Below, piece after piece: positions 1-64,000 of a DNA stretch of 64,000 nt (the first letter of the stretch is position 1; the number at the start of each line of letters is the position of its first letter). Source of the stretch: Rubrivivax sp. (GTDB lineage Bacteria > Pseudomonadota > Gammaproteobacteria > Burkholderiales > Burkholderiaceae_C); NCBI GenBank assembly GCA_020248915.1, contig JADCGP010000006.1:62001-126000 (forward strand). Reading direction: 5' to 3'. The notes below the pieces were generated by a model. That model was not told where the DNA came from and made no database searches. It saw only the letters and a program-made list of their open reading frames with translations. The translations under genes were made by a program, and so were the position numbers.

Positions 1-2
1 CT

Positions 3-1754
3 GCCGATTCCGGCGCTTCCGCGGCCGATGCCGGCGCGACGCGCGCGTTGCACGCGCTGTTCGAGCGGCAGTGGGAGTGGAGCGCCGTCACCTTCCCCGA
101 GTGGGCCACCTACCGCGGCGACCACCGCTTCGGCGACCGGCTCTCGGACAACAGCCGCGCCGCCCGCGACGCGGCCGACCGCGCCGTGCGCGGCTTCCTC
201 GACGAGGCGCGCGCGATCCCGCGCGAGCGGCTCGCGGCCGCCGACCGCGTCTCGCTCGACCTCTTCATCGACCGGCAGCAGCGCTGGCTGCGCTTCGTGG
301 ACTTTCCCGGCGCGCGCGGCATGAGCATCGGCGCCCTGGGCGGGCCGCAGACCTCGATGGCCGACCTGCTGCGCGTGATGCCCGTGGACCGCCCCGAGCG
401 CGTGCAGCAGATGCTGGCGCGCATGGCGGCCCTGCCGCGCCGCATGGACCAGGAGATCGACGAGATGCGCCACAGCGCCCGTGCCGGCTGGGTGCCGGCG
501 CGCGACGTGCTCGTGCGCGCGCTGGCGCAGATCGACACGCAGCTGCCCGCGGCGGCCGCTGCCGGCGGCGAGGACGTCGATGGCACGCCGTTCTTCCAGC
601 CCTTCCGGCGGCTGGGCAGCGGCGTGCCCGCCGCCGAGCGCCCGGCGCTGCAGGACGCCGCGCGCGGCGCGATCCGGCAGCACGTGCTGCCGGCGCTGCG
701 CGCGCTGCGCGCCTTCATCGCCGACGAGCTGATGCCCCGGGCGCCGGCCTCGGGCTCGCTGCGCAACTACCCCGACGGCGAGCGCGTCTACGCGCTCCAC
801 GTGCGCGACCAGACCTCGACCTCGCTCACACCCGCCGTGATCCACGCCCTCGGCCAGCGCGAGCTGGCGCGGCTGCGCGCCGAGATGGAGGCGGTGCTGA
901 AGGAGGTGAAGTTCGACGGCGACTTCGCCGCCTTCGTCCGCTTCCTGTGGACCGACGAGCGCTTCTTCCACAAGAGCCCCGAGGCGCTGCTGGCCGGCTA
1001 CCGCGACATCGCCAAGCGGCTCGATGCCGAGGTCCCGCGCCTGTTCGCCGAGCTGCCGCGCGCGCCCTACGGCGTGCAGCCGATGCCCGCGCACATGGGC
1101 CCCAACCGTGCCGAGTACTACAGCGGGCCGGCGCTGGACGGCAGCCGCGCCGGCATGTTCTTCGCCAACGCGCTCGCGTTCCGCAAGCGGCCCATCTGGG
1201 GCATGGAGACGCTGGTGGCGCACGAGGCCGTGCCCGGGCACCACCTGCAGATCGCGCGCGCCACCGAACTGCGCGGCCTGCCGGCGTTCCGCCGCGGCGG
1301 CTTCGGCTACACCGCCTTCACCGAGGGCTGGGCGCTGTATGCCGAGACGCTGGGCTCCGAACTCGGCCTGTACACCGACCCTTACAGCCGCTTCGGCCAC
1401 CTGCAGTGGCAGGCCTTCCGCGCCGCGCGCCTGGTCACCGACACCGGCATCCACGCCCTCGGCTGGGGGCGGCAGCAGGCCATCGACTTCATGGTCGAGC
1501 GCACCGGCGTCGAGCGCGAGTTCGTCGAGAGCGAGGTCGACCGCTACACCTCCACGCCGGGGCAGGCGCTCGCCTACACGATCGGCAAGCTGAAGATCCA
1601 GGAGCTGCGCGAGCGCGCCCGGGCGCGCCTGGGCCCGCGCTTCGACATCCGGCAGTTCCACAACGCCGTCATCGACCACGGCGCGGTGCCGCTCGACCTG
1701 CTCGAGCGCCTCGTCGACGAGTGGATCGCCCGCCAGGCCGCCGCCGCCGGCTGA
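3..1754 (+). CDS. DUF885 family protein, 5' end cut by window edge
   Basis: The frame is open from the left edge, so the start and any signal peptide lie outside the window; 583 residues are visible. A TTG at 48 is the first possible start inside the window but is probably internal. The C-terminal half carries the [10 protein letters not shown] motif typical of DUF885, a family with a thermolysin-like zinc motif (HExxPGHH), followed by a conserved [10 protein letters not shown] segment whose Glu is a plausible third ligand. Members are putative, mostly secreted metallopeptidases whose substrate is not established. It is followed after 40 bases by glpK on the same strand. The family call is firm; peptidase activity is inferred from the motif alone. 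Confidence 0.85.
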
Positions 1755-1794
1755 CCCCGCCGGCCGCGCGCCCAAGCCTCCCAGGAGACCGCCC

Positions 1795-3288
<1,494 letters not shown>

Positions 3289-3529
3289 GGGCCCGGCAGG
3301 CGGCACCGGCTCGGCGGCAGCCGGCCCTGCCACCGCGGGGCCTGGCGTCGGCATCGACGTATGGGACCGTGCGACGCGCCGCGCTGCGTCGCGTCGCGGC
3401 GGCGTCCTCGAGCCCTTGCGCATCCGGCGAGCCGCAAGTCCCGGCCCCCGCGATCGACCTGAGGACCTCGCAAGCCGCGCCACGGACAGACCGACCGGAC
3501 GGTTGCCGCCCGGAGCCGGTGGCGGGACC

Positions 3530-4129
3530 TCAGCGCCCCAGGCCCCAGCCGTTGGCGTTGGCTTCCGCCTCGAGCCGCTCGCGGGTGGCCACAGCCTGTG
3601 CGCGCGCCGCGATCACGCCCGAGAGCTGCGCGCGCGCCGTGTCGCGGTTGCCGGCCGGCAGCTTCACGTCGTCGGCCCGCGCGCGCAGGCTGGCCAGGTC
3701 GCCGTCCAGGCGCTGGATGCGCTGATCGGCCTCGTGCAGCAGACGGCCATGGTTCCAGGCGCGCTGCAGCACGGCTTCGTCCATGCCCTGGCAGATGGGA
3801 CCGAGCGCGTCGTTGCGCCGCCCTTCGCGCAGCAGGAAGCCGGGCGTGCAGTACGTCGCCTGGCCCTCGGCCCAGCCGCTCTCGAACGCCTTGCGGTCCG
3901 GGTTCACACCGAGCTGCTGGCAGGCCGCGCCACGGCGCCAGCCGGATTCCATCGCGCGGCCGTTCAGCGCGGTGCTGCGACCCTCGCTGCGCCAGTCGAT
4001 GCGGGCGCAGTCCTCCGGCTTCTTGGGAGTGGTGTCGCAGCCGGCCAGCAGGCCGAAGGTGGCGAGGGCGGTGAGGGCATAGAGGGCAGGGAGGGCGGCG
4101 AGGGTGGCGAAGGCGCGAGGGGGCGGCAT
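3530..4129 (-). CDS. DUF2799 lipoprotein
   Basis: A 199-residue protein with an N-terminal hydrophobic segment ending in a lipobox (LLAGC, Cys about residue 30), so it is probably a lipid-anchored envelope protein. The mature part has the DUF2799 pattern of repeated GxxxAxC-type segments (GWRRGAACQQLG, GWAEGQATYC, LGPICQGM) with three or more conserved cysteines, then a helical, charged C-terminus with coiled-coil character. No function is established for the family. The gene stands alone between glpK and radA, each on the opposite strand. The ATG start leaves a normal signal peptide; a later start would destroy it. Confidence 0.78.
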   Translation of the reverse strand: MPPPRAFATLAALPALYALTALATFGLLAGCDTTPKKPEDCARIDWRSEGRSTALNGRAMESGWRRGAACQQLGVNPDRKAFESGWAEGQATYCTPGFLLREGRRNDALGPICQGMDEAVLQRAWNHGRLLHEADQRIQRLDGDLASLRARADDVKLPAGNRDTARAQLSGVIAARAQAVATRERLEAEANANGWGLGR

Positions 4130-4476
4130 GGAGGCCTTTGCGGTGAGGGGTGTCTCGTGGGCGGGCCGCCGCTTCTTGGTCGGCCCGTTGTCTCAACGCG
4201 CAGCTTCGGGCCCGCGCTGACGCCGCCACCTCGGCCGGGGGGGGCGGCGTACGGTTCGCCCGCCCGCCGATGTCCGCCGTCCCGGGCCCACCCGAGTGCG
4301 CCAGCACGCGCTCGGCGGCCGACGTGCATCACGGTGGCGGCCCACGCGCGCTGCGTGAGGAGCCTGCGGCGCCCGTGTCGAGCGGGCCGCGCGGCAGGCC
4401 CGGATGGTGGTGCAGGCCGTGATCGTGACCGGCGATCTGCGCGGCCAGCCGAGCCCACGAGCCGCACAATCCGTCC
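4130..4476. other. Intergenic region between DUF2799 gene and radA
   Basis: About 350 bases between divergent genes. No convincing coding frame was found: the open frames here have no recognisable protein features. It includes a run of eight G residues at 4237-4244. The promoters of both neighbours must lie here, but I see no clear -35/-10 pair. Confidence 0.5.
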
Positions 4477-5847
<1,371 letters not shown>

Positions 5848-5950
5848 GCGCGCGCCAGCAGGCCCGCGCGGCGGCCGGCGGGGAGGGGCTTGTCAGGACG
5901 GGGCGCGGCCCCACGTTACGCTGCAGGGGTCAGGCCGCGGGAGTCGGGTG

Positions 5951-6238
5951 ATGCTGAAGCGCTTTTCGGTCAAACGGGCGTCGCTGATCTGGTCACTGGC
6001 GCGCGGCGACGCGCGGTTGCTGTGGCGGGCACTGAAGCACCCGCGCTCGCCGCGCTGGCTGCTGCCCGCGACGCTGCTGCTGGTGGCCTACGTGCTGTCG
6101 CCGGTGGACTTCATCCCCGACTTCATCCCGCTGCTCGGCGTGATCGACGACCTGGTGCTGTTGCCATTGGTGATCCGCTTCATGCTCGGGCGGCTGCCGG
6201 CCGACTTGCGCGGGGAGCTCGAGCAGCAGTCGCCCTGA
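5951..6238 (+). CDS. DUF1232 (YkvA-like) membrane protein
   Basis: A 95-residue protein with the DUF1232 core YVLSPVDFIPDFIPLLGVIDD, the signature of this small membrane-protein family, flanked by a hydrophobic helix (LLPATLLLVAYVL) and a second one (LVLLPLVIRFML). The family's function is unknown; some relatives are linked to envelope stress. I start at the ATG at 5951; a GTG directly before it (5948) is an alternative. It lies about 100 bases after radA and 75 before the metallophosphoesterase, all on the same strand. Confidence 0.85.
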   Translation: MLKRFSVKRASLIWSLARGDARLLWRALKHPRSPRWLLPATLLLVAYVLSPVDFIPDFIPLLGVIDDLVLLPLVIRFMLGRLPADLRGELEQQSP

Positions 6239-6313
6239 GCACCGGCGGCCGAAGACCCCGGCGCGCGCGGTTCGTCCGCTGCTCCTGGCGCCGTCTTGCC
6301 GCATCATCGGTGC

Positions 6314-7126
6314 ATGCGCGTCGCCGTCCTGTCCGACATCCACGGCAACCTGCCGGCGCTCGAGGCCGTGATCGACGAGGCCGGCCGCGAGCGGGTCGAC
6401 CTCGTCGTCAACCTGGGCGACATCGTCTCCGGCCCGCTGTGGCCACGCGAGACCGCCGAGCGCCTGATGCGGCTCGGCTGGCCGACGATCGCCGGCAACC
6501 ACGAGCGCCAGGCGCTGGCGCTGGACCGCCCGCGCGGCTTCGGCGACCGCTTTGCCGACGACAGCGCCACGCCCGAGCAGCGGGCTTGGCTCGCGGCGCT
6601 GCCGAAGGCGCTCGAGCTCGATGGCGGCGCGATCCGGCTCGTCCACGGCCAGCCCGTGATCGACGACGAGCCGCTGCTCGAGACAGTGACCCCCGACCTC
6701 GGCGTGCACGGCAGCCGCGGCATCCGCGCGGCGACGCCCGGCGAGGTGCGCGGGCGCCTCGGGCCGAACGAGGCGGCACTCGTGCTGTGCGGCCACAGCC
6801 ACGTGCCGCGCGTGATGGCGATGGACGGCGCGCTGCTGGTCAACCCGGGCAGCGTCGGGCTGCCGGCCTACGACCACGACCAGCCGCACGACCACGTGGT
6901 CGAATGCGGCAGCCCGCACGCGCGCTGGGCCGTCGTCGAGCGCACGCCGCGCGGCTGGCAGGCGCAGCTGCGGCTGACGGCCTACGACTGGGCCGCGGCG
7001 GCCGCGCGCGCCGAGGCCAACGGCTGCGGCGACTGGGCCGACGCGCTGGCCACGGGCCGCGTCGGCCGCACCGGCAGGCCGCTGCCGGGCCTCAGCCTGC
7101 GAGCTTCTCGCGCAGCGCCTGCGTGA
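6314..7126 (+). CDS. Metallophosphoesterase (YfcE/MJ0936-like)
   Basis: A 270-residue calcineurin-like phosphoesterase. It has the dimetal motifs in order: SDIHGN at residue 7, NLGDIVSG near 34, GNHE near 61, and GHSHVPR near 160 with NPGSVGLP following. This set is typical of small phosphodiesterases and phosphatases of the YfcE/MJ0936 type. The substrate cannot be told from sequence. The ATG at 6314 places the first beta strand directly at the N-terminus; an in-frame TTG at 6296 only adds six residues. Its 3' end overlaps the convergent glycosyltransferase gene by 35 bases. Confidence 0.85.
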   Translation: MRVAVLSDIHGNLPALEAVIDEAGRERVDLVVNLGDIVSGPLWPRETAERLMRLGWPTIAGNHERQALALDRPRGFGDRFADDSATPEQRAWLAALPKALELDGGAIRLVHGQPVIDDEPLLETVTPDLGVHGSRGIRAATPGEVRGRLGPNEAALVLCGHSHVPRVMAMDGALLVNPGSVGLPAYDHDQPHDHVVECGSPHARWAVVERTPRGWQAQLRLTAYDWAAAAARAEANGCGDWADALATGRVGRTGRPLPGLSLRASRAAPA

Positions 7127-7853
7127 GCCCGTAGCGCACGCGCCGCAGCTCGTTGCCGAGCCGGTAGCGGTAGGCGGGCAGGCGGCGCGGCCAGGGAAAC
7201 TTGCGCGTGCCGGCCGCCTCGATCGTCGTGCCGATCCGGTCGTCGTGCCCGCAGGGCGTGGGGGTGACGAGCCGGAACTTCAGCCCGAAGCGCCAGCCCT
7301 GGTCGACCACGTGGTCGTGCGGCAGGCTCATCGGCAGCAGTTCGCGCGCGTATACCTCGGCGGCGTGCCGGTTGACGAGGTAGGCGCTGGAGCCGGTGCA
7401 GCGGCTCAGCATCACCGCCAGCCGGTGGCCGGGGGCCACCTCGAGGTAGGGCACCGGCGTGCCCGAGTGCACCGCCGACAGCTTGACGGCGTCCCAGCGG
7501 TCGGGGTGCGCGGCCAGGCCCTGCAGCACCGCGGGCAGGCTGTCGTGGAGGATCACGTCGTCCTCCAGCACCAGGCCGAAGCGGTGCGGGCTGGCCAGGA
7601 AGGCCTGCATCGCCGCCACGTGCGACAGGTAGCATCCCAGCTCGCCGGGCGCCGGCGTCTTGCCGTGCTTGCGCTCGTAGGCCCGCTCGTCGAGCGCGGC
7701 GCGCTGCTGCGCGGTGAGCGTGCGCGCGTCGACGGCGGGCAGGCGTGTCCACGGCAGGCCCAGTCGCTCGAGCTGGGCGCGGATCCGCGCCAGCCGCTCG
7801 GGCGACCGATCGAGGTTGATGACCCATGCGTGCACCGGATCCATGGCCGGCAT
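7092..7853 (-). CDS. Glycosyltransferase family 25
   Basis: A 253-residue GT25-type enzyme related to LPS galactosyl/glucosyltransferases such as LpsA/Lex2B. The N-terminus reads HAWVINLDRSPERL, then GELGCYLSHVAAM and the GLVLEDDVI acidic motif near residue 92, all hallmark segments. A function in decorating surface polysaccharide is likely but the sugar is unknown. The start is at 7853 or, three codons later, at 7844 (MDPVHAW). The longer start overlaps the divergent membrane-protein gene's 5' end. The 3' end overlaps the convergent metallophosphoesterase by 35 bases. No other LPS gene is adjacent. Confidence 0.85.
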   Translation of the reverse strand: MPAMDPVHAWVINLDRSPERLARIRAQLERLGLPWTRLPAVDARTLTAQQRAALDERAYERKHGKTPAPGELGCYLSHVAAMQAFLASPHRFGLVLEDDVILHDSLPAVLQGLAAHPDRWDAVKLSAVHSGTPVPYLEVAPGHRLAVMLSRCTGSSAYLVNRHAAEVYARELLPMSLPHDHVVDQGWRFGLKFRLVTPTPCGHDDRIGTTIEAAGTRKFPWPRRLPAYRYRLGNELRRVRYGLTQALREKLAG

Positions 7854-8298
7854 TGTGCGGGAGCGCCCCCTCCCGCCCGACGCGGTGAGCCCCGTGCTCG
7901 GCTGGGCGCTGGCGGCGCTGGCCGTTGCCGCGGGCTACGCCGGCTACGGATGGCAGGGCGTGGTGCTGGCCGTCACCGTGATCGTGTTCTGGCTGCTGCT
8001 GCAGTTCAGCCGCTCGCTGCGCGTGCTTCGCGACGCCGCCGGCCGCCCGCTCGGGCAGGTCGACAACGCGGTGATGCTGCACGCGCGGGTGCACGCGGGC
8101 ATGCGCCTGCCCGAAGTGCTGAAGCTCACCCGCAGCCTGGGCCGCAAGGTGGGCGACGCGCCGGCCGAGGCCTTCGCCTGGTGCGATGCGGCGGGCGACG
8201 AGGTGCGCGTCGAATTGCGCGGCGGCAAGGTGAGCGGCGTCACGCTGACGCGCGCCGCAGCCGGCGGCGGCTCCGGGGCGGACGCGCCCGCGGCCTAG
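7843..8298 (+). CDS. Small membrane protein of unknown function
   Basis: A protein of about 151 residues with two hydrophobic segments close together (LGWALAALAVAAGYAGY and GVVLAVTVIVFWLLLQF, residues 18-55), then a soluble basic/acidic domain. I do not recognise the family. Starts are ambiguous: ATG 7843 or GTG 7855; the latter avoids overlap with the divergent GT25 gene and shortens the N-terminus by four residues. It ends about 80 bases before ilvE on the same strand. Codon usage looks like its neighbours, so I take it as a real gene. Confidence 0.65.
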   Translation: MAGIVRERPLPPDAVSPVLGWALAALAVAAGYAGYGWQGVVLAVTVIVFWLLLQFSRSLRVLRDAAGRPLGQVDNAVMLHARVHAGMRLPEVLKLTRSLGRKVGDAPAEAFAWCDAAGDEVRVELRGGKVSGVTLTRAAAGGGSGADAPAA

Positions 8299-8379
8299 AA
8301 TTTCAGCCTTCGCCCGGGCGGCCCGACCCGAGGCCCACCCCCCGAACGCAGCGCCCCCAGCGGGCCCAAGGAGTTCCGA

Positions 8380-9303
8380 ATGTCGATGTCCGACCGCGAC
8401 GGCAAGATCTGGATGGACGGCGCCCTCGTCGACTGGCGCGACGCCAAGATCCACGTGCTGACGCACACGCTGCACTACGGCTGCGGCGCGTTCGAGGGCG
8501 TGCGGGCGTACAAGACGACGCAGGGCACGGCGATCTTCCGGCTGCGCGAGCACACCGAGCGCCTGTTCAACAGCGCCAAGATCCTGCGCATGAAGATCCC
8601 GTACACCGTGGAGCAGGTGATGGAGGCGCAGCGCGAGGTCGTGCGCTCCAACAAGCTCGAGACCTGTTATCTGCGGCCGCTCACGTGGATCGGTTCCGAG
8701 AAGCTCGGTGTCAGCCCCAAGGGCAACACGATTCATCTGATGGTGGCCGCCTGGGCCTGGGGCGCCTACCTCGGCGAGGAGGGCCTCAGGCGCGGCATCC
8801 GCGTCAAGACCAGCAGCTACACGCGCCACCACGTCAACATCACGATGACGCAGGCCAAGGCGGTGAGCAACTACACCAACAGCATCCTGGCCAACATGGA
8901 GGCCACCGACGAGGGCTACGACGAGGCGCTGCTGCTCGACCCGAGCGGCTTCGTCAGCGAGGGCGCCGGCGAGAACCTGTTCGTCGTCAAGAACGGCACC
9001 GTCTACACGCCCGACCTGTCGGCCGGCGCGCTGAACGGCATCACGCGCAACACGGTCTTCCACATCTGCCGCGACCTCGGCATCCCGCTGGTGGAAAAGC
9101 GCATCACGCGCGACGAGGTCTACATCTGCGACGAGGCCTTCTTCACCGGCACGGCGGCCGAGGTGACGCCGATCCGCGAGCTCGACCGCATCGAGCTGGG
9201 CAGCGGCAGCCGCGGCCCCGTCACCGAGAAGATCCAGGCCGCGTTCTTCGACATCGTGGGCGGCCGCAACCCGAAGTACGCCGAGTGGCTGGCGTCGGTC
9301 TGA
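8380..9303 (+). CDS. ilvE: Branched-chain amino acid aminotransferase
   Basis: A 307-residue fold-type IV PLP aminotransferase that interconverts branched-chain amino acids with their 2-oxo acids, the last step of Ile/Leu/Val synthesis. It shows HYGCGAFEGVRAY near residue 35, the Schiff-base lysine in TQAKAVSNYTNS near residue 163, and the EGAGENLFVVKNG segment near residue 199. Length equals the E. coli enzyme (309). The ATG has a good ribosome site (AAGGAG) eight bases upstream. The zinc-finger gene follows after 73 bases, a pairing I associate with Burkholderiales. Confidence 0.96.
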   Translation: MSMSDRDGKIWMDGALVDWRDAKIHVLTHTLHYGCGAFEGVRAYKTTQGTAIFRLREHTERLFNSAKILRMKIPYTVEQVMEAQREVVRSNKLETCYLRPLTWIGSEKLGVSPKGNTIHLMVAAWAWGAYLGEEGLRRGIRVKTSSYTRHHVNITMTQAKAVSNYTNSILANMEATDEGYDEALLLDPSGFVSEGAGENLFVVKNGTVYTPDLSAGALNGITRNTVFHICRDLGIPLVEKRITRDEVYICDEAFFTGTAAEVTPIRELDRIELGSGSRGPVTEKIQAAFFDIVGGRNPKYAEWLASV

Positions 9304-9324
9304 GCAGCCCCCGCCACTCCGCAC

Positions 9325-9356
9325 GCCCGCAAGCCCGCAAGCCCGCAAGCCCGCAA
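9325..9356 (+). repeat. Four tandem copies of GCCCGCAA
   Basis: Four perfect head-to-tail copies of the octamer GCCCGCAA lie in the short gap between ilvE and the zinc-finger gene, followed by a partial fifth copy. Such a simple array is prone to slippage; no function is evident. Confidence 0.9.
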
Positions 9357-9376
9357 GCTCCGACCCCCGCCTGCCG

Positions 9377-9586
9377 ATGAGCACCGAACCCAAAGCCGTG
9401 GTCGAACTCGCCGCCGCCGAGCTGCTCGGCCCCGGCGTCACGCATTGCCCGCACCCGCGGATGCCGATCTGGAACCAGCACCCGAAGGTGTTCATCGACG
9501 TCGCGACGACGGGCGAGGGCCGCTGCCCGTATTGCGGCACGGCCTACCGGCTGAAGGCGGGAGAGAAGGCGGCGGCCTCGCACTGA
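9377..9586 (+). CDS. Zinc-finger domain protein (NDUFS6/zf-CHCC type)
   Basis: A 69-residue protein with the CHCC zinc-finger pattern: THCPHP near residue 22, an H-P-K-V-F-I segment, then RCPYCGTAYRL near residue 50. This resembles the zf-CHCC domain of the mitochondrial complex I accessory subunit NDUFS6. In proteobacteria such small proteins are common and mostly uncharacterised. It is encoded directly downstream of ilvE and ends 16 bases before the convergent pullulanase gene. Confidence 0.85.
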   Translation: MSTEPKAVVELAAAELLGPGVTHCPHPRMPIWNQHPKVFIDVATTGEGRCPYCGTAYRLKAGEKAAASH

Positions 9587-9602
9587 TCCGCGCCGCCGGC
9601 GC

Positions 9603-12341
<2,739 letters not shown>

Positions 12342-12383
12342 CGCAGGCTCCACGGAAACAGGACAGGCGGGCCTGGATGCTAG

Positions 12384-12398
12384 CGGAGGAAAACTACA
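12384..12398. promoter_or_regulatory. Weak HexR-like site before pulA
   Basis: CGGAGGAAAACTACA: the right arm CTACA is perfect and the left arm matches TGTAG at 3 of 5. It shares the AAAACTA core with stronger sites at 34481 and 39037. It lies 43 bases upstream of the pulA ATG. On its own it would not be convincing. Confidence 0.35.
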
Positions 12399-12479
12399 GA
12401 CTCGATCGGACGACCCTCGGCTGCCCGTCGCAGCGGAAGGGATGCCGGCGTACCGGAAGTCGCCCCATGGCCGACTAGA

Positions 12480-12494
12480 TGTAGTTCACCTACA
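12480..12494. promoter_or_regulatory. HexR-like operator between pulA and GH13 gene
   Basis: TGTAGTTCACCTACA, perfect 5-bp arms that extend to 6 bp (ATGTAG/CTACAT). It lies 30 bases upstream of the ATG at 12524, consistent with an operator overlapping the promoter or start of transcription. It is one of nine related sites in the starch locus. Confidence 0.75.
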
Positions 12495-12523
12495 TTCCGG
12501 GCTCTTGCTTCTTGCCCGAGCCG

Positions 12524-14215
12524 ATGCGCCTGCACCTGCTTCCCGCCATGGCCGGTCTCGCCGGTCTGGCAGCGTGCCTCCTTGCCGGGGCCCTGCCCCC
12601 GGCGCAGGCCGCCCCGCCCGCCCCGCACCCGCCCGCGCACTGGGACCGCGGCGTGTTCATGGAGATCTTCGTCCGCGCCTGGAAGGACAGCGACGGCGAC
12701 GGCATCGGCGACCTGCGCGGCCTGACCTCGACGCTGGACGACCTGAAGGACCTCGGCATCCGCGGCATCTGGCTGATGCCCATCACCGCCAACGCCGACG
12801 GCGACCACGGCTACGCCGCCACCGACTACCGCGCGATCGCCCCCGAGTACGGCACGCTGGCCGACTTCGACGAACTCATCCGCCAGGCGCACGCGCGCGG
12901 CATCGGCGTGATCATGGACTACGTGATCAACCACAGTGCCGCCGAGCACCCGTTCTTCCGGCAGGCGCTCGAGGGGCCCGCCAACCCGTACCACCGCTGG
13001 TACGTGTGGCGCGACGAGGCGCCGTCGCCCGCCGAGGGCTGGGACATCTGGGGCGCCTACCCCTGGTACCACGCCGGCTCGCGGCCCTGGGGCTGGGACG
13101 GCCCGGCGCGCCTGGTGCCGCGTGCCGGCCCCGAGGCGCGCGGCTTCTACTACGGCACCTTCGGGCCGCACATGCCCGACTTCGACTTCCGCCACCCGCC
13201 GGTGCTCGCGTACCACCTGGACAGCCTGCGCTTCTGGCTCGACCGCGGCCTCGACGGCTACCGGCTCGACGCCGTGCCGCACCTGGTGGAGAACAGCGGG
13301 CGCGACTGGAACGACCAGCCCGAGAGCCGCGCGCTGACGCGCCGCCTCGCCGACCTCGTGCGCAGCTACCCGCGGCGCATGGTGGTGTGCGAGGCCACGG
13401 CCCGGCCCGAGGACTGGGGCGACCCTGCCGTCTGCGGCGGCGCCTTCGCCTTCGGCTACGTGCACCACATCGTCGAGGCGGCGCGCGGCAAGGCCGCGTC
13501 GGTGCAGCGCGTGGCCGACTACTGGAAGACCGCGAGCCCGACGATGGCGACCTTCCTGTCCAACCACGACGCCTTCGCCGGCGACCGGCTGTGGGACCAG
13601 CTCGGCGGCGACGAGCGCCGCATGCGCGTGGCCGCGGCCACCTACCTGCTGCAGCCGGGCACGCCCTTCGTCTACTACGGCGAGGAGATCGGCCAGGCCG
13701 GCGTGCCCGGGCTGCCCGGCGACCTGCCGCTGCGCAGCCCGCGCAGCTGGACCGCCGACCCGCGCACCGGCGGCTTCACCACCGGCACGCCGTTCCGCCC
13801 GCTGGCGCCCAACGTGGCCACGCACAACGTCGAGGCGCAGCGGCGCGACCCGGGCTCGCTGCGCAACTTCTACAAGGCGATGATCGGCCTGCGCAACGCG
13901 CATCCGTCGATCGCGCGGGGCAGCTTCGAACGAGGCTCCGCGCAGGGCCTGGTGGCGGCGTGGCAGCGCCGGCTCGACGAGCCGGCGCTGCGCGGCCAGG
14001 CGGCGACCCGCGAGCACACGGTGACGCTGGTGAACTTCGGCGACGCGGCCGCCGAGGCGCAGGTCGAGGGGCTGCCGCCGGGAGCGCGGCTGCTGTCGCG
14101 CCACCCGGCCGGCGGCGCGGTGGCCGCCCGGGCCGATGCGCAGGGCCGGGCCCGCGTGACGCTGGGGCCGCTGTCGGTGCGGGTGCTCGAGGTCGCGGCC
14201 GCGCGGACCCGGTGA
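12524..14215 (+). CDS. Secreted alpha-amylase family GH13 enzyme
   Basis: A 563-residue exported glucan hydrolase. A signal peptide (cleavage near PAQAA, about residue 27) precedes a GH13 barrel that begins [20 protein letters not shown], resembling enzymes of the oligo-1,6-glucosidase/alpha-amylase side of GH13. Region I is MDYVINHS; the catalytic triad reads Asp249 (GYRLDAV), Glu290 (VVCEATA) and Asp349 (SNHDAF). It is a close relative of the lipoprotein encoded at 29797-31464. Activity on maltodextrins is inferred; exact product specificity is not readable. The ATG at 12524 is chosen over a TTG at 12512 to give a normal signal peptide. It is convergent with malQ, with a gap of 20 bases. 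Confidence 0.9.
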
Positions 14216-14235
14216 CGGGGTGGCGCGGCGCGGCT

Positions 14236-15768
14236 TCAGCGCGCCCGCCCCGCCGCCGTCGTGATGCGCGCCAGCCAGGTCGCGGTGTCGCTGCCCAGCA
14301 TCGGCCAGTCGAAGCGCCAGCGCCAGTTGCCGTCGGCGGTGCCCGGGCGGTTCATGCGGTGCGCGCTGTCCAGGCCCAGCACGTCCTGCAGCGGGAACAG
14401 CGCCAGCCGCGCCACGCTCTGGCTGGTGGCCCGGATCAGCGCCCAGTGGATCCGCTCGGCGTCGTCGCAGGCCAGGTACTCGGCCGCGAAGGCCCGCGTG
14501 GCGGGCGGGGCCGCATCCCACCAGCCGCGCGCGGTGTCGCTGTCGTGCGTGCTGCTGTAGGCCAGCGCGTGCGCCACGTGGTGGTGCGGCAGGAAGGGGT
14601 GGCCGGCACACGCCGCGGGGCTGCCGTCGCCCCAGCCGCCGAAGCCCTCCTGCACGATGCGCATGCCCGGCAGGCCGAAGCCGTCGCGCAGCGCGATCAC
14701 GTCGGGCGTGATCGTGCCCAGGTCCTCGGCCACGATCGGCAGCGACTCGCCCAGCGCCGCGCGGAAGGCCTCGAACAGCGGCGCGCCGGGGCCGGGCGCC
14801 CAGCGGCCCTCGCGCGCGGTCGGGCACGCGGCGGGCACCTCCCAGTAGCCGGCGAAGCCGCGGAAGTGGTCGATGCGCACGAGGTCGGCTTGCGCCAGCG
14901 CCCGCTCGAGCCGGGCCACCCACCAGCCGTAGCCTTCGGCGGCCATGCGGTCCCAGCGGTACAGCGGGTTGCCCCAGCGCTGGCCGTCGGGGCCGAAGCC
15001 GTCGGGCGGCACGCCGGCGACGACGGTGAGCGCATGCCGCTCGTCCATGAAGTACAGGTCGGGGCGCGACCAGACGTCGGCGCTGTCGTGGGCGACGAAG
15101 ATCGGCACGTCGCCCATCAGCGCCACGCCGCGCTCGCGCGCGTGCTCGCGCAGCGACTGCAGCTGCTCGTCGAACTGCCACTGCACGAAGGCGTGCACGC
15201 GCCGCTGCCCGGCGTGCCGCGCGTGCGCGCGCCGCAGCGCCGCGGCGTCGCGCCGCGCGAGCGCCTCGCCCCAGGCCCACCAGGGGCCCCCGCCGTGCGC
15301 GTCCTTCAGCGCGGCGTACAGCGTCCACTCGTCGAGCCAGCCGCGCTCGGCCTCGCACCAGGCCTCGAAGCGCCGGCGCTCGGCCGGCCGTGCACGCGCA
15401 AAGAAGCCGGCCGCGGCGCGCTGCAGCCGCGCCCAGCGCCAGGGGATCGCGCGCTCGTAGTCGGCGCGCAGCGGGTCGAAGGCCGGCACGTCGTCGAGCG
15501 CCGCCGCATCGAGCCAGCCGGCACGCACCAGCGGCGGCAGCGCCACCATCCAAGGGCAGCCGGCGAAGGCCGAGGGGCACTGGTAGGGCGAGTGGCCGGG
15601 CCCGACTGGGTGGAAGGGCAGCACCTGCCACAGGCTCTGGCCGCAGTCGGCCAGCCAGTCGACGAAGCGACGCGCGTCCGCGCCGAGATCGCCCACGCCG
15701 TGCGGCCCGGGCAGCGACGTCAGGTGCAGGACGATGCCGGAGCGGCGGATGCCGAGGTCGAAAGTCAT
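14236..15768 (-). CDS. malQ: 4-alpha-glucanotransferase (amylomaltase)
   Basis: A 510-residue GH77 enzyme of the cytoplasm that transfers maltosyl and longer chains between maltodextrins and releases glucose. Signatures in order: GIVLHLTSLPGPHGVGDLG at the N-terminus, SPYQCPSAFAG, LVRIDHFRGF with the nucleophile Asp (about residue 300), IVAEDLGTITPDV with the acid/base Glu, and SSTHDSDT with the third acid. Length matches the compact 500-residue type rather than the 694-residue E. coli form. It lies 21 bases downstream of glgX on the same strand and is probably cotranscribed with it. Confidence 0.95.
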   Translation of the reverse strand: MTFDLGIRRSGIVLHLTSLPGPHGVGDLGADARRFVDWLADCGQSLWQVLPFHPVGPGHSPYQCPSAFAGCPWMVALPPLVRAGWLDAAALDDVPAFDPLRADYERAIPWRWARLQRAAAGFFARARPAERRRFEAWCEAERGWLDEWTLYAALKDAHGGGPWWAWGEALARRDAAALRRAHARHAGQRRVHAFVQWQFDEQLQSLREHARERGVALMGDVPIFVAHDSADVWSRPDLYFMDERHALTVVAGVPPDGFGPDGQRWGNPLYRWDRMAAEGYGWWVARLERALAQADLVRIDHFRGFAGYWEVPAACPTAREGRWAPGPGAPLFEAFRAALGESLPIVAEDLGTITPDVIALRDGFGLPGMRIVQEGFGGWGDGSPAACAGHPFLPHHHVAHALAYSSTHDSDTARGWWDAAPPATRAFAAEYLACDDAERIHWALIRATSQSVARLALFPLQDVLGLDSAHRMNRPGTADGNWRWRFDWPMLGSDTATWLARITTAAGRAR

Positions 15769-15789
15769 GGGGCGAGAAGGCGGGCGGGG

Positions 15790-17895
15790 TCAGCCGCGAC
15801 GCTGCAGCAGGCGCAGCGAGCGCGGGGCGAGCGGTGCGAGCGGAGGCTGCGCATCGGGTGCCGAGGGTGTTGCGGGCGTTGCGGACGCCGAGAGCGCCGA
15901 ACCTCCCTCGGCTCCCGCAGCGGGCACGACCGGCGCGACGGCGGTGTCCAGCCGGCAGGCCCAGTCGGCGCCGTCCAGCGCCTCGGGCGGCAGCGGGCGC
16001 GGCGCGGCGTCGGGGTTCAGCGCCAGCAGCCAGCGGCCGTCGGCACTGCGCAGCGCCAGCGCCGCCGCGGCGTCGTCGTCGACGGCGAACGCCCGCAGCC
16101 GCGCCCCGTGCCAGGCTGCGGGCCGGGCGAACGGCGCCTCGCGTCGCAGCGCCGACAGCGCGGCGACGAACCCCGCCAGCGCGTCGTCGGCCGCGGTCCA
16201 GTCGAGCCACGACAGGGCGTTGTCCTGGTTCCAGGCGTTGTTGTTGCCCTGCTGGCTGCGGCCGATCTCGTCGCCGCCGTGCAGCATCGGCGTGCCCTGG
16301 GCCAGCAGCAGCGTGGCCAGCAGCGCCCGCTGCACGGCCGAGCGCGTGGCGCGCAGCGCCGGGTCGGCGGTGGGGCCGTCGTCGGCGTCCGAGGCGCCGA
16401 GGTGGGCGCTCAGCTCGTCGTCGCGGCCGTCGCGGTTGCCCTCGCCGTTGGCGTGGTTGCGCTTGCGGGCGTAGCTCACGAGGTCGGCGAGCGTGAAGCC
16501 GTCGTGCACCGCCACGAAGTTGACGCCGCTCGTGGGCGGACGGCCGTCGGCCTCGTACAGGTCGGGCGAGCCGGCCAGCCGCGCCGCCATCTCGCGCCGC
16601 GTGACGGGGCCGTTCGGGCCGGGACAACCGAGCCAGAAACCGCGCGCGGCGTCGCGGAAGCGGTCGTTCCACTCCAGCCACGGCGGCGGGAAGCCGCCGA
16701 CGCGGTAGCCGCGCGGGCCGCCGTCCCAGGGCTCGGCGATCAGCACGACGTCCCCGAGCGCGGGCTCCTCGCGCAGCAGGCCGAAGAACGCCGCGTCGCG
16801 CGAGAACGCGCCGTCGGCGCCGCGGCCGAGCACCGGCGCGAGGTCGAAGCGGAAGCCGTCGACGCCCATCTCGCGCGCCCAGAACACGAGACTGTCGACG
16901 ACGAAGCGCGCCACGCGCGGGTGCGCGACGTTCAGCGTGTTGCCGCAGTGCGTGAAGTCGACCAGCGTGCCGTCGCCGGCCACGCGGTACCAGCTGCGCT
17001 GGTCCAGGCCGCGGAAGGCGAGCGTCGGGCCGCAGTGGTTGCCCTCGGGCGTGTGGTTGTAGACGACGTCCAGCACCACCTCGAGGCCGGCCGCGTGCAG
17101 CGCCGCCACCATGGCGCGGAACTCGTCGGCCACCGCCGTGGGGTCGCCAGGCGCGGCGGCCAGGCGCGGGTCGGGGCAGAAGAAGCCGAGCGTGTTGTAG
17201 CCCCAGTGGTTGACGAGCCCGGGCGGCATCATCGGCTCGCTCAGCCGGTACTGCACCGGCAGCAGCGACAGCGTGGTCACGCCCAGGTGCCGGAAGTGGG
17301 CGATGGACGCCGGGTGCGCCAGCGCGGCATAGGTGCCGCGCAGCGCGGGCGGGATCGCCGGGTGGCGCATCGAGAACGAGCGCACGTGCACCTCGTACAG
17401 CACGCGCGCGGCCGGCGCGTGGCGGGGGCGCGCCGAGGACGGCGCCGCGGGCCGGGGCGGCGCGACGCGCGCCTTCAGCGCCCAGGCGGCGTTGTCGGCG
17501 GTGTCCACCGTGTCGAAGGGCGAGGCGCCCAGGTGGTAGCCGTGGTGCTCCGGCCGCCAGTCGAAGCGGCCGACGATCTCGCGCGCCCACGGGTCCAGCA
17601 GCAGCTTGGCCGGGTTGAAGCGGTGCCCTTCGCGCGGTGCGTGCGGCCCGTGGGCACGCAGCCCGTAGACGAGCCCCGGGCCGGCGCCGGGCAGCAAGCC
17701 GTGGAAGACGCCGTCGCTGCCGCGATGCAGGCGGTGGCGCGTGACCTCGCGCATGCCATCGGCGTCGAACAGGCACCAGTCGATCGCGGTGGCATGCTCC
17801 GACCACAGCGCGAGGTTTACGCCCCCGTCGGCCGCGTGGGCGCCGAACGGCCCGCGCCGGCCCGGCGCCAACACCGTGGCCATACCCGCGGTCAT
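15790..17895 (-). CDS. glgX: Glycogen debranching enzyme GlgX (isoamylase type)
   Basis: A GH13_11 enzyme of about 701 residues that removes alpha-1,6 branches from limit dextrins in the cytoplasm. The N-terminal CBM48-like domain is followed by a barrel with HWGYNTLGFF, VVYNHTPEGN, the nucleophile motif GFRFDLAPVLGR, acid/base LIAEPWD and HDGFTLADLVSY. No signal peptide is seen. Three in-frame ATGs compete: 17919 sits inside a palindromic operator, so I prefer 17895 or 17883. It heads a probable glgX-malQ operon divergent from malK. Confidence 0.92.
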   Translation of the reverse strand: MTAGMATVLAPGRRGPFGAHAADGGVNLALWSEHATAIDWCLFDADGMREVTRHRLHRGSDGVFHGLLPGAGPGLVYGLRAHGPHAPREGHRFNPAKLLLDPWAREIVGRFDWRPEHHGYHLGASPFDTVDTADNAAWALKARVAPPRPAAPSSARPRHAPAARVLYEVHVRSFSMRHPAIPPALRGTYAALAHPASIAHFRHLGVTTLSLLPVQYRLSEPMMPPGLVNHWGYNTLGFFCPDPRLAAAPGDPTAVADEFRAMVAALHAAGLEVVLDVVYNHTPEGNHCGPTLAFRGLDQRSWYRVAGDGTLVDFTHCGNTLNVAHPRVARFVVDSLVFWAREMGVDGFRFDLAPVLGRGADGAFSRDAAFFGLLREEPALGDVVLIAEPWDGGPRGYRVGGFPPPWLEWNDRFRDAARGFWLGCPGPNGPVTRREMAARLAGSPDLYEADGRPPTSGVNFVAVHDGFTLADLVSYARKRNHANGEGNRDGRDDELSAHLGASDADDGPTADPALRATRSAVQRALLATLLLAQGTPMLHGGDEIGRSQQGNNNAWNQDNALSWLDWTAADDALAGFVAALSALRREAPFARPAAWHGARLRAFAVDDDAAAALALRSADGRWLLALNPDAAPRPLPPEALDGADWACRLDTAVAPVVPAAGAEGGSALSASATPATPSAPDAQPPLAPLAPRSLRLLQRRG

Positions 17896-17918
17896 GCACG
17901 TGGCCGTACCCAACCTCA

Positions 17919-17933
17919 TGTAGTAATGCTACA
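17919..17933. promoter_or_regulatory. HexR-like operator between glgX and malK
   Basis: TGTAGTAATGCTACA, perfect 5-bp arms extending to 6 bp (ATGTAG/CTACAT). It lies 23 bases upstream of the preferred glgX start and 147 bases upstream of malK, so it could control both divergent operons. Confidence 0.75.
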
Positions 17934-18029
17934 TGGTGGATTCCCGAACGTCATGCCAAGTCTCTGATTCATCGGGGTTTGCGTCCGCGAGTTCGGCAAC
18001 GCGCCGGTTGTGATGGCGCACTGGGCGCC

Positions 18030-18044
18030 TGTATATTCGTTACA
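18030..18044. promoter_or_regulatory. HexR-like operator before malK
   Basis: TGTATATTCGTTACA: 4-bp outer arms TGTA/TACA in the same 15-bp frame as the neighbouring perfect site at 17919. It lies 36 bases upstream of the malK GTG, in the expected operator position for the transport operon. Confidence 0.58.
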
Positions 18045-18080
18045 AGAGCATCGGGGACGGCAGGTCCCGGAGACATCGCT

Positions 18081-19206
<1,126 letters not shown>

Positions 19207-19217
<11 letters not shown>

Positions 19218-20448
19218 GCGCGCCCTGCTCGCCGCCTGCCTCGCGGCCGCCTGCGCCGGCGCGGCCGCGCAGGGCGCGGGCACGCCCAAGGCCACCCAGG
19301 ACACCCTGGCCACCCTGGCCGCGCCGGGCGCGCCGCGCCTGCTCGTCTGGATCAACGGCGACAAGGGATACAACGGCCTGCAGAAGGTCGGCGACGCCTT
19401 CACGGCGCTGAGCGGCGTGCCGGTGGTCGTGCAGCACCCGGAGGGCGCGACCGACAAGTTCCAGGCCGCTGCCGCCGCCGGCAAGGGGCCCGACATCATG
19501 TGCTGGGCGCACGACCGCGTCGGCGAGTGGGCCAAGAGCGGCCTGATCGTCCCGGTGCGGCCCGCGCGCCGCATCCGCGACGAGATCGACGAGTCGGCCT
19601 GGGCCGCGTTCCGCTGGCGCGGCCAGACCTGGGGCTACCCGATCGCCATCGAGGCCATCGGCCTGATCGTCAACCGGGCCCTGGTGCCCGAGCCGCCGAC
19701 GAGCTTCGAGGAGGTCATCGAGATCGACCGCCGGCTCAAGGCGCAGGGCGGCCCCGCCAAGGGCGCCATCCTGTGGGCGTACAACAACAGCTTCTTCACC
19801 TGGCCGCTGCTGGCCGGGCCGGGCGGTTTCGTCTTCGGCCGCAACGACAAGGGCGAGCTCGATCCGCGCGTGGTCGGCGTCGACCATCCCGGCGCCGTCA
19901 CCGGCGCGCGCATGCTCGAGCGGCTGATCACCGGCGGCCACATGCCGCGCGGCGCGCGCTACAGCGAGATGGAGGCCGCGTTCGCCAAGGGTCAGGTCGC
20001 GATGATGATCAACGGCCCCTGGGCCTGGGACAACGTGCGCAAGGTCGGCATCGACTTCACGGTGGCGCCGCTGCCGTCCATCGCCGGCAAGCCGTCCAGG
20101 CCCTTCGTCGGCGTGCTCGGCTGCATGATCACCGCGCCCAGCCGCGTCAAGGACATCGCGCGCGAGTTCCTCGAGAACCACCTGCTGAAGGTGGAGAACC
20201 TGAAGGTCGTGGGCGCCGACGTGCCGCTGGGCGTGCCGGCCAACAAGGCCTACTACGCCGAGCTCAGCGCCGACCCGAAGATCGCCGCCACGATGGCCAA
20301 CGCGCGCGCCGGCGAGGCGATCCCGAACATCCCGGAGATGGGCCGCTTCTTCCCTGCCGTGGACGCGGCGCTGGAGGCCATCACCAACGGCCGCCAGGCC
20401 CCGGCCGAGGCGCTGGCCGGCGCGGCCGCGCGGATGAAGTCGCGATGA
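19207..20448 (+). CDS. malE: Maltose/maltodextrin-binding periplasmic protein
   Basis: A 413-residue solute-binding protein of the MalE family. A signal peptide of about 22 residues (cleavage near AGAAAQ) leads to the typical LLVWINGDKGYNGLQKVGDAF start of the mature fold, then GPDIMCWAHDRVGEWAKSGL, YPIAIEAIGLIVNR, and AMMINGPWAWDN, all hallmark MalE segments. It delivers maltodextrins to MalFGK in the periplasm. The ATG at 19207 overlaps the end of malK by 11 bases; the stop overlaps the malF start (ATGA). Confidence 0.95.
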
Positions 20449-22013
20449 GGGCCGCCGCACCGTCCCTGCGCGGCGCGCGGCCGCCGGCCCCGCCGCCGTG
20501 GCGGCCCTGGCTGACCCGCGGCATCGCGGCGCTGGCCGCGCTGGCGCTGCTGTGGCTGGTGTTCGGCCTGTGGGCCGGCGGCGAGCCGCTGCTGGCGGTG
20601 GGCGTGATGACCTTCGGCACCGCGGCGCTGGTGGTCTACGGCACCGCCACCAGCGTGGCCTGGAAGTACCTGTTCCCGGGTGTCGCGGGGATGCTGCTGT
20701 TCGTGGCCTTCCCGCTCGTCTACACGGTGCAGATCGGCTTCACGAACTACTCGTCGAGCAACCTGCTGGACGAGGCGCGCGCGCGCCAGTACCTGCTCGA
20801 GCAGAGCGTCGTCGACGAGGCGCTGGCGCGGCCGTTCACGCTGCACGCCGACGGTCGCGCGTTCCGCATCCAGCTCGGCCCCGGCGAGGGCGGCGGCGAG
20901 CTGCTGGTGTCGCCTCCGCTCGACCTCGCCGCGCCGCCGGCGCAGCCGGTGGTGCTGCAGCCCGGCCGGGCCGCGGCGCCGGCGGCCGACCTGCGGACGG
21001 TCGTGGCACAGCGCGCGGGCCTGCAGCGCCTCGTGCTGCAACTGCCCGACGGCAGCGTGGTGCGCTACGCCGGCCTGCGCGAGTACGGCCCGATCGAACC
21101 GCTGTGGACCGCCCGCGCCGACGGCGCCCTGGTGCAGGCGGGCAGCGGCCTGGCCTTCACGCCCAACCGCGAGACGGGCTTCTTCGAGGCCCGGCTGCCC
21201 TCGGGTGAAGTGGAGCGCGTGTCGCCGGGCTTCACGGTGGGCATCGGCTGGGCCAACTACAGCCGCATGCTGCTCGACGCCGACTTCCGCGGGCCCTTCG
21301 TCGGCATCTTCGTCTGGACGGTGGTGTTCTCGGGCCTGACGGTGCTGTTCGCCACGGCGCTGGGCATGTCGCTGGCGGTGCTGCTCGAGTGGCAGGAGCT
21401 GAAGCACCGCACGCTGTACCGCACGCTGCTGTTCCTGCCCTACGCGGTGCCGGGCTTCATCAGCATCCTGGTGTGGAAGGGACTGTTCAACCAGAACTTC
21501 GGCGAGATCAACGCCATCCTCGACGCGCTGTTCGGCGTGCGGCCGGCGTGGTTCGCCGACCCGCTGCTGGCCAAGGCGATGATCCTCGTCGTCAACACCT
21601 GGCTCGGCTACCCGTACATCATGATCCTGTGCTCGGGCCTGCTGAAGGCCATCCCCGGCGACCTGTACGAGGCCAGCGCCATCGCCGGTGCCTCGCCCTG
21701 GGTGAACTTCTGGAAGATCACCGTGCCGCTGGTGATCAAGCCGCTGACGCCGCTGCTGATCAGCGCCTTCGCGTTCAACTTCAACAACTTCGTGCTGATC
21801 AGCCTGCTCACCGACGGGCGGCCGGACTTCCTGAACACCAAGCTGCCGGCGGGCACGACCGACATCCTGGTCAGCTACACCTACCGCATCGCCTTCACCG
21901 ACAGCGGCCAGAACTTCGGCCTCGCGGCGGCGATCTCCACGCTGATCTTCCTGATGGTCGCGGCGATGGCGCTGGTGCAGCTGCGCTTCACGCAGAAGGT
22001 GCAGACGCGATGA
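20445..22013 (+). CDS. malF: Maltose ABC transporter permease MalF
   Basis: A 522-residue inner-membrane permease, the same size class as E. coli MalF (514). It has three N-terminal hydrophobic segments, a large periplasmic P2-type loop (about residues 100-265) that in MalF contacts the binding protein, and then the transport domain with the EAA motif EASAIAGASPWVNFWKITVP near residue 408. The ATG overlaps the malE stop by four bases, indicating translational coupling. The next gene malG begins 36 bases downstream. Confidence 0.94.
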   Translation: MRAAAPSLRGARPPAPPPWRPWLTRGIAALAALALLWLVFGLWAGGEPLLAVGVMTFGTAALVVYGTATSVAWKYLFPGVAGMLLFVAFPLVYTVQIGFTNYSSSNLLDEARARQYLLEQSVVDEALARPFTLHADGRAFRIQLGPGEGGGELLVSPPLDLAAPPAQPVVLQPGRAAAPAADLRTVVAQRAGLQRLVLQLPDGSVVRYAGLREYGPIEPLWTARADGALVQAGSGLAFTPNRETGFFEARLPSGEVERVSPGFTVGIGWANYSRMLLDADFRGPFVGIFVWTVVFSGLTVLFATALGMSLAVLLEWQELKHRTLYRTLLFLPYAVPGFISILVWKGLFNQNFGEINAILDALFGVRPAWFADPLLAKAMILVVNTWLGYPYIMILCSGLLKAIPGDLYEASAIAGASPWVNFWKITVPLVIKPLTPLLISAFAFNFNNFVLISLLTDGRPDFLNTKLPAGTTDILVSYTYRIAFTDSGQNFGLAAAISTLIFLMVAAMALVQLRFTQKVQTR

Positions 22014-22049
22014 GCCGCCGCCGCCGGCCACACTGAGGAGGGACGCCCG

Positions 22050-22940
22050 ATGCCCATCGTCACCGGCAGGAGCCAGCGCTGGCGCGTGTGGGCCGCGCAC
22101 GCCGCGCTGTGGGTGCTGCTGGCCTTCACGCTGTTCCCGCTGCTGGCCGTCGTCAGCATCAGCCTGCGGCCGGGCAACTTCGCCACCGGCAGCATCATCC
22201 CGACGCAGATCAGCTTCGAGCACTGGCAGCTCGCGCTCGGCATCCCGGTGCGCCACCCCGACGGCACCGTCACCGAGCCGCCGTTCCCCGTGCTGCTGTG
22301 GCTGTGGAACAGCGTCAAGGTGGCCGCGATCTCGGCGGCGCTGATCGTCGCCATCAGCACCACCGCGGCCTATGCCTTTGCGCGGCTGCCGTTCGCGCGC
22401 AAGCCGCTGATCCTCAATGCCATGCTGGTGCTGCAGGTGTTCCCGGTGGCGGTCGCGCTGGTGGCGGTGTACGCGATCTTCGAGGGCATCGGCTCGCGCG
22501 TGCCGTGGCTCGGCATCGAGACGCACGCCGGCCTCGTGGTGGCCTACCTCGGCGGCGTGGCGATGCACATCTGGACCATCAAGGGCTACTTCGAGACCAT
22601 CCCCGCCGAGATCGAGGAGAACGCCAAGGTCGACGGCGCCACGCACTGGCAGGCCTTCCGCCACGTGCTGCTGCCGATGGCGGTGCCGATCCTGATGGTG
22701 GTGTTCGTGCTGGCCTTCATCGGCACGATCATCGAGTACCCGGTGGCCAGCATCCTCTTGCGCGAGGAGCCCAACCTGACGCTCGCGGTGGGCAGCAAGT
22801 TCTACCTGTACGAGCAGAAGTACCTGTGGGGCGACTTCGCCGCCGCGGCGGTGCTGTCGGGCCTGCCGATCACGCTGGTGTTCCTGCTGGCGCAGCGCTG
22901 GATCGTCGGCGGCCTGACCGCCGGCGGCGTGAAGGGATGA
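22050..22940 (+). CDS. malG: Maltose ABC transporter permease MalG
   Basis: A 296-residue inner-membrane permease with six hydrophobic segments and the EAA loop [21 protein letters not shown] near residue 190. Length equals E. coli MalG (296), and the C-terminus [10 protein letters not shown] is the classical MalG ending, which contacts MalK. An excellent GAGGAGGG ribosome site precedes the ATG. The stop codon overlaps the start of the downstream amylase (ATGA), so the enzyme is made in step with the transporter. Confidence 0.95.
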
Positions 22941-25807
22941 CCGGGCAGGGGCTGCGGCGCCGGCCGCGGGGGCATGGCCTGCGCTCCGGTTGCCGTGGCC
23001 CTGGCCGGATCGTGCCCCGCGTTGCAGGTGGCGTGCTGGCGGCGATGCTGCCGCTGCTGGCGGCGGGGCCGGCTGTGGCTGCGCCCGCTGCACCCGCTGC
23101 CTGCGCGGCCGATCCGCTCGACGGCCGCGCCGTCTACCTGCGCGGCAGCTTCAACGCCTGGGGTGCCCCCGACGCGCAGCGCTTCGCGTGGTCGTGCAAC
23201 CGCTGGGTGCTGGTGACGCGCCTGCAGGGCGAGCACCGCTTCAAGGTCGGCGACGAGGGCTGGAGCGCCGATGCCGACTACGGCAGCACCGACGGGCGGC
23301 GGCTCGTGCGGCGCGGGCCCGAGCTGCAGCAGCGCTTCAGCGGCACCTACCGATTCACGGTGACCATGTCCGATCCCGACGCCCCCGAACTGCGCATCGA
23401 CGAGTGCCCCGCGGGCGGGCCGCCGCCGGGTGCTCCCACCCTGTTCCTGCGCGGCACGCCCAACAACTGGGCCGCCCTCGACGACTTCCAGTTCCAGTTC
23501 AGCTGCGACGCCTACTACCTGAACGTGCGGCTCGCGGGCCGGCACGAGTTCAAGATTGCCGATGCGGCCTGGTCCGAGTGGTCGAGCTTCGGCGCCTCGG
23601 CCGACCAGAAGGCCAACTTCGTCCACGACTTCACCGGCGAGCACACGGTCCGGGTCGTCGTCGATGCGGCAGCGCGCCGGGCCACGGTGGCCGTCGGCCC
23701 GCGCACCTTCGCCGACCCGCGCGCCCGCGCCGTCACCGACCCGGTGGCGCTGAGCCTGCGCTTCGATTCGCGCGACCGGGCGCACAAGCGCCCCTTCGGC
23801 GCCATCACGCCGGGCACGGCGGTGGACTACGCCGTCACGGCGCAGCCCGGCGTCGAGGCGCTGACGCTGGTGGTCGAGACGCGGCGGATGGAGGGCAACC
23901 AGGAGGTGCTCGAGTACACGCCCGCGGCGCGGGTGCCGATGACCCGGGCCGCGCGGCGCCTGCCCGACGGCCGCGAGCGCTGGACCGCGCGCCACCGTTT
24001 CGATGCCGTGGCCGTCCACGGCTGGTGGTTCGAGGCGACGATCGCCGGTCGGCGCTACGCGCTGCAGAACAACGCCGACCCGGTGTACTGGACGCGCGAG
24101 AAGGGCACGATGGGCCGTGCCGAGGTGGGGCCGCTGCCCGGCGACCTGCGCGCCGTGCGCCGCTTCCGCCAGACCGTCTACCGCGCCGACTTCCGCGCGC
24201 CCGACTGGGCGCCGGACATCGTCTACTACTACGTCTTCCCCGAGCGCTTCCGCAACGGCAACCCGTCCAACGACCCCGTGCCCGGGCGCGACCGCTACCG
24301 CAACACCACGGTCGAGAAGCACCCGCGCTGGATCGGCCAGCCCTACAAGCCAGGCAGCGGCGACGGCAGCGACGCCACCTTCAACAACGACTTCTTCGGC
24401 GGCGACCTCGCCGGCCTCATCGACAAGCTCGACGACATCCGCGAGCTCGGCGCCAACACCCTCTACATGACGCCGGTGTTCCAGGCGCCGAGCAACCACA
24501 AGTACGACACCGCCGACTACACGCGCATCGACCCCGCCTTCGGCAGCAACGCCGACTTCGAGCGCCTCGCGCGCGAGGGCGCGCGCCGCGGCATCCGCGT
24601 CATCCCCGACACCAGCCTCAACCACACCGGCAGCGACTCGATCTACTTCAACCGCTACGGCAACCACGCCAGCCGTGGTGCCTTCGACCGCGGCAAGCCC
24701 GACCCCGGCTCGCCCTGGTACGGCTGGTACCGCTTCGACCCCGCGCAGGCCGACCCCGACAAGCAGTACCGCGGCTGGGTCGGTGTGACCGACCTGCCCG
24801 AGCTCGACAAGAGCAGCGCCGACTTCCGCCGCTTCGCCTACGGCGCGAAGGACTCGGTGATGCTGCAGTGGCTCGATCGCGGCGCCGCCGGCTGGCGCAT
24901 GGACGTCGCGCCGTGGGTGCCCGACGACTTCTGGCGTGAGTGGCGGGCGGCCATCAAGGCCCACCGGCCCGACGCGCTGACGGTGGCCGAGACCTGGTTC
25001 GACGCGAGCAAGTACTTCCTCGGCGACACCTTCGACTCGACGATGAACTACATCTTCCGCAACGCGGTGCTCGACTGGGCCGCGGGCGGCAAGGCGCAGG
25101 TCATGGTCGACAACCTCGAGCTGACGCGCGAGGCCTACCCCGAGCCGGCCTTCTTCGCGCTGATGAACCTGCTGTCCACCCACGACCAGGCGCGCAGCCT
25201 GCACCACTTCGGCTGGAGCGCGCAGCACGGCAACCTGGGCGACCGTCCGGCCGAGGCGCGCGCCAAGCAGCGCCTGCGGCTGGCCGTGCTGCTGCAGATG
25301 ACCTGGCCGGGCAGCCCCACCGTCTACTACGGCGACGAGGTCGGCGTGACCGGCGGCGACGACCCCTACAACCGCGCCCCGTACCCATGGGCCGACGAGG
25401 GCGGCGAGCCCGACCTCACGCTGCGCGCCGACTTCCGGCGCCTGATCGCGATGCGCCACGCGCACCCGGTGCTGCGCCGCGGCGAGCTGCTGGCGCCGCT
25501 CTTCGTCGACGACCAGGTGGCGGTGTTCGCGCGCCGGCTGGCCGCGCCGGGCGGCCGCAGCACCTGGGCCCTGACCGCCTTCAGCAATGCCGGCGAGCCG
25601 CGCCGGGTGCGCGTGAAGCTGCCCGCGGGCGCGCCGCAGGCCTGGCGTGACATCACGCCGCTGCTGCAGACCATGGGCCCGACCGCGGGGCCGGCCGCCT
25701 CACCGGCGGCATCGCCCGGTGCAGCGGCCCCCTCGGTGCCCGCCTCCGCCGGCCGGCTCGAGCTCACCGTGCCGGCCGGCTGGGGCCGGGTGCTGGTCGC
25801 GGATTGA
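22937..25807 (+). CDS. Exported GH13 glucan hydrolase with two N-terminal binding-type modules
   Basis: A 956-residue enzyme, translationally coupled to malG. An arginine-rich N-terminus and hydrophobic segment (about residues 28-49, cleavage near PAVAA) indicate export; a GTG at 23012 would give a shorter signal peptide. Two similar modules follow ([10 protein letters not shown]... about residues 65-120; [10 protein letters not shown]... about 170-225), resembling small starch-binding modules found in bacterial pullulanases, then an Ig-like linker domain and a GH13 barrel with neopullulanase/MalZ-like features. Catalytic Asp656 (GWRMDVAPW), Glu685 (VAETWF) and Asp750 (STHDQ) are intact. Location in the periplasm or outside is inferred; the substrate is probably branched or long maltodextrin. 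Confidence 0.88.
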
Positions 25808-27249
25808 AGGGCCGCGCGCGCACCGCCGCCGGCACGCGGGCGCCGCCGCCGCCGCCAGGGCCGGGGCCGGAGCCGGGGCCGAGCGCCGGCGGCGCGACGC
25901 TGCGCGCGCTGGCGGCCCCGCTGGCGGTAGAACTGCTGCTGGGCATGGCGGTCGGGCTCGCCGGCACGCTGCTCGCTGCGCGCTCGTCCGACGCCTCGGG
26001 GGCCGCGTTCGCGCTGGCGCACCATGTCTTCGGTGCCGTGTTCATCCTGTTCCGCGTCGTCGGTGCCGGTGTCGGCGTCGTGGTCGCGCAGGCGCTCGGC
26101 GCGGGGCGGCGCGAGCGCGCGGATGCGGCCGCGCTCACCGCGCTGGCCGCGGCCACCTGGCTCGGCGCGGCGCTTGCGCTGCTGACGCTGGCGGCGGGCA
26201 CGCCGCTGCTGCGGGCGCTGAACGCACCGCCGTCGGTGCTGCCGCTGGCCGCGCCCTTGCTCGCCGCGCTGGCGCCGGCGATGCTGCTCGACGCCTGGAT
26301 CGCGACCCAGTCGGCGGTGCTGCGCGCGCACCTGGCCGCGCGGCCGGTGCTGGCGGTCACGGCGGCCATGCACCTCGTGCACCTGGGTGCGATGGGACCG
26401 CTGATGCACGGCGTCGGCCCGTGGCCGGGCCTCGGCCTGGCCGGCTTCGCGCTCGCGCTGCTGCTGGCCCGGGCGGTGGCGCTCGCGCTGTACCTGGCGC
26501 TGTGGCGCGAGCGGCTCGGGGTGCGGCCGCGCCTGCGCGACCTGTGGCGGCCGTCGGCCGCCGAACTGCGCCCGATGGCGCACATCGGCCTGCCCGCGGC
26601 GGCCGAGCAGGCCGCCTACCGGATCGCCTTCGTGGCCAGTGTCGCGGTCGCCGGTGCGCTGGGAGCGCAGGCGCTGGCTGCGCACGCCTACGCGCAGCAG
26701 GTGATCATGGTCGTGCTGCTGCCCGGCCTGGCCACCGGGCTGGCGGTCGAGGTGCTGGCCGGCCGCTGCATCGGCGCCGGCAGGCTGCGTGCCGCCGACC
26801 GCCTGGTGCGCCGCGCGCTCGCCCGCGGCCTGGCGCTGAGCCTGGCCGTCGCGCTGGCCGCCGCGCTGTTCGGCCCGGCGCTGCTGGGCGCGTTCAGCAG
26901 CGACCGGGCGATCGTCGCCAGCGCCGCGCTGATGCTGTGGTGGACCGTGCTGCTCGAGCCCGGCCGCACCTTCAACCTGGTGCTCGTCAACGCGCTGCGC
27001 GCGGCCGGCGACGCGCGCTACCCCGTCGCCGTCGGCGCACTGTCGATGGCCCTCGTGCTGGCCGGCGGCAGCTGGCTGCTCGGCTGGGTGCTCGGCCTCG
27101 GGCTGAGCGGGGTGTGGATCGCCTACGTGGCCGACGAGTGGCTGCGCGGGCTGCTGATGTGGCGCCGCTGGCGCCGGCTGGACTGGGTGCCGCACGCGCG
27201 CGCGAGCCGGCGGCGGCTGGCGCGCGGCGCGCCCGCGCGGCAGGCCTGA
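25804..27249 (+). CDS. MATE family efflux transporter
   Basis: A 481-residue polytopic protein with about twelve hydrophobic segments and the duplicated MatE arrangement (two halves beginning near residues 30 and 260). FALAHHVFGAVFILFRVVGAGVGVVVAQALGAGRR and the matching LAAHAYAQQVIMVVLLPGLATGLAVEVLAGRCIGAG are the paired signature regions. The start is TTG at 25804, overlapping the amylase stop (TTGA), so it is the last gene of the malK-E-F-G-amylase operon. MATE proteins export cationic compounds or conjugates by Na+/H+ antiport; the substrate here is unknown. An N-terminal Pro-rich stretch of about 30 residues is unusual. Confidence 0.88.
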   Translation: MKGRARTAAGTRAPPPPPGPGPEPGPSAGGATLRALAAPLAVELLLGMAVGLAGTLLAARSSDASGAAFALAHHVFGAVFILFRVVGAGVGVVVAQALGAGRRERADAAALTALAAATWLGAALALLTLAAGTPLLRALNAPPSVLPLAAPLLAALAPAMLLDAWIATQSAVLRAHLAARPVLAVTAAMHLVHLGAMGPLMHGVGPWPGLGLAGFALALLLARAVALALYLALWRERLGVRPRLRDLWRPSAAELRPMAHIGLPAAAEQAAYRIAFVASVAVAGALGAQALAAHAYAQQVIMVVLLPGLATGLAVEVLAGRCIGAGRLRAADRLVRRALARGLALSLAVALAAALFGPALLGAFSSDRAIVASAALMLWWTVLLEPGRTFNLVLVNALRAAGDARYPVAVGALSMALVLAGGSWLLGWVLGLGLSGVWIAYVADEWLRGLLMWRRWRRLDWVPHARASRRRLARGAPARQA

Positions 27250-27351
27250 ACGGTGGCCGCGCGAGGCCGCGACGAGGCAACGGTCAACGCGGCGGGCAGG
27301 CGTCGGCCAAGGCGGCGAGCAGGCGGCGGCAAGGCCGCGATCGGACCGCGA

Positions 27352-28059
27352 TCAGGCCGCCGCGCGCCGGCAGACGAAGAAGCCGTTGAGCGTCAGCCGC
27401 CCGCAGGCCGGGTCGTCCGACAGGCGCTGCGGGTCGGTGATGTGGCTCGAGTGGAAGCGGCCGCCGTCGTAGAACACGGCCCGGTTGAAGCGGGCCGGCA
27501 CGGTGCCGACGAGCTCGAACCAGTCGTTGCTGCCGGTCAGGTAGGCCGGCGCGGCGCCCATCTCGGCCGTGAACGCCGCGTCGTCCAGCGTGCTCCAGTG
27601 CCGGATGCGCGCGTCGATCTCCGCGACCGGGCGGCGCGGCTCGTAGAAGCCGGTGCCGCCGAGCGCAGGGTCGTCGAACAGGTACAGCGTGCAGGCGGCG
27701 ACGCACTCTGCCGGACCGGTGCCGAAGCGGTCGCGGTGGCACAGCCTCTGCAGCGGCCTCAGCTCGTGGGGCTGCAGTGTCGCCAGCGACAGCCGGCTGT
27801 ACATCGACAGCGTGCGCCGTGCGCCGAGCGCGCTGCGCAGGTGCAGCATGAAGAACTCGGCCAGCGGTCCGTCGACCTCGGGGTCCATCCGCCACTCGAG
27901 CCCCGGGTAGGCGTTGAACGGCGCGGCGGCGAAGTTCGCGCGCCCGGTCACCGCCCGCCTGCGCAGCGCCTCGGGGTCGCGCAGCACGTCGTCGACGACC
28001 CACGCCGAGCGCCCGGGCCCGAAGTCGACGCGCTCGATGCGGGGCGCCTGGGCGAACAT
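27352..28059 (-). CDS. DUF6445-like protein paired with halogenase
   Basis: A 235-residue soluble protein. It has the pattern YSRLSLATLQPHELRPLQRLCHRDRF, CTLYLFDDPALGGTGFYEP and RFNRAVFYDGGRFHSSHI, which recalls 2-oxoglutarate/Fe(II)-oxygenase-like folds with possible His/Asp ligands. I associate it with the DUF6445 family found next to tryptophan-halogenase-like genes in TonB-receptor loci. Function is unknown. It lies 25 bases downstream of the halogenase gene on the same strand and is probably cotranscribed; its 3' end faces the MATE gene. Confidence 0.68.
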   Translation of the reverse strand: MFAQAPRIERVDFGPGRSAWVVDDVLRDPEALRRRAVTGRANFAAAPFNAYPGLEWRMDPEVDGPLAEFFMLHLRSALGARRTLSMYSRLSLATLQPHELRPLQRLCHRDRFGTGPAECVAACTLYLFDDPALGGTGFYEPRRPVAEIDARIRHWSTLDDAAFTAEMGAAPAYLTGSNDWFELVGTVPARFNRAVFYDGGRFHSSHITDPQRLSDDPACGRLTLNGFFVCRRAAA

Positions 28060-28084
28060 CGGGGCCGGCCGGCGGCGCGCCTGC

Positions 28085-29626
28085 TCAGGCCGGCGCCACG
28101 GCCGCCTTCTGCACCGGCAGCGCGGTGCGGCACTGCTCGGCGACGTACTGCTCGTGGGTGGGCATGGCCTCGACGCAGCGCGCGATCGTCTGCCGCACGC
28201 CGGCCAGGAACTCGTCGATCTTCTCGGCCGGCACGGTGTCGACCAGCGGGTGGTAGCCGCGCGGCGCGATGCGCTGGCCGAGCAGCACCTCGACCCAGCT
28301 GATCTCGGAGAACAGTTCCTGGCTGTCGCGGAACACGCGGCCGTTGCTGCGCCACAGCTCGAGCTTGTGCGCCAGCGAGTCGGGGATCGGCATCGTGCGC
28401 ACGTAGTTCCAGAACTCGGTGTCCGTGCGCTCGGTGGCCTTGTAGTGCAGGATGATGAAGTCGCGGATCCGTTCGAACTCGAAGTCGCTCTGGCGGTTGA
28501 ATTCGTCGATGTCGGCCTGGTCGAAGCGGTTGAACGGAAAGAACGTGGTCAGCCGCGCCACCGTGTTCTGGATCAGGTGGATGCTCGTGCTCTCCAGCGG
28601 CTCGAGGAAGCCGCTGGACAGCCCCACCGCGACGACGTTGCGGTTCCACAGCTGCCGCCGCTTGCCGGTGACGAAGCGCAGCATCCGCGGCTCGGCCAGG
28701 CGCGGCGCGTCGAGGTTCTCGACCAACACGTCGGCCGCCTCCTGCTCGCCGATGAAGGAGTTGCAGAAGACGTGGCCGTTGCCCATGCGGTGCTGCAGCG
28801 GGATCCGCCACTGCCAGCCCGCGGCGCGCGCGGTGGCGCGCGTGTACGGCGTCAGCGGGTGGTGGTTCTCGCACGGCACGGCCCACGCGCGGTTGACCGG
28901 CAGCCAGTGGCTCCAGTCCTCGTAGCCGGTGTGCAGCGTCTGCTCGATCAGCAGCCCGCGGAAGCCCGTGCAGTCGGCGAACAGGTCGCCGGGCACGCGC
29001 TGCCCCGATTCCATCGTCACCGACTCGACGAAGCCGTTGTCGGCGCGCGTGGACACCGAGCCGATGCGCCCCTCGATGCGCAGCACGCCGCGCCGCTCGG
29101 CGTAGCGGCGCAGGAAGGCCGCGTACAGGCCGGCGTCGAAGTGGTAGGCGTGCGCGATCTCGGCCAGCGGCGAGCGGCCGAGGTCCTTGCGCGCGCGCAT
29201 GAACTTGCCGCGCCGCGCTGCGGCGATGTTGATCGAGTAGGCCTCGAGGTCGGCCGCGCGCGCCTCGGGGTGGCGGCTGAGCCAGTAGTGGTGGAACTTG
29301 GCCAGGCCGATGTCCGGCCCGAGCGGCCCGAAGCCGTGGATGTAGCTGTCGCCCAGCCGGCCCCAGTTGACGAACTCGATGCCGAGCTTGAAGGTGGCGG
29401 CGGTCTCGCGCATGAACTCGTTCTCGTCGAGCTCGAGCGCCTCGTTGTAGACGTTGATCAGCGGGATCGTCGCCTCGCCCACGCCGACGGTACCGATCTC
29501 CTCGCTCTCGATCAGCGTGATCTGCCACGCCTGGCCGAGCAGCTTGACCAGGGCCGCGGCCGTCATCCAGCCGGCGGTTCCGCCGCCGCAGACGACGATG
29601 CGGCGGATGTGTTGCGATGCTTGCAC
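28085..29626 (-). CDS. Flavin-dependent tryptophan-halogenase family protein
   Basis: A 513-residue FADH2-dependent halogenase-like flavoprotein. The FAD-binding GGGTAGW motif is at residues 14-20, the catalytic lysine equivalent of PrnA Lys79 is Lys80 (TAATFKLGIEF), WxWxIP (WQWRIP) is at 271-276, and the catalytic Glu region reads LEPLESTSIHLI. All halogenase landmarks are therefore present. In this family free tryptophan, indoles or other aromatics are chlorinated or brominated; the substrate here is unknown. Relatives often sit beside TonB-dependent receptors and glycosidases, as here. No flavin reductase partner is adjacent. A CTACA half-site lies at 29663-29667, about 37 bases upstream. 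Confidence 0.88.
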   Translation of the reverse strand: MQASQHIRRIVVCGGGTAGWMTAAALVKLLGQAWQITLIESEEIGTVGVGEATIPLINVYNEALELDENEFMRETAATFKLGIEFVNWGRLGDSYIHGFGPLGPDIGLAKFHHYWLSRHPEARAADLEAYSINIAAARRGKFMRARKDLGRSPLAEIAHAYHFDAGLYAAFLRRYAERRGVLRIEGRIGSVSTRADNGFVESVTMESGQRVPGDLFADCTGFRGLLIEQTLHTGYEDWSHWLPVNRAWAVPCENHHPLTPYTRATARAAGWQWRIPLQHRMGNGHVFCNSFIGEQEAADVLVENLDAPRLAEPRMLRFVTGKRRQLWNRNVVAVGLSSGFLEPLESTSIHLIQNTVARLTTFFPFNRFDQADIDEFNRQSDFEFERIRDFIILHYKATERTDTEFWNYVRTMPIPDSLAHKLELWRSNGRVFRDSQELFSEISWVEVLLGQRIAPRGYHPLVDTVPAEKIDEFLAGVRQTIARCVEAMPTHEQYVAEQCRTALPVQKAAVAPA

Positions 29627-29739
29627 GGACGCTCTCCCGGGAGGCAGGTCGACGGAATTCTGCTACATCGTGGCACCTCGCCGGGTCGCGCTGACAGGAG
29701 GGGCTTTTCCCAGGTGCCGCGGCTTGCGGCCTGCGATCG

Positions 29740-29754
29740 TGTAACTAGACTACG
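29740..29754. promoter_or_regulatory. HexR-like operator before lipoprotein amylase
   Basis: TGTAACTAGACTACG, matching TGTAG-N5-CTACA at 8 of 10 arm positions. It lies 42 bases upstream of the ATG at 29797 and about 110 bases upstream of the divergent halogenase gene. Confidence 0.55.
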
Positions 29755-29796
29755 TGCCTGTCACGCCCTCGCGGGCTGGCCCGGATCGAACCCGAC

Positions 29797-31464
<1,668 letters not shown>

Positions 31465-31604
31465 CGGGGCGCGGCCGGCGTTGGCCGGCGTTGGCCGACC
31501 AGGGCGGCGCGGCACGCTCGCTGGCGTGGCCAGGGCGGCGAGCCAAGCTGCGGCCGGAGAGAGGGACAACTCCGCCCCGGCGGCACCGCCGAACCCGAAG
31601 GAAA

Positions 31605-31634
31605 CCGGCCCCAGGGATCGCTCCCGGGGGCCGG
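31605..31634. terminator. Hairpin between convergent amylase and TonB receptor genes
   Basis: An inverted repeat with 13-position arms (one mismatch) starting CCGGCCCC and ending GGGGCCGG, with a TCGC loop. There is no long U tract; in the minus direction it runs into GGTTTC. Its place between two convergent genes suggests a bidirectional terminator. Confidence 0.6.
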
Positions 31635-31686
31635 CAATGCGCGGTCGGCGCGACCAGCCGGGCCCCAGGCCCGGCCGGCCGGACGA

Positions 31687-34422
31687 TCAGAACTTGAACG
31701 TGGCGCCGAACAGGATCGTGCGGCCGTTCTCGTCGAGCTTCGTATCGCGACCGGTCCCGCTGTCGTACTCGCGATAAGGCTCGTTGTTCGCGTTGTTGAC
31801 CTGCAGCAGCAGGCCCAGCCCCTTCAGCGGCCCGGAGCGGAACTCGTAGCCGATCTGGTAGTCGATGATGGTCTCGCCGCGCGCGTACTTGAACTCGCGG
31901 TCGGCGCCGAAGCCCTCGATCTCGGCGATGAACGCGCCGCGCTTGCGCGAGGCCACCCGGGCCGAGAAGCCGCCCATCTCGTAGTAGGCGGTCAGCTGCG
32001 TCACCGTGCGCGACAGTCCGGGCAGCGGCCGCACGTCGCTGTCGCCGAAGGGCTTGATCTTGCTGTCGGTGCTGCTGTGGCTGGCGATCACGCCGAAGCC
32101 GTTGAGCATCGGGGTCAGCAGGTTCAGCGGCACGTTCACCGCGACCTCCACGCCCTGGATCGAGCCGCCCGTGCCGTTGAGCGGCAGGGTGAACTTGCCG
32201 ATGTTGGAGACCGGCGTGCGGCCCGACAGGTTCGGGAAGCCCGTGAAGTCGAACGGCCCGGTGACCTCGAAGATGTAGCTCTTCAGGTCCTTGTAGAAGC
32301 CCGCCACCGAGACGTAGCCCTTGGTGCCGAAGTACTTCTCGTACGACAGGTCGAGCGCGGTGGCGCGGAACGGATCGAGCTTCGGGTTGCCGCCGCTGCC
32401 GGTCCACTTGAAGTCGGTGCCGACCTCGCTGCGGCTGAAGGCGCGCAGCTGGTCCATCCGGGGGCGCGCCATCTGGCGACCGAGGCCCAGGCGCACGGTC
32501 TGGTCGCCGCTCAGGCCGAACGCCAGGTTCAGTGTCGGCAGCACGTCGTTGTAGGACTTGCCGGCGGTGCGCAGCGTGAACGTGTTCTGGTTGGTGTTGT
32601 CCACCACCGGGGCGGTCGAGCTTTGGTCGGTGTTGACCAGCTGAACACCCAGGTTGCCGCGCACCGGCAGCCCGAACAGCTTGGTGTCGATGTCGCCCTT
32701 GACGAAGATCGTGCGGACGTCCTCGTTGACGGTCCAGCCCTTGTTCAGGATGTCGCCGTTGACGTTCGCGTCGAGCCGGTAGGCCGACGGGAACACCGCG
32801 CCCGGGTCGAAGTTGACGGTGCCGCTGGGCGAGCCCGGGATCGCCAGCGTCGTCGTGCCCGCGGGCAGCGCGACGCCGATGTTCGGGAAGCCCGAGGCGT
32901 CGCGAGCCGCGAGGCGCAGGAAGTTCTCGGCGGCGCCCTTGGTCTTGTCGCGCTGGCTGAAGTTCACGCCGCCGGTGACGCGCGAGAAGATGCCGTCGAG
33001 GTCCTTCTCGACCTGCAGGCGGATCGCCTTGATCTTGTCGTTGGTCGTGATGACCTTGTCGTAGCCGTTCTGGCCCCAGCTCTCGGGGTCGGTCAGGCGC
33101 ACGATCGCCGGGTCGCCGTGGTTGTACTGGAACGCGGTGACCTCGTTGTAGTTGCCGACCGTCACGGTGCCGGGCAGCGGGCGGTTGTTGGCGGTGTCGA
33201 AGACGCCCGCCTCCATCTCGACGATGCGCTCGGTGCTCTTGGCCGACGAGCGCGACAGGTCGATCACGCCGGTCCAGGTGGGCGCGAACTTCCACTTCGT
33301 GTTCCAGCCGATCGACTCGAGCTTGTCGTCGCGCGGCTCCCAGATCGTGCGCGACAGCGGGTTCACGTTGCCCCACACGCCGCTGATCAGCCGGCCGCCC
33401 TGGATCACCGCGTTGTTCAGCGTCGGCGCCTGGTAGCCGCGGTTGGGGTCACCGGCCTTCCAGCTGTCGTTGACCTGCAGCTCGATGCCACGCTTGGTGA
33501 ACGCCTTCTCGAACTCCGAGTAGAAGATGTCGAGCGAGGTGCTGAGGTTCTTGCTCGGCCGCACCTCGATCGCGGCCATCGCGCCGGTGCGCGTCTCCTC
33601 GTTCTTGTCGACGAAGTACTTGAAGCCCTGGTTGAACGTGAAGTTCGCACCGCCGTTGACGCCCGCGAAGCTGGTCGAGTCGGTCTCGCCGTAGGTTTCC
33701 TTGCGCGACTTCTCGGTGTTGGTCTTGAGCTGCGCCACGCCGAGCGCCACGCCGACGGTGCGGTCGGCGAACTGGTCCACGTAGGTCAGGCTGAAGCGGC
33801 TGCCGTCACCCTTGAACGGCGTGCCGCCGCCGTTGCGCTCGCCGCGCGCGTTGACCGAGATCACGCGCTCGCGGAGCGAGAGCGGGCGGATCGTCTCGAT
33901 GTTCAGCGTGCCCGACAGGCCCTGGCCCACCAGGCTCGCGTCCGGCGTCTTGAACACGCTCAGCGCATTGGTGAGCTCCGACGGGTACTGGTCGAACTCG
34001 ACGCTGCGGTTGTTGCCCGTCGAGACCTGCTCGCGGCCGTTGAGCAGCGTGTTGGCGAAGTCGCCCGACAGGCCGCGGATGTTGATCTCGGTGGCGCGGC
34101 CGCCCACGCGCTGCGCGGCCAGGCCGGGCAGGCGCGCGATCGATTCGGCGATGCTGCTGTCGGGGAGCTTGCCGATGTCCTCGGCCGAGATCGCCTCGAC
34201 GATGTTGTCGCTGTTCTTCTTGACGTTGATGGCGCTTTCGATGCCGCGCCGGATGCCGGTGACCGTGACCACGTCGCCGCCAGCGGGGGCTGCGCTCGTC
34301 TGCGCGCCGGCGGTTCCGGGCACAGCCGACAAGGCAGCGGCCATCAGCGCGGCGGCCGCTGCCACCGGGGTGGCCTGCAGAGGCGCGCGCAGCGCCCGGC
34401 GCCGGGTGTTCGCATACTTCAT
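31687..34422 (-). CDS. TonB-dependent receptor (probable maltodextrin importer)
   Basis: A 911-residue outer-membrane receptor. A signal peptide (cleavage near TAGAQ, about residue 39) is followed by a TonB-box-like DVVTVTGIRRGI, a plug domain (EDIGKLPDSSIAESIARLPG; INIRGLSGDFANTLLNGRE) and a beta barrel ending in the outer-membrane signature ILFGATFKF with terminal Phe. The plug resembles the oligosaccharide-type receptors of Caulobacter and Xanthomonas sugar loci. With amylases on both sides and a maltose ABC transporter in the locus, maltodextrin uptake is the likely role; this is inference from context. ATG 34422 has a GAGGAGA ribosome site; an upstream frame start would cross the leader. 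Confidence 0.9.
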   Translation of the reverse strand: MKYANTRRRALRAPLQATPVAAAAALMAAALSAVPGTAGAQTSAAPAGGDVVTVTGIRRGIESAINVKKNSDNIVEAISAEDIGKLPDSSIAESIARLPGLAAQRVGGRATEINIRGLSGDFANTLLNGREQVSTGNNRSVEFDQYPSELTNALSVFKTPDASLVGQGLSGTLNIETIRPLSLRERVISVNARGERNGGGTPFKGDGSRFSLTYVDQFADRTVGVALGVAQLKTNTEKSRKETYGETDSTSFAGVNGGANFTFNQGFKYFVDKNEETRTGAMAAIEVRPSKNLSTSLDIFYSEFEKAFTKRGIELQVNDSWKAGDPNRGYQAPTLNNAVIQGGRLISGVWGNVNPLSRTIWEPRDDKLESIGWNTKWKFAPTWTGVIDLSRSSAKSTERIVEMEAGVFDTANNRPLPGTVTVGNYNEVTAFQYNHGDPAIVRLTDPESWGQNGYDKVITTNDKIKAIRLQVEKDLDGIFSRVTGGVNFSQRDKTKGAAENFLRLAARDASGFPNIGVALPAGTTTLAIPGSPSGTVNFDPGAVFPSAYRLDANVNGDILNKGWTVNEDVRTIFVKGDIDTKLFGLPVRGNLGVQLVNTDQSSTAPVVDNTNQNTFTLRTAGKSYNDVLPTLNLAFGLSGDQTVRLGLGRQMARPRMDQLRAFSRSEVGTDFKWTGSGGNPKLDPFRATALDLSYEKYFGTKGYVSVAGFYKDLKSYIFEVTGPFDFTGFPNLSGRTPVSNIGKFTLPLNGTGGSIQGVEVAVNVPLNLLTPMLNGFGVIASHSSTDSKIKPFGDSDVRPLPGLSRTVTQLTAYYEMGGFSARVASRKRGAFIAEIEGFGADREFKYARGETIIDYQIGYEFRSGPLKGLGLLLQVNNANNEPYREYDSGTGRDTKLDENGRTILFGATFKF

Positions 34423-34480
34423 CGCGTTGTCTCCTCGATCTCGCGGGGGTTCGACTACAGCCCATTCCGGGCCCAAGGTT

Positions 34481-34495
34481 TGTACCAAAACTAGA
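34481..34495. promoter_or_regulatory. HexR-like operator before TonB receptor
   Basis: TGTACCAAAACTAGA matches TGTAG-N5-CTACA at 8 of 10 arm positions and lies 59 bases upstream of the receptor ATG (34422). The core CAAAACTA is identical to that of the site at 39037. Confidence 0.52.
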
Positions 34496-34612
34496 TCATT
34501 GGAACCCCTGCGAAAACCCTAGAATTCCTGCGTGCGAGGCGCTGCCGTGGCGCCTTTGCCACGGCAGTAAGGCATGGAGACAGGGCTGTCCGACACCGGC
34601 GGGGTGCAGATT

Positions 34613-34627
34613 GGTAGCCAAACTACA
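34613..34627. promoter_or_regulatory. HexR-like operator before GH13 gene
   Basis: GGTAGCCAAACTACA matches the palindrome at 9 of 10 arm positions and lies 54 bases upstream of the ATG at 34682. Its position argues that the earlier in-frame ATG at 34574 is not the real start. Confidence 0.6.
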
Positions 34628-34681
34628 CTGTCGCTTTTCGACCCGACGCGGGGTCCGCCTCTTCGCGAGCGCAGCCGGCCC

Positions 34682-37492
34682 ATGACGCGAACCGACCCGC
34701 CCGCCGGCCGCCGACCCGTGCCCGCCACCAGCCCGGATCGCCGGTCGCGCAGCCGCGACCGGGGCGGCCTAGGGCGCCGCGCGGCGGTGGCCCGCGTGCG
34801 GCCGGCGTCGGTGCACCGCACGCTCCCGGCGCTGCTGGCCGGCGCAGCCGCGGCTCTGGCGCCGGCACTGGCCGTCGCGGCCGGGGTGCCGCCCGGGCCC
34901 GGTTCCACGGCAGGGCCGAAGGCGCCGCTGAAGGGGCCGGCGGCGGGCCGCCTGAAGTTGCACGTCCCCAGCCCCGACTGGCGCGACCAGGTCATCTACT
35001 TCGTCATGACCGACCGCTTCGCCGACGGCAACCCGCGCAACAACGACCAGGGCGCCGGCGAGTACGACCCGCGGCGCCGCGACCGCTTCAGCGGCGGCGA
35101 CCTGCAGGGCCTGATCGACCGGCTCGACTACATCCAGGGCCTGGGCGCGACGGCGCTGTGGATCACGCCGCCGGTGCTCAACCAGTGGCTCGACGCCACG
35201 CGTGGCTACGGCGGTTATCACGGCTACTGGGCCGCCGACTTCACCCGCGTCGACCCGCACCTGGGCACGCTGCAGGACTACCGGCGCCTGTCCGACGCGC
35301 TGCACCGGCGCGGCATGTACCTGGTGCAGGACATCGTCGTCAACCACACCGGCAACTTCTTCGACTACGTCGGCGGCTGGGACCCGGCCGACCCGGCCCG
35401 GTTCTGGCAGGCCAACCCCGGCTCGCGGCCGCAGGCGCGGCCCAGCCAGCATCCGTTCGACCTGAACGACCCGCGCGACCCGCGGCAGCGCCGCGCGGGC
35501 ACCTACCACTGGACCCCGGCCGTCGCCGACTACACCGACCGCCGGCAGGAGTTGGACTTCCAGATGTCCGGGCTGGACGACCTGAACACCGGGAACCCGG
35601 TCGTGCGGCGCGCGCTGCGCGCCAGCTATGCGCACTGGATCCGCGAGGTCGGCGTCGACGCGTTCCGGATCGACACCGCGTTCTACGTGCCGCCGGAGTA
35701 CTTCCTCGACTTCCTGCATGCCCGCGACCCGAGGGCGCCCGGCATCGCCGAGGTCGCGCGCCGCACCGGGCGCAGCGACTTCCTGGTCTTCGGCGAGGGT
35801 TTCGGCATCGACCGGCCGTTCGAGGACCTGCAGGCGCGCAAGATCGAGTCGTACATGACCGGGCCCGACGGCCGCCCGGTGCTGCCGGGCATGCTGAACT
35901 TCCCGCTGTACGGCGCGCTGGCGGAGGTGTTCGCGCGCGGCCGGCCGCCGGCCGAGCTCGGCCACCGGATCGCCGCGCTGGCGCGGCTGCACGCGCGCCC
36001 GCACCTGATGCCGGGCTTCCTCGACAACCACGATCTCGACCGCTTCCTCGCCGGCGGCAGCGAGGCGGCGCTGCACCAGGCGCTGCTGGCGCTGTTCACG
36101 CTGCCGGGCATCCCGGTCATCTACTACGGCACCGAGCAGGGCTTGCGCGATCCGCGCGCCTCGATGTTCGCCGCCGGGTGGGGATCGGACGGCCGCGACC
36201 GCTTCGACACCACGGCGCCGCTGTACCGGCACATCGCGCGGCTGGCGGCGCTGCGGCGCGCCGAGCCGCTGTTCTCGCGCGGCCTGCCCACCATGCGCGC
36301 GGCCTCCGAGGCGCGACCGGGCGTGCTCGCCTGGTCGATGCAACACGAGGGGCAGCAGGCGCTGGTGCTGATGAACACCGCCGACGCTCCCGTGCTGGCC
36401 GCGCGCGTGGACACCGGCCTGCCTGCCGGCGCGCGGCTGGCGCCGCTGCTGGCGCTGGGCGTGGAGGCGCACGAGCGCACGGTCGACGCCGACGGCAGCG
36501 TGACCCTGCTGTTGCCGGCGCGCGCCGCGGTGGTCTGGAAGGCGGGGCCCGGGGCCGCGCCTGCTGCGGGCGCAACGGCGGCGGGCCCGGCCCCGATGCT
36601 GGAGCTCGATCCGATCGGAGAGCAGGCGCTCACTGGCGATGCCGTGCTGCGGGGACGCCTGGTCGGCCTCGGCGAGGCGCGCCTGGTCTTCGATGGTGAC
36701 GTGGCGGCCGCCACGTTGGTCCGAGCGGGCCGGGACGGCCGTTTCGAGGCGCGGTTGGACACTGGCGCGCTGGTCGATCCGCGGGTGCGGCACGGCGTCG
36801 TGCTGTGGGGCGGCGACGCGGCACCGCAGGCGGTGTCGGCACTGCGCACGTTCCGCGTCGAGCGGGCCTGGCAGCTGCTCGCCGACGTCGACGACCCGGC
36901 CGGCGACGACCATGGCCCGGACGGCCGCTATGTCTACCCCACCGATCCGAGCTGGGGCGACCGGCGCCAGATGGACCTGCGCTGGGTGCGCGTGTTCGGC
37001 GCTGCCGGCGCGTTGCGCATCGACATCGAGCCGTCCACGATCACCACCAGCTGGAACCCGCCCGCCGGCTTCGATCACGTGCACTACACGGTGTTCATCG
37101 AGTTGCCGGGGCGGCCGGGCGGAGCCACCGTGATGCCGCTGCAGGGCGGCGTGCTGCCCGACGGGATGCGCTGGCACCGGCGGCTGCGTGCCGGCGGCTG
37201 GAGCGCCGCGCTGTTCTCCGACGCCGGCGCCGACGAACGGCAGGAGGGCACACCGGTGACGCCGGGCCCGCAGGTCACGGCCGACCGCGGGCGCGGCGTC
37301 GTGACCATGGTGCTCCCGGCGGCGGCGTTCGGTCCGGGCGGCGCCGGCCCCGGCACCCGCGTCTGGGTGACCACCTGGGACTACGACGGCGGCTACCGGG
37401 CGCTGCAGGCCCAGCCGGCGCCGTTCGCGATCGGCGGCGCGGCATCGGGCCCGAAGGTGATGGACAGCTCGCGGGTGATCGTGCTGCCCTGA
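34682..37492 (+). CDS. Exported GH13 alpha-amylase with C-terminal glucodextranase-like domain
   Basis: A 936-residue enzyme. An Arg-rich N-terminus and hydrophobic segment (about residues 43-63, cleavage near AVAAG) indicate export. The GH13 barrel starts QVIYFVMTDRFADGNPRNND, typical of secreted alpha-amylases and CGTase-like enzymes, with DIVVNHTG, Asp331 (AFRIDTAF), Glu372 (FGEGFG) and Asp451 (LDNHDLDRF). After about residue 640 comes a beta-rich module, then a domain beginning LLADVDDPAGDDHGPDGRY that resembles the DOMON-like C-terminal domain of glucodextranases and some amylopullulanases. I infer secretion and action on starch. Confidence 0.88.
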   Translation: MTRTDPPAGRRPVPATSPDRRSRSRDRGGLGRRAAVARVRPASVHRTLPALLAGAAAALAPALAVAAGVPPGPGSTAGPKAPLKGPAAGRLKLHVPSPDWRDQVIYFVMTDRFADGNPRNNDQGAGEYDPRRRDRFSGGDLQGLIDRLDYIQGLGATALWITPPVLNQWLDATRGYGGYHGYWAADFTRVDPHLGTLQDYRRLSDALHRRGMYLVQDIVVNHTGNFFDYVGGWDPADPARFWQANPGSRPQARPSQHPFDLNDPRDPRQRRAGTYHWTPAVADYTDRRQELDFQMSGLDDLNTGNPVVRRALRASYAHWIREVGVDAFRIDTAFYVPPEYFLDFLHARDPRAPGIAEVARRTGRSDFLVFGEGFGIDRPFEDLQARKIESYMTGPDGRPVLPGMLNFPLYGALAEVFARGRPPAELGHRIAALARLHARPHLMPGFLDNHDLDRFLAGGSEAALHQALLALFTLPGIPVIYYGTEQGLRDPRASMFAAGWGSDGRDRFDTTAPLYRHIARLAALRRAEPLFSRGLPTMRAASEARPGVLAWSMQHEGQQALVLMNTADAPVLAARVDTGLPAGARLAPLLALGVEAHERTVDADGSVTLLLPARAAVVWKAGPGAAPAAGATAAGPAPMLELDPIGEQALTGDAVLRGRLVGLGEARLVFDGDVAAATLVRAGRDGRFEARLDTGALVDPRVRHGVVLWGGDAAPQAVSALRTFRVERAWQLLADVDDPAGDDHGPDGRYVYPTDPSWGDRRQMDLRWVRVFGAAGALRIDIEPSTITTSWNPPAGFDHVHYTVFIELPGRPGGATVMPLQGGVLPDGMRWHRRLRAGGWSAALFSDAGADERQEGTPVTPGPQVTADRGRGVVTMVLPAAAFGPGGAGPGTRVWVTTWDYDGGYRALQAQPAPFAIGGAASGPKVMDSSRVIVLP

Positions 37493-37543
37493 GTGCCCTG
37501 AGTGTCGCCACGGCGCGCCGGACGTCTGCGCGGGGCCGCCGAA

Positions 37544-37580
37544 GAAAAAGGCCGGCCACGCCCGAGGGCGCGCCGGCCGG
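37544..37580 (-). terminator. Rho-independent terminator for small secreted protein gene
   Basis: Read on the minus strand, a GC hairpin with arms GGCCGGC...GCCGGCC is followed directly by TTTTTC. It lies about 40 bases beyond the stop of the 65-residue gene at 37622-37819. This is the clearest intrinsic terminator in the window. Confidence 0.75.
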
Positions 37581-37621
37581 ATGCGGAGCGGCCCGCGGTG
37601 CGAGCCGGCGTCCGTGAGCGA

Positions 37622-37819
37622 TTACTTCTTCGGCTCGTCCTTCTTGGCGGCGGGCGCGGCGGCGGCCGGCTTCGCGGCCGGCTTGGCGTCCTTGGCCGGA
37701 GCGCTGGCGGGCTTGGCCGGCGCGGCGGCCGGCTTGGTGCCGGCCTGGGCGGCAGGCTGGGACGCGAAGGCGGCACCGGCGAACGCGGTGGCGACGAGGG
37801 CTGCGAGGATCTTGCTCAT
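37622..37819 (-). CDS. Small Ala/Lys/Pro-rich secreted peptide
   Basis: A 65-residue protein: a signal peptide (MSKILAALVATAFAGAAFAS, cleavage near residue 20) followed by a low-complexity tail of Ala, Pro and Lys (AAPAKPASAPAKDAKPAAK) ending in KKDEPKK. No known domain. Such basic AKP-rich periplasmic peptides are common in Burkholderiales but uncharacterised. A strong intrinsic terminator follows, supporting a real monocistronic gene. It lies between the GH13 gene and glk with no obvious link to starch use. Confidence 0.65.
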   Translation of the reverse strand: MSKILAALVATAFAGAAFASQPAAQAGTKPAAAPAKPASAPAKDAKPAAKPAAAAPAAKKDEPKK

Positions 37820-37916
37820 GTCGATGGACTCGTAAAGGGAAGGTTGACGGAAACTCGGGCCTGCGCCCGAACCCCCTCAACGCACAGGGCTGAAGGCGGT
37901 TGACGCGCCGCCTTGC

Positions 37917-38939
37917 TCAGCCATCGGCCTGATCGAGTGCGCAGGCCGCTCCGTCCAGCGCCGCCAGCGTGTCGGTGACCAGCCAGGTCGGGAAGGCTTG
38001 CAGGTAAGAGGCGAAGCGGCCCTTGGCCTCGAATCGCCCCCGGAACTTGGATGTGAGGAAGCGCTCACCTAATCGCGGGACGATGCCACCGCCCACGTAG
38101 ACGCCGCCACGCGCACCGAAGGTCAGCGCGACGTTGCCCGCAAAGCCCCCGAGCAGGGCGCAGAACACGTCCACGGTGCGCACGGCCAGAGCATCGCTGC
38201 CATCCAGGCAGGCCGCCACGATGGCCGGCGCGGCCGGCGGCATGCCCGGATGGGGCGCCCCCTCGACCTGGGCCACTGCGCCGTAGAGCACCGGCAGCCC
38301 AATGCCCGACAGCAGCCGCTCGGCCGACACGTGCGCGTACTCGCGCCGTACCGCACAGAGCAGCGCAGCCTCGAAGTCGTCTCCGGCGGCGAGGGTCGCA
38401 TGCCCGCCCTCGCCGGGGACGGCGATCCAGCGCCCGGCGTCACCGGCCACCAGACCGGCCACGCCCAGCCCGGTGCCCGGCCCGATCACGGCGCGTGCCG
38501 CCAGAGGGGGCCCCGCCAGAGCCGGCCCGATTGGCTGGACCTTCGCCGTGCCCAGCCGGGGCAGCGACAGCGCGAGCGCCTCGAAGTCGTTCAGCACGAC
38601 CAGGCGCTGCAGCCCGAGCTCGCGCTGCAGGGCGCAGACGGAGAACGACCAGCCGCTGTTGGTCAGTGCGACCTCGTCGCCGGCGACCGCGGTCGCCACC
38701 GCGAACGCCGCCGCGTGCGGCACGCTGTCCCGCGGTCCGAGCCGCGTCGCCAGGTCGGCCAGGTAGGCGCGTGCCGCAGCCGCTGGCGTCGGGTGGTCGG
38801 CCGTGACCAGCGTCCGAACCTCGGCGACGCCGAGTCCGTCCGTCCCAAGCCAGCCGAAGCGCGCGTGAGTACCGCCCACGTCGGCCAACAGCCATGGGCG
38901 CGAGAGCGGCCGCGGTCGCGGGGCCGGCAGTGCGCTCAT
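37917..38939 (-). CDS. glk: Glucokinase
   Basis: A 340-residue bacterial glucokinase (Glk family, ATP-dependent), making glucose-6-phosphate from glucose released by maltodextrin breakdown. Motifs: LADVGGTHARFGW near residue 18 (phosphate 1), VLNDFEALAL, VIGPGTGLGVAGL and the VPGEGGHATL segment, then [13 protein letters not shown]. It is paralogous to the N-terminal domain of the HexR fusion encoded divergently at 39261. A HexR-like site lies 98 bases upstream. Length is slightly above E. coli Glk (321) because of about 15 extra N-terminal residues. Confidence 0.92.
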   Translation of the reverse strand: MSALPAPRPRPLSRPWLLADVGGTHARFGWLGTDGLGVAEVRTLVTADHPTPAAAARAYLADLATRLGPRDSVPHAAAFAVATAVAGDEVALTNSGWSFSVCALQRELGLQRLVVLNDFEALALSLPRLGTAKVQPIGPALAGPPLAARAVIGPGTGLGVAGLVAGDAGRWIAVPGEGGHATLAAGDDFEAALLCAVRREYAHVSAERLLSGIGLPVLYGAVAQVEGAPHPGMPPAAPAIVAACLDGSDALAVRTVDVFCALLGGFAGNVALTFGARGGVYVGGGIVPRLGERFLTSKFRGRFEAKGRFASYLQAFPTWLVTDTLAALDGAACALDQADG

Positions 38940-39036
38940 CGGCTCGGCGCCGCCCGGTCCGGCTGACCCGGCCCGGTTCGAGACGGTCGAACAGCCACCA
39001 CCCGCACTCCCCTAGTTCTTCGACTCACATCGATAC

Positions 39037-39051
39037 AGTAGCAAAACTACA
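39037..39051. promoter_or_regulatory. HexR-like operator between glk and glk-hexR
   Basis: AGTAGCAAAACTACA matches the palindrome at 9 of 10 arm positions and extends outward symmetrically (CAGTAG...CTACACTG). It lies 98 bases from glk and 210 bases from the fusion gene. Confidence 0.65.
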
Positions 39052-39124
39052 CTGCCGCCTCAATCCCGACAAGCCCGGCCGCGTCGGCGACCTGAGGGAA
39101 ACAGATTCCCGACCGCCAAGATGC

Positions 39125-39139
39125 TGTAGTCGAGCTACC
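39125..39139. promoter_or_regulatory. HexR-like operator before glk-hexR
   Basis: TGTAGTCGAGCTACC matches the palindrome at 9 of 10 arm positions and lies 121 bases upstream of the fusion gene ATG. A site here would make the regulator autoregulated. Confidence 0.6.
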
Positions 39140-39260
39140 GGATGCCGGTGTTGAAGATGCGTCGATCCGAGGGACTGCGGAGATGCCGAACCCCGCTCAG
39201 CGAGGATATCGTCGAATGCCGCCGCGTTGCATCGACCCGTCCGACGGAGAGTCCACTGCC

Positions 39261-41216
39261 ATGACCCGCTTCCCGAGCCCGCGCCTGCTGGCCGACATCG
39301 GCGGCACCTACGCACGCTTCGCGCTCGAGGTCGCACCGGGCGAGTTCCGCGAGGCCGTCTCGCTGCCCTGCCGCGAGCATGCCGACTTCCACGCCGCGGT
39401 CCGCGCCTACCTCGGCGGCCTGCCGGCGGGCGAGCACGGGCCGATCGAGCACGCGGCGATCGCGATCGCCAACCCGGTCGAGGGCGACCACGTCCGGATG
39501 ACCAACTACCACTGGCAGTTCTCGATCGAGGAGATGCGCGCGCGGCTCGGGCTGCAGACCCTGGTGGTGGTCAACGACTTCACCGCGCTGGCGATGGCGC
39601 TGCCGCGCCTGGCGCGGCACGAGCGGCGCCAGGTCGGCGGTGGCGAGCCGCGGCCCGACAGCGTGGTCGGCCTGCTCGGCGCCGGAACCGGGCTGGGCGT
39701 CAGCGGCCTGATCCCGGCCGCCGGCGGCTGGGTCGCGCTCGGCACCGAGGGCGGGCACGCGGCATTCGCGCCGCGCGACGAGCGCGAGCTGGCGATCCTC
39801 GCCTACGCCGCGCGGCGCTACCCCCACGTCTCCTTCGAGCGCCTGGTGTCGGGCCCGGGCATCGAGCTCGTCCACGCCGCGCTGGCCGAGCAGCGGGGCA
39901 TCGGCGGCGCGCCGCTGCCGGCGCGCGAGATCACCCGCCGCGCGCTGGAGGACGGCGACGCGCTGGCGCTGCAGACCATCGAGATCTTCTGCTCGATGCT
40001 GGGCACCGCGGCGGCCAACCTCGCGGTGACGCTCGGCGCCCATGGCGGCATCTACATCGGCGGCGGCATCGTGCCGCGCCTCGGCGCGCTGTTCGACCGC
40101 TCGGGCTTCCGCGCCCGCTTCGAGGACAAGGGGCGCTTCTCGGACTACGTGCGCGCGATCCCCACCTACGTAATCACCGCCGAGCATGCCACCTTCACCG
40201 GCGTCTCGGCGATCCTCGCGCAGCAGCTGCGCGAGCTCGAGGGCCGCCCCGGGGCGGCGATGCTGGCGCAGATCCAGCGCGCGCGCGAAGGGCTGTCGCC
40301 GGCCGAGCGCCGCGTCGCCGACCACGTGCTCGCCCACCCAAGGGCCGCGCTGGCCGACCCGATCGCCACCATCGCACGCGACGCCGGCGTCAGCCAACCC
40401 ACCGTGATCCGCTTCTGCCGCACGCTCGGCTGCGAGGGCCTGTCGGACTTCAAGCTGCGGCTGGCGTCCAGCCTGGCCGGCACGGTGCCGATCACGCACA
40501 CGCAGGTGACCGACGACGACTCGACGCTGGAGCTCGGCGTCAAGGTGCTGGGCAACACCGCCAGCGCGATCCTGGCGCTGCGCGAGCAGCTCAACCGCGA
40601 GCTGCTGTCCCGGGCCATCGAGCTGCTGTCGGCGGCGCGCCGGGTCGAGTTCTACGCGGTCGGCCACTACGGCGTGGTGGCCGACGACGCGCACTTCAAG
40701 TTCCTGCGCTTCGGCGTGCCCTCGGCCAGCGTCACCGACCCGCGGCTGCAGCTGCTGGCTGCTAGCGTGCTCGCGCCGGGCGACGTGGCTGTCGTCGTCA
40801 GCAGCAGCGGGCGCATCGACGAGCTGCTCGGCGTGGTCGACGCGGCGCGCGCCCGGGCCGTGCCGGTGGTCGCCGTCACCGCGGGCAACTCGCCGCTGGC
40901 GCGCCGCGCCGACGTGGCGCTGATCGTCGACCACGTCGAGGACGTCGCCACCCAGGTGCCGATGGTCAGCCGCATCCTGCACCTGCTGGTGATCGACATC
41001 CTGGCCGTTGGCGTGGCGATGCGGCGCGGCGCCGAGTTGGTGCCGGCGCTGCCGCCGGGGGCGGCCGACGGGCTGGACGAGGCGCCCCCGGGCCCGCAGG
41101 CAGCGCCGGCGCCCGAGGCCGCTGCCGCTGCAGCAGCAGCGCCGGCGGCGCGCCGTGCCGCGCCCGGGGTCAGCACGGCCGGGCCGCTGTCGCGACTGAC
41201 GTCGCACAGCCGCTGA
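39261..41216 (+). CDS. Bifunctional glucokinase / HexR (RpiR-family) regulator
   Basis: A 651-residue fusion. Residues 1 to about 325 form a glucokinase ([56 protein letters not shown]). Residues about 330-410 form the RpiR-type helix-turn-helix ([38 protein letters not shown]). Residues about 440-600 form a SIS sugar-phosphate-binding domain ([25 protein letters not shown]), followed by a low-complexity Ala/Pro tail. HexR represses glucose and central carbon genes and is released by 2-keto-3-deoxy-6-phosphogluconate in characterised bacteria. The ATG at 39261 has a GGAGA ribosome site. This gene is the likely source of the protein that binds the palindromes across the locus. Confidence 0.93.
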
Positions 41217-41258
41217 GCCGGCGCGCCGCGGCCCGGCGTCCTGCGGGTGCGGCCCCCG

Positions 41259-41264
41259 TAAAAT
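41259..41264 (+). promoter_or_regulatory. Probable -10 box before SAH riboswitch
   Basis: TAAAAT stands out in a GC-rich gap and would place transcription start near 41271, just where the riboswitch begins. I see no good -35 hexamer, so this is a partial promoter call. Confidence 0.45.
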
Positions 41265-41271
41265 CGCGTCT

Positions 41272-41374
41272 CGTCCTCGAGGAGCGTTGCGACGGGGTCC
41301 CGGCACTGCCGGCCCGCCAGGCTCGGGGCGCCGCGCCCGGACCGCCCGGGCGACGGCCGGCAACGGCGCTCGCG
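41272..41374 (+). ncRNA. S-adenosylhomocysteine (SAH) riboswitch
   Basis: The gap before metH contains the conserved core elements of the SAH riboswitch in order: CGAGGAGCGTTGCGAC at about 41278, CCAGGCTCGG at about 41317, and AACGGCGCTCG at about 41362. The CCGAG/CTCGG-type and GAGCG/CGCTC complementarities needed for the stem and pseudoknot are present, with GC-rich hairpins between. Known SAH riboswitches occur in beta- and gammaproteobacteria upstream of ahcY, metH and metF and switch these genes on when SAH rises. It ends about 20 bases before the metH ATG, so it could act on translation. Confidence 0.82.
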
Positions 41375-41394
41375 CACCCGCACACCGCGCCGCC

Positions 41395-44142
<2,748 letters not shown>

Positions 44143-44295
44143 GAGGGCGAGAGGCCCGGGCTGGAGAGGGCTGCGTCGCGGCCCGGTTCGGCCTCGGCCA
44201 TACCCGCATGCGCAACGGCGCGCATGCCGACATCGGCCGGCGTGCGCGCCACCGCGTCCTGGGTGGCGCACTTCGCGTCGCCGCGGCCAGCGGAC

Positions 44296-44940
44296 TCAGC
44301 GCCGCGCGTCGGCCACGAAGGGGTTGCTGCGGCGCTCGGCGCCGAAGGTGCTCTCCGGGCCGTGGCCGGGCACGAACACCGTCTCGTCGCCCATCGGCCA
44401 CAGGCGCCCGCGGATGCTCGCGACCAACGTGTCGAAGTCGCCGCCCGGGAAGTCGGTGCGGCCCACGCTGCCGGCGAACAGCACGTCGCCGACGAACGCG
44501 GTTCGCGTGCCCGGGTCGTGGAACACCACGTGGCCCGGCGTGTGCCCCGGGCAGTGCCGCACGGCCAGCGTCACCGCGCCGACCTGCACCGTGTCGCCGT
44601 CGACCAGCCAGCGCGACGGCTCGAACGATTCCGACGGCCCGAGGCCGAACATCCGCCCCTGCTGCGCGAGTGCGTCGATCCAGAAACGGTCGCCCTCGTG
44701 GGGGCCGACGATCGGCAGCCCCTGCTCGCGCGCCAGCTGGCCCGCAGCGCCGGCGTGGTCGATGTGCGCGTGCGTCAGCAGGATCTGGCGCAGCCGCACA
44801 CCGGCGCGTGCCACGGCGGCGAGCAGCCGCGCGGGCTCTCCGCCCGGGTCGATCAGCGCCGCCTCGAGGGTGTCGCTGCACCAGACGAGGCTGCAGTTCT
44901 GCGCGAAGGCGGTGACGGGAAGGGTCTGGCGTTGGAGCAT
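44296..44940 (-). CDS. MBL-fold metallohydrolase (glyoxalase II-like)
   Basis: A 214-residue metallo-beta-lactamase-fold hydrolase with the metal motif THAHIDHAG (about residue 56), CPGHTPGHVVF (about 129), FVGDVLFAGSVGRTD (about 148) and a final PGHGPES. This pattern is typical of YcbL-type glyoxalase II-like enzymes. The role is probably thioester hydrolysis or detoxification; the substrate is unknown. It is convergent with metH and not linked to it by an operon. Confidence 0.87.
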   Translation of the reverse strand: MLQRQTLPVTAFAQNCSLVWCSDTLEAALIDPGGEPARLLAAVARAGVRLRQILLTHAHIDHAGAAGQLAREQGLPIVGPHEGDRFWIDALAQQGRMFGLGPSESFEPSRWLVDGDTVQVGAVTLAVRHCPGHTPGHVVFHDPGTRTAFVGDVLFAGSVGRTDFPGGDFDTLVASIRGRLWPMGDETVFVPGHGPESTFGAERRSNPFVADARR

Positions 44941-45049
44941 CGGACGGGCGGGACTGACCGTCCGGGCATTTTCGCCTCCCGCGCCGCGGGGGATCGCGGT
45001 GGGGTGCGGCGGGGCGCTGCGACGCTCGGCCGCAAGCGAGCCAGCGCGG

Positions 45050-45076
45050 CGCCGGAGGGGGATGGACCCTCCGGCG
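45050..45076 (-). terminator. Terminator-like hairpin
   Basis: Ten-base arms CGCCGGAGGG / CCCTCCGGCG with a seven-base loop lie 22 bases beyond the stop of the small secreted protein gene at 45099. There is no T tract. Confidence 0.45.
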
Positions 45077-45098
45077 CGCCTCCCGACCGGGAAGCCGG

Positions 45099-45338
45099 TC
45101 AGATGCCGAGGATCTTCTTCGCCTCGGCCAGCAGCTTCATCGAGTCGTCGTGCTTGCCGGCCTTGTGTGCCGCCTCGCCATCGGCGCGCAGCTTCTGCAC
45201 CTTGGCCTTGTCGGCGTCGGACAGCTTCGGGTTGGTGGCCATGCGCGCGTCGATCGCGGCCATCTCCTTCGGGCAGCCGTGGGCGAAGGCCAAGCCGGCG
45301 CTGCAGGCCAGCAGCAGGGCGAACAGGGGCTTCTTCAT
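45099..45338 (-). CDS. Small secreted helical protein
   Basis: A 79-residue protein with a clean signal peptide (MKKPLFALLLACSAGLAFAH, cleavage about residue 19) and a helical, lysine-rich mature part (DADKAKVQKLRADGEAAHKAGKHDDSMKLLAEAKKILGI). One Cys remains in the mature form. Small periplasmic proteins like this are common in Burkholderiales; I know no function. The start at 45338 gives the signal peptide; the frame continues upstream without it. Confidence 0.75.
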   Translation of the reverse strand: MKKPLFALLLACSAGLAFAHGCPKEMAAIDARMATNPKLSDADKAKVQKLRADGEAAHKAGKHDDSMKLLAEAKKILGI

Positions 45339-45448
45339 GGTGAACTCGCAGGTAAAGGACACGCCGACATCGGCGAACCTCAAATCTTGACGCGCCCTCT
45401 TGGTGATGACGTCAACGGGGTTATTCCGGCGAGGGCGGGCCACCCCGA

Positions 45449-46255
45449 TCAGCGCACCGGCACCAGGATCTCGTGGCGGCGCAGGAACGGCACCGACCAC
45501 GGCGGGTTGTAGCGGGCCAGCTGGGCCGGCCCGGCCGGCTGCAGGCCGCGCCCCGCCATCCACGCGCGCAGCGCCTCCGTCTCGGCCGCCACGCGGGCGT
45601 CGGTGATGAAGCCCGAGAAGGTGCGCGCAGCCACCTGCTGGGCGGGCACCTCGCGCAGAGCGACGCGGGGGTCGGTCGGCACCGGCAGCGTCGCGAGCGT
45701 GTACTTCGCGGGCATGACGAAATGGATCCGCCAGCGCCCCGGATCCGCCGAGGGGCCGCTGCCTTCGCCGGCTCCTGACGGCACGGCGCCACCTGCCGGC
45801 GCCGAGCGCTCCACCGGCGTGCCGCCGCCTGCCGGGGCCAGATCCACCGTGACTGGTGCCGTCATCGCGATGCGCTCGCTGCGCGGCTCGATCGTCACCG
45901 GTGCGGTCATCGCGATGCGCTCCGGGGTGTCGCTGCTGCGCGAGCGGTTGGCGCCGAAGATGTAGCCCGCGATGGCGCGGAACCCGGCGTTCGAGCCCTC
46001 CGAGAGCGTGCCGGTGACCCAGGTCTCGGCCACGATCATCGGCGCGTAACGGCGCAGCTCGTTGGCGCCGTCGACCAGTGCACGCTCGAACGCGGGTTCC
46101 TCGATGGCCATGGCGGGCGGTGCGGTCAGCAGGCAGGCTGCGGCGAGCAGGGCGGACGCGGCGGCACGAAGGCCGGTGCGGCGCAGGTCCGGGTGCGGGC
46201 GCTGGGCCGGGGCGGCGATCACCTCGGGAGCAGCTGGGGGGACAAGACGAGACAT
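45449..46255 (-). CDS. SOUL family heme-binding-type protein
   Basis: A 268-residue protein with a signal peptide or anchor (about residues 28-50) and a SOUL/HEBP domain: IEEPAFERALVDGANELRRYAPMIVAET, FRAIAGYIFGANRS, the hallmark ERIAMTAPVT, and FVMPAKYTLATLP. The ERIAMTAPVT segment occurs twice about ten residues apart, encoded by near-identical DNA; a Gly/Ser/Pro-rich insert separates it from the second half. The family binds heme or tetrapyrroles in some members, but prokaryotic function is unclear. Confidence 0.85.
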   Translation of the reverse strand: MSRLVPPAAPEVIAAPAQRPHPDLRRTGLRAAASALLAAACLLTAPPAMAIEEPAFERALVDGANELRRYAPMIVAETWVTGTLSEGSNAGFRAIAGYIFGANRSRSSDTPERIAMTAPVTIEPRSERIAMTAPVTVDLAPAGGGTPVERSAPAGGAVPSGAGEGSGPSADPGRWRIHFVMPAKYTLATLPVPTDPRVALREVPAQQVAARTFSGFITDARVAAETEALRAWMAGRGLQPAGPAQLARYNPPWSVPFLRRHEILVPVR

Positions 46256-46267
46256 CATTCCCCGATG

Positions 46268-46288
46268 CTATGGCCTATGGCCTATGGC
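46268..46288. repeat. Three tandem copies of CTATGGC before SOUL gene
   Basis: Three perfect head-to-tail copies of CTATGGC lie 13 bases upstream of the SOUL gene start, in the region expected for its promoter or leader. Confidence 0.85.
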
Positions 46289-46347
46289 GGAGGGTGATGC
46301 GGCCGCACGGTCTTGGGTGGGGGCGGAGGCATGCGGGCGCGCCAAGG

Positions 46348-47610
46348 CTACCGCATCGTCACGACCGCCGGACGCGGCGCCGGATCGGCGGGCGTCCCGG
46401 CCGCGGGCAGGGACGAGGGCGCGGCTGCGGCGCCCGTCCCCGGTGCAGCAGTGCCAACAGGGGCTGCCGCCGGGAAGCCGAGTGCCTCAGCGTAGACCTG
46501 CTCGACGCGGGCAACGACCGAGCGCCAATCGTGCCCGAGCGCACCCAGGCGCGCGACGTTTCCCATCGCGCGCACCCAGCCGAGCTGCCCGGCCAGGCGC
46601 CCCGCGGCGGCGCGGAACGCGGCGGCGTCGTCGAAGGGCACCAGCAGTCCGCTATCGCCATGGCGCAGCAGCTCGCGTGCCGCGGCGTAGTCATAGGCGA
46701 CGACCGCCAGGCCGCTGGCCATTGCCTCGGGAACGACGTTGCCGAACGTCTCGGTGATGCTCGGAAACAGCAGCAGGTCGGCCGACGCGTAATGTGCGGC
46801 CAGCGCCTCGCCGCGTTGCAGGCCGGCGAAGTGCGCAGACGGAGCACGCGTGGCCAGCTCGGAGCGCATGGGCCCGTCACCTACGATCACCAGCCGGGTT
46901 GACGGGTCGCGGGCGCGCATCGTCTCGTGGGCCTCCAGCAGCAGGCCGAGGTTCTTCTCCGCCGCGAGGCGGCCTACCGACACCGCGACCAGGTCGTTCG
47001 GCCCGGCGCCCCAGGTCGCGCGAAGGCCGTGGCTGCGCCGCCGTGGGTCGAACAGCGAGGTGTCGACGCCGCGCGCAACGACGCGCAGGTTGCGGAAGCC
47101 TTGCAGCGCGAGTTGGCCGCGCAACGAGTCCGTGGGGACCATCGTGCACGCGGTGCGGTTATGGAAGTGGCGCAGGTAGTGGACGATCGGCTGCCGCAGC
47201 CACGCCAGGCCGTAGTAGCCGCTATAGGCGTGGAAGTTGGTGCGGAAGTCGGACACCACCGGCAGCCCGAGCGCGAGCGCAGCGCGCAGCGCCGAGTGCC
47301 CGAGCGGGCCCTCGGTGACCAGGTGCACGACGTCGGGCCGGCTGGCGCGCCAGCTCCGCAGCAGCTCGGAGCGCGCGGGCAGGCCCATGCGCAACTCCGG
47401 ATATCGCGGGATCGGCACACCGGCGGTCCACACCTCCTGCCAGCGCTCGCGCTCGCTGGGTTGAGCTGCGGCGCCGGCGGGCCGGGGCCGCACCAGTTGC
47501 AGCACATGCCCCGCCGCGTGCAGGCCCTCGACCACGCGCGCCGCCGTTGCTGCCACGCCATTGACTTCCGGAGGGTATGTCTCGGTGACCATCGCCACGC
47601 GCAGGCGCAT
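46348..47610 (-). CDS. GT4 glycosyltransferase (MgtA-like mannosyltransferase type)
   Basis: A glycosyltransferase of about 420 residues with GT-B fold. The N-terminus reads MRLRVAMVTETYPPEVNGVA, the centre VVARGVDTSLFDPRRRS and VGRLAAEKNLGLLL, and the C-terminal donor site VIVGDGPMRSEL and FPSITETFGNVVPEAMASGL. It resembles GDP-mannose-dependent alpha-mannosyltransferases and sugar-lipid synthases. ATG 47676 (22 residues longer) is possible, but a Pho-box-like site ends only 22 bases before it, so I prefer 47610. It is divergent from the Mpo1-like gene and forms the edge of the lipid locus. Confidence 0.85.
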   Translation of the reverse strand: MRLRVAMVTETYPPEVNGVAATAARVVEGLHAAGHVLQLVRPRPAGAAAQPSERERWQEVWTAGVPIPRYPELRMGLPARSELLRSWRASRPDVVHLVTEGPLGHSALRAALALGLPVVSDFRTNFHAYSGYYGLAWLRQPIVHYLRHFHNRTACTMVPTDSLRGQLALQGFRNLRVVARGVDTSLFDPRRRSHGLRATWGAGPNDLVAVSVGRLAAEKNLGLLLEAHETMRARDPSTRLVIVGDGPMRSELATRAPSAHFAGLQRGEALAAHYASADLLLFPSITETFGNVVPEAMASGLAVVAYDYAAARELLRHGDSGLLVPFDDAAAFRAAAGRLAGQLGWVRAMGNVARLGALGHDWRSVVARVEQVYAEALGFPAAAPVGTAAPGTGAAAAPSSLPAAGTPADPAPRPAVVTMR

Positions 47611-47698
47611 GCGACCGCCCGGGGGCCGGCCATCGGGCCCGCCGTCGATCGCCGCCGGGGCAGTCTCGTGAAGCATGGTGCGATGCTGCGCGGCCCTG

Positions 47699-47716
47699 GC
47701 AACAGCACGATGACAG
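47699..47716 (-). promoter_or_regulatory. Pho-box-like site between GT4 and Mpo1-like genes
   Basis: On the minus strand CTGTCAT-CGTG-CTGTTGC: the first heptamer is a perfect PhoB half-site and the second matches at 5 of 7, with the correct 4-base spacer. It points toward the GT4 gene and is the best of the Pho-box candidates in the window. Confidence 0.6.
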
Positions 47717-47842
47717 TGCGGCCCGAGGCGCATCTGCCGCGCCCTGAAGGCCGGCCGTCGCGGCGTCGTCATGCCGATGTCGCGGCGCATTCACGCGCAG
47801 CGTCCACCATCCGGCGCCGTCCCCATCGCCGAGGAGCACCGA

Positions 47843-48457
47843 TTGAACCGGTTCCTGCACACCCTGCGCACGCAGCGCTGGGACGACCACCGCTACTACC
47901 ACCAGAGCCGCATCAACCAGGCGCTGCACCTGGCCAGCGCGCTCGGCTTCCTCGTCGCCTACGCGGTCGTGTTCATCGACCCGGCGCTGGCGGCGCTGAT
48001 CGCCTGGGGCTTCTCGATGACCACGCGCCAGGCCGGGCACTTCTTCTTCGAGCCCAAGGGCTACGACCACGTCAATGAAGCCAGCTTCAAGCACAAGGAG
48101 GCGATCAAGGTCGGCTACAACCTGGAGCGCAAGGTCGTGCTCCTGGCGATCTGGGCTGCCTTCCCCGTGGCGCTGGCCCTGTCGCCGTCGCTCGGCGGAG
48201 TGATCACCCCGGCGGTCGGGCTCGCCGGCTACATCCACGACGTCGGCATGGGCTGGTTCGCACTCGGTGTGGCCGGCGTGCTGTTCCGCACCACGCAGCT
48301 GCTCTTCGTGCAGGGCGCGGTCGAGGCGCTGGCCTGGACCACCAAGATCGTCACTGACCCGTTCCACGACGTGAAGATGTATTGGCGGGCGCCCCTGGCC
48401 CTGCTGCGCGGCGAGTGGATCGACCCGATGGTGCACGTGCGGCGCGGCCCGCACTGA
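47843..48457 (+). CDS. Mpo1/DUF962-like membrane protein
   Basis: A 204-residue protein with three to four hydrophobic segments and conserved histidines: YYHQSRINQALHLASALGFLVAYAV, then RQAGHFFFEPKGYDHVNEASFKHKEA. This arrangement recalls the Mpo1-like (DUF962/YGL010w) family, some members of which are Fe(II)-dependent dioxygenases that act on 2-hydroxy fatty acids. The match is by eye and not certain. TTG 47843 is chosen for its GAGGAG ribosome site; an ATG at 47771 would add 24 residues. It lies in a locus of lipid-related genes, which fits a fatty-acyl role. Confidence 0.55.
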   Translation: MNRFLHTLRTQRWDDHRYYHQSRINQALHLASALGFLVAYAVVFIDPALAALIAWGFSMTTRQAGHFFFEPKGYDHVNEASFKHKEAIKVGYNLERKVVLLAIWAAFPVALALSPSLGGVITPAVGLAGYIHDVGMGWFALGVAGVLFRTTQLLFVQGAVEALAWTTKIVTDPFHDVKMYWRAPLALLRGEWIDPMVHVRRGPH

Positions 48458-48540
48458 AGGCGCGGCACTCACCGTCCTGCCGGCCGGGGCAGCGACGGCC
48501 CTGTCCTTGTGCCGGCTGCGTCGATGCTGCGACGCCTCGC

Positions 48541-50199
48541 TCAGCGCCGCGCCCGCAGCATCTCCAGCAGCAGCTGTCGCCCGATGCTGCCCTTGCTCTG
48601 CGAAGGCGCCACCCACCACCAGCCGTCCTCGCGCATGGAGCGCGCGGCGGCCATGAAGCGGTCGCACACGGCATCGAATTCCGCCGCGCCATAGTCAAGA
48701 CTGAAGATCAGGCGCCCGGTTCCCACCCAGCTCAGCGCCAGGCCCTGCTCGCGCAAGTAGAACTGCAGCAGCCAGTTGTAGCGTGAGGGCAGCGTGTGGT
48801 CGACCGTCCACACCGTACCGAGGTTGACCAGACGCAGCGGCATCGACTCGGCCTGCAACCGCGCGTTCAGCTGCGCGGCGCGCGCATCCCATCGCTCGTC
48901 CATGCCTTCGTACAGGGCGAGCACGGACGCGTCCTGCAGCCGTTCAAGAAAGACCTGCATCGCGCCCATCACGTAAGGGTGGGCGTTGAATGTCCCGCGC
49001 GCGAAGCAGATGTCGGCCGGCCGCTCGTCGCGGAAGCGCCTCATCCAGCGGCTCGCGCCGCAGACCACGCCCACCGGCAGCCCGCCGCCGAGCGTCTTGC
49101 CGTAGGCGACGAGGTCGGCGCGCACGCCGAAGTACTGTTGTGCGCCGCCCGGCGCCAGCCGGAAGCCCATGAAGACCTCGTCGAAGATCAGCGCGATGCC
49201 TCGAGCGCTGCAGACCTCGCGCAGCGACTGCAGCCAGCGCGCGTACGCGGCACGGCCTGCCGGCACGCTGCGGCGTTCCGACACCAGCGTGCCGTCGCCC
49301 GGCGCGGCGCGGTTGGGATGCAGCGCCTGCAGCGGGTTGATCAGCACGCAGGCGATGTCGCGCCGGGTGCGCAGCACGCGCAGCGTGTCCTCGTCCATCT
49401 CCTTGAGCGTGTAGGTGTGACCCGGAGGCGTCGGGTTGCCCGGGCCGGGCTGCACGTCGTCCCACCAACCGTGGTAAGCGCCAGTGAAGCGCACGACGCG
49501 GGTGCGACCGGTGTGGTACCGCGCCACACGCACCGCCTGCATCACCGCCTCGGTGCCGCTCATGTGGAAGCTCACCTCGTCCTGGCCCGACAGCTCGCAG
49601 AGCCGCTCCACGTTCGAGGCCACGCACGGGTGGTAGCTGCCGAGCGCGGGCCCGAGGGCGGCCACGCGAGCGCTGCCTTCGGCGATGCAGGACTTGTAGA
49701 AGTCGGAACCCAGCAGATTGACTCCGTAGCTGCCGGTCAGGTCGAAGAAGGTGCGGCCGTCCAGGTCGGCGAACCTGACCCCGTCGCTGCGCTCGAGGAA
49801 GGCGCCGATGCCCAGCCTCTCCCGCACGTGCGCGCTGAACGGGTAGGGCACGCGGTAGGCCGCAGTGAATTGCAGGTCGGGAATCGAGCCGCGAACGCTG
49901 CGGGTCAGCGCCAGCGTTCGTTCGTGGCGTGCCGTCAGCGCGGCGGCCAGTCGCTCGAAGCCGGCGCGGCGGCGCTGCTGCACTTCGGGTGGCGCCTCGT
50001 CCACGCCGAAGAAGCGCTCCTCTCCGTAGGCATAGCCGGGAACGAGCCGCGCGACGCGACTCGCCATGCGAGCATGTCCGGCCAGCGAGGGGTGCTTGGC
50101 CAGCGAGAGCTCGATGCGCCGCTTGGCGGCCGGCATGGCGGCGGCGGCGCCGAGCGCGAGCGCGCCCAAGGTCCATGGATCGATCATGCGTCTCGTCAT
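48541..50199 (-). CDS. Class-III aminotransferase (glutamate-1-semialdehyde aminomutase-like)
   Basis: A PLP enzyme of about 552 residues. The aminotransferase III core runs from about residue 130 (RFADLDGRTFFDLTGSYGVNLLG) through HMSGTEAVMQAVRVAR, FTGAYHGWWDDVQ, LIFDEVFMGFRL and the Schiff-base lysine in VAYGKTLGGGLPVG. About 120 residues precede the core, including a hydrophobic helix (TLGALALGAAAAM), so it may be membrane associated, unlike ordinary GSA aminomutases (about 430 residues). The amino substrate is unknown. Starts at 50199 or 50187 are both possible. It is divergent from psd. Confidence 0.82.
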   Translation of the reverse strand: MTRRMIDPWTLGALALGAAAAMPAAKRRIELSLAKHPSLAGHARMASRVARLVPGYAYGEERFFGVDEAPPEVQQRRRAGFERLAAALTARHERTLALTRSVRGSIPDLQFTAAYRVPYPFSAHVRERLGIGAFLERSDGVRFADLDGRTFFDLTGSYGVNLLGSDFYKSCIAEGSARVAALGPALGSYHPCVASNVERLCELSGQDEVSFHMSGTEAVMQAVRVARYHTGRTRVVRFTGAYHGWWDDVQPGPGNPTPPGHTYTLKEMDEDTLRVLRTRRDIACVLINPLQALHPNRAAPGDGTLVSERRSVPAGRAAYARWLQSLREVCSARGIALIFDEVFMGFRLAPGGAQQYFGVRADLVAYGKTLGGGLPVGVVCGASRWMRRFRDERPADICFARGTFNAHPYVMGAMQVFLERLQDASVLALYEGMDERWDARAAQLNARLQAESMPLRLVNLGTVWTVDHTLPSRYNWLLQFYLREQGLALSWVGTGRLIFSLDYGAAEFDAVCDRFMAAARSMREDGWWWVAPSQSKGSIGRQLLLEMLRARR

Positions 50200-50244
50200 C
50201 CGCGCGGTCGAGAGCCGCGCCGGCGCGGGTTGTAGTCCCCGCGA

Positions 50245-50262
50245 TTGACAGCGCGATGAAGC
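50245..50262. promoter_or_regulatory. Pho-box-like site between aminotransferase and psd
   Basis: On the minus strand GCTTCAT-CGCG-CTGTCAA: heptamers match CTGTCAT at 4 of 7 and 6 of 7 with the correct spacer. It lies 45 bases upstream of the aminotransferase ATG and abuts the psd start, so it suits the aminotransferase better. Confidence 0.42.
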
Positions 50263-50263
50263 C

Positions 50264-51229
50264 ATGCGGCGCGTCGTCATCGTGGTGTCGCGGGTGCGTC
50301 ACGCCTCCGACTCGGATGCGGCGCACCATCTTTCGGTCGTGGACCATACCCCGCCGTTCGCATCGGCGCTGCGCTCGCTGCGCGACCGGCTGCTGCTGCA
50401 GGAGGACCTCAACTTCCTGCTCACCAACCGCGTCCCGCGCATCGCGCTGACCCGCCTGATGGGCTGGTACAGCCGCATCGACAGTCCGCTGCTGGCGCGA
50501 CTGAGCATCGCGGTGTGGCGGCTGTTCACGGAGCTCGACCTGTCCGACGCGCGCCGCCGCCGCTTCCGCAGCCTCCACGAGTGCTTCACGCGCGAACTGC
50601 TTCCCGGTGCACGCCCGCTCGACCCGCGCCCGCGGGCCCTGCTCAGCCCTTGCGACGCCATCGTCGGCGCCTGTGGCAGGGTGCGCTGCGGCGAGGTGCT
50701 GCAGGCCAAAGGCTTCCCGTACCCGGTGGCCGACCTGTTCGGCGACTCGGCCGAGGCCGCCGGCTTCGAGGGTGGCCGCTACCTGACGCTGCGCCTGACC
50801 TCGGCGATGTACCACCGCTTCCACGCGCCTTGCGACGCCGTCCTCGAGCACGTGCGCTTCCTCAGCGGGGACACCTGGAACGTCAATCCGATCGCGCTGG
50901 CGCGCGTCGAGCGGCTGTTCTGCCGCAACGAGCGCGTGGTCCTCCGGTTGCGGCGCGACGATGGCGGCGTGCTGGTGCTGGTGGCGGTGGCGGCAGTGAT
51001 GGTGGCCAGCGTGCGGCTGCACGCGCTGGACCTGCGGCTGCACCTGGGCTACCGCGGCCCCGCCGAACTTCCCTGCGGCCGCCGCGTCGCCCGTGGCGAG
51101 GAACTGGGGTGGTTCGAGCACGGTTCCACGATCATCGTGTTCGCTCCGGCGGACTGCGAGCCTGCCGCCGGCGTGGCTCCGGGTGAGCGGCTGCGCATGG
51201 GGCAGGCGCTGCTGGAGTTCACGAGCTGA
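50264..51229 (+). CDS. psd: Phosphatidylserine decarboxylase-type proenzyme
   Basis: A 321-residue Psd family protein that would convert phosphatidylserine to phosphatidylethanolamine at the inner membrane. Family segments: VPRIALTRLMGWYSRI, FTRELLPGARPLDP, LSPCDAIVGACGRV (Asp), RLTSAMYHRFHAPCDAVLEHVRFLSGDTWNVNP (His), and the self-cleavage site FEHGSTIIVF near residue 288. The usual LGST reads HGST; the Ser that becomes pyruvoyl is kept. GTG 50339 is an alternative start that matches the usual N-terminus better. The next gene follows after 119 bases. Confidence 0.88.
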   Translation: MRRVVIVVSRVRHASDSDAAHHLSVVDHTPPFASALRSLRDRLLLQEDLNFLLTNRVPRIALTRLMGWYSRIDSPLLARLSIAVWRLFTELDLSDARRRRFRSLHECFTRELLPGARPLDPRPRALLSPCDAIVGACGRVRCGEVLQAKGFPYPVADLFGDSAEAAGFEGGRYLTLRLTSAMYHRFHAPCDAVLEHVRFLSGDTWNVNPIALARVERLFCRNERVVLRLRRDDGGVLVLVAVAAVMVASVRLHALDLRLHLGYRGPAELPCGRRVARGEELGWFEHGSTIIVFAPADCEPAAGVAPGERLRMGQALLEFTS

Positions 51230-51316
51230 CTCGCGCCGGCAACCGCGGCCCGTCGCGTGTCGGCGCGAGGGACGCGGACCTTCGCGCTGCCGCGAGCCCC
51301 TGCGCCGCGCGAGGGC

Positions 51317-51334
51317 GGTTCACCGATCCGTCAC
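51317..51334 (+). promoter_or_regulatory. Weak Pho-box-like site before GT28 gene
   Basis: GGTTCAC-CGAT-CCGTCAC: 4 of 7 and 6 of 7 matches. It ends only 14 bases before the ATG, which is too close for a normal leader, so it may be a chance match. Confidence 0.25.
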
Positions 51335-51348
51335 CCGAGCGCCGGACC

Positions 51349-52557
51349 ATGTCGGCCATGAAGCGCATCGACATCGTCTGGTTCAACGCCGGCGGCGGCC
51401 ACCGTGCCGCCGCGCAGGCCCTCGAGCAGCAGATCGTCGCCCAGGGCCTGCCGTGGCGCGTGCGCAAGGTGAATCTCACCGAGGTGATCGACCCGTCGGC
51501 GACGTTCCGGCGCTTCACCGGGCTGGAGCCCGAGGACCTCTACAACAAGCGTCTGGCCAGCGGGTTCACGCTGGGGCTGGCTCAGGAGCTCAAGCTGCTG
51601 CAGGCGCTGATCCGGCTCGGTCACCCGGCGCTGGTGCAGCGCCTGTCGCGGTTCTGGGCGCCGCAGCCGCCCGACCTCGTGGTCTCGGTGATTCCGAACT
51701 TCAACCGCGCGCTGCACGATGCGCTGCGATCGGTGCGGCCGCGGGCGCCGCTGGCAACGGTGCTGACCGACATGGCTGACCACCCGCCAGCGTTCTGGAT
51801 CGAGCCCGCGACCCGGCAGCACGTGATCTGCGGTACCGCGCATGCCGTGGTCCAGGCGCGCGCTGCCGGTGTGCCCGACGAGCGGGTGCATGGCGTGCAC
51901 GGGATGATGCTGCGGCCGGAGTTCCACCTGGGCCCGCCACCCGACCGCGCTGCGCGCAGGGTCGCTCTTGGGCTACCCGCCGAGGAGCCCGTGGGCCTCG
52001 TGCTGTTCGGCGGCGCGGGTTCGCGAGTCATGCGCCGCATTGCCGCGCGGCTTCCCGACACGCCGCTGGTGCTGCTGTGCGGACGCAACGAACGGCTTGT
52101 CGACGAACTGCGCTGCCAGCCCGCGCGCGCCGCGCGGATCGTCGTCGGGTTTACGGCCGACGTGGCCGGCTGGATGCGGCTGGCCGACTTCTTCATCGGC
52201 AAGCCCGGACCGGGCAGCCTGAGCGAGGCGGTGCAGTGCGGCCTTCCGGTGATCGTCACGCGCAACGCTTTGACGATGCCGCAGGAGCGCTGGAACACCG
52301 AGTGGGTCAGCGCCCACGGCCTGGGCATCGTCGAGCGCAGCTTCGCGCGCGTCGATCGTGCGGTCGCGTCGCTGAAGGCCGGGCTGCCTGGGTTCCGCGC
52401 CCGTGCGGCCGCGATGCCCAACCGGGCCGTGTTCGAGGTGCCGAACGTGCTGCAGCGGATCCTCGAAGCGGGGCACGGAGCCGAACCCGGTGCGCCGCGC
52501 GCCGCCGGCGACACCGGGCCCACGGGGCATGCGGCCGTCGTGGCGCCGCTGACCTGA
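51349..52557 (+). CDS. MGDG-synthase-like glycosyltransferase (GT28 type)
   Basis: A 402-residue GT-B enzyme. The N-terminal WFNAGGGHRAAAQALEQQI is the lipid-binding GGGH motif of monogalactosyldiacylglycerol synthases and UgtP; VVSVIPNFNRALHDAL, VLTDMADHPPAFWI and the donor site FFIGKPGPGSLSEAVQCGLPVIV follow. Members transfer a sugar from UDP-sugar to diacylglycerol at the inner leaflet. It lies 62 bases upstream of the PlcP-like gene, whose product could supply diacylglycerol. ATG 51358 (three codons later) is an alternative start. Confidence 0.85.
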   Translation: MSAMKRIDIVWFNAGGGHRAAAQALEQQIVAQGLPWRVRKVNLTEVIDPSATFRRFTGLEPEDLYNKRLASGFTLGLAQELKLLQALIRLGHPALVQRLSRFWAPQPPDLVVSVIPNFNRALHDALRSVRPRAPLATVLTDMADHPPAFWIEPATRQHVICGTAHAVVQARAAGVPDERVHGVHGMMLRPEFHLGPPPDRAARRVALGLPAEEPVGLVLFGGAGSRVMRRIAARLPDTPLVLLCGRNERLVDELRCQPARAARIVVGFTADVAGWMRLADFFIGKPGPGSLSEAVQCGLPVIVTRNALTMPQERWNTEWVSAHGLGIVERSFARVDRAVASLKAGLPGFRARAAAMPNRAVFEVPNVLQRILEAGHGAEPGAPRAAGDTGPTGHAAVVAPLT

Positions 52558-52578
52558 GGTCACGCTGCGGACGCGCGG

Positions 52579-52596
52579 CTGTCATTTCGGCGTCGT
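52579..52596 (+). promoter_or_regulatory. Pho-box-like site before PlcP-like gene
   Basis: CTGTCAT-TTCG-GCGTCGT: the first heptamer is perfect, the second matches at 4 of 7. It lies 23 bases upstream of the GTG at 52620. Confidence 0.38.
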
Positions 52597-52619
52597 CGCA
52601 GCGGGCCAGCATCTACCGA

Positions 52620-53558
52620 GTGTCACGCGAACCGCACGCGCCGATCCATGACGCCCCGGGCGCGGCGGCCTCGGCCGGCGTCCGCGACGCCTCGCCCGAA
52701 GCAGCCGCCGAGGAGCCGCACCCGCAGGCGCTTCGCGTGCGCACGGCCTGGATCTCCGACATCCACCTCGGCACGCCCGGCTGCCAGGCCGAGGCGTTGC
52801 TGGACTTCCTTCGCGCCCTGCACTGCGAGACGCTCTACCTCGTCGGCGACATCATCGACGGCTGGCAGCTGCGGCGCAGCTGGTACTGGCCGCAGGCCCA
52901 CAACGACGTCGTGCAGAAGCTGCTGCGCAAGGCTCGCAAAGGAACGCGCATCGTGTTCGTGCCCGGAAACCACGACGAGTTTGCGCGCAAGTACCTGGGC
53001 CACAACTTCGGGGGCATCGAGGTGGTCGAGGAGGCAGAGCACCAGCTCGCGGATGGACGCAGGCTGTGGGTGATTCACGGCGACCACTTCGACGGCGTGA
53101 TCCAGTGCGCCAAGTGGCTGGCCTACCTGGGCGACTCGGCCTACGAGTTCACGCTGCGCCTGAACCGCCACCTGAACTCGCTGCGGGCGCGGCTCGGCCT
53201 GCCGTACTGGAGCCTCTCGCGGTTCCTCAAGCTGAAGGTCAAGCGCGCGGTGAACTACGTCAACGACTTCGAGGCGGCAGTCGCGCGCGAGGCGCGTTCG
53301 CGCGGGCTTCAAGGCGTGGTCTGCGGCCATATCCACCACGCCGACCTGCGCCTCATCGAGGGGACGCTGTACTGCAACGACGGCGACTGGGTCGAAAGCC
53401 TGAGCGCGCTGGTCGAGTACGCCGATGGGCGGCTGGAGATCGTCGATTGGTCGCAGCGCGCGCGGTCGGACTGCGCGGCTGCGGTGCCGGTCCCCGACGT
53501 CGCCCAGGCCGAGAAACCGACGCCGGCCAGCCAGGACACGGCGCCCGTGCTGGGATGA
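52620..53558 (+). CDS. PlcP-like metallophosphoesterase (phospholipase C type)
   Basis: A 312-residue calcineurin-like enzyme. Motifs: WISDIHLGTPGCQAE (about residue 43), VGDIIDGW, PGNHDEF, HGDHFD, and CGHIHHADLR with NDGDWVES. It would commonly be annotated as UDP-2,3-diacylglucosamine diphosphatase (LpxH). From memory, the segments RSWYWPQAHNDVVQKLLRK and LPYWSLSRFLKLKVKRAVNY match rhizobial PlcP, a phosphate-stress phospholipase C that degrades membrane phospholipids to diacylglycerol. The neighbouring GT28 gene supports that role. The GTG start at 52620 gives about 40 non-conserved residues before the core; the true start could be later. Confidence 0.8.
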   Translation: MSREPHAPIHDAPGAAASAGVRDASPEAAAEEPHPQALRVRTAWISDIHLGTPGCQAEALLDFLRALHCETLYLVGDIIDGWQLRRSWYWPQAHNDVVQKLLRKARKGTRIVFVPGNHDEFARKYLGHNFGGIEVVEEAEHQLADGRRLWVIHGDHFDGVIQCAKWLAYLGDSAYEFTLRLNRHLNSLRARLGLPYWSLSRFLKLKVKRAVNYVNDFEAAVAREARSRGLQGVVCGHIHHADLRLIEGTLYCNDGDWVESLSALVEYADGRLEIVDWSQRARSDCAAAVPVPDVAQAEKPTPASQDTAPVLG

Positions 53559-53660
53559 GCGCCGGCCTTGGGCGGCATCAGCGCCCGATGCGGCTGCTTC
53601 GCCCGGCGCCGCAACTGTCGCCCGCGTTCCGGGCCAGAGTCCCCGCGATGGTCTGTACAG

Positions 53661-53684
53661 CCCCCCCCCTGATCACGGGGGGGG
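53661..53684. repeat. Poly-C / poly-G inverted repeat
   Basis: Nine C residues, TGATCAC, then eight G residues: a hairpin with an 8-bp pure C-G stem and a seven-base loop. It sits 110 bases upstream of the SGNH esterase gene. It could terminate transcription from the upstream gene, or act as a slippage-prone homopolymer switch. Confidence 0.85.
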
Positions 53685-53793
53685 CGCCCGCCATCGTGGC
53701 GCGCCCCCGCGGGAACCCGCATACGAATCTGGTCGTTGCACCGATAAGGTTTGCGAGTCGCGCACGAAGGCGCACATGACGAACGAGGTTCCC

Positions 53794-54795
53794 ATGAAGA
53801 GACAACTCCGCCGCGCCGCCGCTCTCCTCGCGTTCGGGCTCGGGGCGCTGGGCGCCGTGCCGGCGACGGCCGGCTACACCAGCCTCACCGTCTTCGGCGA
53901 CAGCCTGTCCGACACCGGCAACATCCTGCTGTCCACTGGCGGCGCGATCCCGGGCGCGCCGTACTTCGCCGGCCGCTTCTCCGACGGACCGATCTGGATC
54001 GACGTGCTGGCCGCCGGTCTGGGGCTGCCGTCCGGGGCCGTGCCGGCGCTGGCTGGCGGCAACAATTTCGCCTTCGGCGGCGCCCGCACCGGCACCGCGG
54101 CGTCGCCACCCGGGCTGCTGGCGCAGTACGGCGGGCTGTGGCAGCCCAGGCCGGGCGCGGCCGACCCGACCGGCCTGTACGTCGTCGTCGGTGGCGGCAA
54201 CGACATGCGCGACGCGCGCTCGGCCTTCACCGGCAACTCGGCGGCCGATCAGGCGGGCCGCCAGGCCGCTGCGGCCGCCGCGGCCAACAACATCCTGACG
54301 CTGGTCGGCGCGCTGGCCGCCGAGGGCGCCAGGCGCGTGCTGATCTCCACGCTGCCCGACCTGGGCGCCACGCCCGAGGCCCTGGCCCTGGGCCTGGGCG
54401 CCGCGTCGTCGGACGCCACCGCTCGTTACAACGATCTCGTCAAGGGCATCGAGGCGACGGCCGAGGCCCTGTTCAGCGGACTTGACGTGATCACGTTCGA
54501 CATGGCGGCCGTGGCCGCGGCGGTGCGCAACGACGCGCTGACCAACGGCGGCGCGGTGTTCGGCATCACCAACGTCAGCCTGCCCTGCGGCGCCTTCCCC
54601 GGCTCGACCGGCATCGCCTGCGCCGTGTCGGCGTTCTCCGACGCGCTGCACCCGTCCGCGGTCGCGCACGCGATCATCGGCGCGGCGGCGCTGCACGCGG
54701 TGCCCGTGCCGGGAACGCTGGTGCTCGCCGCGCTGGCGCTGCTGCTGGTGGGCGCCGCGGTGCGCCGGCAGCGCCTGCCGATGGCGCGCGGGTAG
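53794..54795 (+). CDS. SGNH/GDSL esterase with PEP-CTERM-like sorting tail
   Basis: A 333-residue secreted hydrolase. A signal peptide of about 26 residues precedes block I FGDSLSDTGN (nucleophile Ser37), block III GGGNDMRDA and block V SDALHPSAVAH with the catalytic Asp/His, typical of GDSL lipases/esterases and autotransporter-like esterases. The C-terminus VPVPGTLVLAALALLLVGAAVRRQR is a hydrophobic helix followed by arginines, preceded by VPxPGT, which resembles a variant PEP-CTERM signal recognised by exosortase. I start at ATG 53794 (GAGGT ribosome site); ATG 53776 is an alternative. Confidence 0.85.
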   Translation: MKRQLRRAAALLAFGLGALGAVPATAGYTSLTVFGDSLSDTGNILLSTGGAIPGAPYFAGRFSDGPIWIDVLAAGLGLPSGAVPALAGGNNFAFGGARTGTAASPPGLLAQYGGLWQPRPGAADPTGLYVVVGGGNDMRDARSAFTGNSAADQAGRQAAAAAAANNILTLVGALAAEGARRVLISTLPDLGATPEALALGLGAASSDATARYNDLVKGIEATAEALFSGLDVITFDMAAVAAAVRNDALTNGGAVFGITNVSLPCGAFPGSTGIACAVSAFSDALHPSAVAHAIIGAAALHAVPVPGTLVLAALALLLVGAAVRRQRLPMARG

Positions 54796-54799
54796 CCGG

Positions 54800-54823
54800 G
54801 CAGCGGGTCCGCGGGCCCGCTGC
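54800..54823. terminator. Hairpin after SGNH esterase gene
   Basis: Eight-base arms GCAGCGGG / CCCGCTGC with an eight-base loop start five bases after the esterase stop. No T tract follows. Confidence 0.45.
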
Positions 54824-54891
54824 GAACCGGGGGCGCGGGCGGGACGGGTGGAAGCGGCGGCGCGTGCCGCCGCCCTATCATCGCCGGCCCC

Positions 54892-56952
54892 ATGAGTGCC
54901 GCGTCGCTGAATCCCGCCCAACTGGAGGCGGTGCACCATCTGGCCGGACCGTGCCTCGTGCTGGCCGGCGCCGGCTCGGGCAAGACCCGCGTCATCACGC
55001 ACAAGATCGCGCGGCTGCTGCAGCACGGCCTGGAGCCGCGGCAGATCGCGGCGATCACCTTCACCAACAAGGCGGCTGCCGAGATGCGCGAGCGCGCCAA
55101 GGGGCTGGTCGGCCCGCGCGCGGCGAAGGACCTGGCGATCAGCACCTTCCACGCCCTCGGCGTGCGCATGCTGCGCGCCGACGGCGAGCGGCTGGGCCTG
55201 AAGCCCAGCTTCAGCATCCTCGACAGCGACGACGTGCTCGGCGTGCTGCGCGACGCCGGCGGCGCCACCGACAACAAGCAGGCGCGCCACTGGCAGTGGA
55301 CGATCAGCCTGTGGAAGAACCAGGGGCTCGATGCCGACGGCGCCGAGGCCGCGGCGCGAGACGACGACGAGCGCGTGGCCGCGCGCATCATGCGCCGCTA
55401 CGAGGAGCGGCTCGCCGCCTACCAGGCGGTGGACTTCGACGACCTGATCGTGCTGCCCCTCAAGCTGCTCGAGCGCGACGCCGAGGCGCGCGCGAAGTGG
55501 CAGGCCGCCTTCGGCCACGTGCTGGTCGACGAGTACCAGGACACCAACGCCGTGCAGTACGAGCTGATGAAGGCCCTGGTCGGCACCGACGGCCCCCGCC
55601 ACCGCAGCGGCCGCTTCACGGCGGTGGGCGACGACGACCAGAGCATCTACGGCTGGCGCGGCGCGACGATCGACAACCTGAAGCGGCTGCCGCGGGACTA
55701 CCCCTCGCTGCGCGTGATCCCGCTGGAGCAGAACTACCGCAGCACCGGCTCGATCCTGCGCGCGGCCAACGCGGTGATCGCCCACAACCCGAAGCTGTTC
55801 GAGAAGAAGCTGTGGAGCGAGCTCGGCGATGGCGAGCCGGTGCGCGTGATCGACTGCGACGGCGAGGAGCACGAGGCCGAGCGCGCGGTCACCCGCATCC
55901 AGGCGCTGCGCGGGCAGCAGGGTGCCCGGTTCGCCGATGTCGCGGTGCTGTACCGGGCCAACCACCAGGCGCGCGCGTTCGAGCAGAAGCTGCGCGCAGC
56001 GCAGATCCCTTACAAGGTGAGCGGCGGCCAGAGCTGGTTCGACCGCGCCGAGATCAAGGACCTCTGCGCCTGGCTGCGCCTGCTGGTCAACCAGGACGAC
56101 GACCCGGCCTTCCTGCGCGCGGCCACCACGCCGAAGCGTGGCATCGGCCACCAGACGCTCGCCGCGCTCGGCGAGTACGCGGGCAAGTGGCGGATCTCGA
56201 TGTTCGAGGCCATCTTCGCGCCCGGCCTGCCCGGCGTGCTCAAGGGCAAGGGGCTGGACGCTCTGCAGCACTTCGCGCGCGAGGTCAACGAACTCGAGCA
56301 CCGCGCTCGCCACACCGCAGGCGCCGAGGACGCGAAGGCGCTGCTGCTGGAGTGGCTGAAGACGCTCGGGTACGAGCAGCACCTGCGCGACGGCGAGGAC
56401 AGCCCGAAGCTCGCCGAGGCGCGCTGGAGCAACGTGCTCGACTTCGTCGACTGGATCGCCCGGCGCTGCGGCGGCCAGCTCACGCAGGAGGCGGGCACCT
56501 TCGAGAGCGAGAAGCTCACCGTGCTCGACGTGGCGCAGACGATCAGCATCATCATCAGCCTGGCCGAGCGCGGCGACGAGCAGGACGTGGTGACGCTGTC
56601 CACGCTGCACGCCGCCAAGGGGCTGGAGTGGCCGCACGTCGTGCTGGCCGGTGTCAACGAGGGCCTGCTGCCCTTCCGCGGTGCCGACGAGGAGATGACT
56701 GCCGAGCGGCTCGAGGAGGAACGGCGGCTGATGTACGTGGGCATCACGCGCGCACAGCGCACGCTGACGGTGAGCACGCTGAAGCGCCGCAAGCGCGGCC
56801 GCGAGACGGTGGCCGGCGTGCCCAGCCGCTTCGTCGTCGAGATGAAGCTGGACGAGGCGGTGGTGAAGGAGGACCCCCGCGAGCGGCTGCGCCGGCTGCG
56901 CGAGGAACTCGCCGCGCGCGGCGCGGCCGCGTCGCCGGCAGCGGGCCGCTGA
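54892..56952 (+). CDS. rep: UvrD/Rep-family ATP-dependent DNA helicase
   Basis: A 686-residue superfamily 1A helicase. Motifs: GAGSGKTRVIT (I, about residue 26), TFTNKAAAEM (Ia), VDEYQDTN (II, about 213), GDDDQSIYGWRGA (III), LEQNYRS (IV), LSTLHAAKGLEWPHVVL (V) and EEERRLMYVGITRA (VI). Length fits Rep (673) better than UvrD (720), and the C-terminus lacks a long RNA-polymerase-binding Tudor-like tail. It likely clears proteins ahead of replication forks. It faces the convergent apbE-like gene across 10 bases. Confidence 0.9.
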   Translation: MSAASLNPAQLEAVHHLAGPCLVLAGAGSGKTRVITHKIARLLQHGLEPRQIAAITFTNKAAAEMRERAKGLVGPRAAKDLAISTFHALGVRMLRADGERLGLKPSFSILDSDDVLGVLRDAGGATDNKQARHWQWTISLWKNQGLDADGAEAAARDDDERVAARIMRRYEERLAAYQAVDFDDLIVLPLKLLERDAEARAKWQAAFGHVLVDEYQDTNAVQYELMKALVGTDGPRHRSGRFTAVGDDDQSIYGWRGATIDNLKRLPRDYPSLRVIPLEQNYRSTGSILRAANAVIAHNPKLFEKKLWSELGDGEPVRVIDCDGEEHEAERAVTRIQALRGQQGARFADVAVLYRANHQARAFEQKLRAAQIPYKVSGGQSWFDRAEIKDLCAWLRLLVNQDDDPAFLRAATTPKRGIGHQTLAALGEYAGKWRISMFEAIFAPGLPGVLKGKGLDALQHFAREVNELEHRARHTAGAEDAKALLLEWLKTLGYEQHLRDGEDSPKLAEARWSNVLDFVDWIARRCGGQLTQEAGTFESEKLTVLDVAQTISIIISLAERGDEQDVVTLSTLHAAKGLEWPHVVLAGVNEGLLPFRGADEEMTAERLEEERRLMYVGITRAQRTLTVSTLKRRKRGRETVAGVPSRFVVEMKLDEAVVKEDPRERLRRLREELAARGAAASPAAGR

Positions 56953-56962
56953 GGCTCGGTCG

Positions 56963-57997
56963 CTACTGCGCCACCGGCGACGCCGGGGCGTCCCCCAGCC
57001 CGGGCGAGGCCCTCACCTGGCCCTGGGCTTCGACGATCACCGCCTCGGCGCCTGGCAGCGCCGGCAGCAGAGTCATCCCGCGCTCGCCGCCCAGCGCCAA
57101 CATCGCCTCGGCCAGCGCTGCCGCGGCGAGGCCGTCTGCCGCCCGCACGGCGACGCTGCGCCCCGGCCGCGGGCCGCGGTGGTCGGGGCTTGGTTCCAGC
57201 GGCCCGGCCGCCTCGTCGGCCTCGAACCGCGTGATGGCGTCGCCCGGCCCGTGCTGCCGCTCGCGCACGATCGACAGGCAGCCGTCGGCCAGCGCCAGGC
57301 GACGGGCCGTCCCCTCTGCACCGGCCGCGTCGGCGAACGGGACGCTCCAGGGCCGGCCGCGGCGGTCGCCGAGGACGCGCGTGTGGCCGCCGACGCTGAC
57401 GATGGCGTGGGTGGCGCCACGGCGGCGCAGCACGCGCGCCGCGCACTCCACCGCATGGGCCAGCGCAAGGCCGCCGAGGTCGATGCGCAGGTCGGGCGCG
57501 TCCAGGCGCAACGTGTGCCGGTCCGGGTCGAGCAGGACGCCGCGCGCGCGGGGCGAGCCCGCGGTCGGCTCCGGCGGCGCCGGGTCCCCGGGCAGCCCGC
57601 CGCGCACCTCGGCGGGGGCCGGGCCCGCGGCAACGCGGATGTCGAAGGCGCCGCGCGTCAGCGCAGAGAGTTCGAGCGCGCGCGCGACCAGGCTGTACAT
57701 CTCGGCGCTCAGCGAGACCGCGCGCTGGCCTGCCTCGCGGTTGATGCGCGAGAGCTCGCTGCCTGGTCGCAGCGGGCTGGTGACACGCTCGACGCGCAGC
57801 ATCTCCTCGAGTGCGGCCGCGCACATCGACTGGCCGCAGCGCGCGTCGTAAGCCCACGCCTCGACCAGCACGGACACCCCGCCGATCGACTCCTGCCGCC
57901 GGCTCCAGCCGCCGCCCGGGGCATCGAGGGGGCCGGGCTCGGTGCGGCGAGCGAAGTCGAAACGCAGCTGGCGGGGCTGTAGGCGGGCAGTCAGCAT
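56963..57997 (-). CDS. apbE: ApbE family FAD:protein FMN transferase
   Basis: A 344-residue ApbE-like protein. It shows VERVTSPLRPGSELSRINREAG, LELSALTRGAFDIRVAAG, IDLGGLALAHAVECAARVLRR and ATHAIVSVGGHTRVLG, matching the flavin transferase family that attaches FMN to threonine of target proteins such as NqrC/RnfG or FMN-binding domains. No clear signal peptide or lipobox is visible, unlike periplasmic ApbE; and the usual GGxxxG-like and ISTSG-type endings are weak, so activity is uncertain. No target protein is encoded nearby. Confidence 0.75.
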   Translation of the reverse strand: MLTARLQPRQLRFDFARRTEPGPLDAPGGGWSRRQESIGGVSVLVEAWAYDARCGQSMCAAALEEMLRVERVTSPLRPGSELSRINREAGQRAVSLSAEMYSLVARALELSALTRGAFDIRVAAGPAPAEVRGGLPGDPAPPEPTAGSPRARGVLLDPDRHTLRLDAPDLRIDLGGLALAHAVECAARVLRRRGATHAIVSVGGHTRVLGDRRGRPWSVPFADAAGAEGTARRLALADGCLSIVRERQHGPGDAITRFEADEAAGPLEPSPDHRGPRPGRSVAVRAADGLAAAALAEAMLALGGERGMTLLPALPGAEAVIVEAQGQVRASPGLGDAPASPVAQ

Positions 57998-58431
57998 GGC
58001 GAAGAGGGTTGCGTCGCGGTGGCAGCAGGGCGAGGAGGGATGGTGCCGGCTTCCGGCGGCGGCCTTGCCGCGATCTCCGGCGACCGCACCCGTCTTATCG
58101 GCGTGATGCAGCGGCGTGCCGTGACTGCACGTGCAGCCCTGCGAGCCGATGTATCCCGCGGTCGCTTCCGACGACCTGCTCCTCCGGCGACCGCCGGTCC
58201 GGCAGGCGTGACGCGGTTCACGCGGGCGCAGCACCGTCCGTGCCGACCTGTGCCGGATGTCACCCGTCGTGCCCGCGCTGGGGTCTGCCCAGGCGACGCG
58301 CCGCGGAAGCGTTGCGTTACGGTCGCAGGGTCGGCTCGCAAGGTCGGCCGCAAGGTCGCGCCTGCTGCGCCTGTCGCGGCGATGGGCCCGCCCTGCCTGC
58401 GGGGCGGCGCTGCCGCCCCCCGTGCCCGGCG
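57998..58431. other. Intergenic region without recognised gene
   Basis: About 430 bases between two genes on the minus strand. The open frames here show no domain, signal peptide or ribosome site and read as arginine/alanine-rich shadow sequence. It should contain the apbE-like gene's promoter; no clear boxes seen. Nothing else recognised. Confidence 0.5.
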
Positions 58432-59286
58432 CTACATGCCCTTGAACAGGCCGTTGTAGCTGCGGCTGACCTCGAGCCGCTCCGGGTGCCCGCGCACGCT
58501 GACGATCTGGCGGCCGCGCAGGTCGCGCGTGACGCCGGCGATGGCCTTGACGGCCACCAGCGTGCTGCGGTGGATCTGCCAGAACTGCTTGGGGTCGAGT
58601 TCGTCGACCAGCTCCTTGATCGGCTTGCGGATCAGCGCCTCGGTCTGTGCCGTCTGCACTCGGGTGTACTTCTCGTCGCTGATGAAGAACAGGACGTCGT
58701 CGACCGGGATCATCTGGATCGAAGCGCCGACGGTGGCCTGGATCCACTGCAGGTAGCGCGGCGGCGAACCCTCGAGCCGCCCCTGCAGCTGGTGCAGCAG
58801 CTGCTGCAGCGGCACGCCGGGCGCCGCGTCGGCCGGCACGTCGCGGCCCTCGGCGCGCGCAGCCAGCCGGCTGCGGATGCGCGCCACGGTGCGCTCCAGC
58901 CGCTCGCGCTCGGCCGGCTTCAGCACGTAGTCGGCCACGCCCTGCTCGAAGGCTTCGACCGCGTACTGGTCGTAGGCGGTGATGAAGACGATCTCGGGTA
59001 CCGGCGCGTCGTCGTCGGCGCCATCTTCCGCGGCCGGCGCCGGCAGCTGGGCGATCCGGCGCGCCGCCTCCACGCCGGTCAGGCCCGGCATGCGGATGTC
59101 GAGGAAGACGACGTCGGGGCGATGCAGCTCCACGAGCTCGACGGCCTCGAGGCCATTCCTGGCCTCGGCGACGACCTCGAGCTCGGGCCAGACCTCGGCC
59201 AGCCGGGCGCGCAGCTGCTCACGCATCAGCCGCTCGTCGTCGGCCAGCACGGCACGGGCCTGCGCCGGGTTCACGTCGGTGTTCAT
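58432..59286 (-). CDS. LytTR-family response regulator
   Basis: A 284-residue regulator of the LytR/AlgR type. The receiver domain has ADDE at residue 15, the phospho-acceptor Asp63 (VVFLDIRMPG), FITAYDQYAVEAF and the Lys in VLKPAERERL. A LytTR DNA-binding domain (about residues 178-284) follows: DVLFFISDEKYTRVQT, FWQIHRSTLVAVKAI and RGRQIVSVRG. It is translated in overlap with the upstream histidine kinase (ATGA). It probably controls envelope or stress genes; targets are unknown. Confidence 0.93.
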   Translation of the reverse strand: MNTDVNPAQARAVLADDERLMREQLRARLAEVWPELEVVAEARNGLEAVELVELHRPDVVFLDIRMPGLTGVEAARRIAQLPAPAAEDGADDDAPVPEIVFITAYDQYAVEAFEQGVADYVLKPAERERLERTVARIRSRLAARAEGRDVPADAAPGVPLQQLLHQLQGRLEGSPPRYLQWIQATVGASIQMIPVDDVLFFISDEKYTRVQTAQTEALIRKPIKELVDELDPKQFWQIHRSTLVAVKAIAGVTRDLRGRQIVSVRGHPERLEVSRSYNGLFKGM

Positions 59287-60782
59287 GCAATCGCCTCCTC
59301 GACGGTCTTGTAGGGCACGGTGATCGTCACGCGCGTGCCGCCCGGGCTGTTCTCGGCCACCGTCAGCACGGCCTTCGGCCCGTACAGCAGCTGCAGCCGC
59401 TCGCGGATGTTGGCCAGGCCGACGCCCGTGCCGGCGGTGGCCGCCTTGCCGAAGCCGAGGCCGGTGTCGGCCACCGTCACCTGCAGCTTGCCGTGGACGA
59501 TCTCGGCCTTGACCGCCAGCTCGCCGCCGTCGGCCTTGGGCTCCAGGCCGTGCTTGATCGCGTTCTCCACCAGCGTCTGGATCATCATCGGCGGGAATTC
59601 CGCCGACAGCAGGCCGTCGGGCACGTCGATGTGCGTGACCAGCCGCTCCTCCATGCGCACCTTCAGGATCTCGAGGTAGGGCCGGATCACCGCGATCTCG
59701 CGCCCGAGGTCGCGCACGCCGCTGGCCCCGCCTGCCCCGCCTGCCTCGCGCATCGTCGGCATGCTCGCGCGCAGCAGCGCGATCAGGTTCCTCTGCATCT
59801 GGCTCGCGCGCGCCGGGTCGGTCTCGATCAGGTGGTCGATCGACGCCAGCGTGTTGAACAGGAAGTGGGGCTCGACCTGGGCCTGCATCGCGGCCATGCG
59901 CGCCTCCACCACCTGGCGCCGCAGCGACTCGGCCTCGGCCGTCTCGGTGGCCCGTGCGGCCTGGCGCTCGGCCTGCATCCGGCCCTTGTAGGCGTACTTG
60001 AGGATCGCCGAGCCGAGGATCCACAGCAGCGCGAGCTGCATCATGTACGGCCCGGGGCCGCCGTCGACGACGCGGGTGCGGGGCGCACGGTCGGCTTGAC
60101 GGGCCTGCCCGGCCAGTTCGGCCAGCTCGGCCTGCGCGGAGGCTGCGTCGCGCCGGGCCTGCTCGGCCTCGCGTGCAGCTTCCTGCGCGTCGCGCGCAGC
60201 CTGCTCGGCATCCGCACGGGCCTCGCGCACGGCCGCCTCCAGGTCGCGGCGCGCCTGCTCCACGGCCTCGCGCAGCGCGCCACCGGTCGCCGTCTCGGGC
60301 AGGGTGATGCGGATGCCCTGGGCCGCCGACGCGGCGGCCGCGGCGGCGCGGCTGGCCTCCAGGGCAGCCGAGGCGGCGACGTCGGCCGCCGATGCGGCAC
60401 GAGCTGCTGGCTTCGGGGTGACGCGGATGCCGTCCTGGCCGATGTCGATCTGCACGCCGACGGTGACGTCGACCGGTTTGGGCCCATCGATGCGGATCGG
60501 CAGCTTCTGCGATGCCGCGCCGCTTGCTGGCGCCTTGGGGGCGTCTGCCGTGCGGGCGGGCGGCGCCTCGGCTTGCTCGGTGACCTTCCAGGTGAACAGC
60601 GGCAGGTCCTGCAGGATCGCCACCGCGATGATCAGCAGCAGCGCATAGACGGCGAAGCGCCGCCACGACAGCCCGACCAGCCAGCTGGCATACGCGTGGT
60701 AGCCGCGCACGCTGGCGGCGGCGAAGCGCTGCCAGCGTGGCTGCCAGCGGCCGGCGGGCGGGAGGGCGGAGGGCGAACTCAT
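59283..60782 (-). CDS. LytS-type sensor histidine kinase
   Basis: A 499-residue membrane kinase. One hydrophobic segment (YALLLIIAVAILQDLPLF, about residue 45) and a second (MMQLALLWILGSAILKY, about residue 245) frame a periplasmic region of about 180 residues that is strongly coiled-coil (Ala/Glu/Arg heptads about residues 140-225). The His_kinase domain follows with the phospho-His in EPHFLFNTLASIDHL and an ATPase domain with VENAIKHGLEP and GVGLANIRERLQLLYG. It overlaps the response regulator by four bases. Confidence 0.92.
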   Translation of the reverse strand: MSSPSALPPAGRWQPRWQRFAAASVRGYHAYASWLVGLSWRRFAVYALLLIIAVAILQDLPLFTWKVTEQAEAPPARTADAPKAPASGAASQKLPIRIDGPKPVDVTVGVQIDIGQDGIRVTPKPAARAASAADVAASAALEASRAAAAAASAAQGIRITLPETATGGALREAVEQARRDLEAAVREARADAEQAARDAQEAAREAEQARRDAASAQAELAELAGQARQADRAPRTRVVDGGPGPYMMQLALLWILGSAILKYAYKGRMQAERQAARATETAEAESLRRQVVEARMAAMQAQVEPHFLFNTLASIDHLIETDPARASQMQRNLIALLRASMPTMREAGGAGGASGVRDLGREIAVIRPYLEILKVRMEERLVTHIDVPDGLLSAEFPPMMIQTLVENAIKHGLEPKADGGELAVKAEIVHGKLQVTVADTGLGFGKAATAGTGVGLANIRERLQLLYGPKAVLTVAENSPGGTRVTITVPYKTVEEAIA

Positions 60783-60905
60783 CGGACGGGGCTCGGATGC
60801 CCGGCACTGTACCGAGCAAAGCGAGACCCGCCAGCGCCCGCCGACGGGAGCGGCGCGCCGGCCGACAGGGTGCAGCGGCGCGCGACGGGCCGCCGCGCCG
60901 CTACG

Positions 60906-61106
60906 CTACACCGCAGCGGACACCGCCGCCAGCAGCAGCGTGACGCAGCCGACGCAGGCCACCAGAAGCAGCAGGGCGCGATCGGCCCGCTCGGCGCGGG
61001 CCAGCAATTCCAGCGCGTCCGGCGCACTTTCGCACCTGGGCGCAGGCTGCCCCATCTGCATGGTCTCGGCGAAATCGCTGCGCGGCGTGACGCGGGCGAA
61101 AAGCAT
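60906..61106 (-). CDS. Small membrane protein of unknown function
   Basis: A 66-residue frame with one C-terminal hydrophobic helix (ALLLLVACVGCVTLLLAAV) and an ACGGAGGCCGCG ribosome site directly before the ATG, which argues it is translated. No family recognised. It lies about 120 bases upstream of the histidine kinase on the same strand and may be cotranscribed with it. Confidence 0.5.
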   Translation of the reverse strand: MLFARVTPRSDFAETMQMGQPAPRCESAPDALELLARAERADRALLLLVACVGCVTLLLAAVSAAV

Positions 61107-61273
61107 CGCGGCCTCCGTGTGGCGGCCTGCATGAGCCGCCCAGGAGCCGTTATACGGCCCGGCGCGTTACGGCTCCGTTACCGCCATCCCCTGCTTTGCC
61201 GATGCCGGCCGCCCGGATCCGCGGCGAGCCGGGGTCCGCACCGACATGCCCGCCGTGCCCCGGCGCCGTGCCC

Positions 61274-62176
61274 TCACACCCCCGCGAACAGGTCGCTGCG
61301 CGCCGCCTGGGTGATCGCCGCCACGCAGGGGTGCGTGATGCGCCGCTCGACCGAGATGGCGAAGAAGTCCTCGACCAGTTCCTCGCTGCGCCCGACCACG
61401 CGAACCTCGTACTGCGCCGAGACCTCCCCTTCCAGCACCGTCGGTGCCAGGAAGATGCCGCGTCCCTCGCGCCCGAAGGCCTTCATCAGCGCACCGTCGT
61501 CGAACTCGCCGACGATGCGCGGAGCGAGTCTCTCGCGCGCGAGCCACGCCTCGAGCTGCTGCCTGACCGGGCTCGTGGCGGAGTGCACCAGCAGCGGCTG
61601 GCCGTCCAGGCAGCGCGGGAATGGCCCGCCCAGGCGCGCCATCAGCGCCGGGGCGGCGAAGAAGCTCATCGGCGTGCGCCCGAGCTCGTGGTTGAAGGCC
61701 TTCACGCTGACGCGGCGCGACAGCGGCTCGTTGGCGATCACGAGGTCGAGCCGGTGCAGCGCCAGCTCGGCCAGCAGGTCGGCGTACTTCCACTCGTGGC
61801 AGACCATGCGCACCGGCTCGGTCAGGTTCAGCGCCGGCTCGAGCAGCCGGTAGGCCACGGACTTGGCCACCGAGTCGGCCACGCCGACGCGGAACTCGAG
61901 CACGCGCTCGTCGGCGCCGCGCGGCCTGCGCAGCGCGTTCTCCAGCTCGTTGCCGAGGGCGAAGATCTCGTCGGCGTATTTCAGCGCCGTGCGTCCGTCG
62001 TCGGTCAACTCGAGCTGGCGCCCCGCCTTGCGGAACAGCTTGCGGCCGAGGCGGTCTTCCAGCAGCTTGATCTGGCCGGAAAGCGTTTGCGGCGTCGTGT
62101 GCAACTGCTCGCCAGCGCGGACGATGCCCCCGGCGCGCGCGGCCATCCAGAAGTAGTGCAGGTGCTTGAAGTTCAC
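61274..62176 (-). CDS. LysR-family regulator (NhaR-like)
   Basis: A 300-residue LysR-type regulator. The N-terminal HTH reads LHYFWMAARAGGIVRAGEQLHTTPQTLSGQIKLLEDRLGRKLF, which is typical of NhaR (activator of the Na+/H+ antiporter gene nhaA in enterics) rather than other LysR branches, followed by the effector domain. In many proteobacteria NhaR-like proteins stand without nhaA, as here. It is divergent from the Rrf2 regulator across 141 bases that contain inverted and direct repeats. Confidence 0.88.
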   Translation of the reverse strand: MNFKHLHYFWMAARAGGIVRAGEQLHTTPQTLSGQIKLLEDRLGRKLFRKAGRQLELTDDGRTALKYADEIFALGNELENALRRPRGADERVLEFRVGVADSVAKSVAYRLLEPALNLTEPVRMVCHEWKYADLLAELALHRLDLVIANEPLSRRVSVKAFNHELGRTPMSFFAAPALMARLGGPFPRCLDGQPLLVHSATSPVRQQLEAWLARERLAPRIVGEFDDGALMKAFGREGRGIFLAPTVLEGEVSAQYEVRVVGRSEELVEDFFAISVERRITHPCVAAITQAARSDLFAGV

Positions 62177-62203
62177 GGCACCCTCCCGAAGGTACGAGAT
62201 TAT

Positions 62204-62244
62204 CGAAGTGATCTTCCTATAAGTTCGAATTTACGCGAAGTGAT
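62204..62244. promoter_or_regulatory. Repeats between LysR and Rrf2 genes
   Basis: CGAAGTGAT occurs twice (62204-62212 and 62236-62244), 32 bases apart, about three helical turns; the first copy is part of the inverted repeat GAAG-TGAT-CTTC. The stretch is unusually AT-rich for this genome and contains the promoters of both divergent genes. Confidence 0.55.
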
Positions 62245-62317
62245 GATGTCCCTAAATTGCGTGTTGTCGTACTTCCCCAACCTGCCCTCCGAGTCCAACC
62301 CCCCGGGAGCAAACACC

Positions 62318-62821
62318 ATGCGCATGAGCACCAAGGGCCGCTTCGCCGTCAATGCCATCATCGATCTCGCGCTGCGCGAGGGGGCGGGCCCCGTCGCCCT
62401 GGCCTCGATCGGCGAGCGGCAGCGCATCTCGCTGTCTTATCTCGAGCAGTTGTTCAGCCGGCTGCGCAAGGCCGGCATCGTCGAGAGCACGCGCGGGCCC
62501 GGCGGTGGCTACACGCTGGGCCGCCCGGCCAACGCGATCTCGGTGGCCGACATCGTGGGCGCCGTTGACGAGCCGGTCGACGAGGGCGCCGAGGCCGACG
62601 GCGGCCACACCGGCGCGCTGTGGCAGCACCTGAACGCGGTCATGCTCGACCACATGCGCACCATCACCCTGGACAAGCTGGTGTCCGACCAGGTGGCGCG
62701 CGGGGTGACCATCGAGCCGCGACCGGCTCGGCGCGCGATCGCACCGCAGCCGGTCGTCAAGCCGGTGCGCACCACGGCGCCGAACTCGGTGTTCGCCTTC
62801 GGCCGTTCGTTCTCGGGCTGA
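62318..62821 (+). CDS. Rrf2-family regulator lacking the IscR cysteines
   Basis: A 167-residue Rrf2/IscR-like protein: STKGRFAVNAIIDLALREG (HTH start), QRISLSYLEQLFSRLRKAGIVESTRGPGGGYTLGR (recognition helix and wing) and a dimer helix (LWQHLNAVMLDHMRTITLDKL). The region where IscR has its three Fe-S cysteines reads VDEGAEADGGHTGA and contains no Cys at all, and the whole protein has none. Sensing must therefore differ from IscR. No isc genes are adjacent. ATG 62318 precedes the conserved MRMSTKGRFA N-terminus. Confidence 0.88.
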   Translation: MRMSTKGRFAVNAIIDLALREGAGPVALASIGERQRISLSYLEQLFSRLRKAGIVESTRGPGGGYTLGRPANAISVADIVGAVDEPVDEGAEADGGHTGALWQHLNAVMLDHMRTITLDKLVSDQVARGVTIEPRPARRAIAPQPVVKPVRTTAPNSVFAFGRSFSG

Positions 62822-62909
62822 TCGCCTCTGACGGCCCGGGCCGCACCCGTCCGGATGCGGCCCCGGTGCCGGGGTCAGGCGCCGCGCGGCCGACCGCCGC
62901 GCGGCGCTT

Positions 62910-64000
62910 CTACCTGTACAGCACCTGCGGCAGCCACATCCCGATCGCCGGGAAGTTGTACAGCAGCACGATGGCCAGGATCTGGATGCCCATGAAGGGC
63001 AGCATCCCGGCAAAGATCTGGTTCAGCGTGACGTGCGGCGGGCTCACGCCCTTCAGGTAGAAGGCCGCCATCGCCACCGGCGGCGACAGGAAGGCGGTCT
63101 GCAGGTTCAGCGCCACCAGCAGGCCGAAGAACAACGGATCGACGCCGAAGTTGTCCAGCAGCGGGATGAAGATCGGCATGAAGATCACGATGATCTCGGT
63201 CCACTCCAGTGGCCAGCCGAGGATGAAGATGATCACCTGGCTCAGGATCAGGAACTCGGTCTTGGTCAGGTTCAGCGACATCACCCACTTCTCGACCAGT
63301 TCCTGACCGCCGAGCAGTGCGAACGCGGCACTGAAGATCGCGCTGCCCACGAACAGCCAGCAGACCATGGCGCTGGTCTTGGCCGTCAGCTTGACCGACT
63401 CGGTGACCTCGTTGCGCAGCCCGGCCTGACGGTAGGCGAGCAGCGCCCACGCACCGACCCCGATCGCGGCCAGCGCGCCGAAGGCGTGCGAGACCGGCGT
63501 GGCGATCACCTTGTCGACGTACAGGATCAGCCAGCCGATGGCCACCAGGGCGGGCAGCCACAGCAGCAGCCAGATCATGAACACCCGGGCGCGGTCGTTG
63601 CGCTTGGCGAGCACCGCGTAGATGGCCGCCAGCAGGTAGCCGCCGAACGCGCCAACGGCCGCCGCCTCGGTCGGCGTGGCCAGGCCGAAGACGATGGAGC
63701 CGAGCACCGACAGGATCAGCAGGATCAGCGGGAAGAAGCTGGCCAGCAGCATCCGGAAGATCTGCAGCCGCTCGAACGTGAGCAGTCCGTAGAACAGCGC
63801 CAGCGCGACCAGGCCGGTGCCGAGCCCGATCCAGTAGTTGCGGGTGACGCCGTGCGACGCCGCGGCCGGTGCTGCCGGAGACGCTGCGGCGCCCGCCGCG
63901 GGCGGCTCCTTCACGCCCGGCGAGGCGCCCGGCGGTTCCCGCAGGCCGCCAGCGGCCGCAGCACCCGGGGGCTCCTGCAGGCTGCCAGCCGACGCGCCAG
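62910..64000 (-). CDS. TRAP transporter large permease (DctM), 5' end cut by window edge
   Basis: About 363 residues are visible and the frame stays open to the right edge. The C-terminal part is a DctM permease: FPLILLILSVLGSIVFGLATPTEAAAVGAFGGYLLA, LSLNLTKTEFLI, LGWPLEWTEIIVIFMPIFIPLL, GLLVALNLQTAFLSPPVAMAAFYLKGV. It moves organic acids using a Na+ or H+ gradient with DctP/DctQ partners not seen here. Between the cut N-terminal half and the membrane segments lies a low-complexity linker with a repeated EPPGA-type motif (QEPPGAAAA, REPPGAS, KEPPAAG). A GTG at 63914 is thus internal, not a start. Confidence 0.85.
   Translation of the reverse strand, partial: GASAGSLQEPPGAAAAGGLREPPGASPGVKEPPAAGAAASPAAPAAASHGVTRNYWIGLGTGLVALALFYGLLTFERLQIFRMLLASFFPLILLILSVLGSIVFGLATPTEAAAVGAFGGYLLAAIYAVLAKRNDRARVFMIWLLLWLPALVAIGWLILYVDKVIATPVSHAFGALAAIGVGAWALLAYRQAGLRNEVTESVKLTAKTSAMVCWLFVGSAIFSAAFALLGGQELVEKWVMSLNLTKTEFLILSQVIIFILGWPLEWTEIIVIFMPIFIPLLDNFGVDPLFFGLLVALNLQTAFLSPPVAMAAFYLKGVSPPHVTLNQIFAGMLPFMGIQILAIVLLYNFPAIGMWLPQVLYR

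Follow-up and report, generated by a model that had tools for sequence, protein, structure and literature searches.

A predicted starch and glycogen regulon of a glucokinase-HexR paralogue, with TGTAG-N5-CTACA operators, in the Rubrivivax group

The closest described relatives of the regulator considered here are HexR (RpiR family; known from Pseudomonas putida, Shewanella and Escherichia coli), the bifunctional regulator/glucokinase family PRK14101 (NF010701) and the Pseudomonas regulator RccR. HexR and the protein encoded in the Rubrivivax locus described below have in common an HTH_6 and a SIS domain, an inverted-repeat operator and glucose-related targets, including glk. Unlike HexR, the Rubrivivax protein carries a glucokinase, has starch and glycogen genes as predicted targets, is assigned half-sites of TGTAG as opposed to the TGTAA of its own stand-alone paralogue, and has its KDPG contacts replaced, while the sites at zwf and edd appear to belong to a separate HexR. 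PRK14101 has the same Glk-HTH-SIS order. LacI-type maltose regulators perform the same physiological task with a different fold; in one relative without the fusion (G062), the mal locus, which has a LamB porin, carries a gene of LacI type and lacks a TGTAG site. Among solved structures, RccR (8ju9/8k3b) is the nearest relative of the HexR half, with which it shares Cys60 in the recognition region. Excerpts of the RccR literature describe a 15 bp operator, TGTAGT/ACTACA, to which the operators predicted here conform, and control of pyruvate, glyoxylate-shunt and gluconeogenesis genes, unlike the fusion (PMC5489143).

We analysed a 64 kb stretch of a Rubrivivax genome (the window), which contains the starch locus summarized in Table 1. 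An open reading frame at 39183-41216 has PF01418 (HTH_6) followed by PF01380 (SIS), the arrangement of RpiR/HexR-type regulators, and the HexR-type protein that an earlier note had placed in this locus is thus found there, as a glucokinase-HTH_6-SIS fusion; no other transcription-factor family was matched among the scanned window proteins. The fusion scores 233.1 bits against the NCBIfam HexR model (PRK11302 subfamily), below the cut-off of 296, as does the stand-alone HexR of the same genome (249.7), and 811 bits against PRK14101 (model positions 18-600 of 638), below the curated cut-off of 920. In the glucokinase half, the residues that we take to be catalytic (the motifs N-D-F and E-G-G-H, plus the Glu in ERLVSGPG) align with solved glucokinases and do not vary in A1 and A2.

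Table 1. Genes, predicted operators and predicted promoter of the starch locus (window coordinates)
Feature	Position	Strand	Basis and remarks
Pullulanase-type alpha-1,6-glucosidase (pulA)	9603..12353	-	family scan
Predicted operator, perfect	12480..12494		divergent pulA/GH13 region; 28.4 bits; perfect sites in relatives' pulA/gh13_A regions
GH13 amylase/glucosidase	12524..14215	+	family scan
malQ, 4-alpha-glucanotransferase	14236..15768	-	family scan
glgX debranching enzyme	15790..17895	-	family scan; ORF open to 17919
Predicted operator, perfect	17919..17933		divergent glgX/malK region; 28.5 bits; same position in relatives
Predicted sigma-70-like malK promoter, TTGTGA-N18-TATATT	18008..18037	+	promoter scan; palindrome at 18030 overlaps its -10
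malK	18081..19217	+	family scan
malE	19141..20448	+	ORF; true start probably later
malF (putative)	20445..22013	+	frame, place between malE and malG, resemblance by eye
malG	22050..22940	+	family scan
Secreted amylase-like protein	22937..25807	+	translation judged by eye; start approximate
Predicted operator, 8/10	29740..29754		upstream of GH13 at 29797; 13.1 bits, within random maxima; orthologue's sites perfect in relatives
GH13 amylase/glucosidase	29797..31464	+	family scan
TonB-dependent receptor (TIGR01782)	31687..34422	-	family scan
Predicted operator, 8/10	34481..34495		upstream of TonB-dependent receptor; 15.0 bits, within random maxima
Predicted operator, 9/10	34613..34627		TonB receptor/GH13 (ATG 34682) gap; 23.5 bits; perfect in relatives
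GH13 alpha-amylase	34682..37492	+	family scan
Separate glucokinase (glk), divergent from fusion	37917..38939	-	family scan
Predicted operator, 9/10	39037..39051		upstream of glk (start 38939); 21.8 bits
Predicted operator, 9/10	39125..39139		upstream of glk-hexR fusion (putative autoregulation); 19.9 bits; similar sites there in relatives
Glk-HexR fusion regulator (glucokinase + HTH_6 + SIS)	39261..41216	+	family scan

The earlier note had listed nine copies of a TGTAG-N5-CTACA palindrome, each before a starch or glucose gene. All nine are present in the window sequence, and arm counts confirm the two described as perfect and the five described as matching at eight or nine of the ten arm bases (Table 1); the other two, at 18030 and 12384, match at eight. 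Positions with at most two mismatches number 28 in the window against 4.2 expected from dinucleotide shuffles, and 19 of these are absent from the earlier list, every one of them within predicted genes. Because many such matches arise from coding sequence, arm-match counts alone cannot split signal from noise, and raw counting was dropped as a test. We scored the window with a weight matrix of 21 columns, trained on 227 sites picked by consensus from other genomes only, the sites of the window genome being excluded (position 6 is T in 53% of the training sites, and in 39% it is C). The seven best positions are exactly the seven operators of Table 1. The eighth, at 55724, lies within a predicted gene and scores 11.0 bits, about the same as the top score of the reversed window (10.9 bits), used as a control. 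Seven positions reach 13 bits or more, compared with a mean of 0.02 and a maximum of 1 in 200 first-order Markov sequences; the highest single score among these random sequences is 16.5 bits, so that 34481 and 29740, each taken alone, are not beyond chance, and the case for them comes from their place before genes whose relatives have better sites. We rejected 18030 (8.2 bits, overlapping a -10-like box, TATATT) and 12384 (8.1 bits) as operators, both being at background; the count of nine is accordingly reduced to seven credible sites.

Exactly two perfect sites occur in the 4.35 Mb genome, both at the starch locus. Sites with at most one mismatch number 62 genome-wide, five of them inside the 26.8 kb locus against 0.38 expected (Poisson P = 5e-5); the reversed pattern is commoner genome-wide than the real one (178 at the same threshold), and the TGTAG enrichment is therefore local, not genome-wide. 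In 60 Rubrivivax-group genomes, 35 with the Glk-HexR fusion and 25 without, there are 104 perfect sites, of which a script placed 97 in front of starch or glycogen genes, with two more placed there by separate checks (99/104). For the remaining five, four genes were named and one site was left unassigned; none was recognised as zwf or edd, although imperfect or cross-bound sites may exist at such genes, and the RccR targets aceEF, aceA and pckA are not among the four named. Judged from sequence, the palindrome is a genuine, conserved operator motif.

The motif and the fusion gene occur together. A perfect site is present in 31 of the 35 fusion genomes (the exceptions being G021, G023, G030 and G081) versus one of the 25 fusion-less genomes (G026; Fisher P = 1e-11), and the reversed pattern is present in 35/35 and 25/25 (means 8.9 and 8.4). 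Two of the 35 fusions were deduced from contig-end fragments (G011 and G081) and the matches in G004 and G021 are interrupted by a stop; in G069 (80% complete) malG of the starch-locus type is present and the fusion was not found. When phylogeny is controlled using a GlgC tree, supported branches give five independent pairs, a mean of 4.8 of which point in the same direction (median P = 0.0625, five pairs being too few for P < 0.05), and when just the glgC site is considered no more than 2.3 of the five pairs differ; under this control the co-occurrence is suggestive, not significant.

The predicted regulon of relatives reaches past the starch locus, to glgP/glgC and to distant malK/malQ. A site matching at least nine of ten arm bases lies within 700 bp at the glgC promoter in 25/32 fusion genomes versus 0/21 fusion-less genomes; seven of the 32, the window genome among them, have no glgC operator of this quality, and one fusion-less genome (G010) has an 8/10 remnant there (13.3 bits). 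Operators at malK/malQ lie about 650 kb from the fusion on the same contig in G066, and on contigs other than that of the fusion in G036 and G028. Because malK/malQ and glgP/glgC operators stand far from the fusion, simple linkage is ruled out as the cause of the pattern. At the fusion gene itself, among the best 80 of 552 relatives, 62 loci have a site of at least 9/10 within 450 bp upstream and 47 have exactly GGTAGCAAAACTACA, one base off the site at 39037; the loci with conserved operators include Roseateles, Pelomonas, Ideonella and others. These 80 loci overlap the 60-genome set (for example, L150 and C11 of G064), and the two sets are therefore not independent. Because of the co-occurrence of operator and fusion, the fusion-limited glgC site and the operators at the fusion's own promoter, the starch/maltodextrin regulon very probably has the HexR-family protein of the locus as its cognate regulator.

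The window genome also encodes a second, stand-alone HexR adjoining zwf, and its perfect TGTAA-N5-TTACA sites are only two, at zwf and edd. A plain extension of the classical regulon, in which this KDPG-responsive HexR also binds the TGTAG sites, could draw on the single base that separates the two half-sites, on the TGTAA-type site that G021 has at its glgC promoter and on the 20 bits that the TGTAG-trained matrix gives the zwf site, a score at which cross-binding by both paralogues is possible. We nevertheless consider such an extension decidedly unlikely: stand-alone HexR was found in 49 genomes, 33 with the fusion and 16 without, and, being in both groups, cannot account for a TGTAG pattern that is nearly absent from the fusion-less one; TGTAA sites lie within 3.5 kb of it in 27 of the 49 (17 with the fusion and 10 without). 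The best reading is that zwf and edd belong to the stand-alone HexR and the starch and glycogen genes to the fusion paralogue. An unlinked transcription factor co-inherited with the fusion would be indistinguishable by co-occurrence, but we hold it to be very improbable in view of the operators at the fusion's own promoter, the lack of a match to any other regulator among the scanned locus proteins, and the relatives in other families that have TGTAG-like sites before a zwf adjoining glk/hexR. One of these (G043; 856 bits against PRK14101, also below 920) is directly behind zwf, with a TGTAG operator before zwf and adjoining ABC-transporter genes, and not at starch genes; in three further families (G045, G052 and G058), with a glk relative and no hexR match at the locus, the top matrix score was 14.2 bits.

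If the fusion is the regulator, its ligand and its direction of action have to be considered. Excerpts of PMC10810197 define nine KDPG-contact residues in RccR. Aligned with RccR, the stand-alone HexR keeps all nine and the window fusion three (the equivalents of R152, S183 and S185), those of S139, H148, H164, S188, K270 and R277 being replaced; the replacements are conserved among 99 fusion sequences (Y in 91, F in 81 and R in 94 at the S139, H148 and H164 equivalents, with S139 retained in only two). Cys60 is present in 98 of the 99, with Tyr in Rubrivivax-group stand-alones. A fusion that responds to KDPG as HexR and RccR do, its pocket changes being neutral, would agree with the presence of edd in the genome and with the retention of R152, one of three residues essential to KDPG binding by RccR; it is unlikely, given that in the same excerpts K270A and R277A no longer bind KDPG detectably and S139A, H148A or H164A abolishes DNA binding (PMC10810197). 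The fusion is probably not KDPG-gated. The earlier proposal of a HexR regulon therefore stands as regards a HexR-family regulator of the starch/maltodextrin set and not as regards a classical, KDPG-controlled HexR, and the wider role it foresaw for HexR itself is not supported, in view of the separate HexR with its own TGTAA sites and of the six replaced contacts. As to direction, the TATATT box overlapped by the palindrome at 18030 is probably the malK -10, and with the start assumed 7 bp past it the operator at 17919 is about 118 bp upstream of the malK start site, a poor fit with repression there. (A terminator-like hairpin is seen at 18015-18029.) This spacing, and the report in excerpts of PMC5489143 that RccR both represses and de-represses its targets, would suit a fusion that is mainly an activator, or a repressor at some sites and an activator at others; we regard this as rather doubtful, since in P. 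putida and P. syringae HexR is a repressor according to excerpts of PMC4357207, and our scan found no sigma-70-like promoters in three other intergenic regions.

The palindromes are thus likely, in our judgement, to be operators of a Glk-HexR paralogue whose role has shifted to starch and glycogen. In the model that we favour, the HTH_6 domain of the fusion would bind TGTAG-N5-CTACA, as a dimer or tetramer, before the genes for the TonB receptor, amylases, pullulanase, glgX/malQ, malEFGK, glk and the fusion itself (and, in relatives, glgP/glgC), most likely repressing them until a sugar phosphate derived from maltodextrin or glucose occupies the SIS domain. The effector would be a phosphosugar different from KDPG; glucose 6-phosphate, being the product of the glucokinase half, is the first candidate. 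The stand-alone paralogue would retain zwf and edd through TGTAA-N5-TTACA. Tentatively, the fusion may even be a self-reporting enzyme-regulator, whose own glucose 6-phosphate, made from glucose released from starch, is sensed by the re-shaped SIS domain of the same chain, thereby gauging the flux through the enzyme, and opens the starch/glycogen regulon, and which arose from an ancestral zwf-linked glk-hexR unit that kept TGTAG and swapped targets and ligand. Judged by title and the opening of the abstract, no publication in our searches appeared to describe a Glk-HexR starch regulon; RegPrecise and the 2011 HexR paper were outside this scope, and an earlier or database-only prediction is possible.

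The locus offers a testable case in which a regulator of central metabolism would have undergone duplication, joined with an enzyme in one chain and taken on a new assignment, leaving a pair of paralogues with the DNA-binding architecture kept, operators one base apart, a new target set and a remodelled effector pocket. It yields a predicted starch/glycogen regulon for Rubrivivax-group genomes, together with a candidate fusion of enzyme and regulator, the ligand of which could be found by a few binding assays.

We scanned the window (G000:C51:62001-126000; 73% GC), which belongs to a 4.35 Mb genome in 54 contigs (G000), with a symmetric 21-column matrix trained on 227 sites, all from genomes other than G000 (163 perfect 21-mers, plus 64 sites matching 9/10 arm bases and lying within 460 bp upstream of the Glk-HexR fusion gene in named loci). 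The nine palindromes that an earlier note had read as TGTAG-N5-CTACA operators are all present at the stated positions, and seven of them are the seven best positions in the window; the other two score as background, and we rejected them as operators (see the table). The eighth-ranked position scores about as high as the best position of the reversed window (10.9 bits), and seven positions reach 13 bits or more, against a mean of 0.02 in random first-order sequences (largest random score, 16.5). Genome-wide, G000 contains two perfect sites, both within the window.

Coordinates of operator-like sites, genes and loci (window positions unless a contig or locus is named)
Feature	Coordinates	Strand	Remark
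Operator site	17919		matrix rank 1
Operator site	12480		rank 2
Operator site	34613		rank 3
Operator site	39037		rank 4
Operator site	39125		rank 5
Operator site	34481		rank 6
Operator site	29740		rank 7
Matrix match	55724		rank 8, 11.0 bits, within predicted gene
Rejected site	18030		8.2 bits, overlaps -10-like TATATT
Rejected site	12384		8.1 bits
DUF6445 and tryptophan-halogenase-like genes	27352-29626	-	adjoin starch TonB receptor
Separate glk and fusion gene	37917-41216	-/+	glucokinases head to head
Glk-HexR fusion	39261-41216	+	
metH-like gene	41287-44142	+	pterin, B12 and activation domains matched
Stand-alone HexR	G000:C9:211479-212327		adjoins zwf
TTCACCAAAACTACA and TGAAGCAAAGCTACG	L331 2600-2900		weak, G000 glgC/glgP region
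Second mal-locus type	L387 (G062:C1) 833-3269		LamB porin, LacI-type gene

The locus reads pullulanase(-), GH13(+), malQ(-), glgX(-), malK-malE-malF-malG(+), amylase-like protein(+), MatE(+), DUF6445(-), tryptophan-halogenase-like(-), GH13(+), TonB receptor(-), GH13(+), glk(-), glk-hexR fusion(+) and metH-like gene(+), and the fusion is the sole transcription-factor domain match among the scanned window proteins. Rubrivivax (Burkholderiales, Sphaerotilaceae in the NCBI taxonomy), Roseateles, Pelomonas, Ideonella, Aquabacterium and Mitsuaria are represented among the 80 best-matching named relatives of the fusion gene; in many of these loci a halogenase relative again lies beside a TonB receptor, and the head-to-head glucokinase arrangement recurs in many relatives. 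The domain scan of the metH-like gene gave no match to the homocysteine-binding domain, which suggests a split metH.

Across 60 same-genus genomes (the genus is here called the Rubrivivax group), the fusion is present in 35 (33 matches over almost the whole protein, two of which, in G004 and G021, have an internal stop, and two contig-end fragments, in G011 and G081). A perfect site occurs in 31 of these 35 versus 1 of the 25 genomes without the fusion (Fisher 1.3e-11), whereas the reversed-pattern control occurs in 35/35 and 25/25 (means 8.9 and 8.4). Because targets could be lost along with their regulator, we chose glgC, found in 54/60 genomes, as the test target (among fusion genomes, glgC was not found in G015 and G071 and is cut in G030). 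Within 700 bp upstream of glgC (332 bp in G070), a site of at least 9/10 lies in 25/32 fusion genomes and 0/21 others; by matrix (at least 15 bits) the counts are 26/32 and 0/21, and the additional match, in G021, is of the TGTAA type. Mapped on a tree of 52 GlgC proteins, presence or absence of the fusion switches at least ten times, with five switches forced by supported branches. Among five independent pairs on supported branches, an average of 4.8 go in the same direction for any perfect site (sign-test median P 0.0625) and 2.3 for the glgC site (the remainder mostly without difference), and the phylogenetic control is therefore consistent with the association but not conclusive. Of the 29 genomes with malG of the window-locus type (at least 80% identity), 28 also have the fusion; in the remaining one, the 80% complete G069, it was not found. 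The second mal-locus type, in the fusion-less G062, has a LamB porin and a LacI-type gene and no TGTAG site, which suggests that regulator and outer-membrane uptake system were both swapped there.

The 60 genomes, which sample a larger group, contain 104 perfect sites, two of them in the window, and all were surveyed. By script, 97 lie within 450 bp of a starch or glycogen gene start: TonB receptor (24), malK with malQ, glgX, glgP or glgB (20), glgC/glgP (18; identity by NCBIfam), glk/glk-hexR (15), pulA/GH13 (11) and other genes of these kinds (9). Two of the remaining seven precede gh13_D (an ORF call) and an alpha-amylase; the last five go with a TonB-protein gene, an HpcH/HpaI gene, a sigma-70 gene, a gene without assigned identity and a sugar-transferase gene, the latter in the one site-bearing genome lacking the fusion. 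The glgC/glgP region of G000 has weak sites only (best 8.0 bits); TTCACCAAAACTACA and TGAAGCAAAGCTACG are possibly operator remnants, despite the presence of the fusion.

The stand-alone HexR of G000 is 49% identical to the HexR half of the fusion. At the zwf 5' end, TGTAATCAGATTACA falls within the longest ORF, about 7 bp ahead of the methionine that starts the conserved sequence; of the two perfect TGTAA-N5-TTACA sites in G000, the second lies about 15 bp ahead of an ORF that scores as edd (739.9 bits; cut-off 708.25). Of 48 such sites in the genus, 27 lie no more than 3.5 kb from stand-alone hexR (17 fusion genomes, 10 non-fusion genomes); of the 21 elsewhere, edd alone was looked at. Thus, judging from these sequences, the two paralogues appear to own separate operators, differing at base five of the half-site. 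HexR motifs and targets are known to differ among lineages, according to one study (PMC5343134); among the literature matches listed, titles and abstract openings gave no description of a glucokinase-HexR fusion controlling starch genes.

The KDPG contacts reported for RccR, a Pseudomonas relative (S139, H148, R152, H164, S183, S185, S188, K270 and R277; PMC10810197), align with identical residues at 9/9 positions in the stand-alone HexR and only at R152, S183 and S185 in the window fusion. Across 99 distinct fusion sequences (their locus sets overlap, so some are close copies; that of G043, from another family, is included), Tyr stands at position 139 in 91, Phe at 148 in 81, Arg at 164 in 94 and Leu, Val or Ile at 188 in 94; in the less certain, poorly aligned C-terminal columns, 48 sequences have Ala at 270, and position 277 is variable (Arg in 18). 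These replacements are conserved rather than decayed, which argues for a new ligand, and because R152 (98/99), S183 (99/99; the phosphate-binding residue) and S185 (73/99) are largely kept, that ligand is likely still a phosphosugar. The glucokinase motifs of the fusion are intact by sequence comparison. Assuming that it is a repressor, following HexR precedent (PMC4357207; PMC5489143), the fusion would, without sugar, occupy its operators and repress the TonB receptor, amylases, pullulanase, MalEFGK, glk and its own gene; maltodextrin uptake and cleavage would yield glucose and phosphosugars, one of which would bind the SIS pocket and alter DNA affinity. At malK, where the operator is some 118 bp ahead of the assumed start site, activation is possible.

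Outside the family, in the same order, zwf of G043 precedes a Glk-HexR fusion (55% identical) and has a perfect TGTAG site in front of it; a further hexR-zwf pair lies nearby. In other families, zwf is followed by unfused glk and hexR (G049, G057) or by hexR (G040), and TGTAG-like sites that score 19-27 bits precede zwf there. In two Burkholderiales MAG loci (L198 and L220), hexR, zwf and the fusion lie close together, and TGTAGAAAATCTACA or TGTAGAAAACCTACA precedes hexR; these are possible intermediates in regulon transfer. The units of other families suggest that linkage of glk-hexR to zwf, with TGTAG operators, is the older state, a direction of change that we infer, and that in the Rubrivivax group the fused copy may have moved to starch while the TGTAA-type HexR keeps the Entner-Doudoroff genes.
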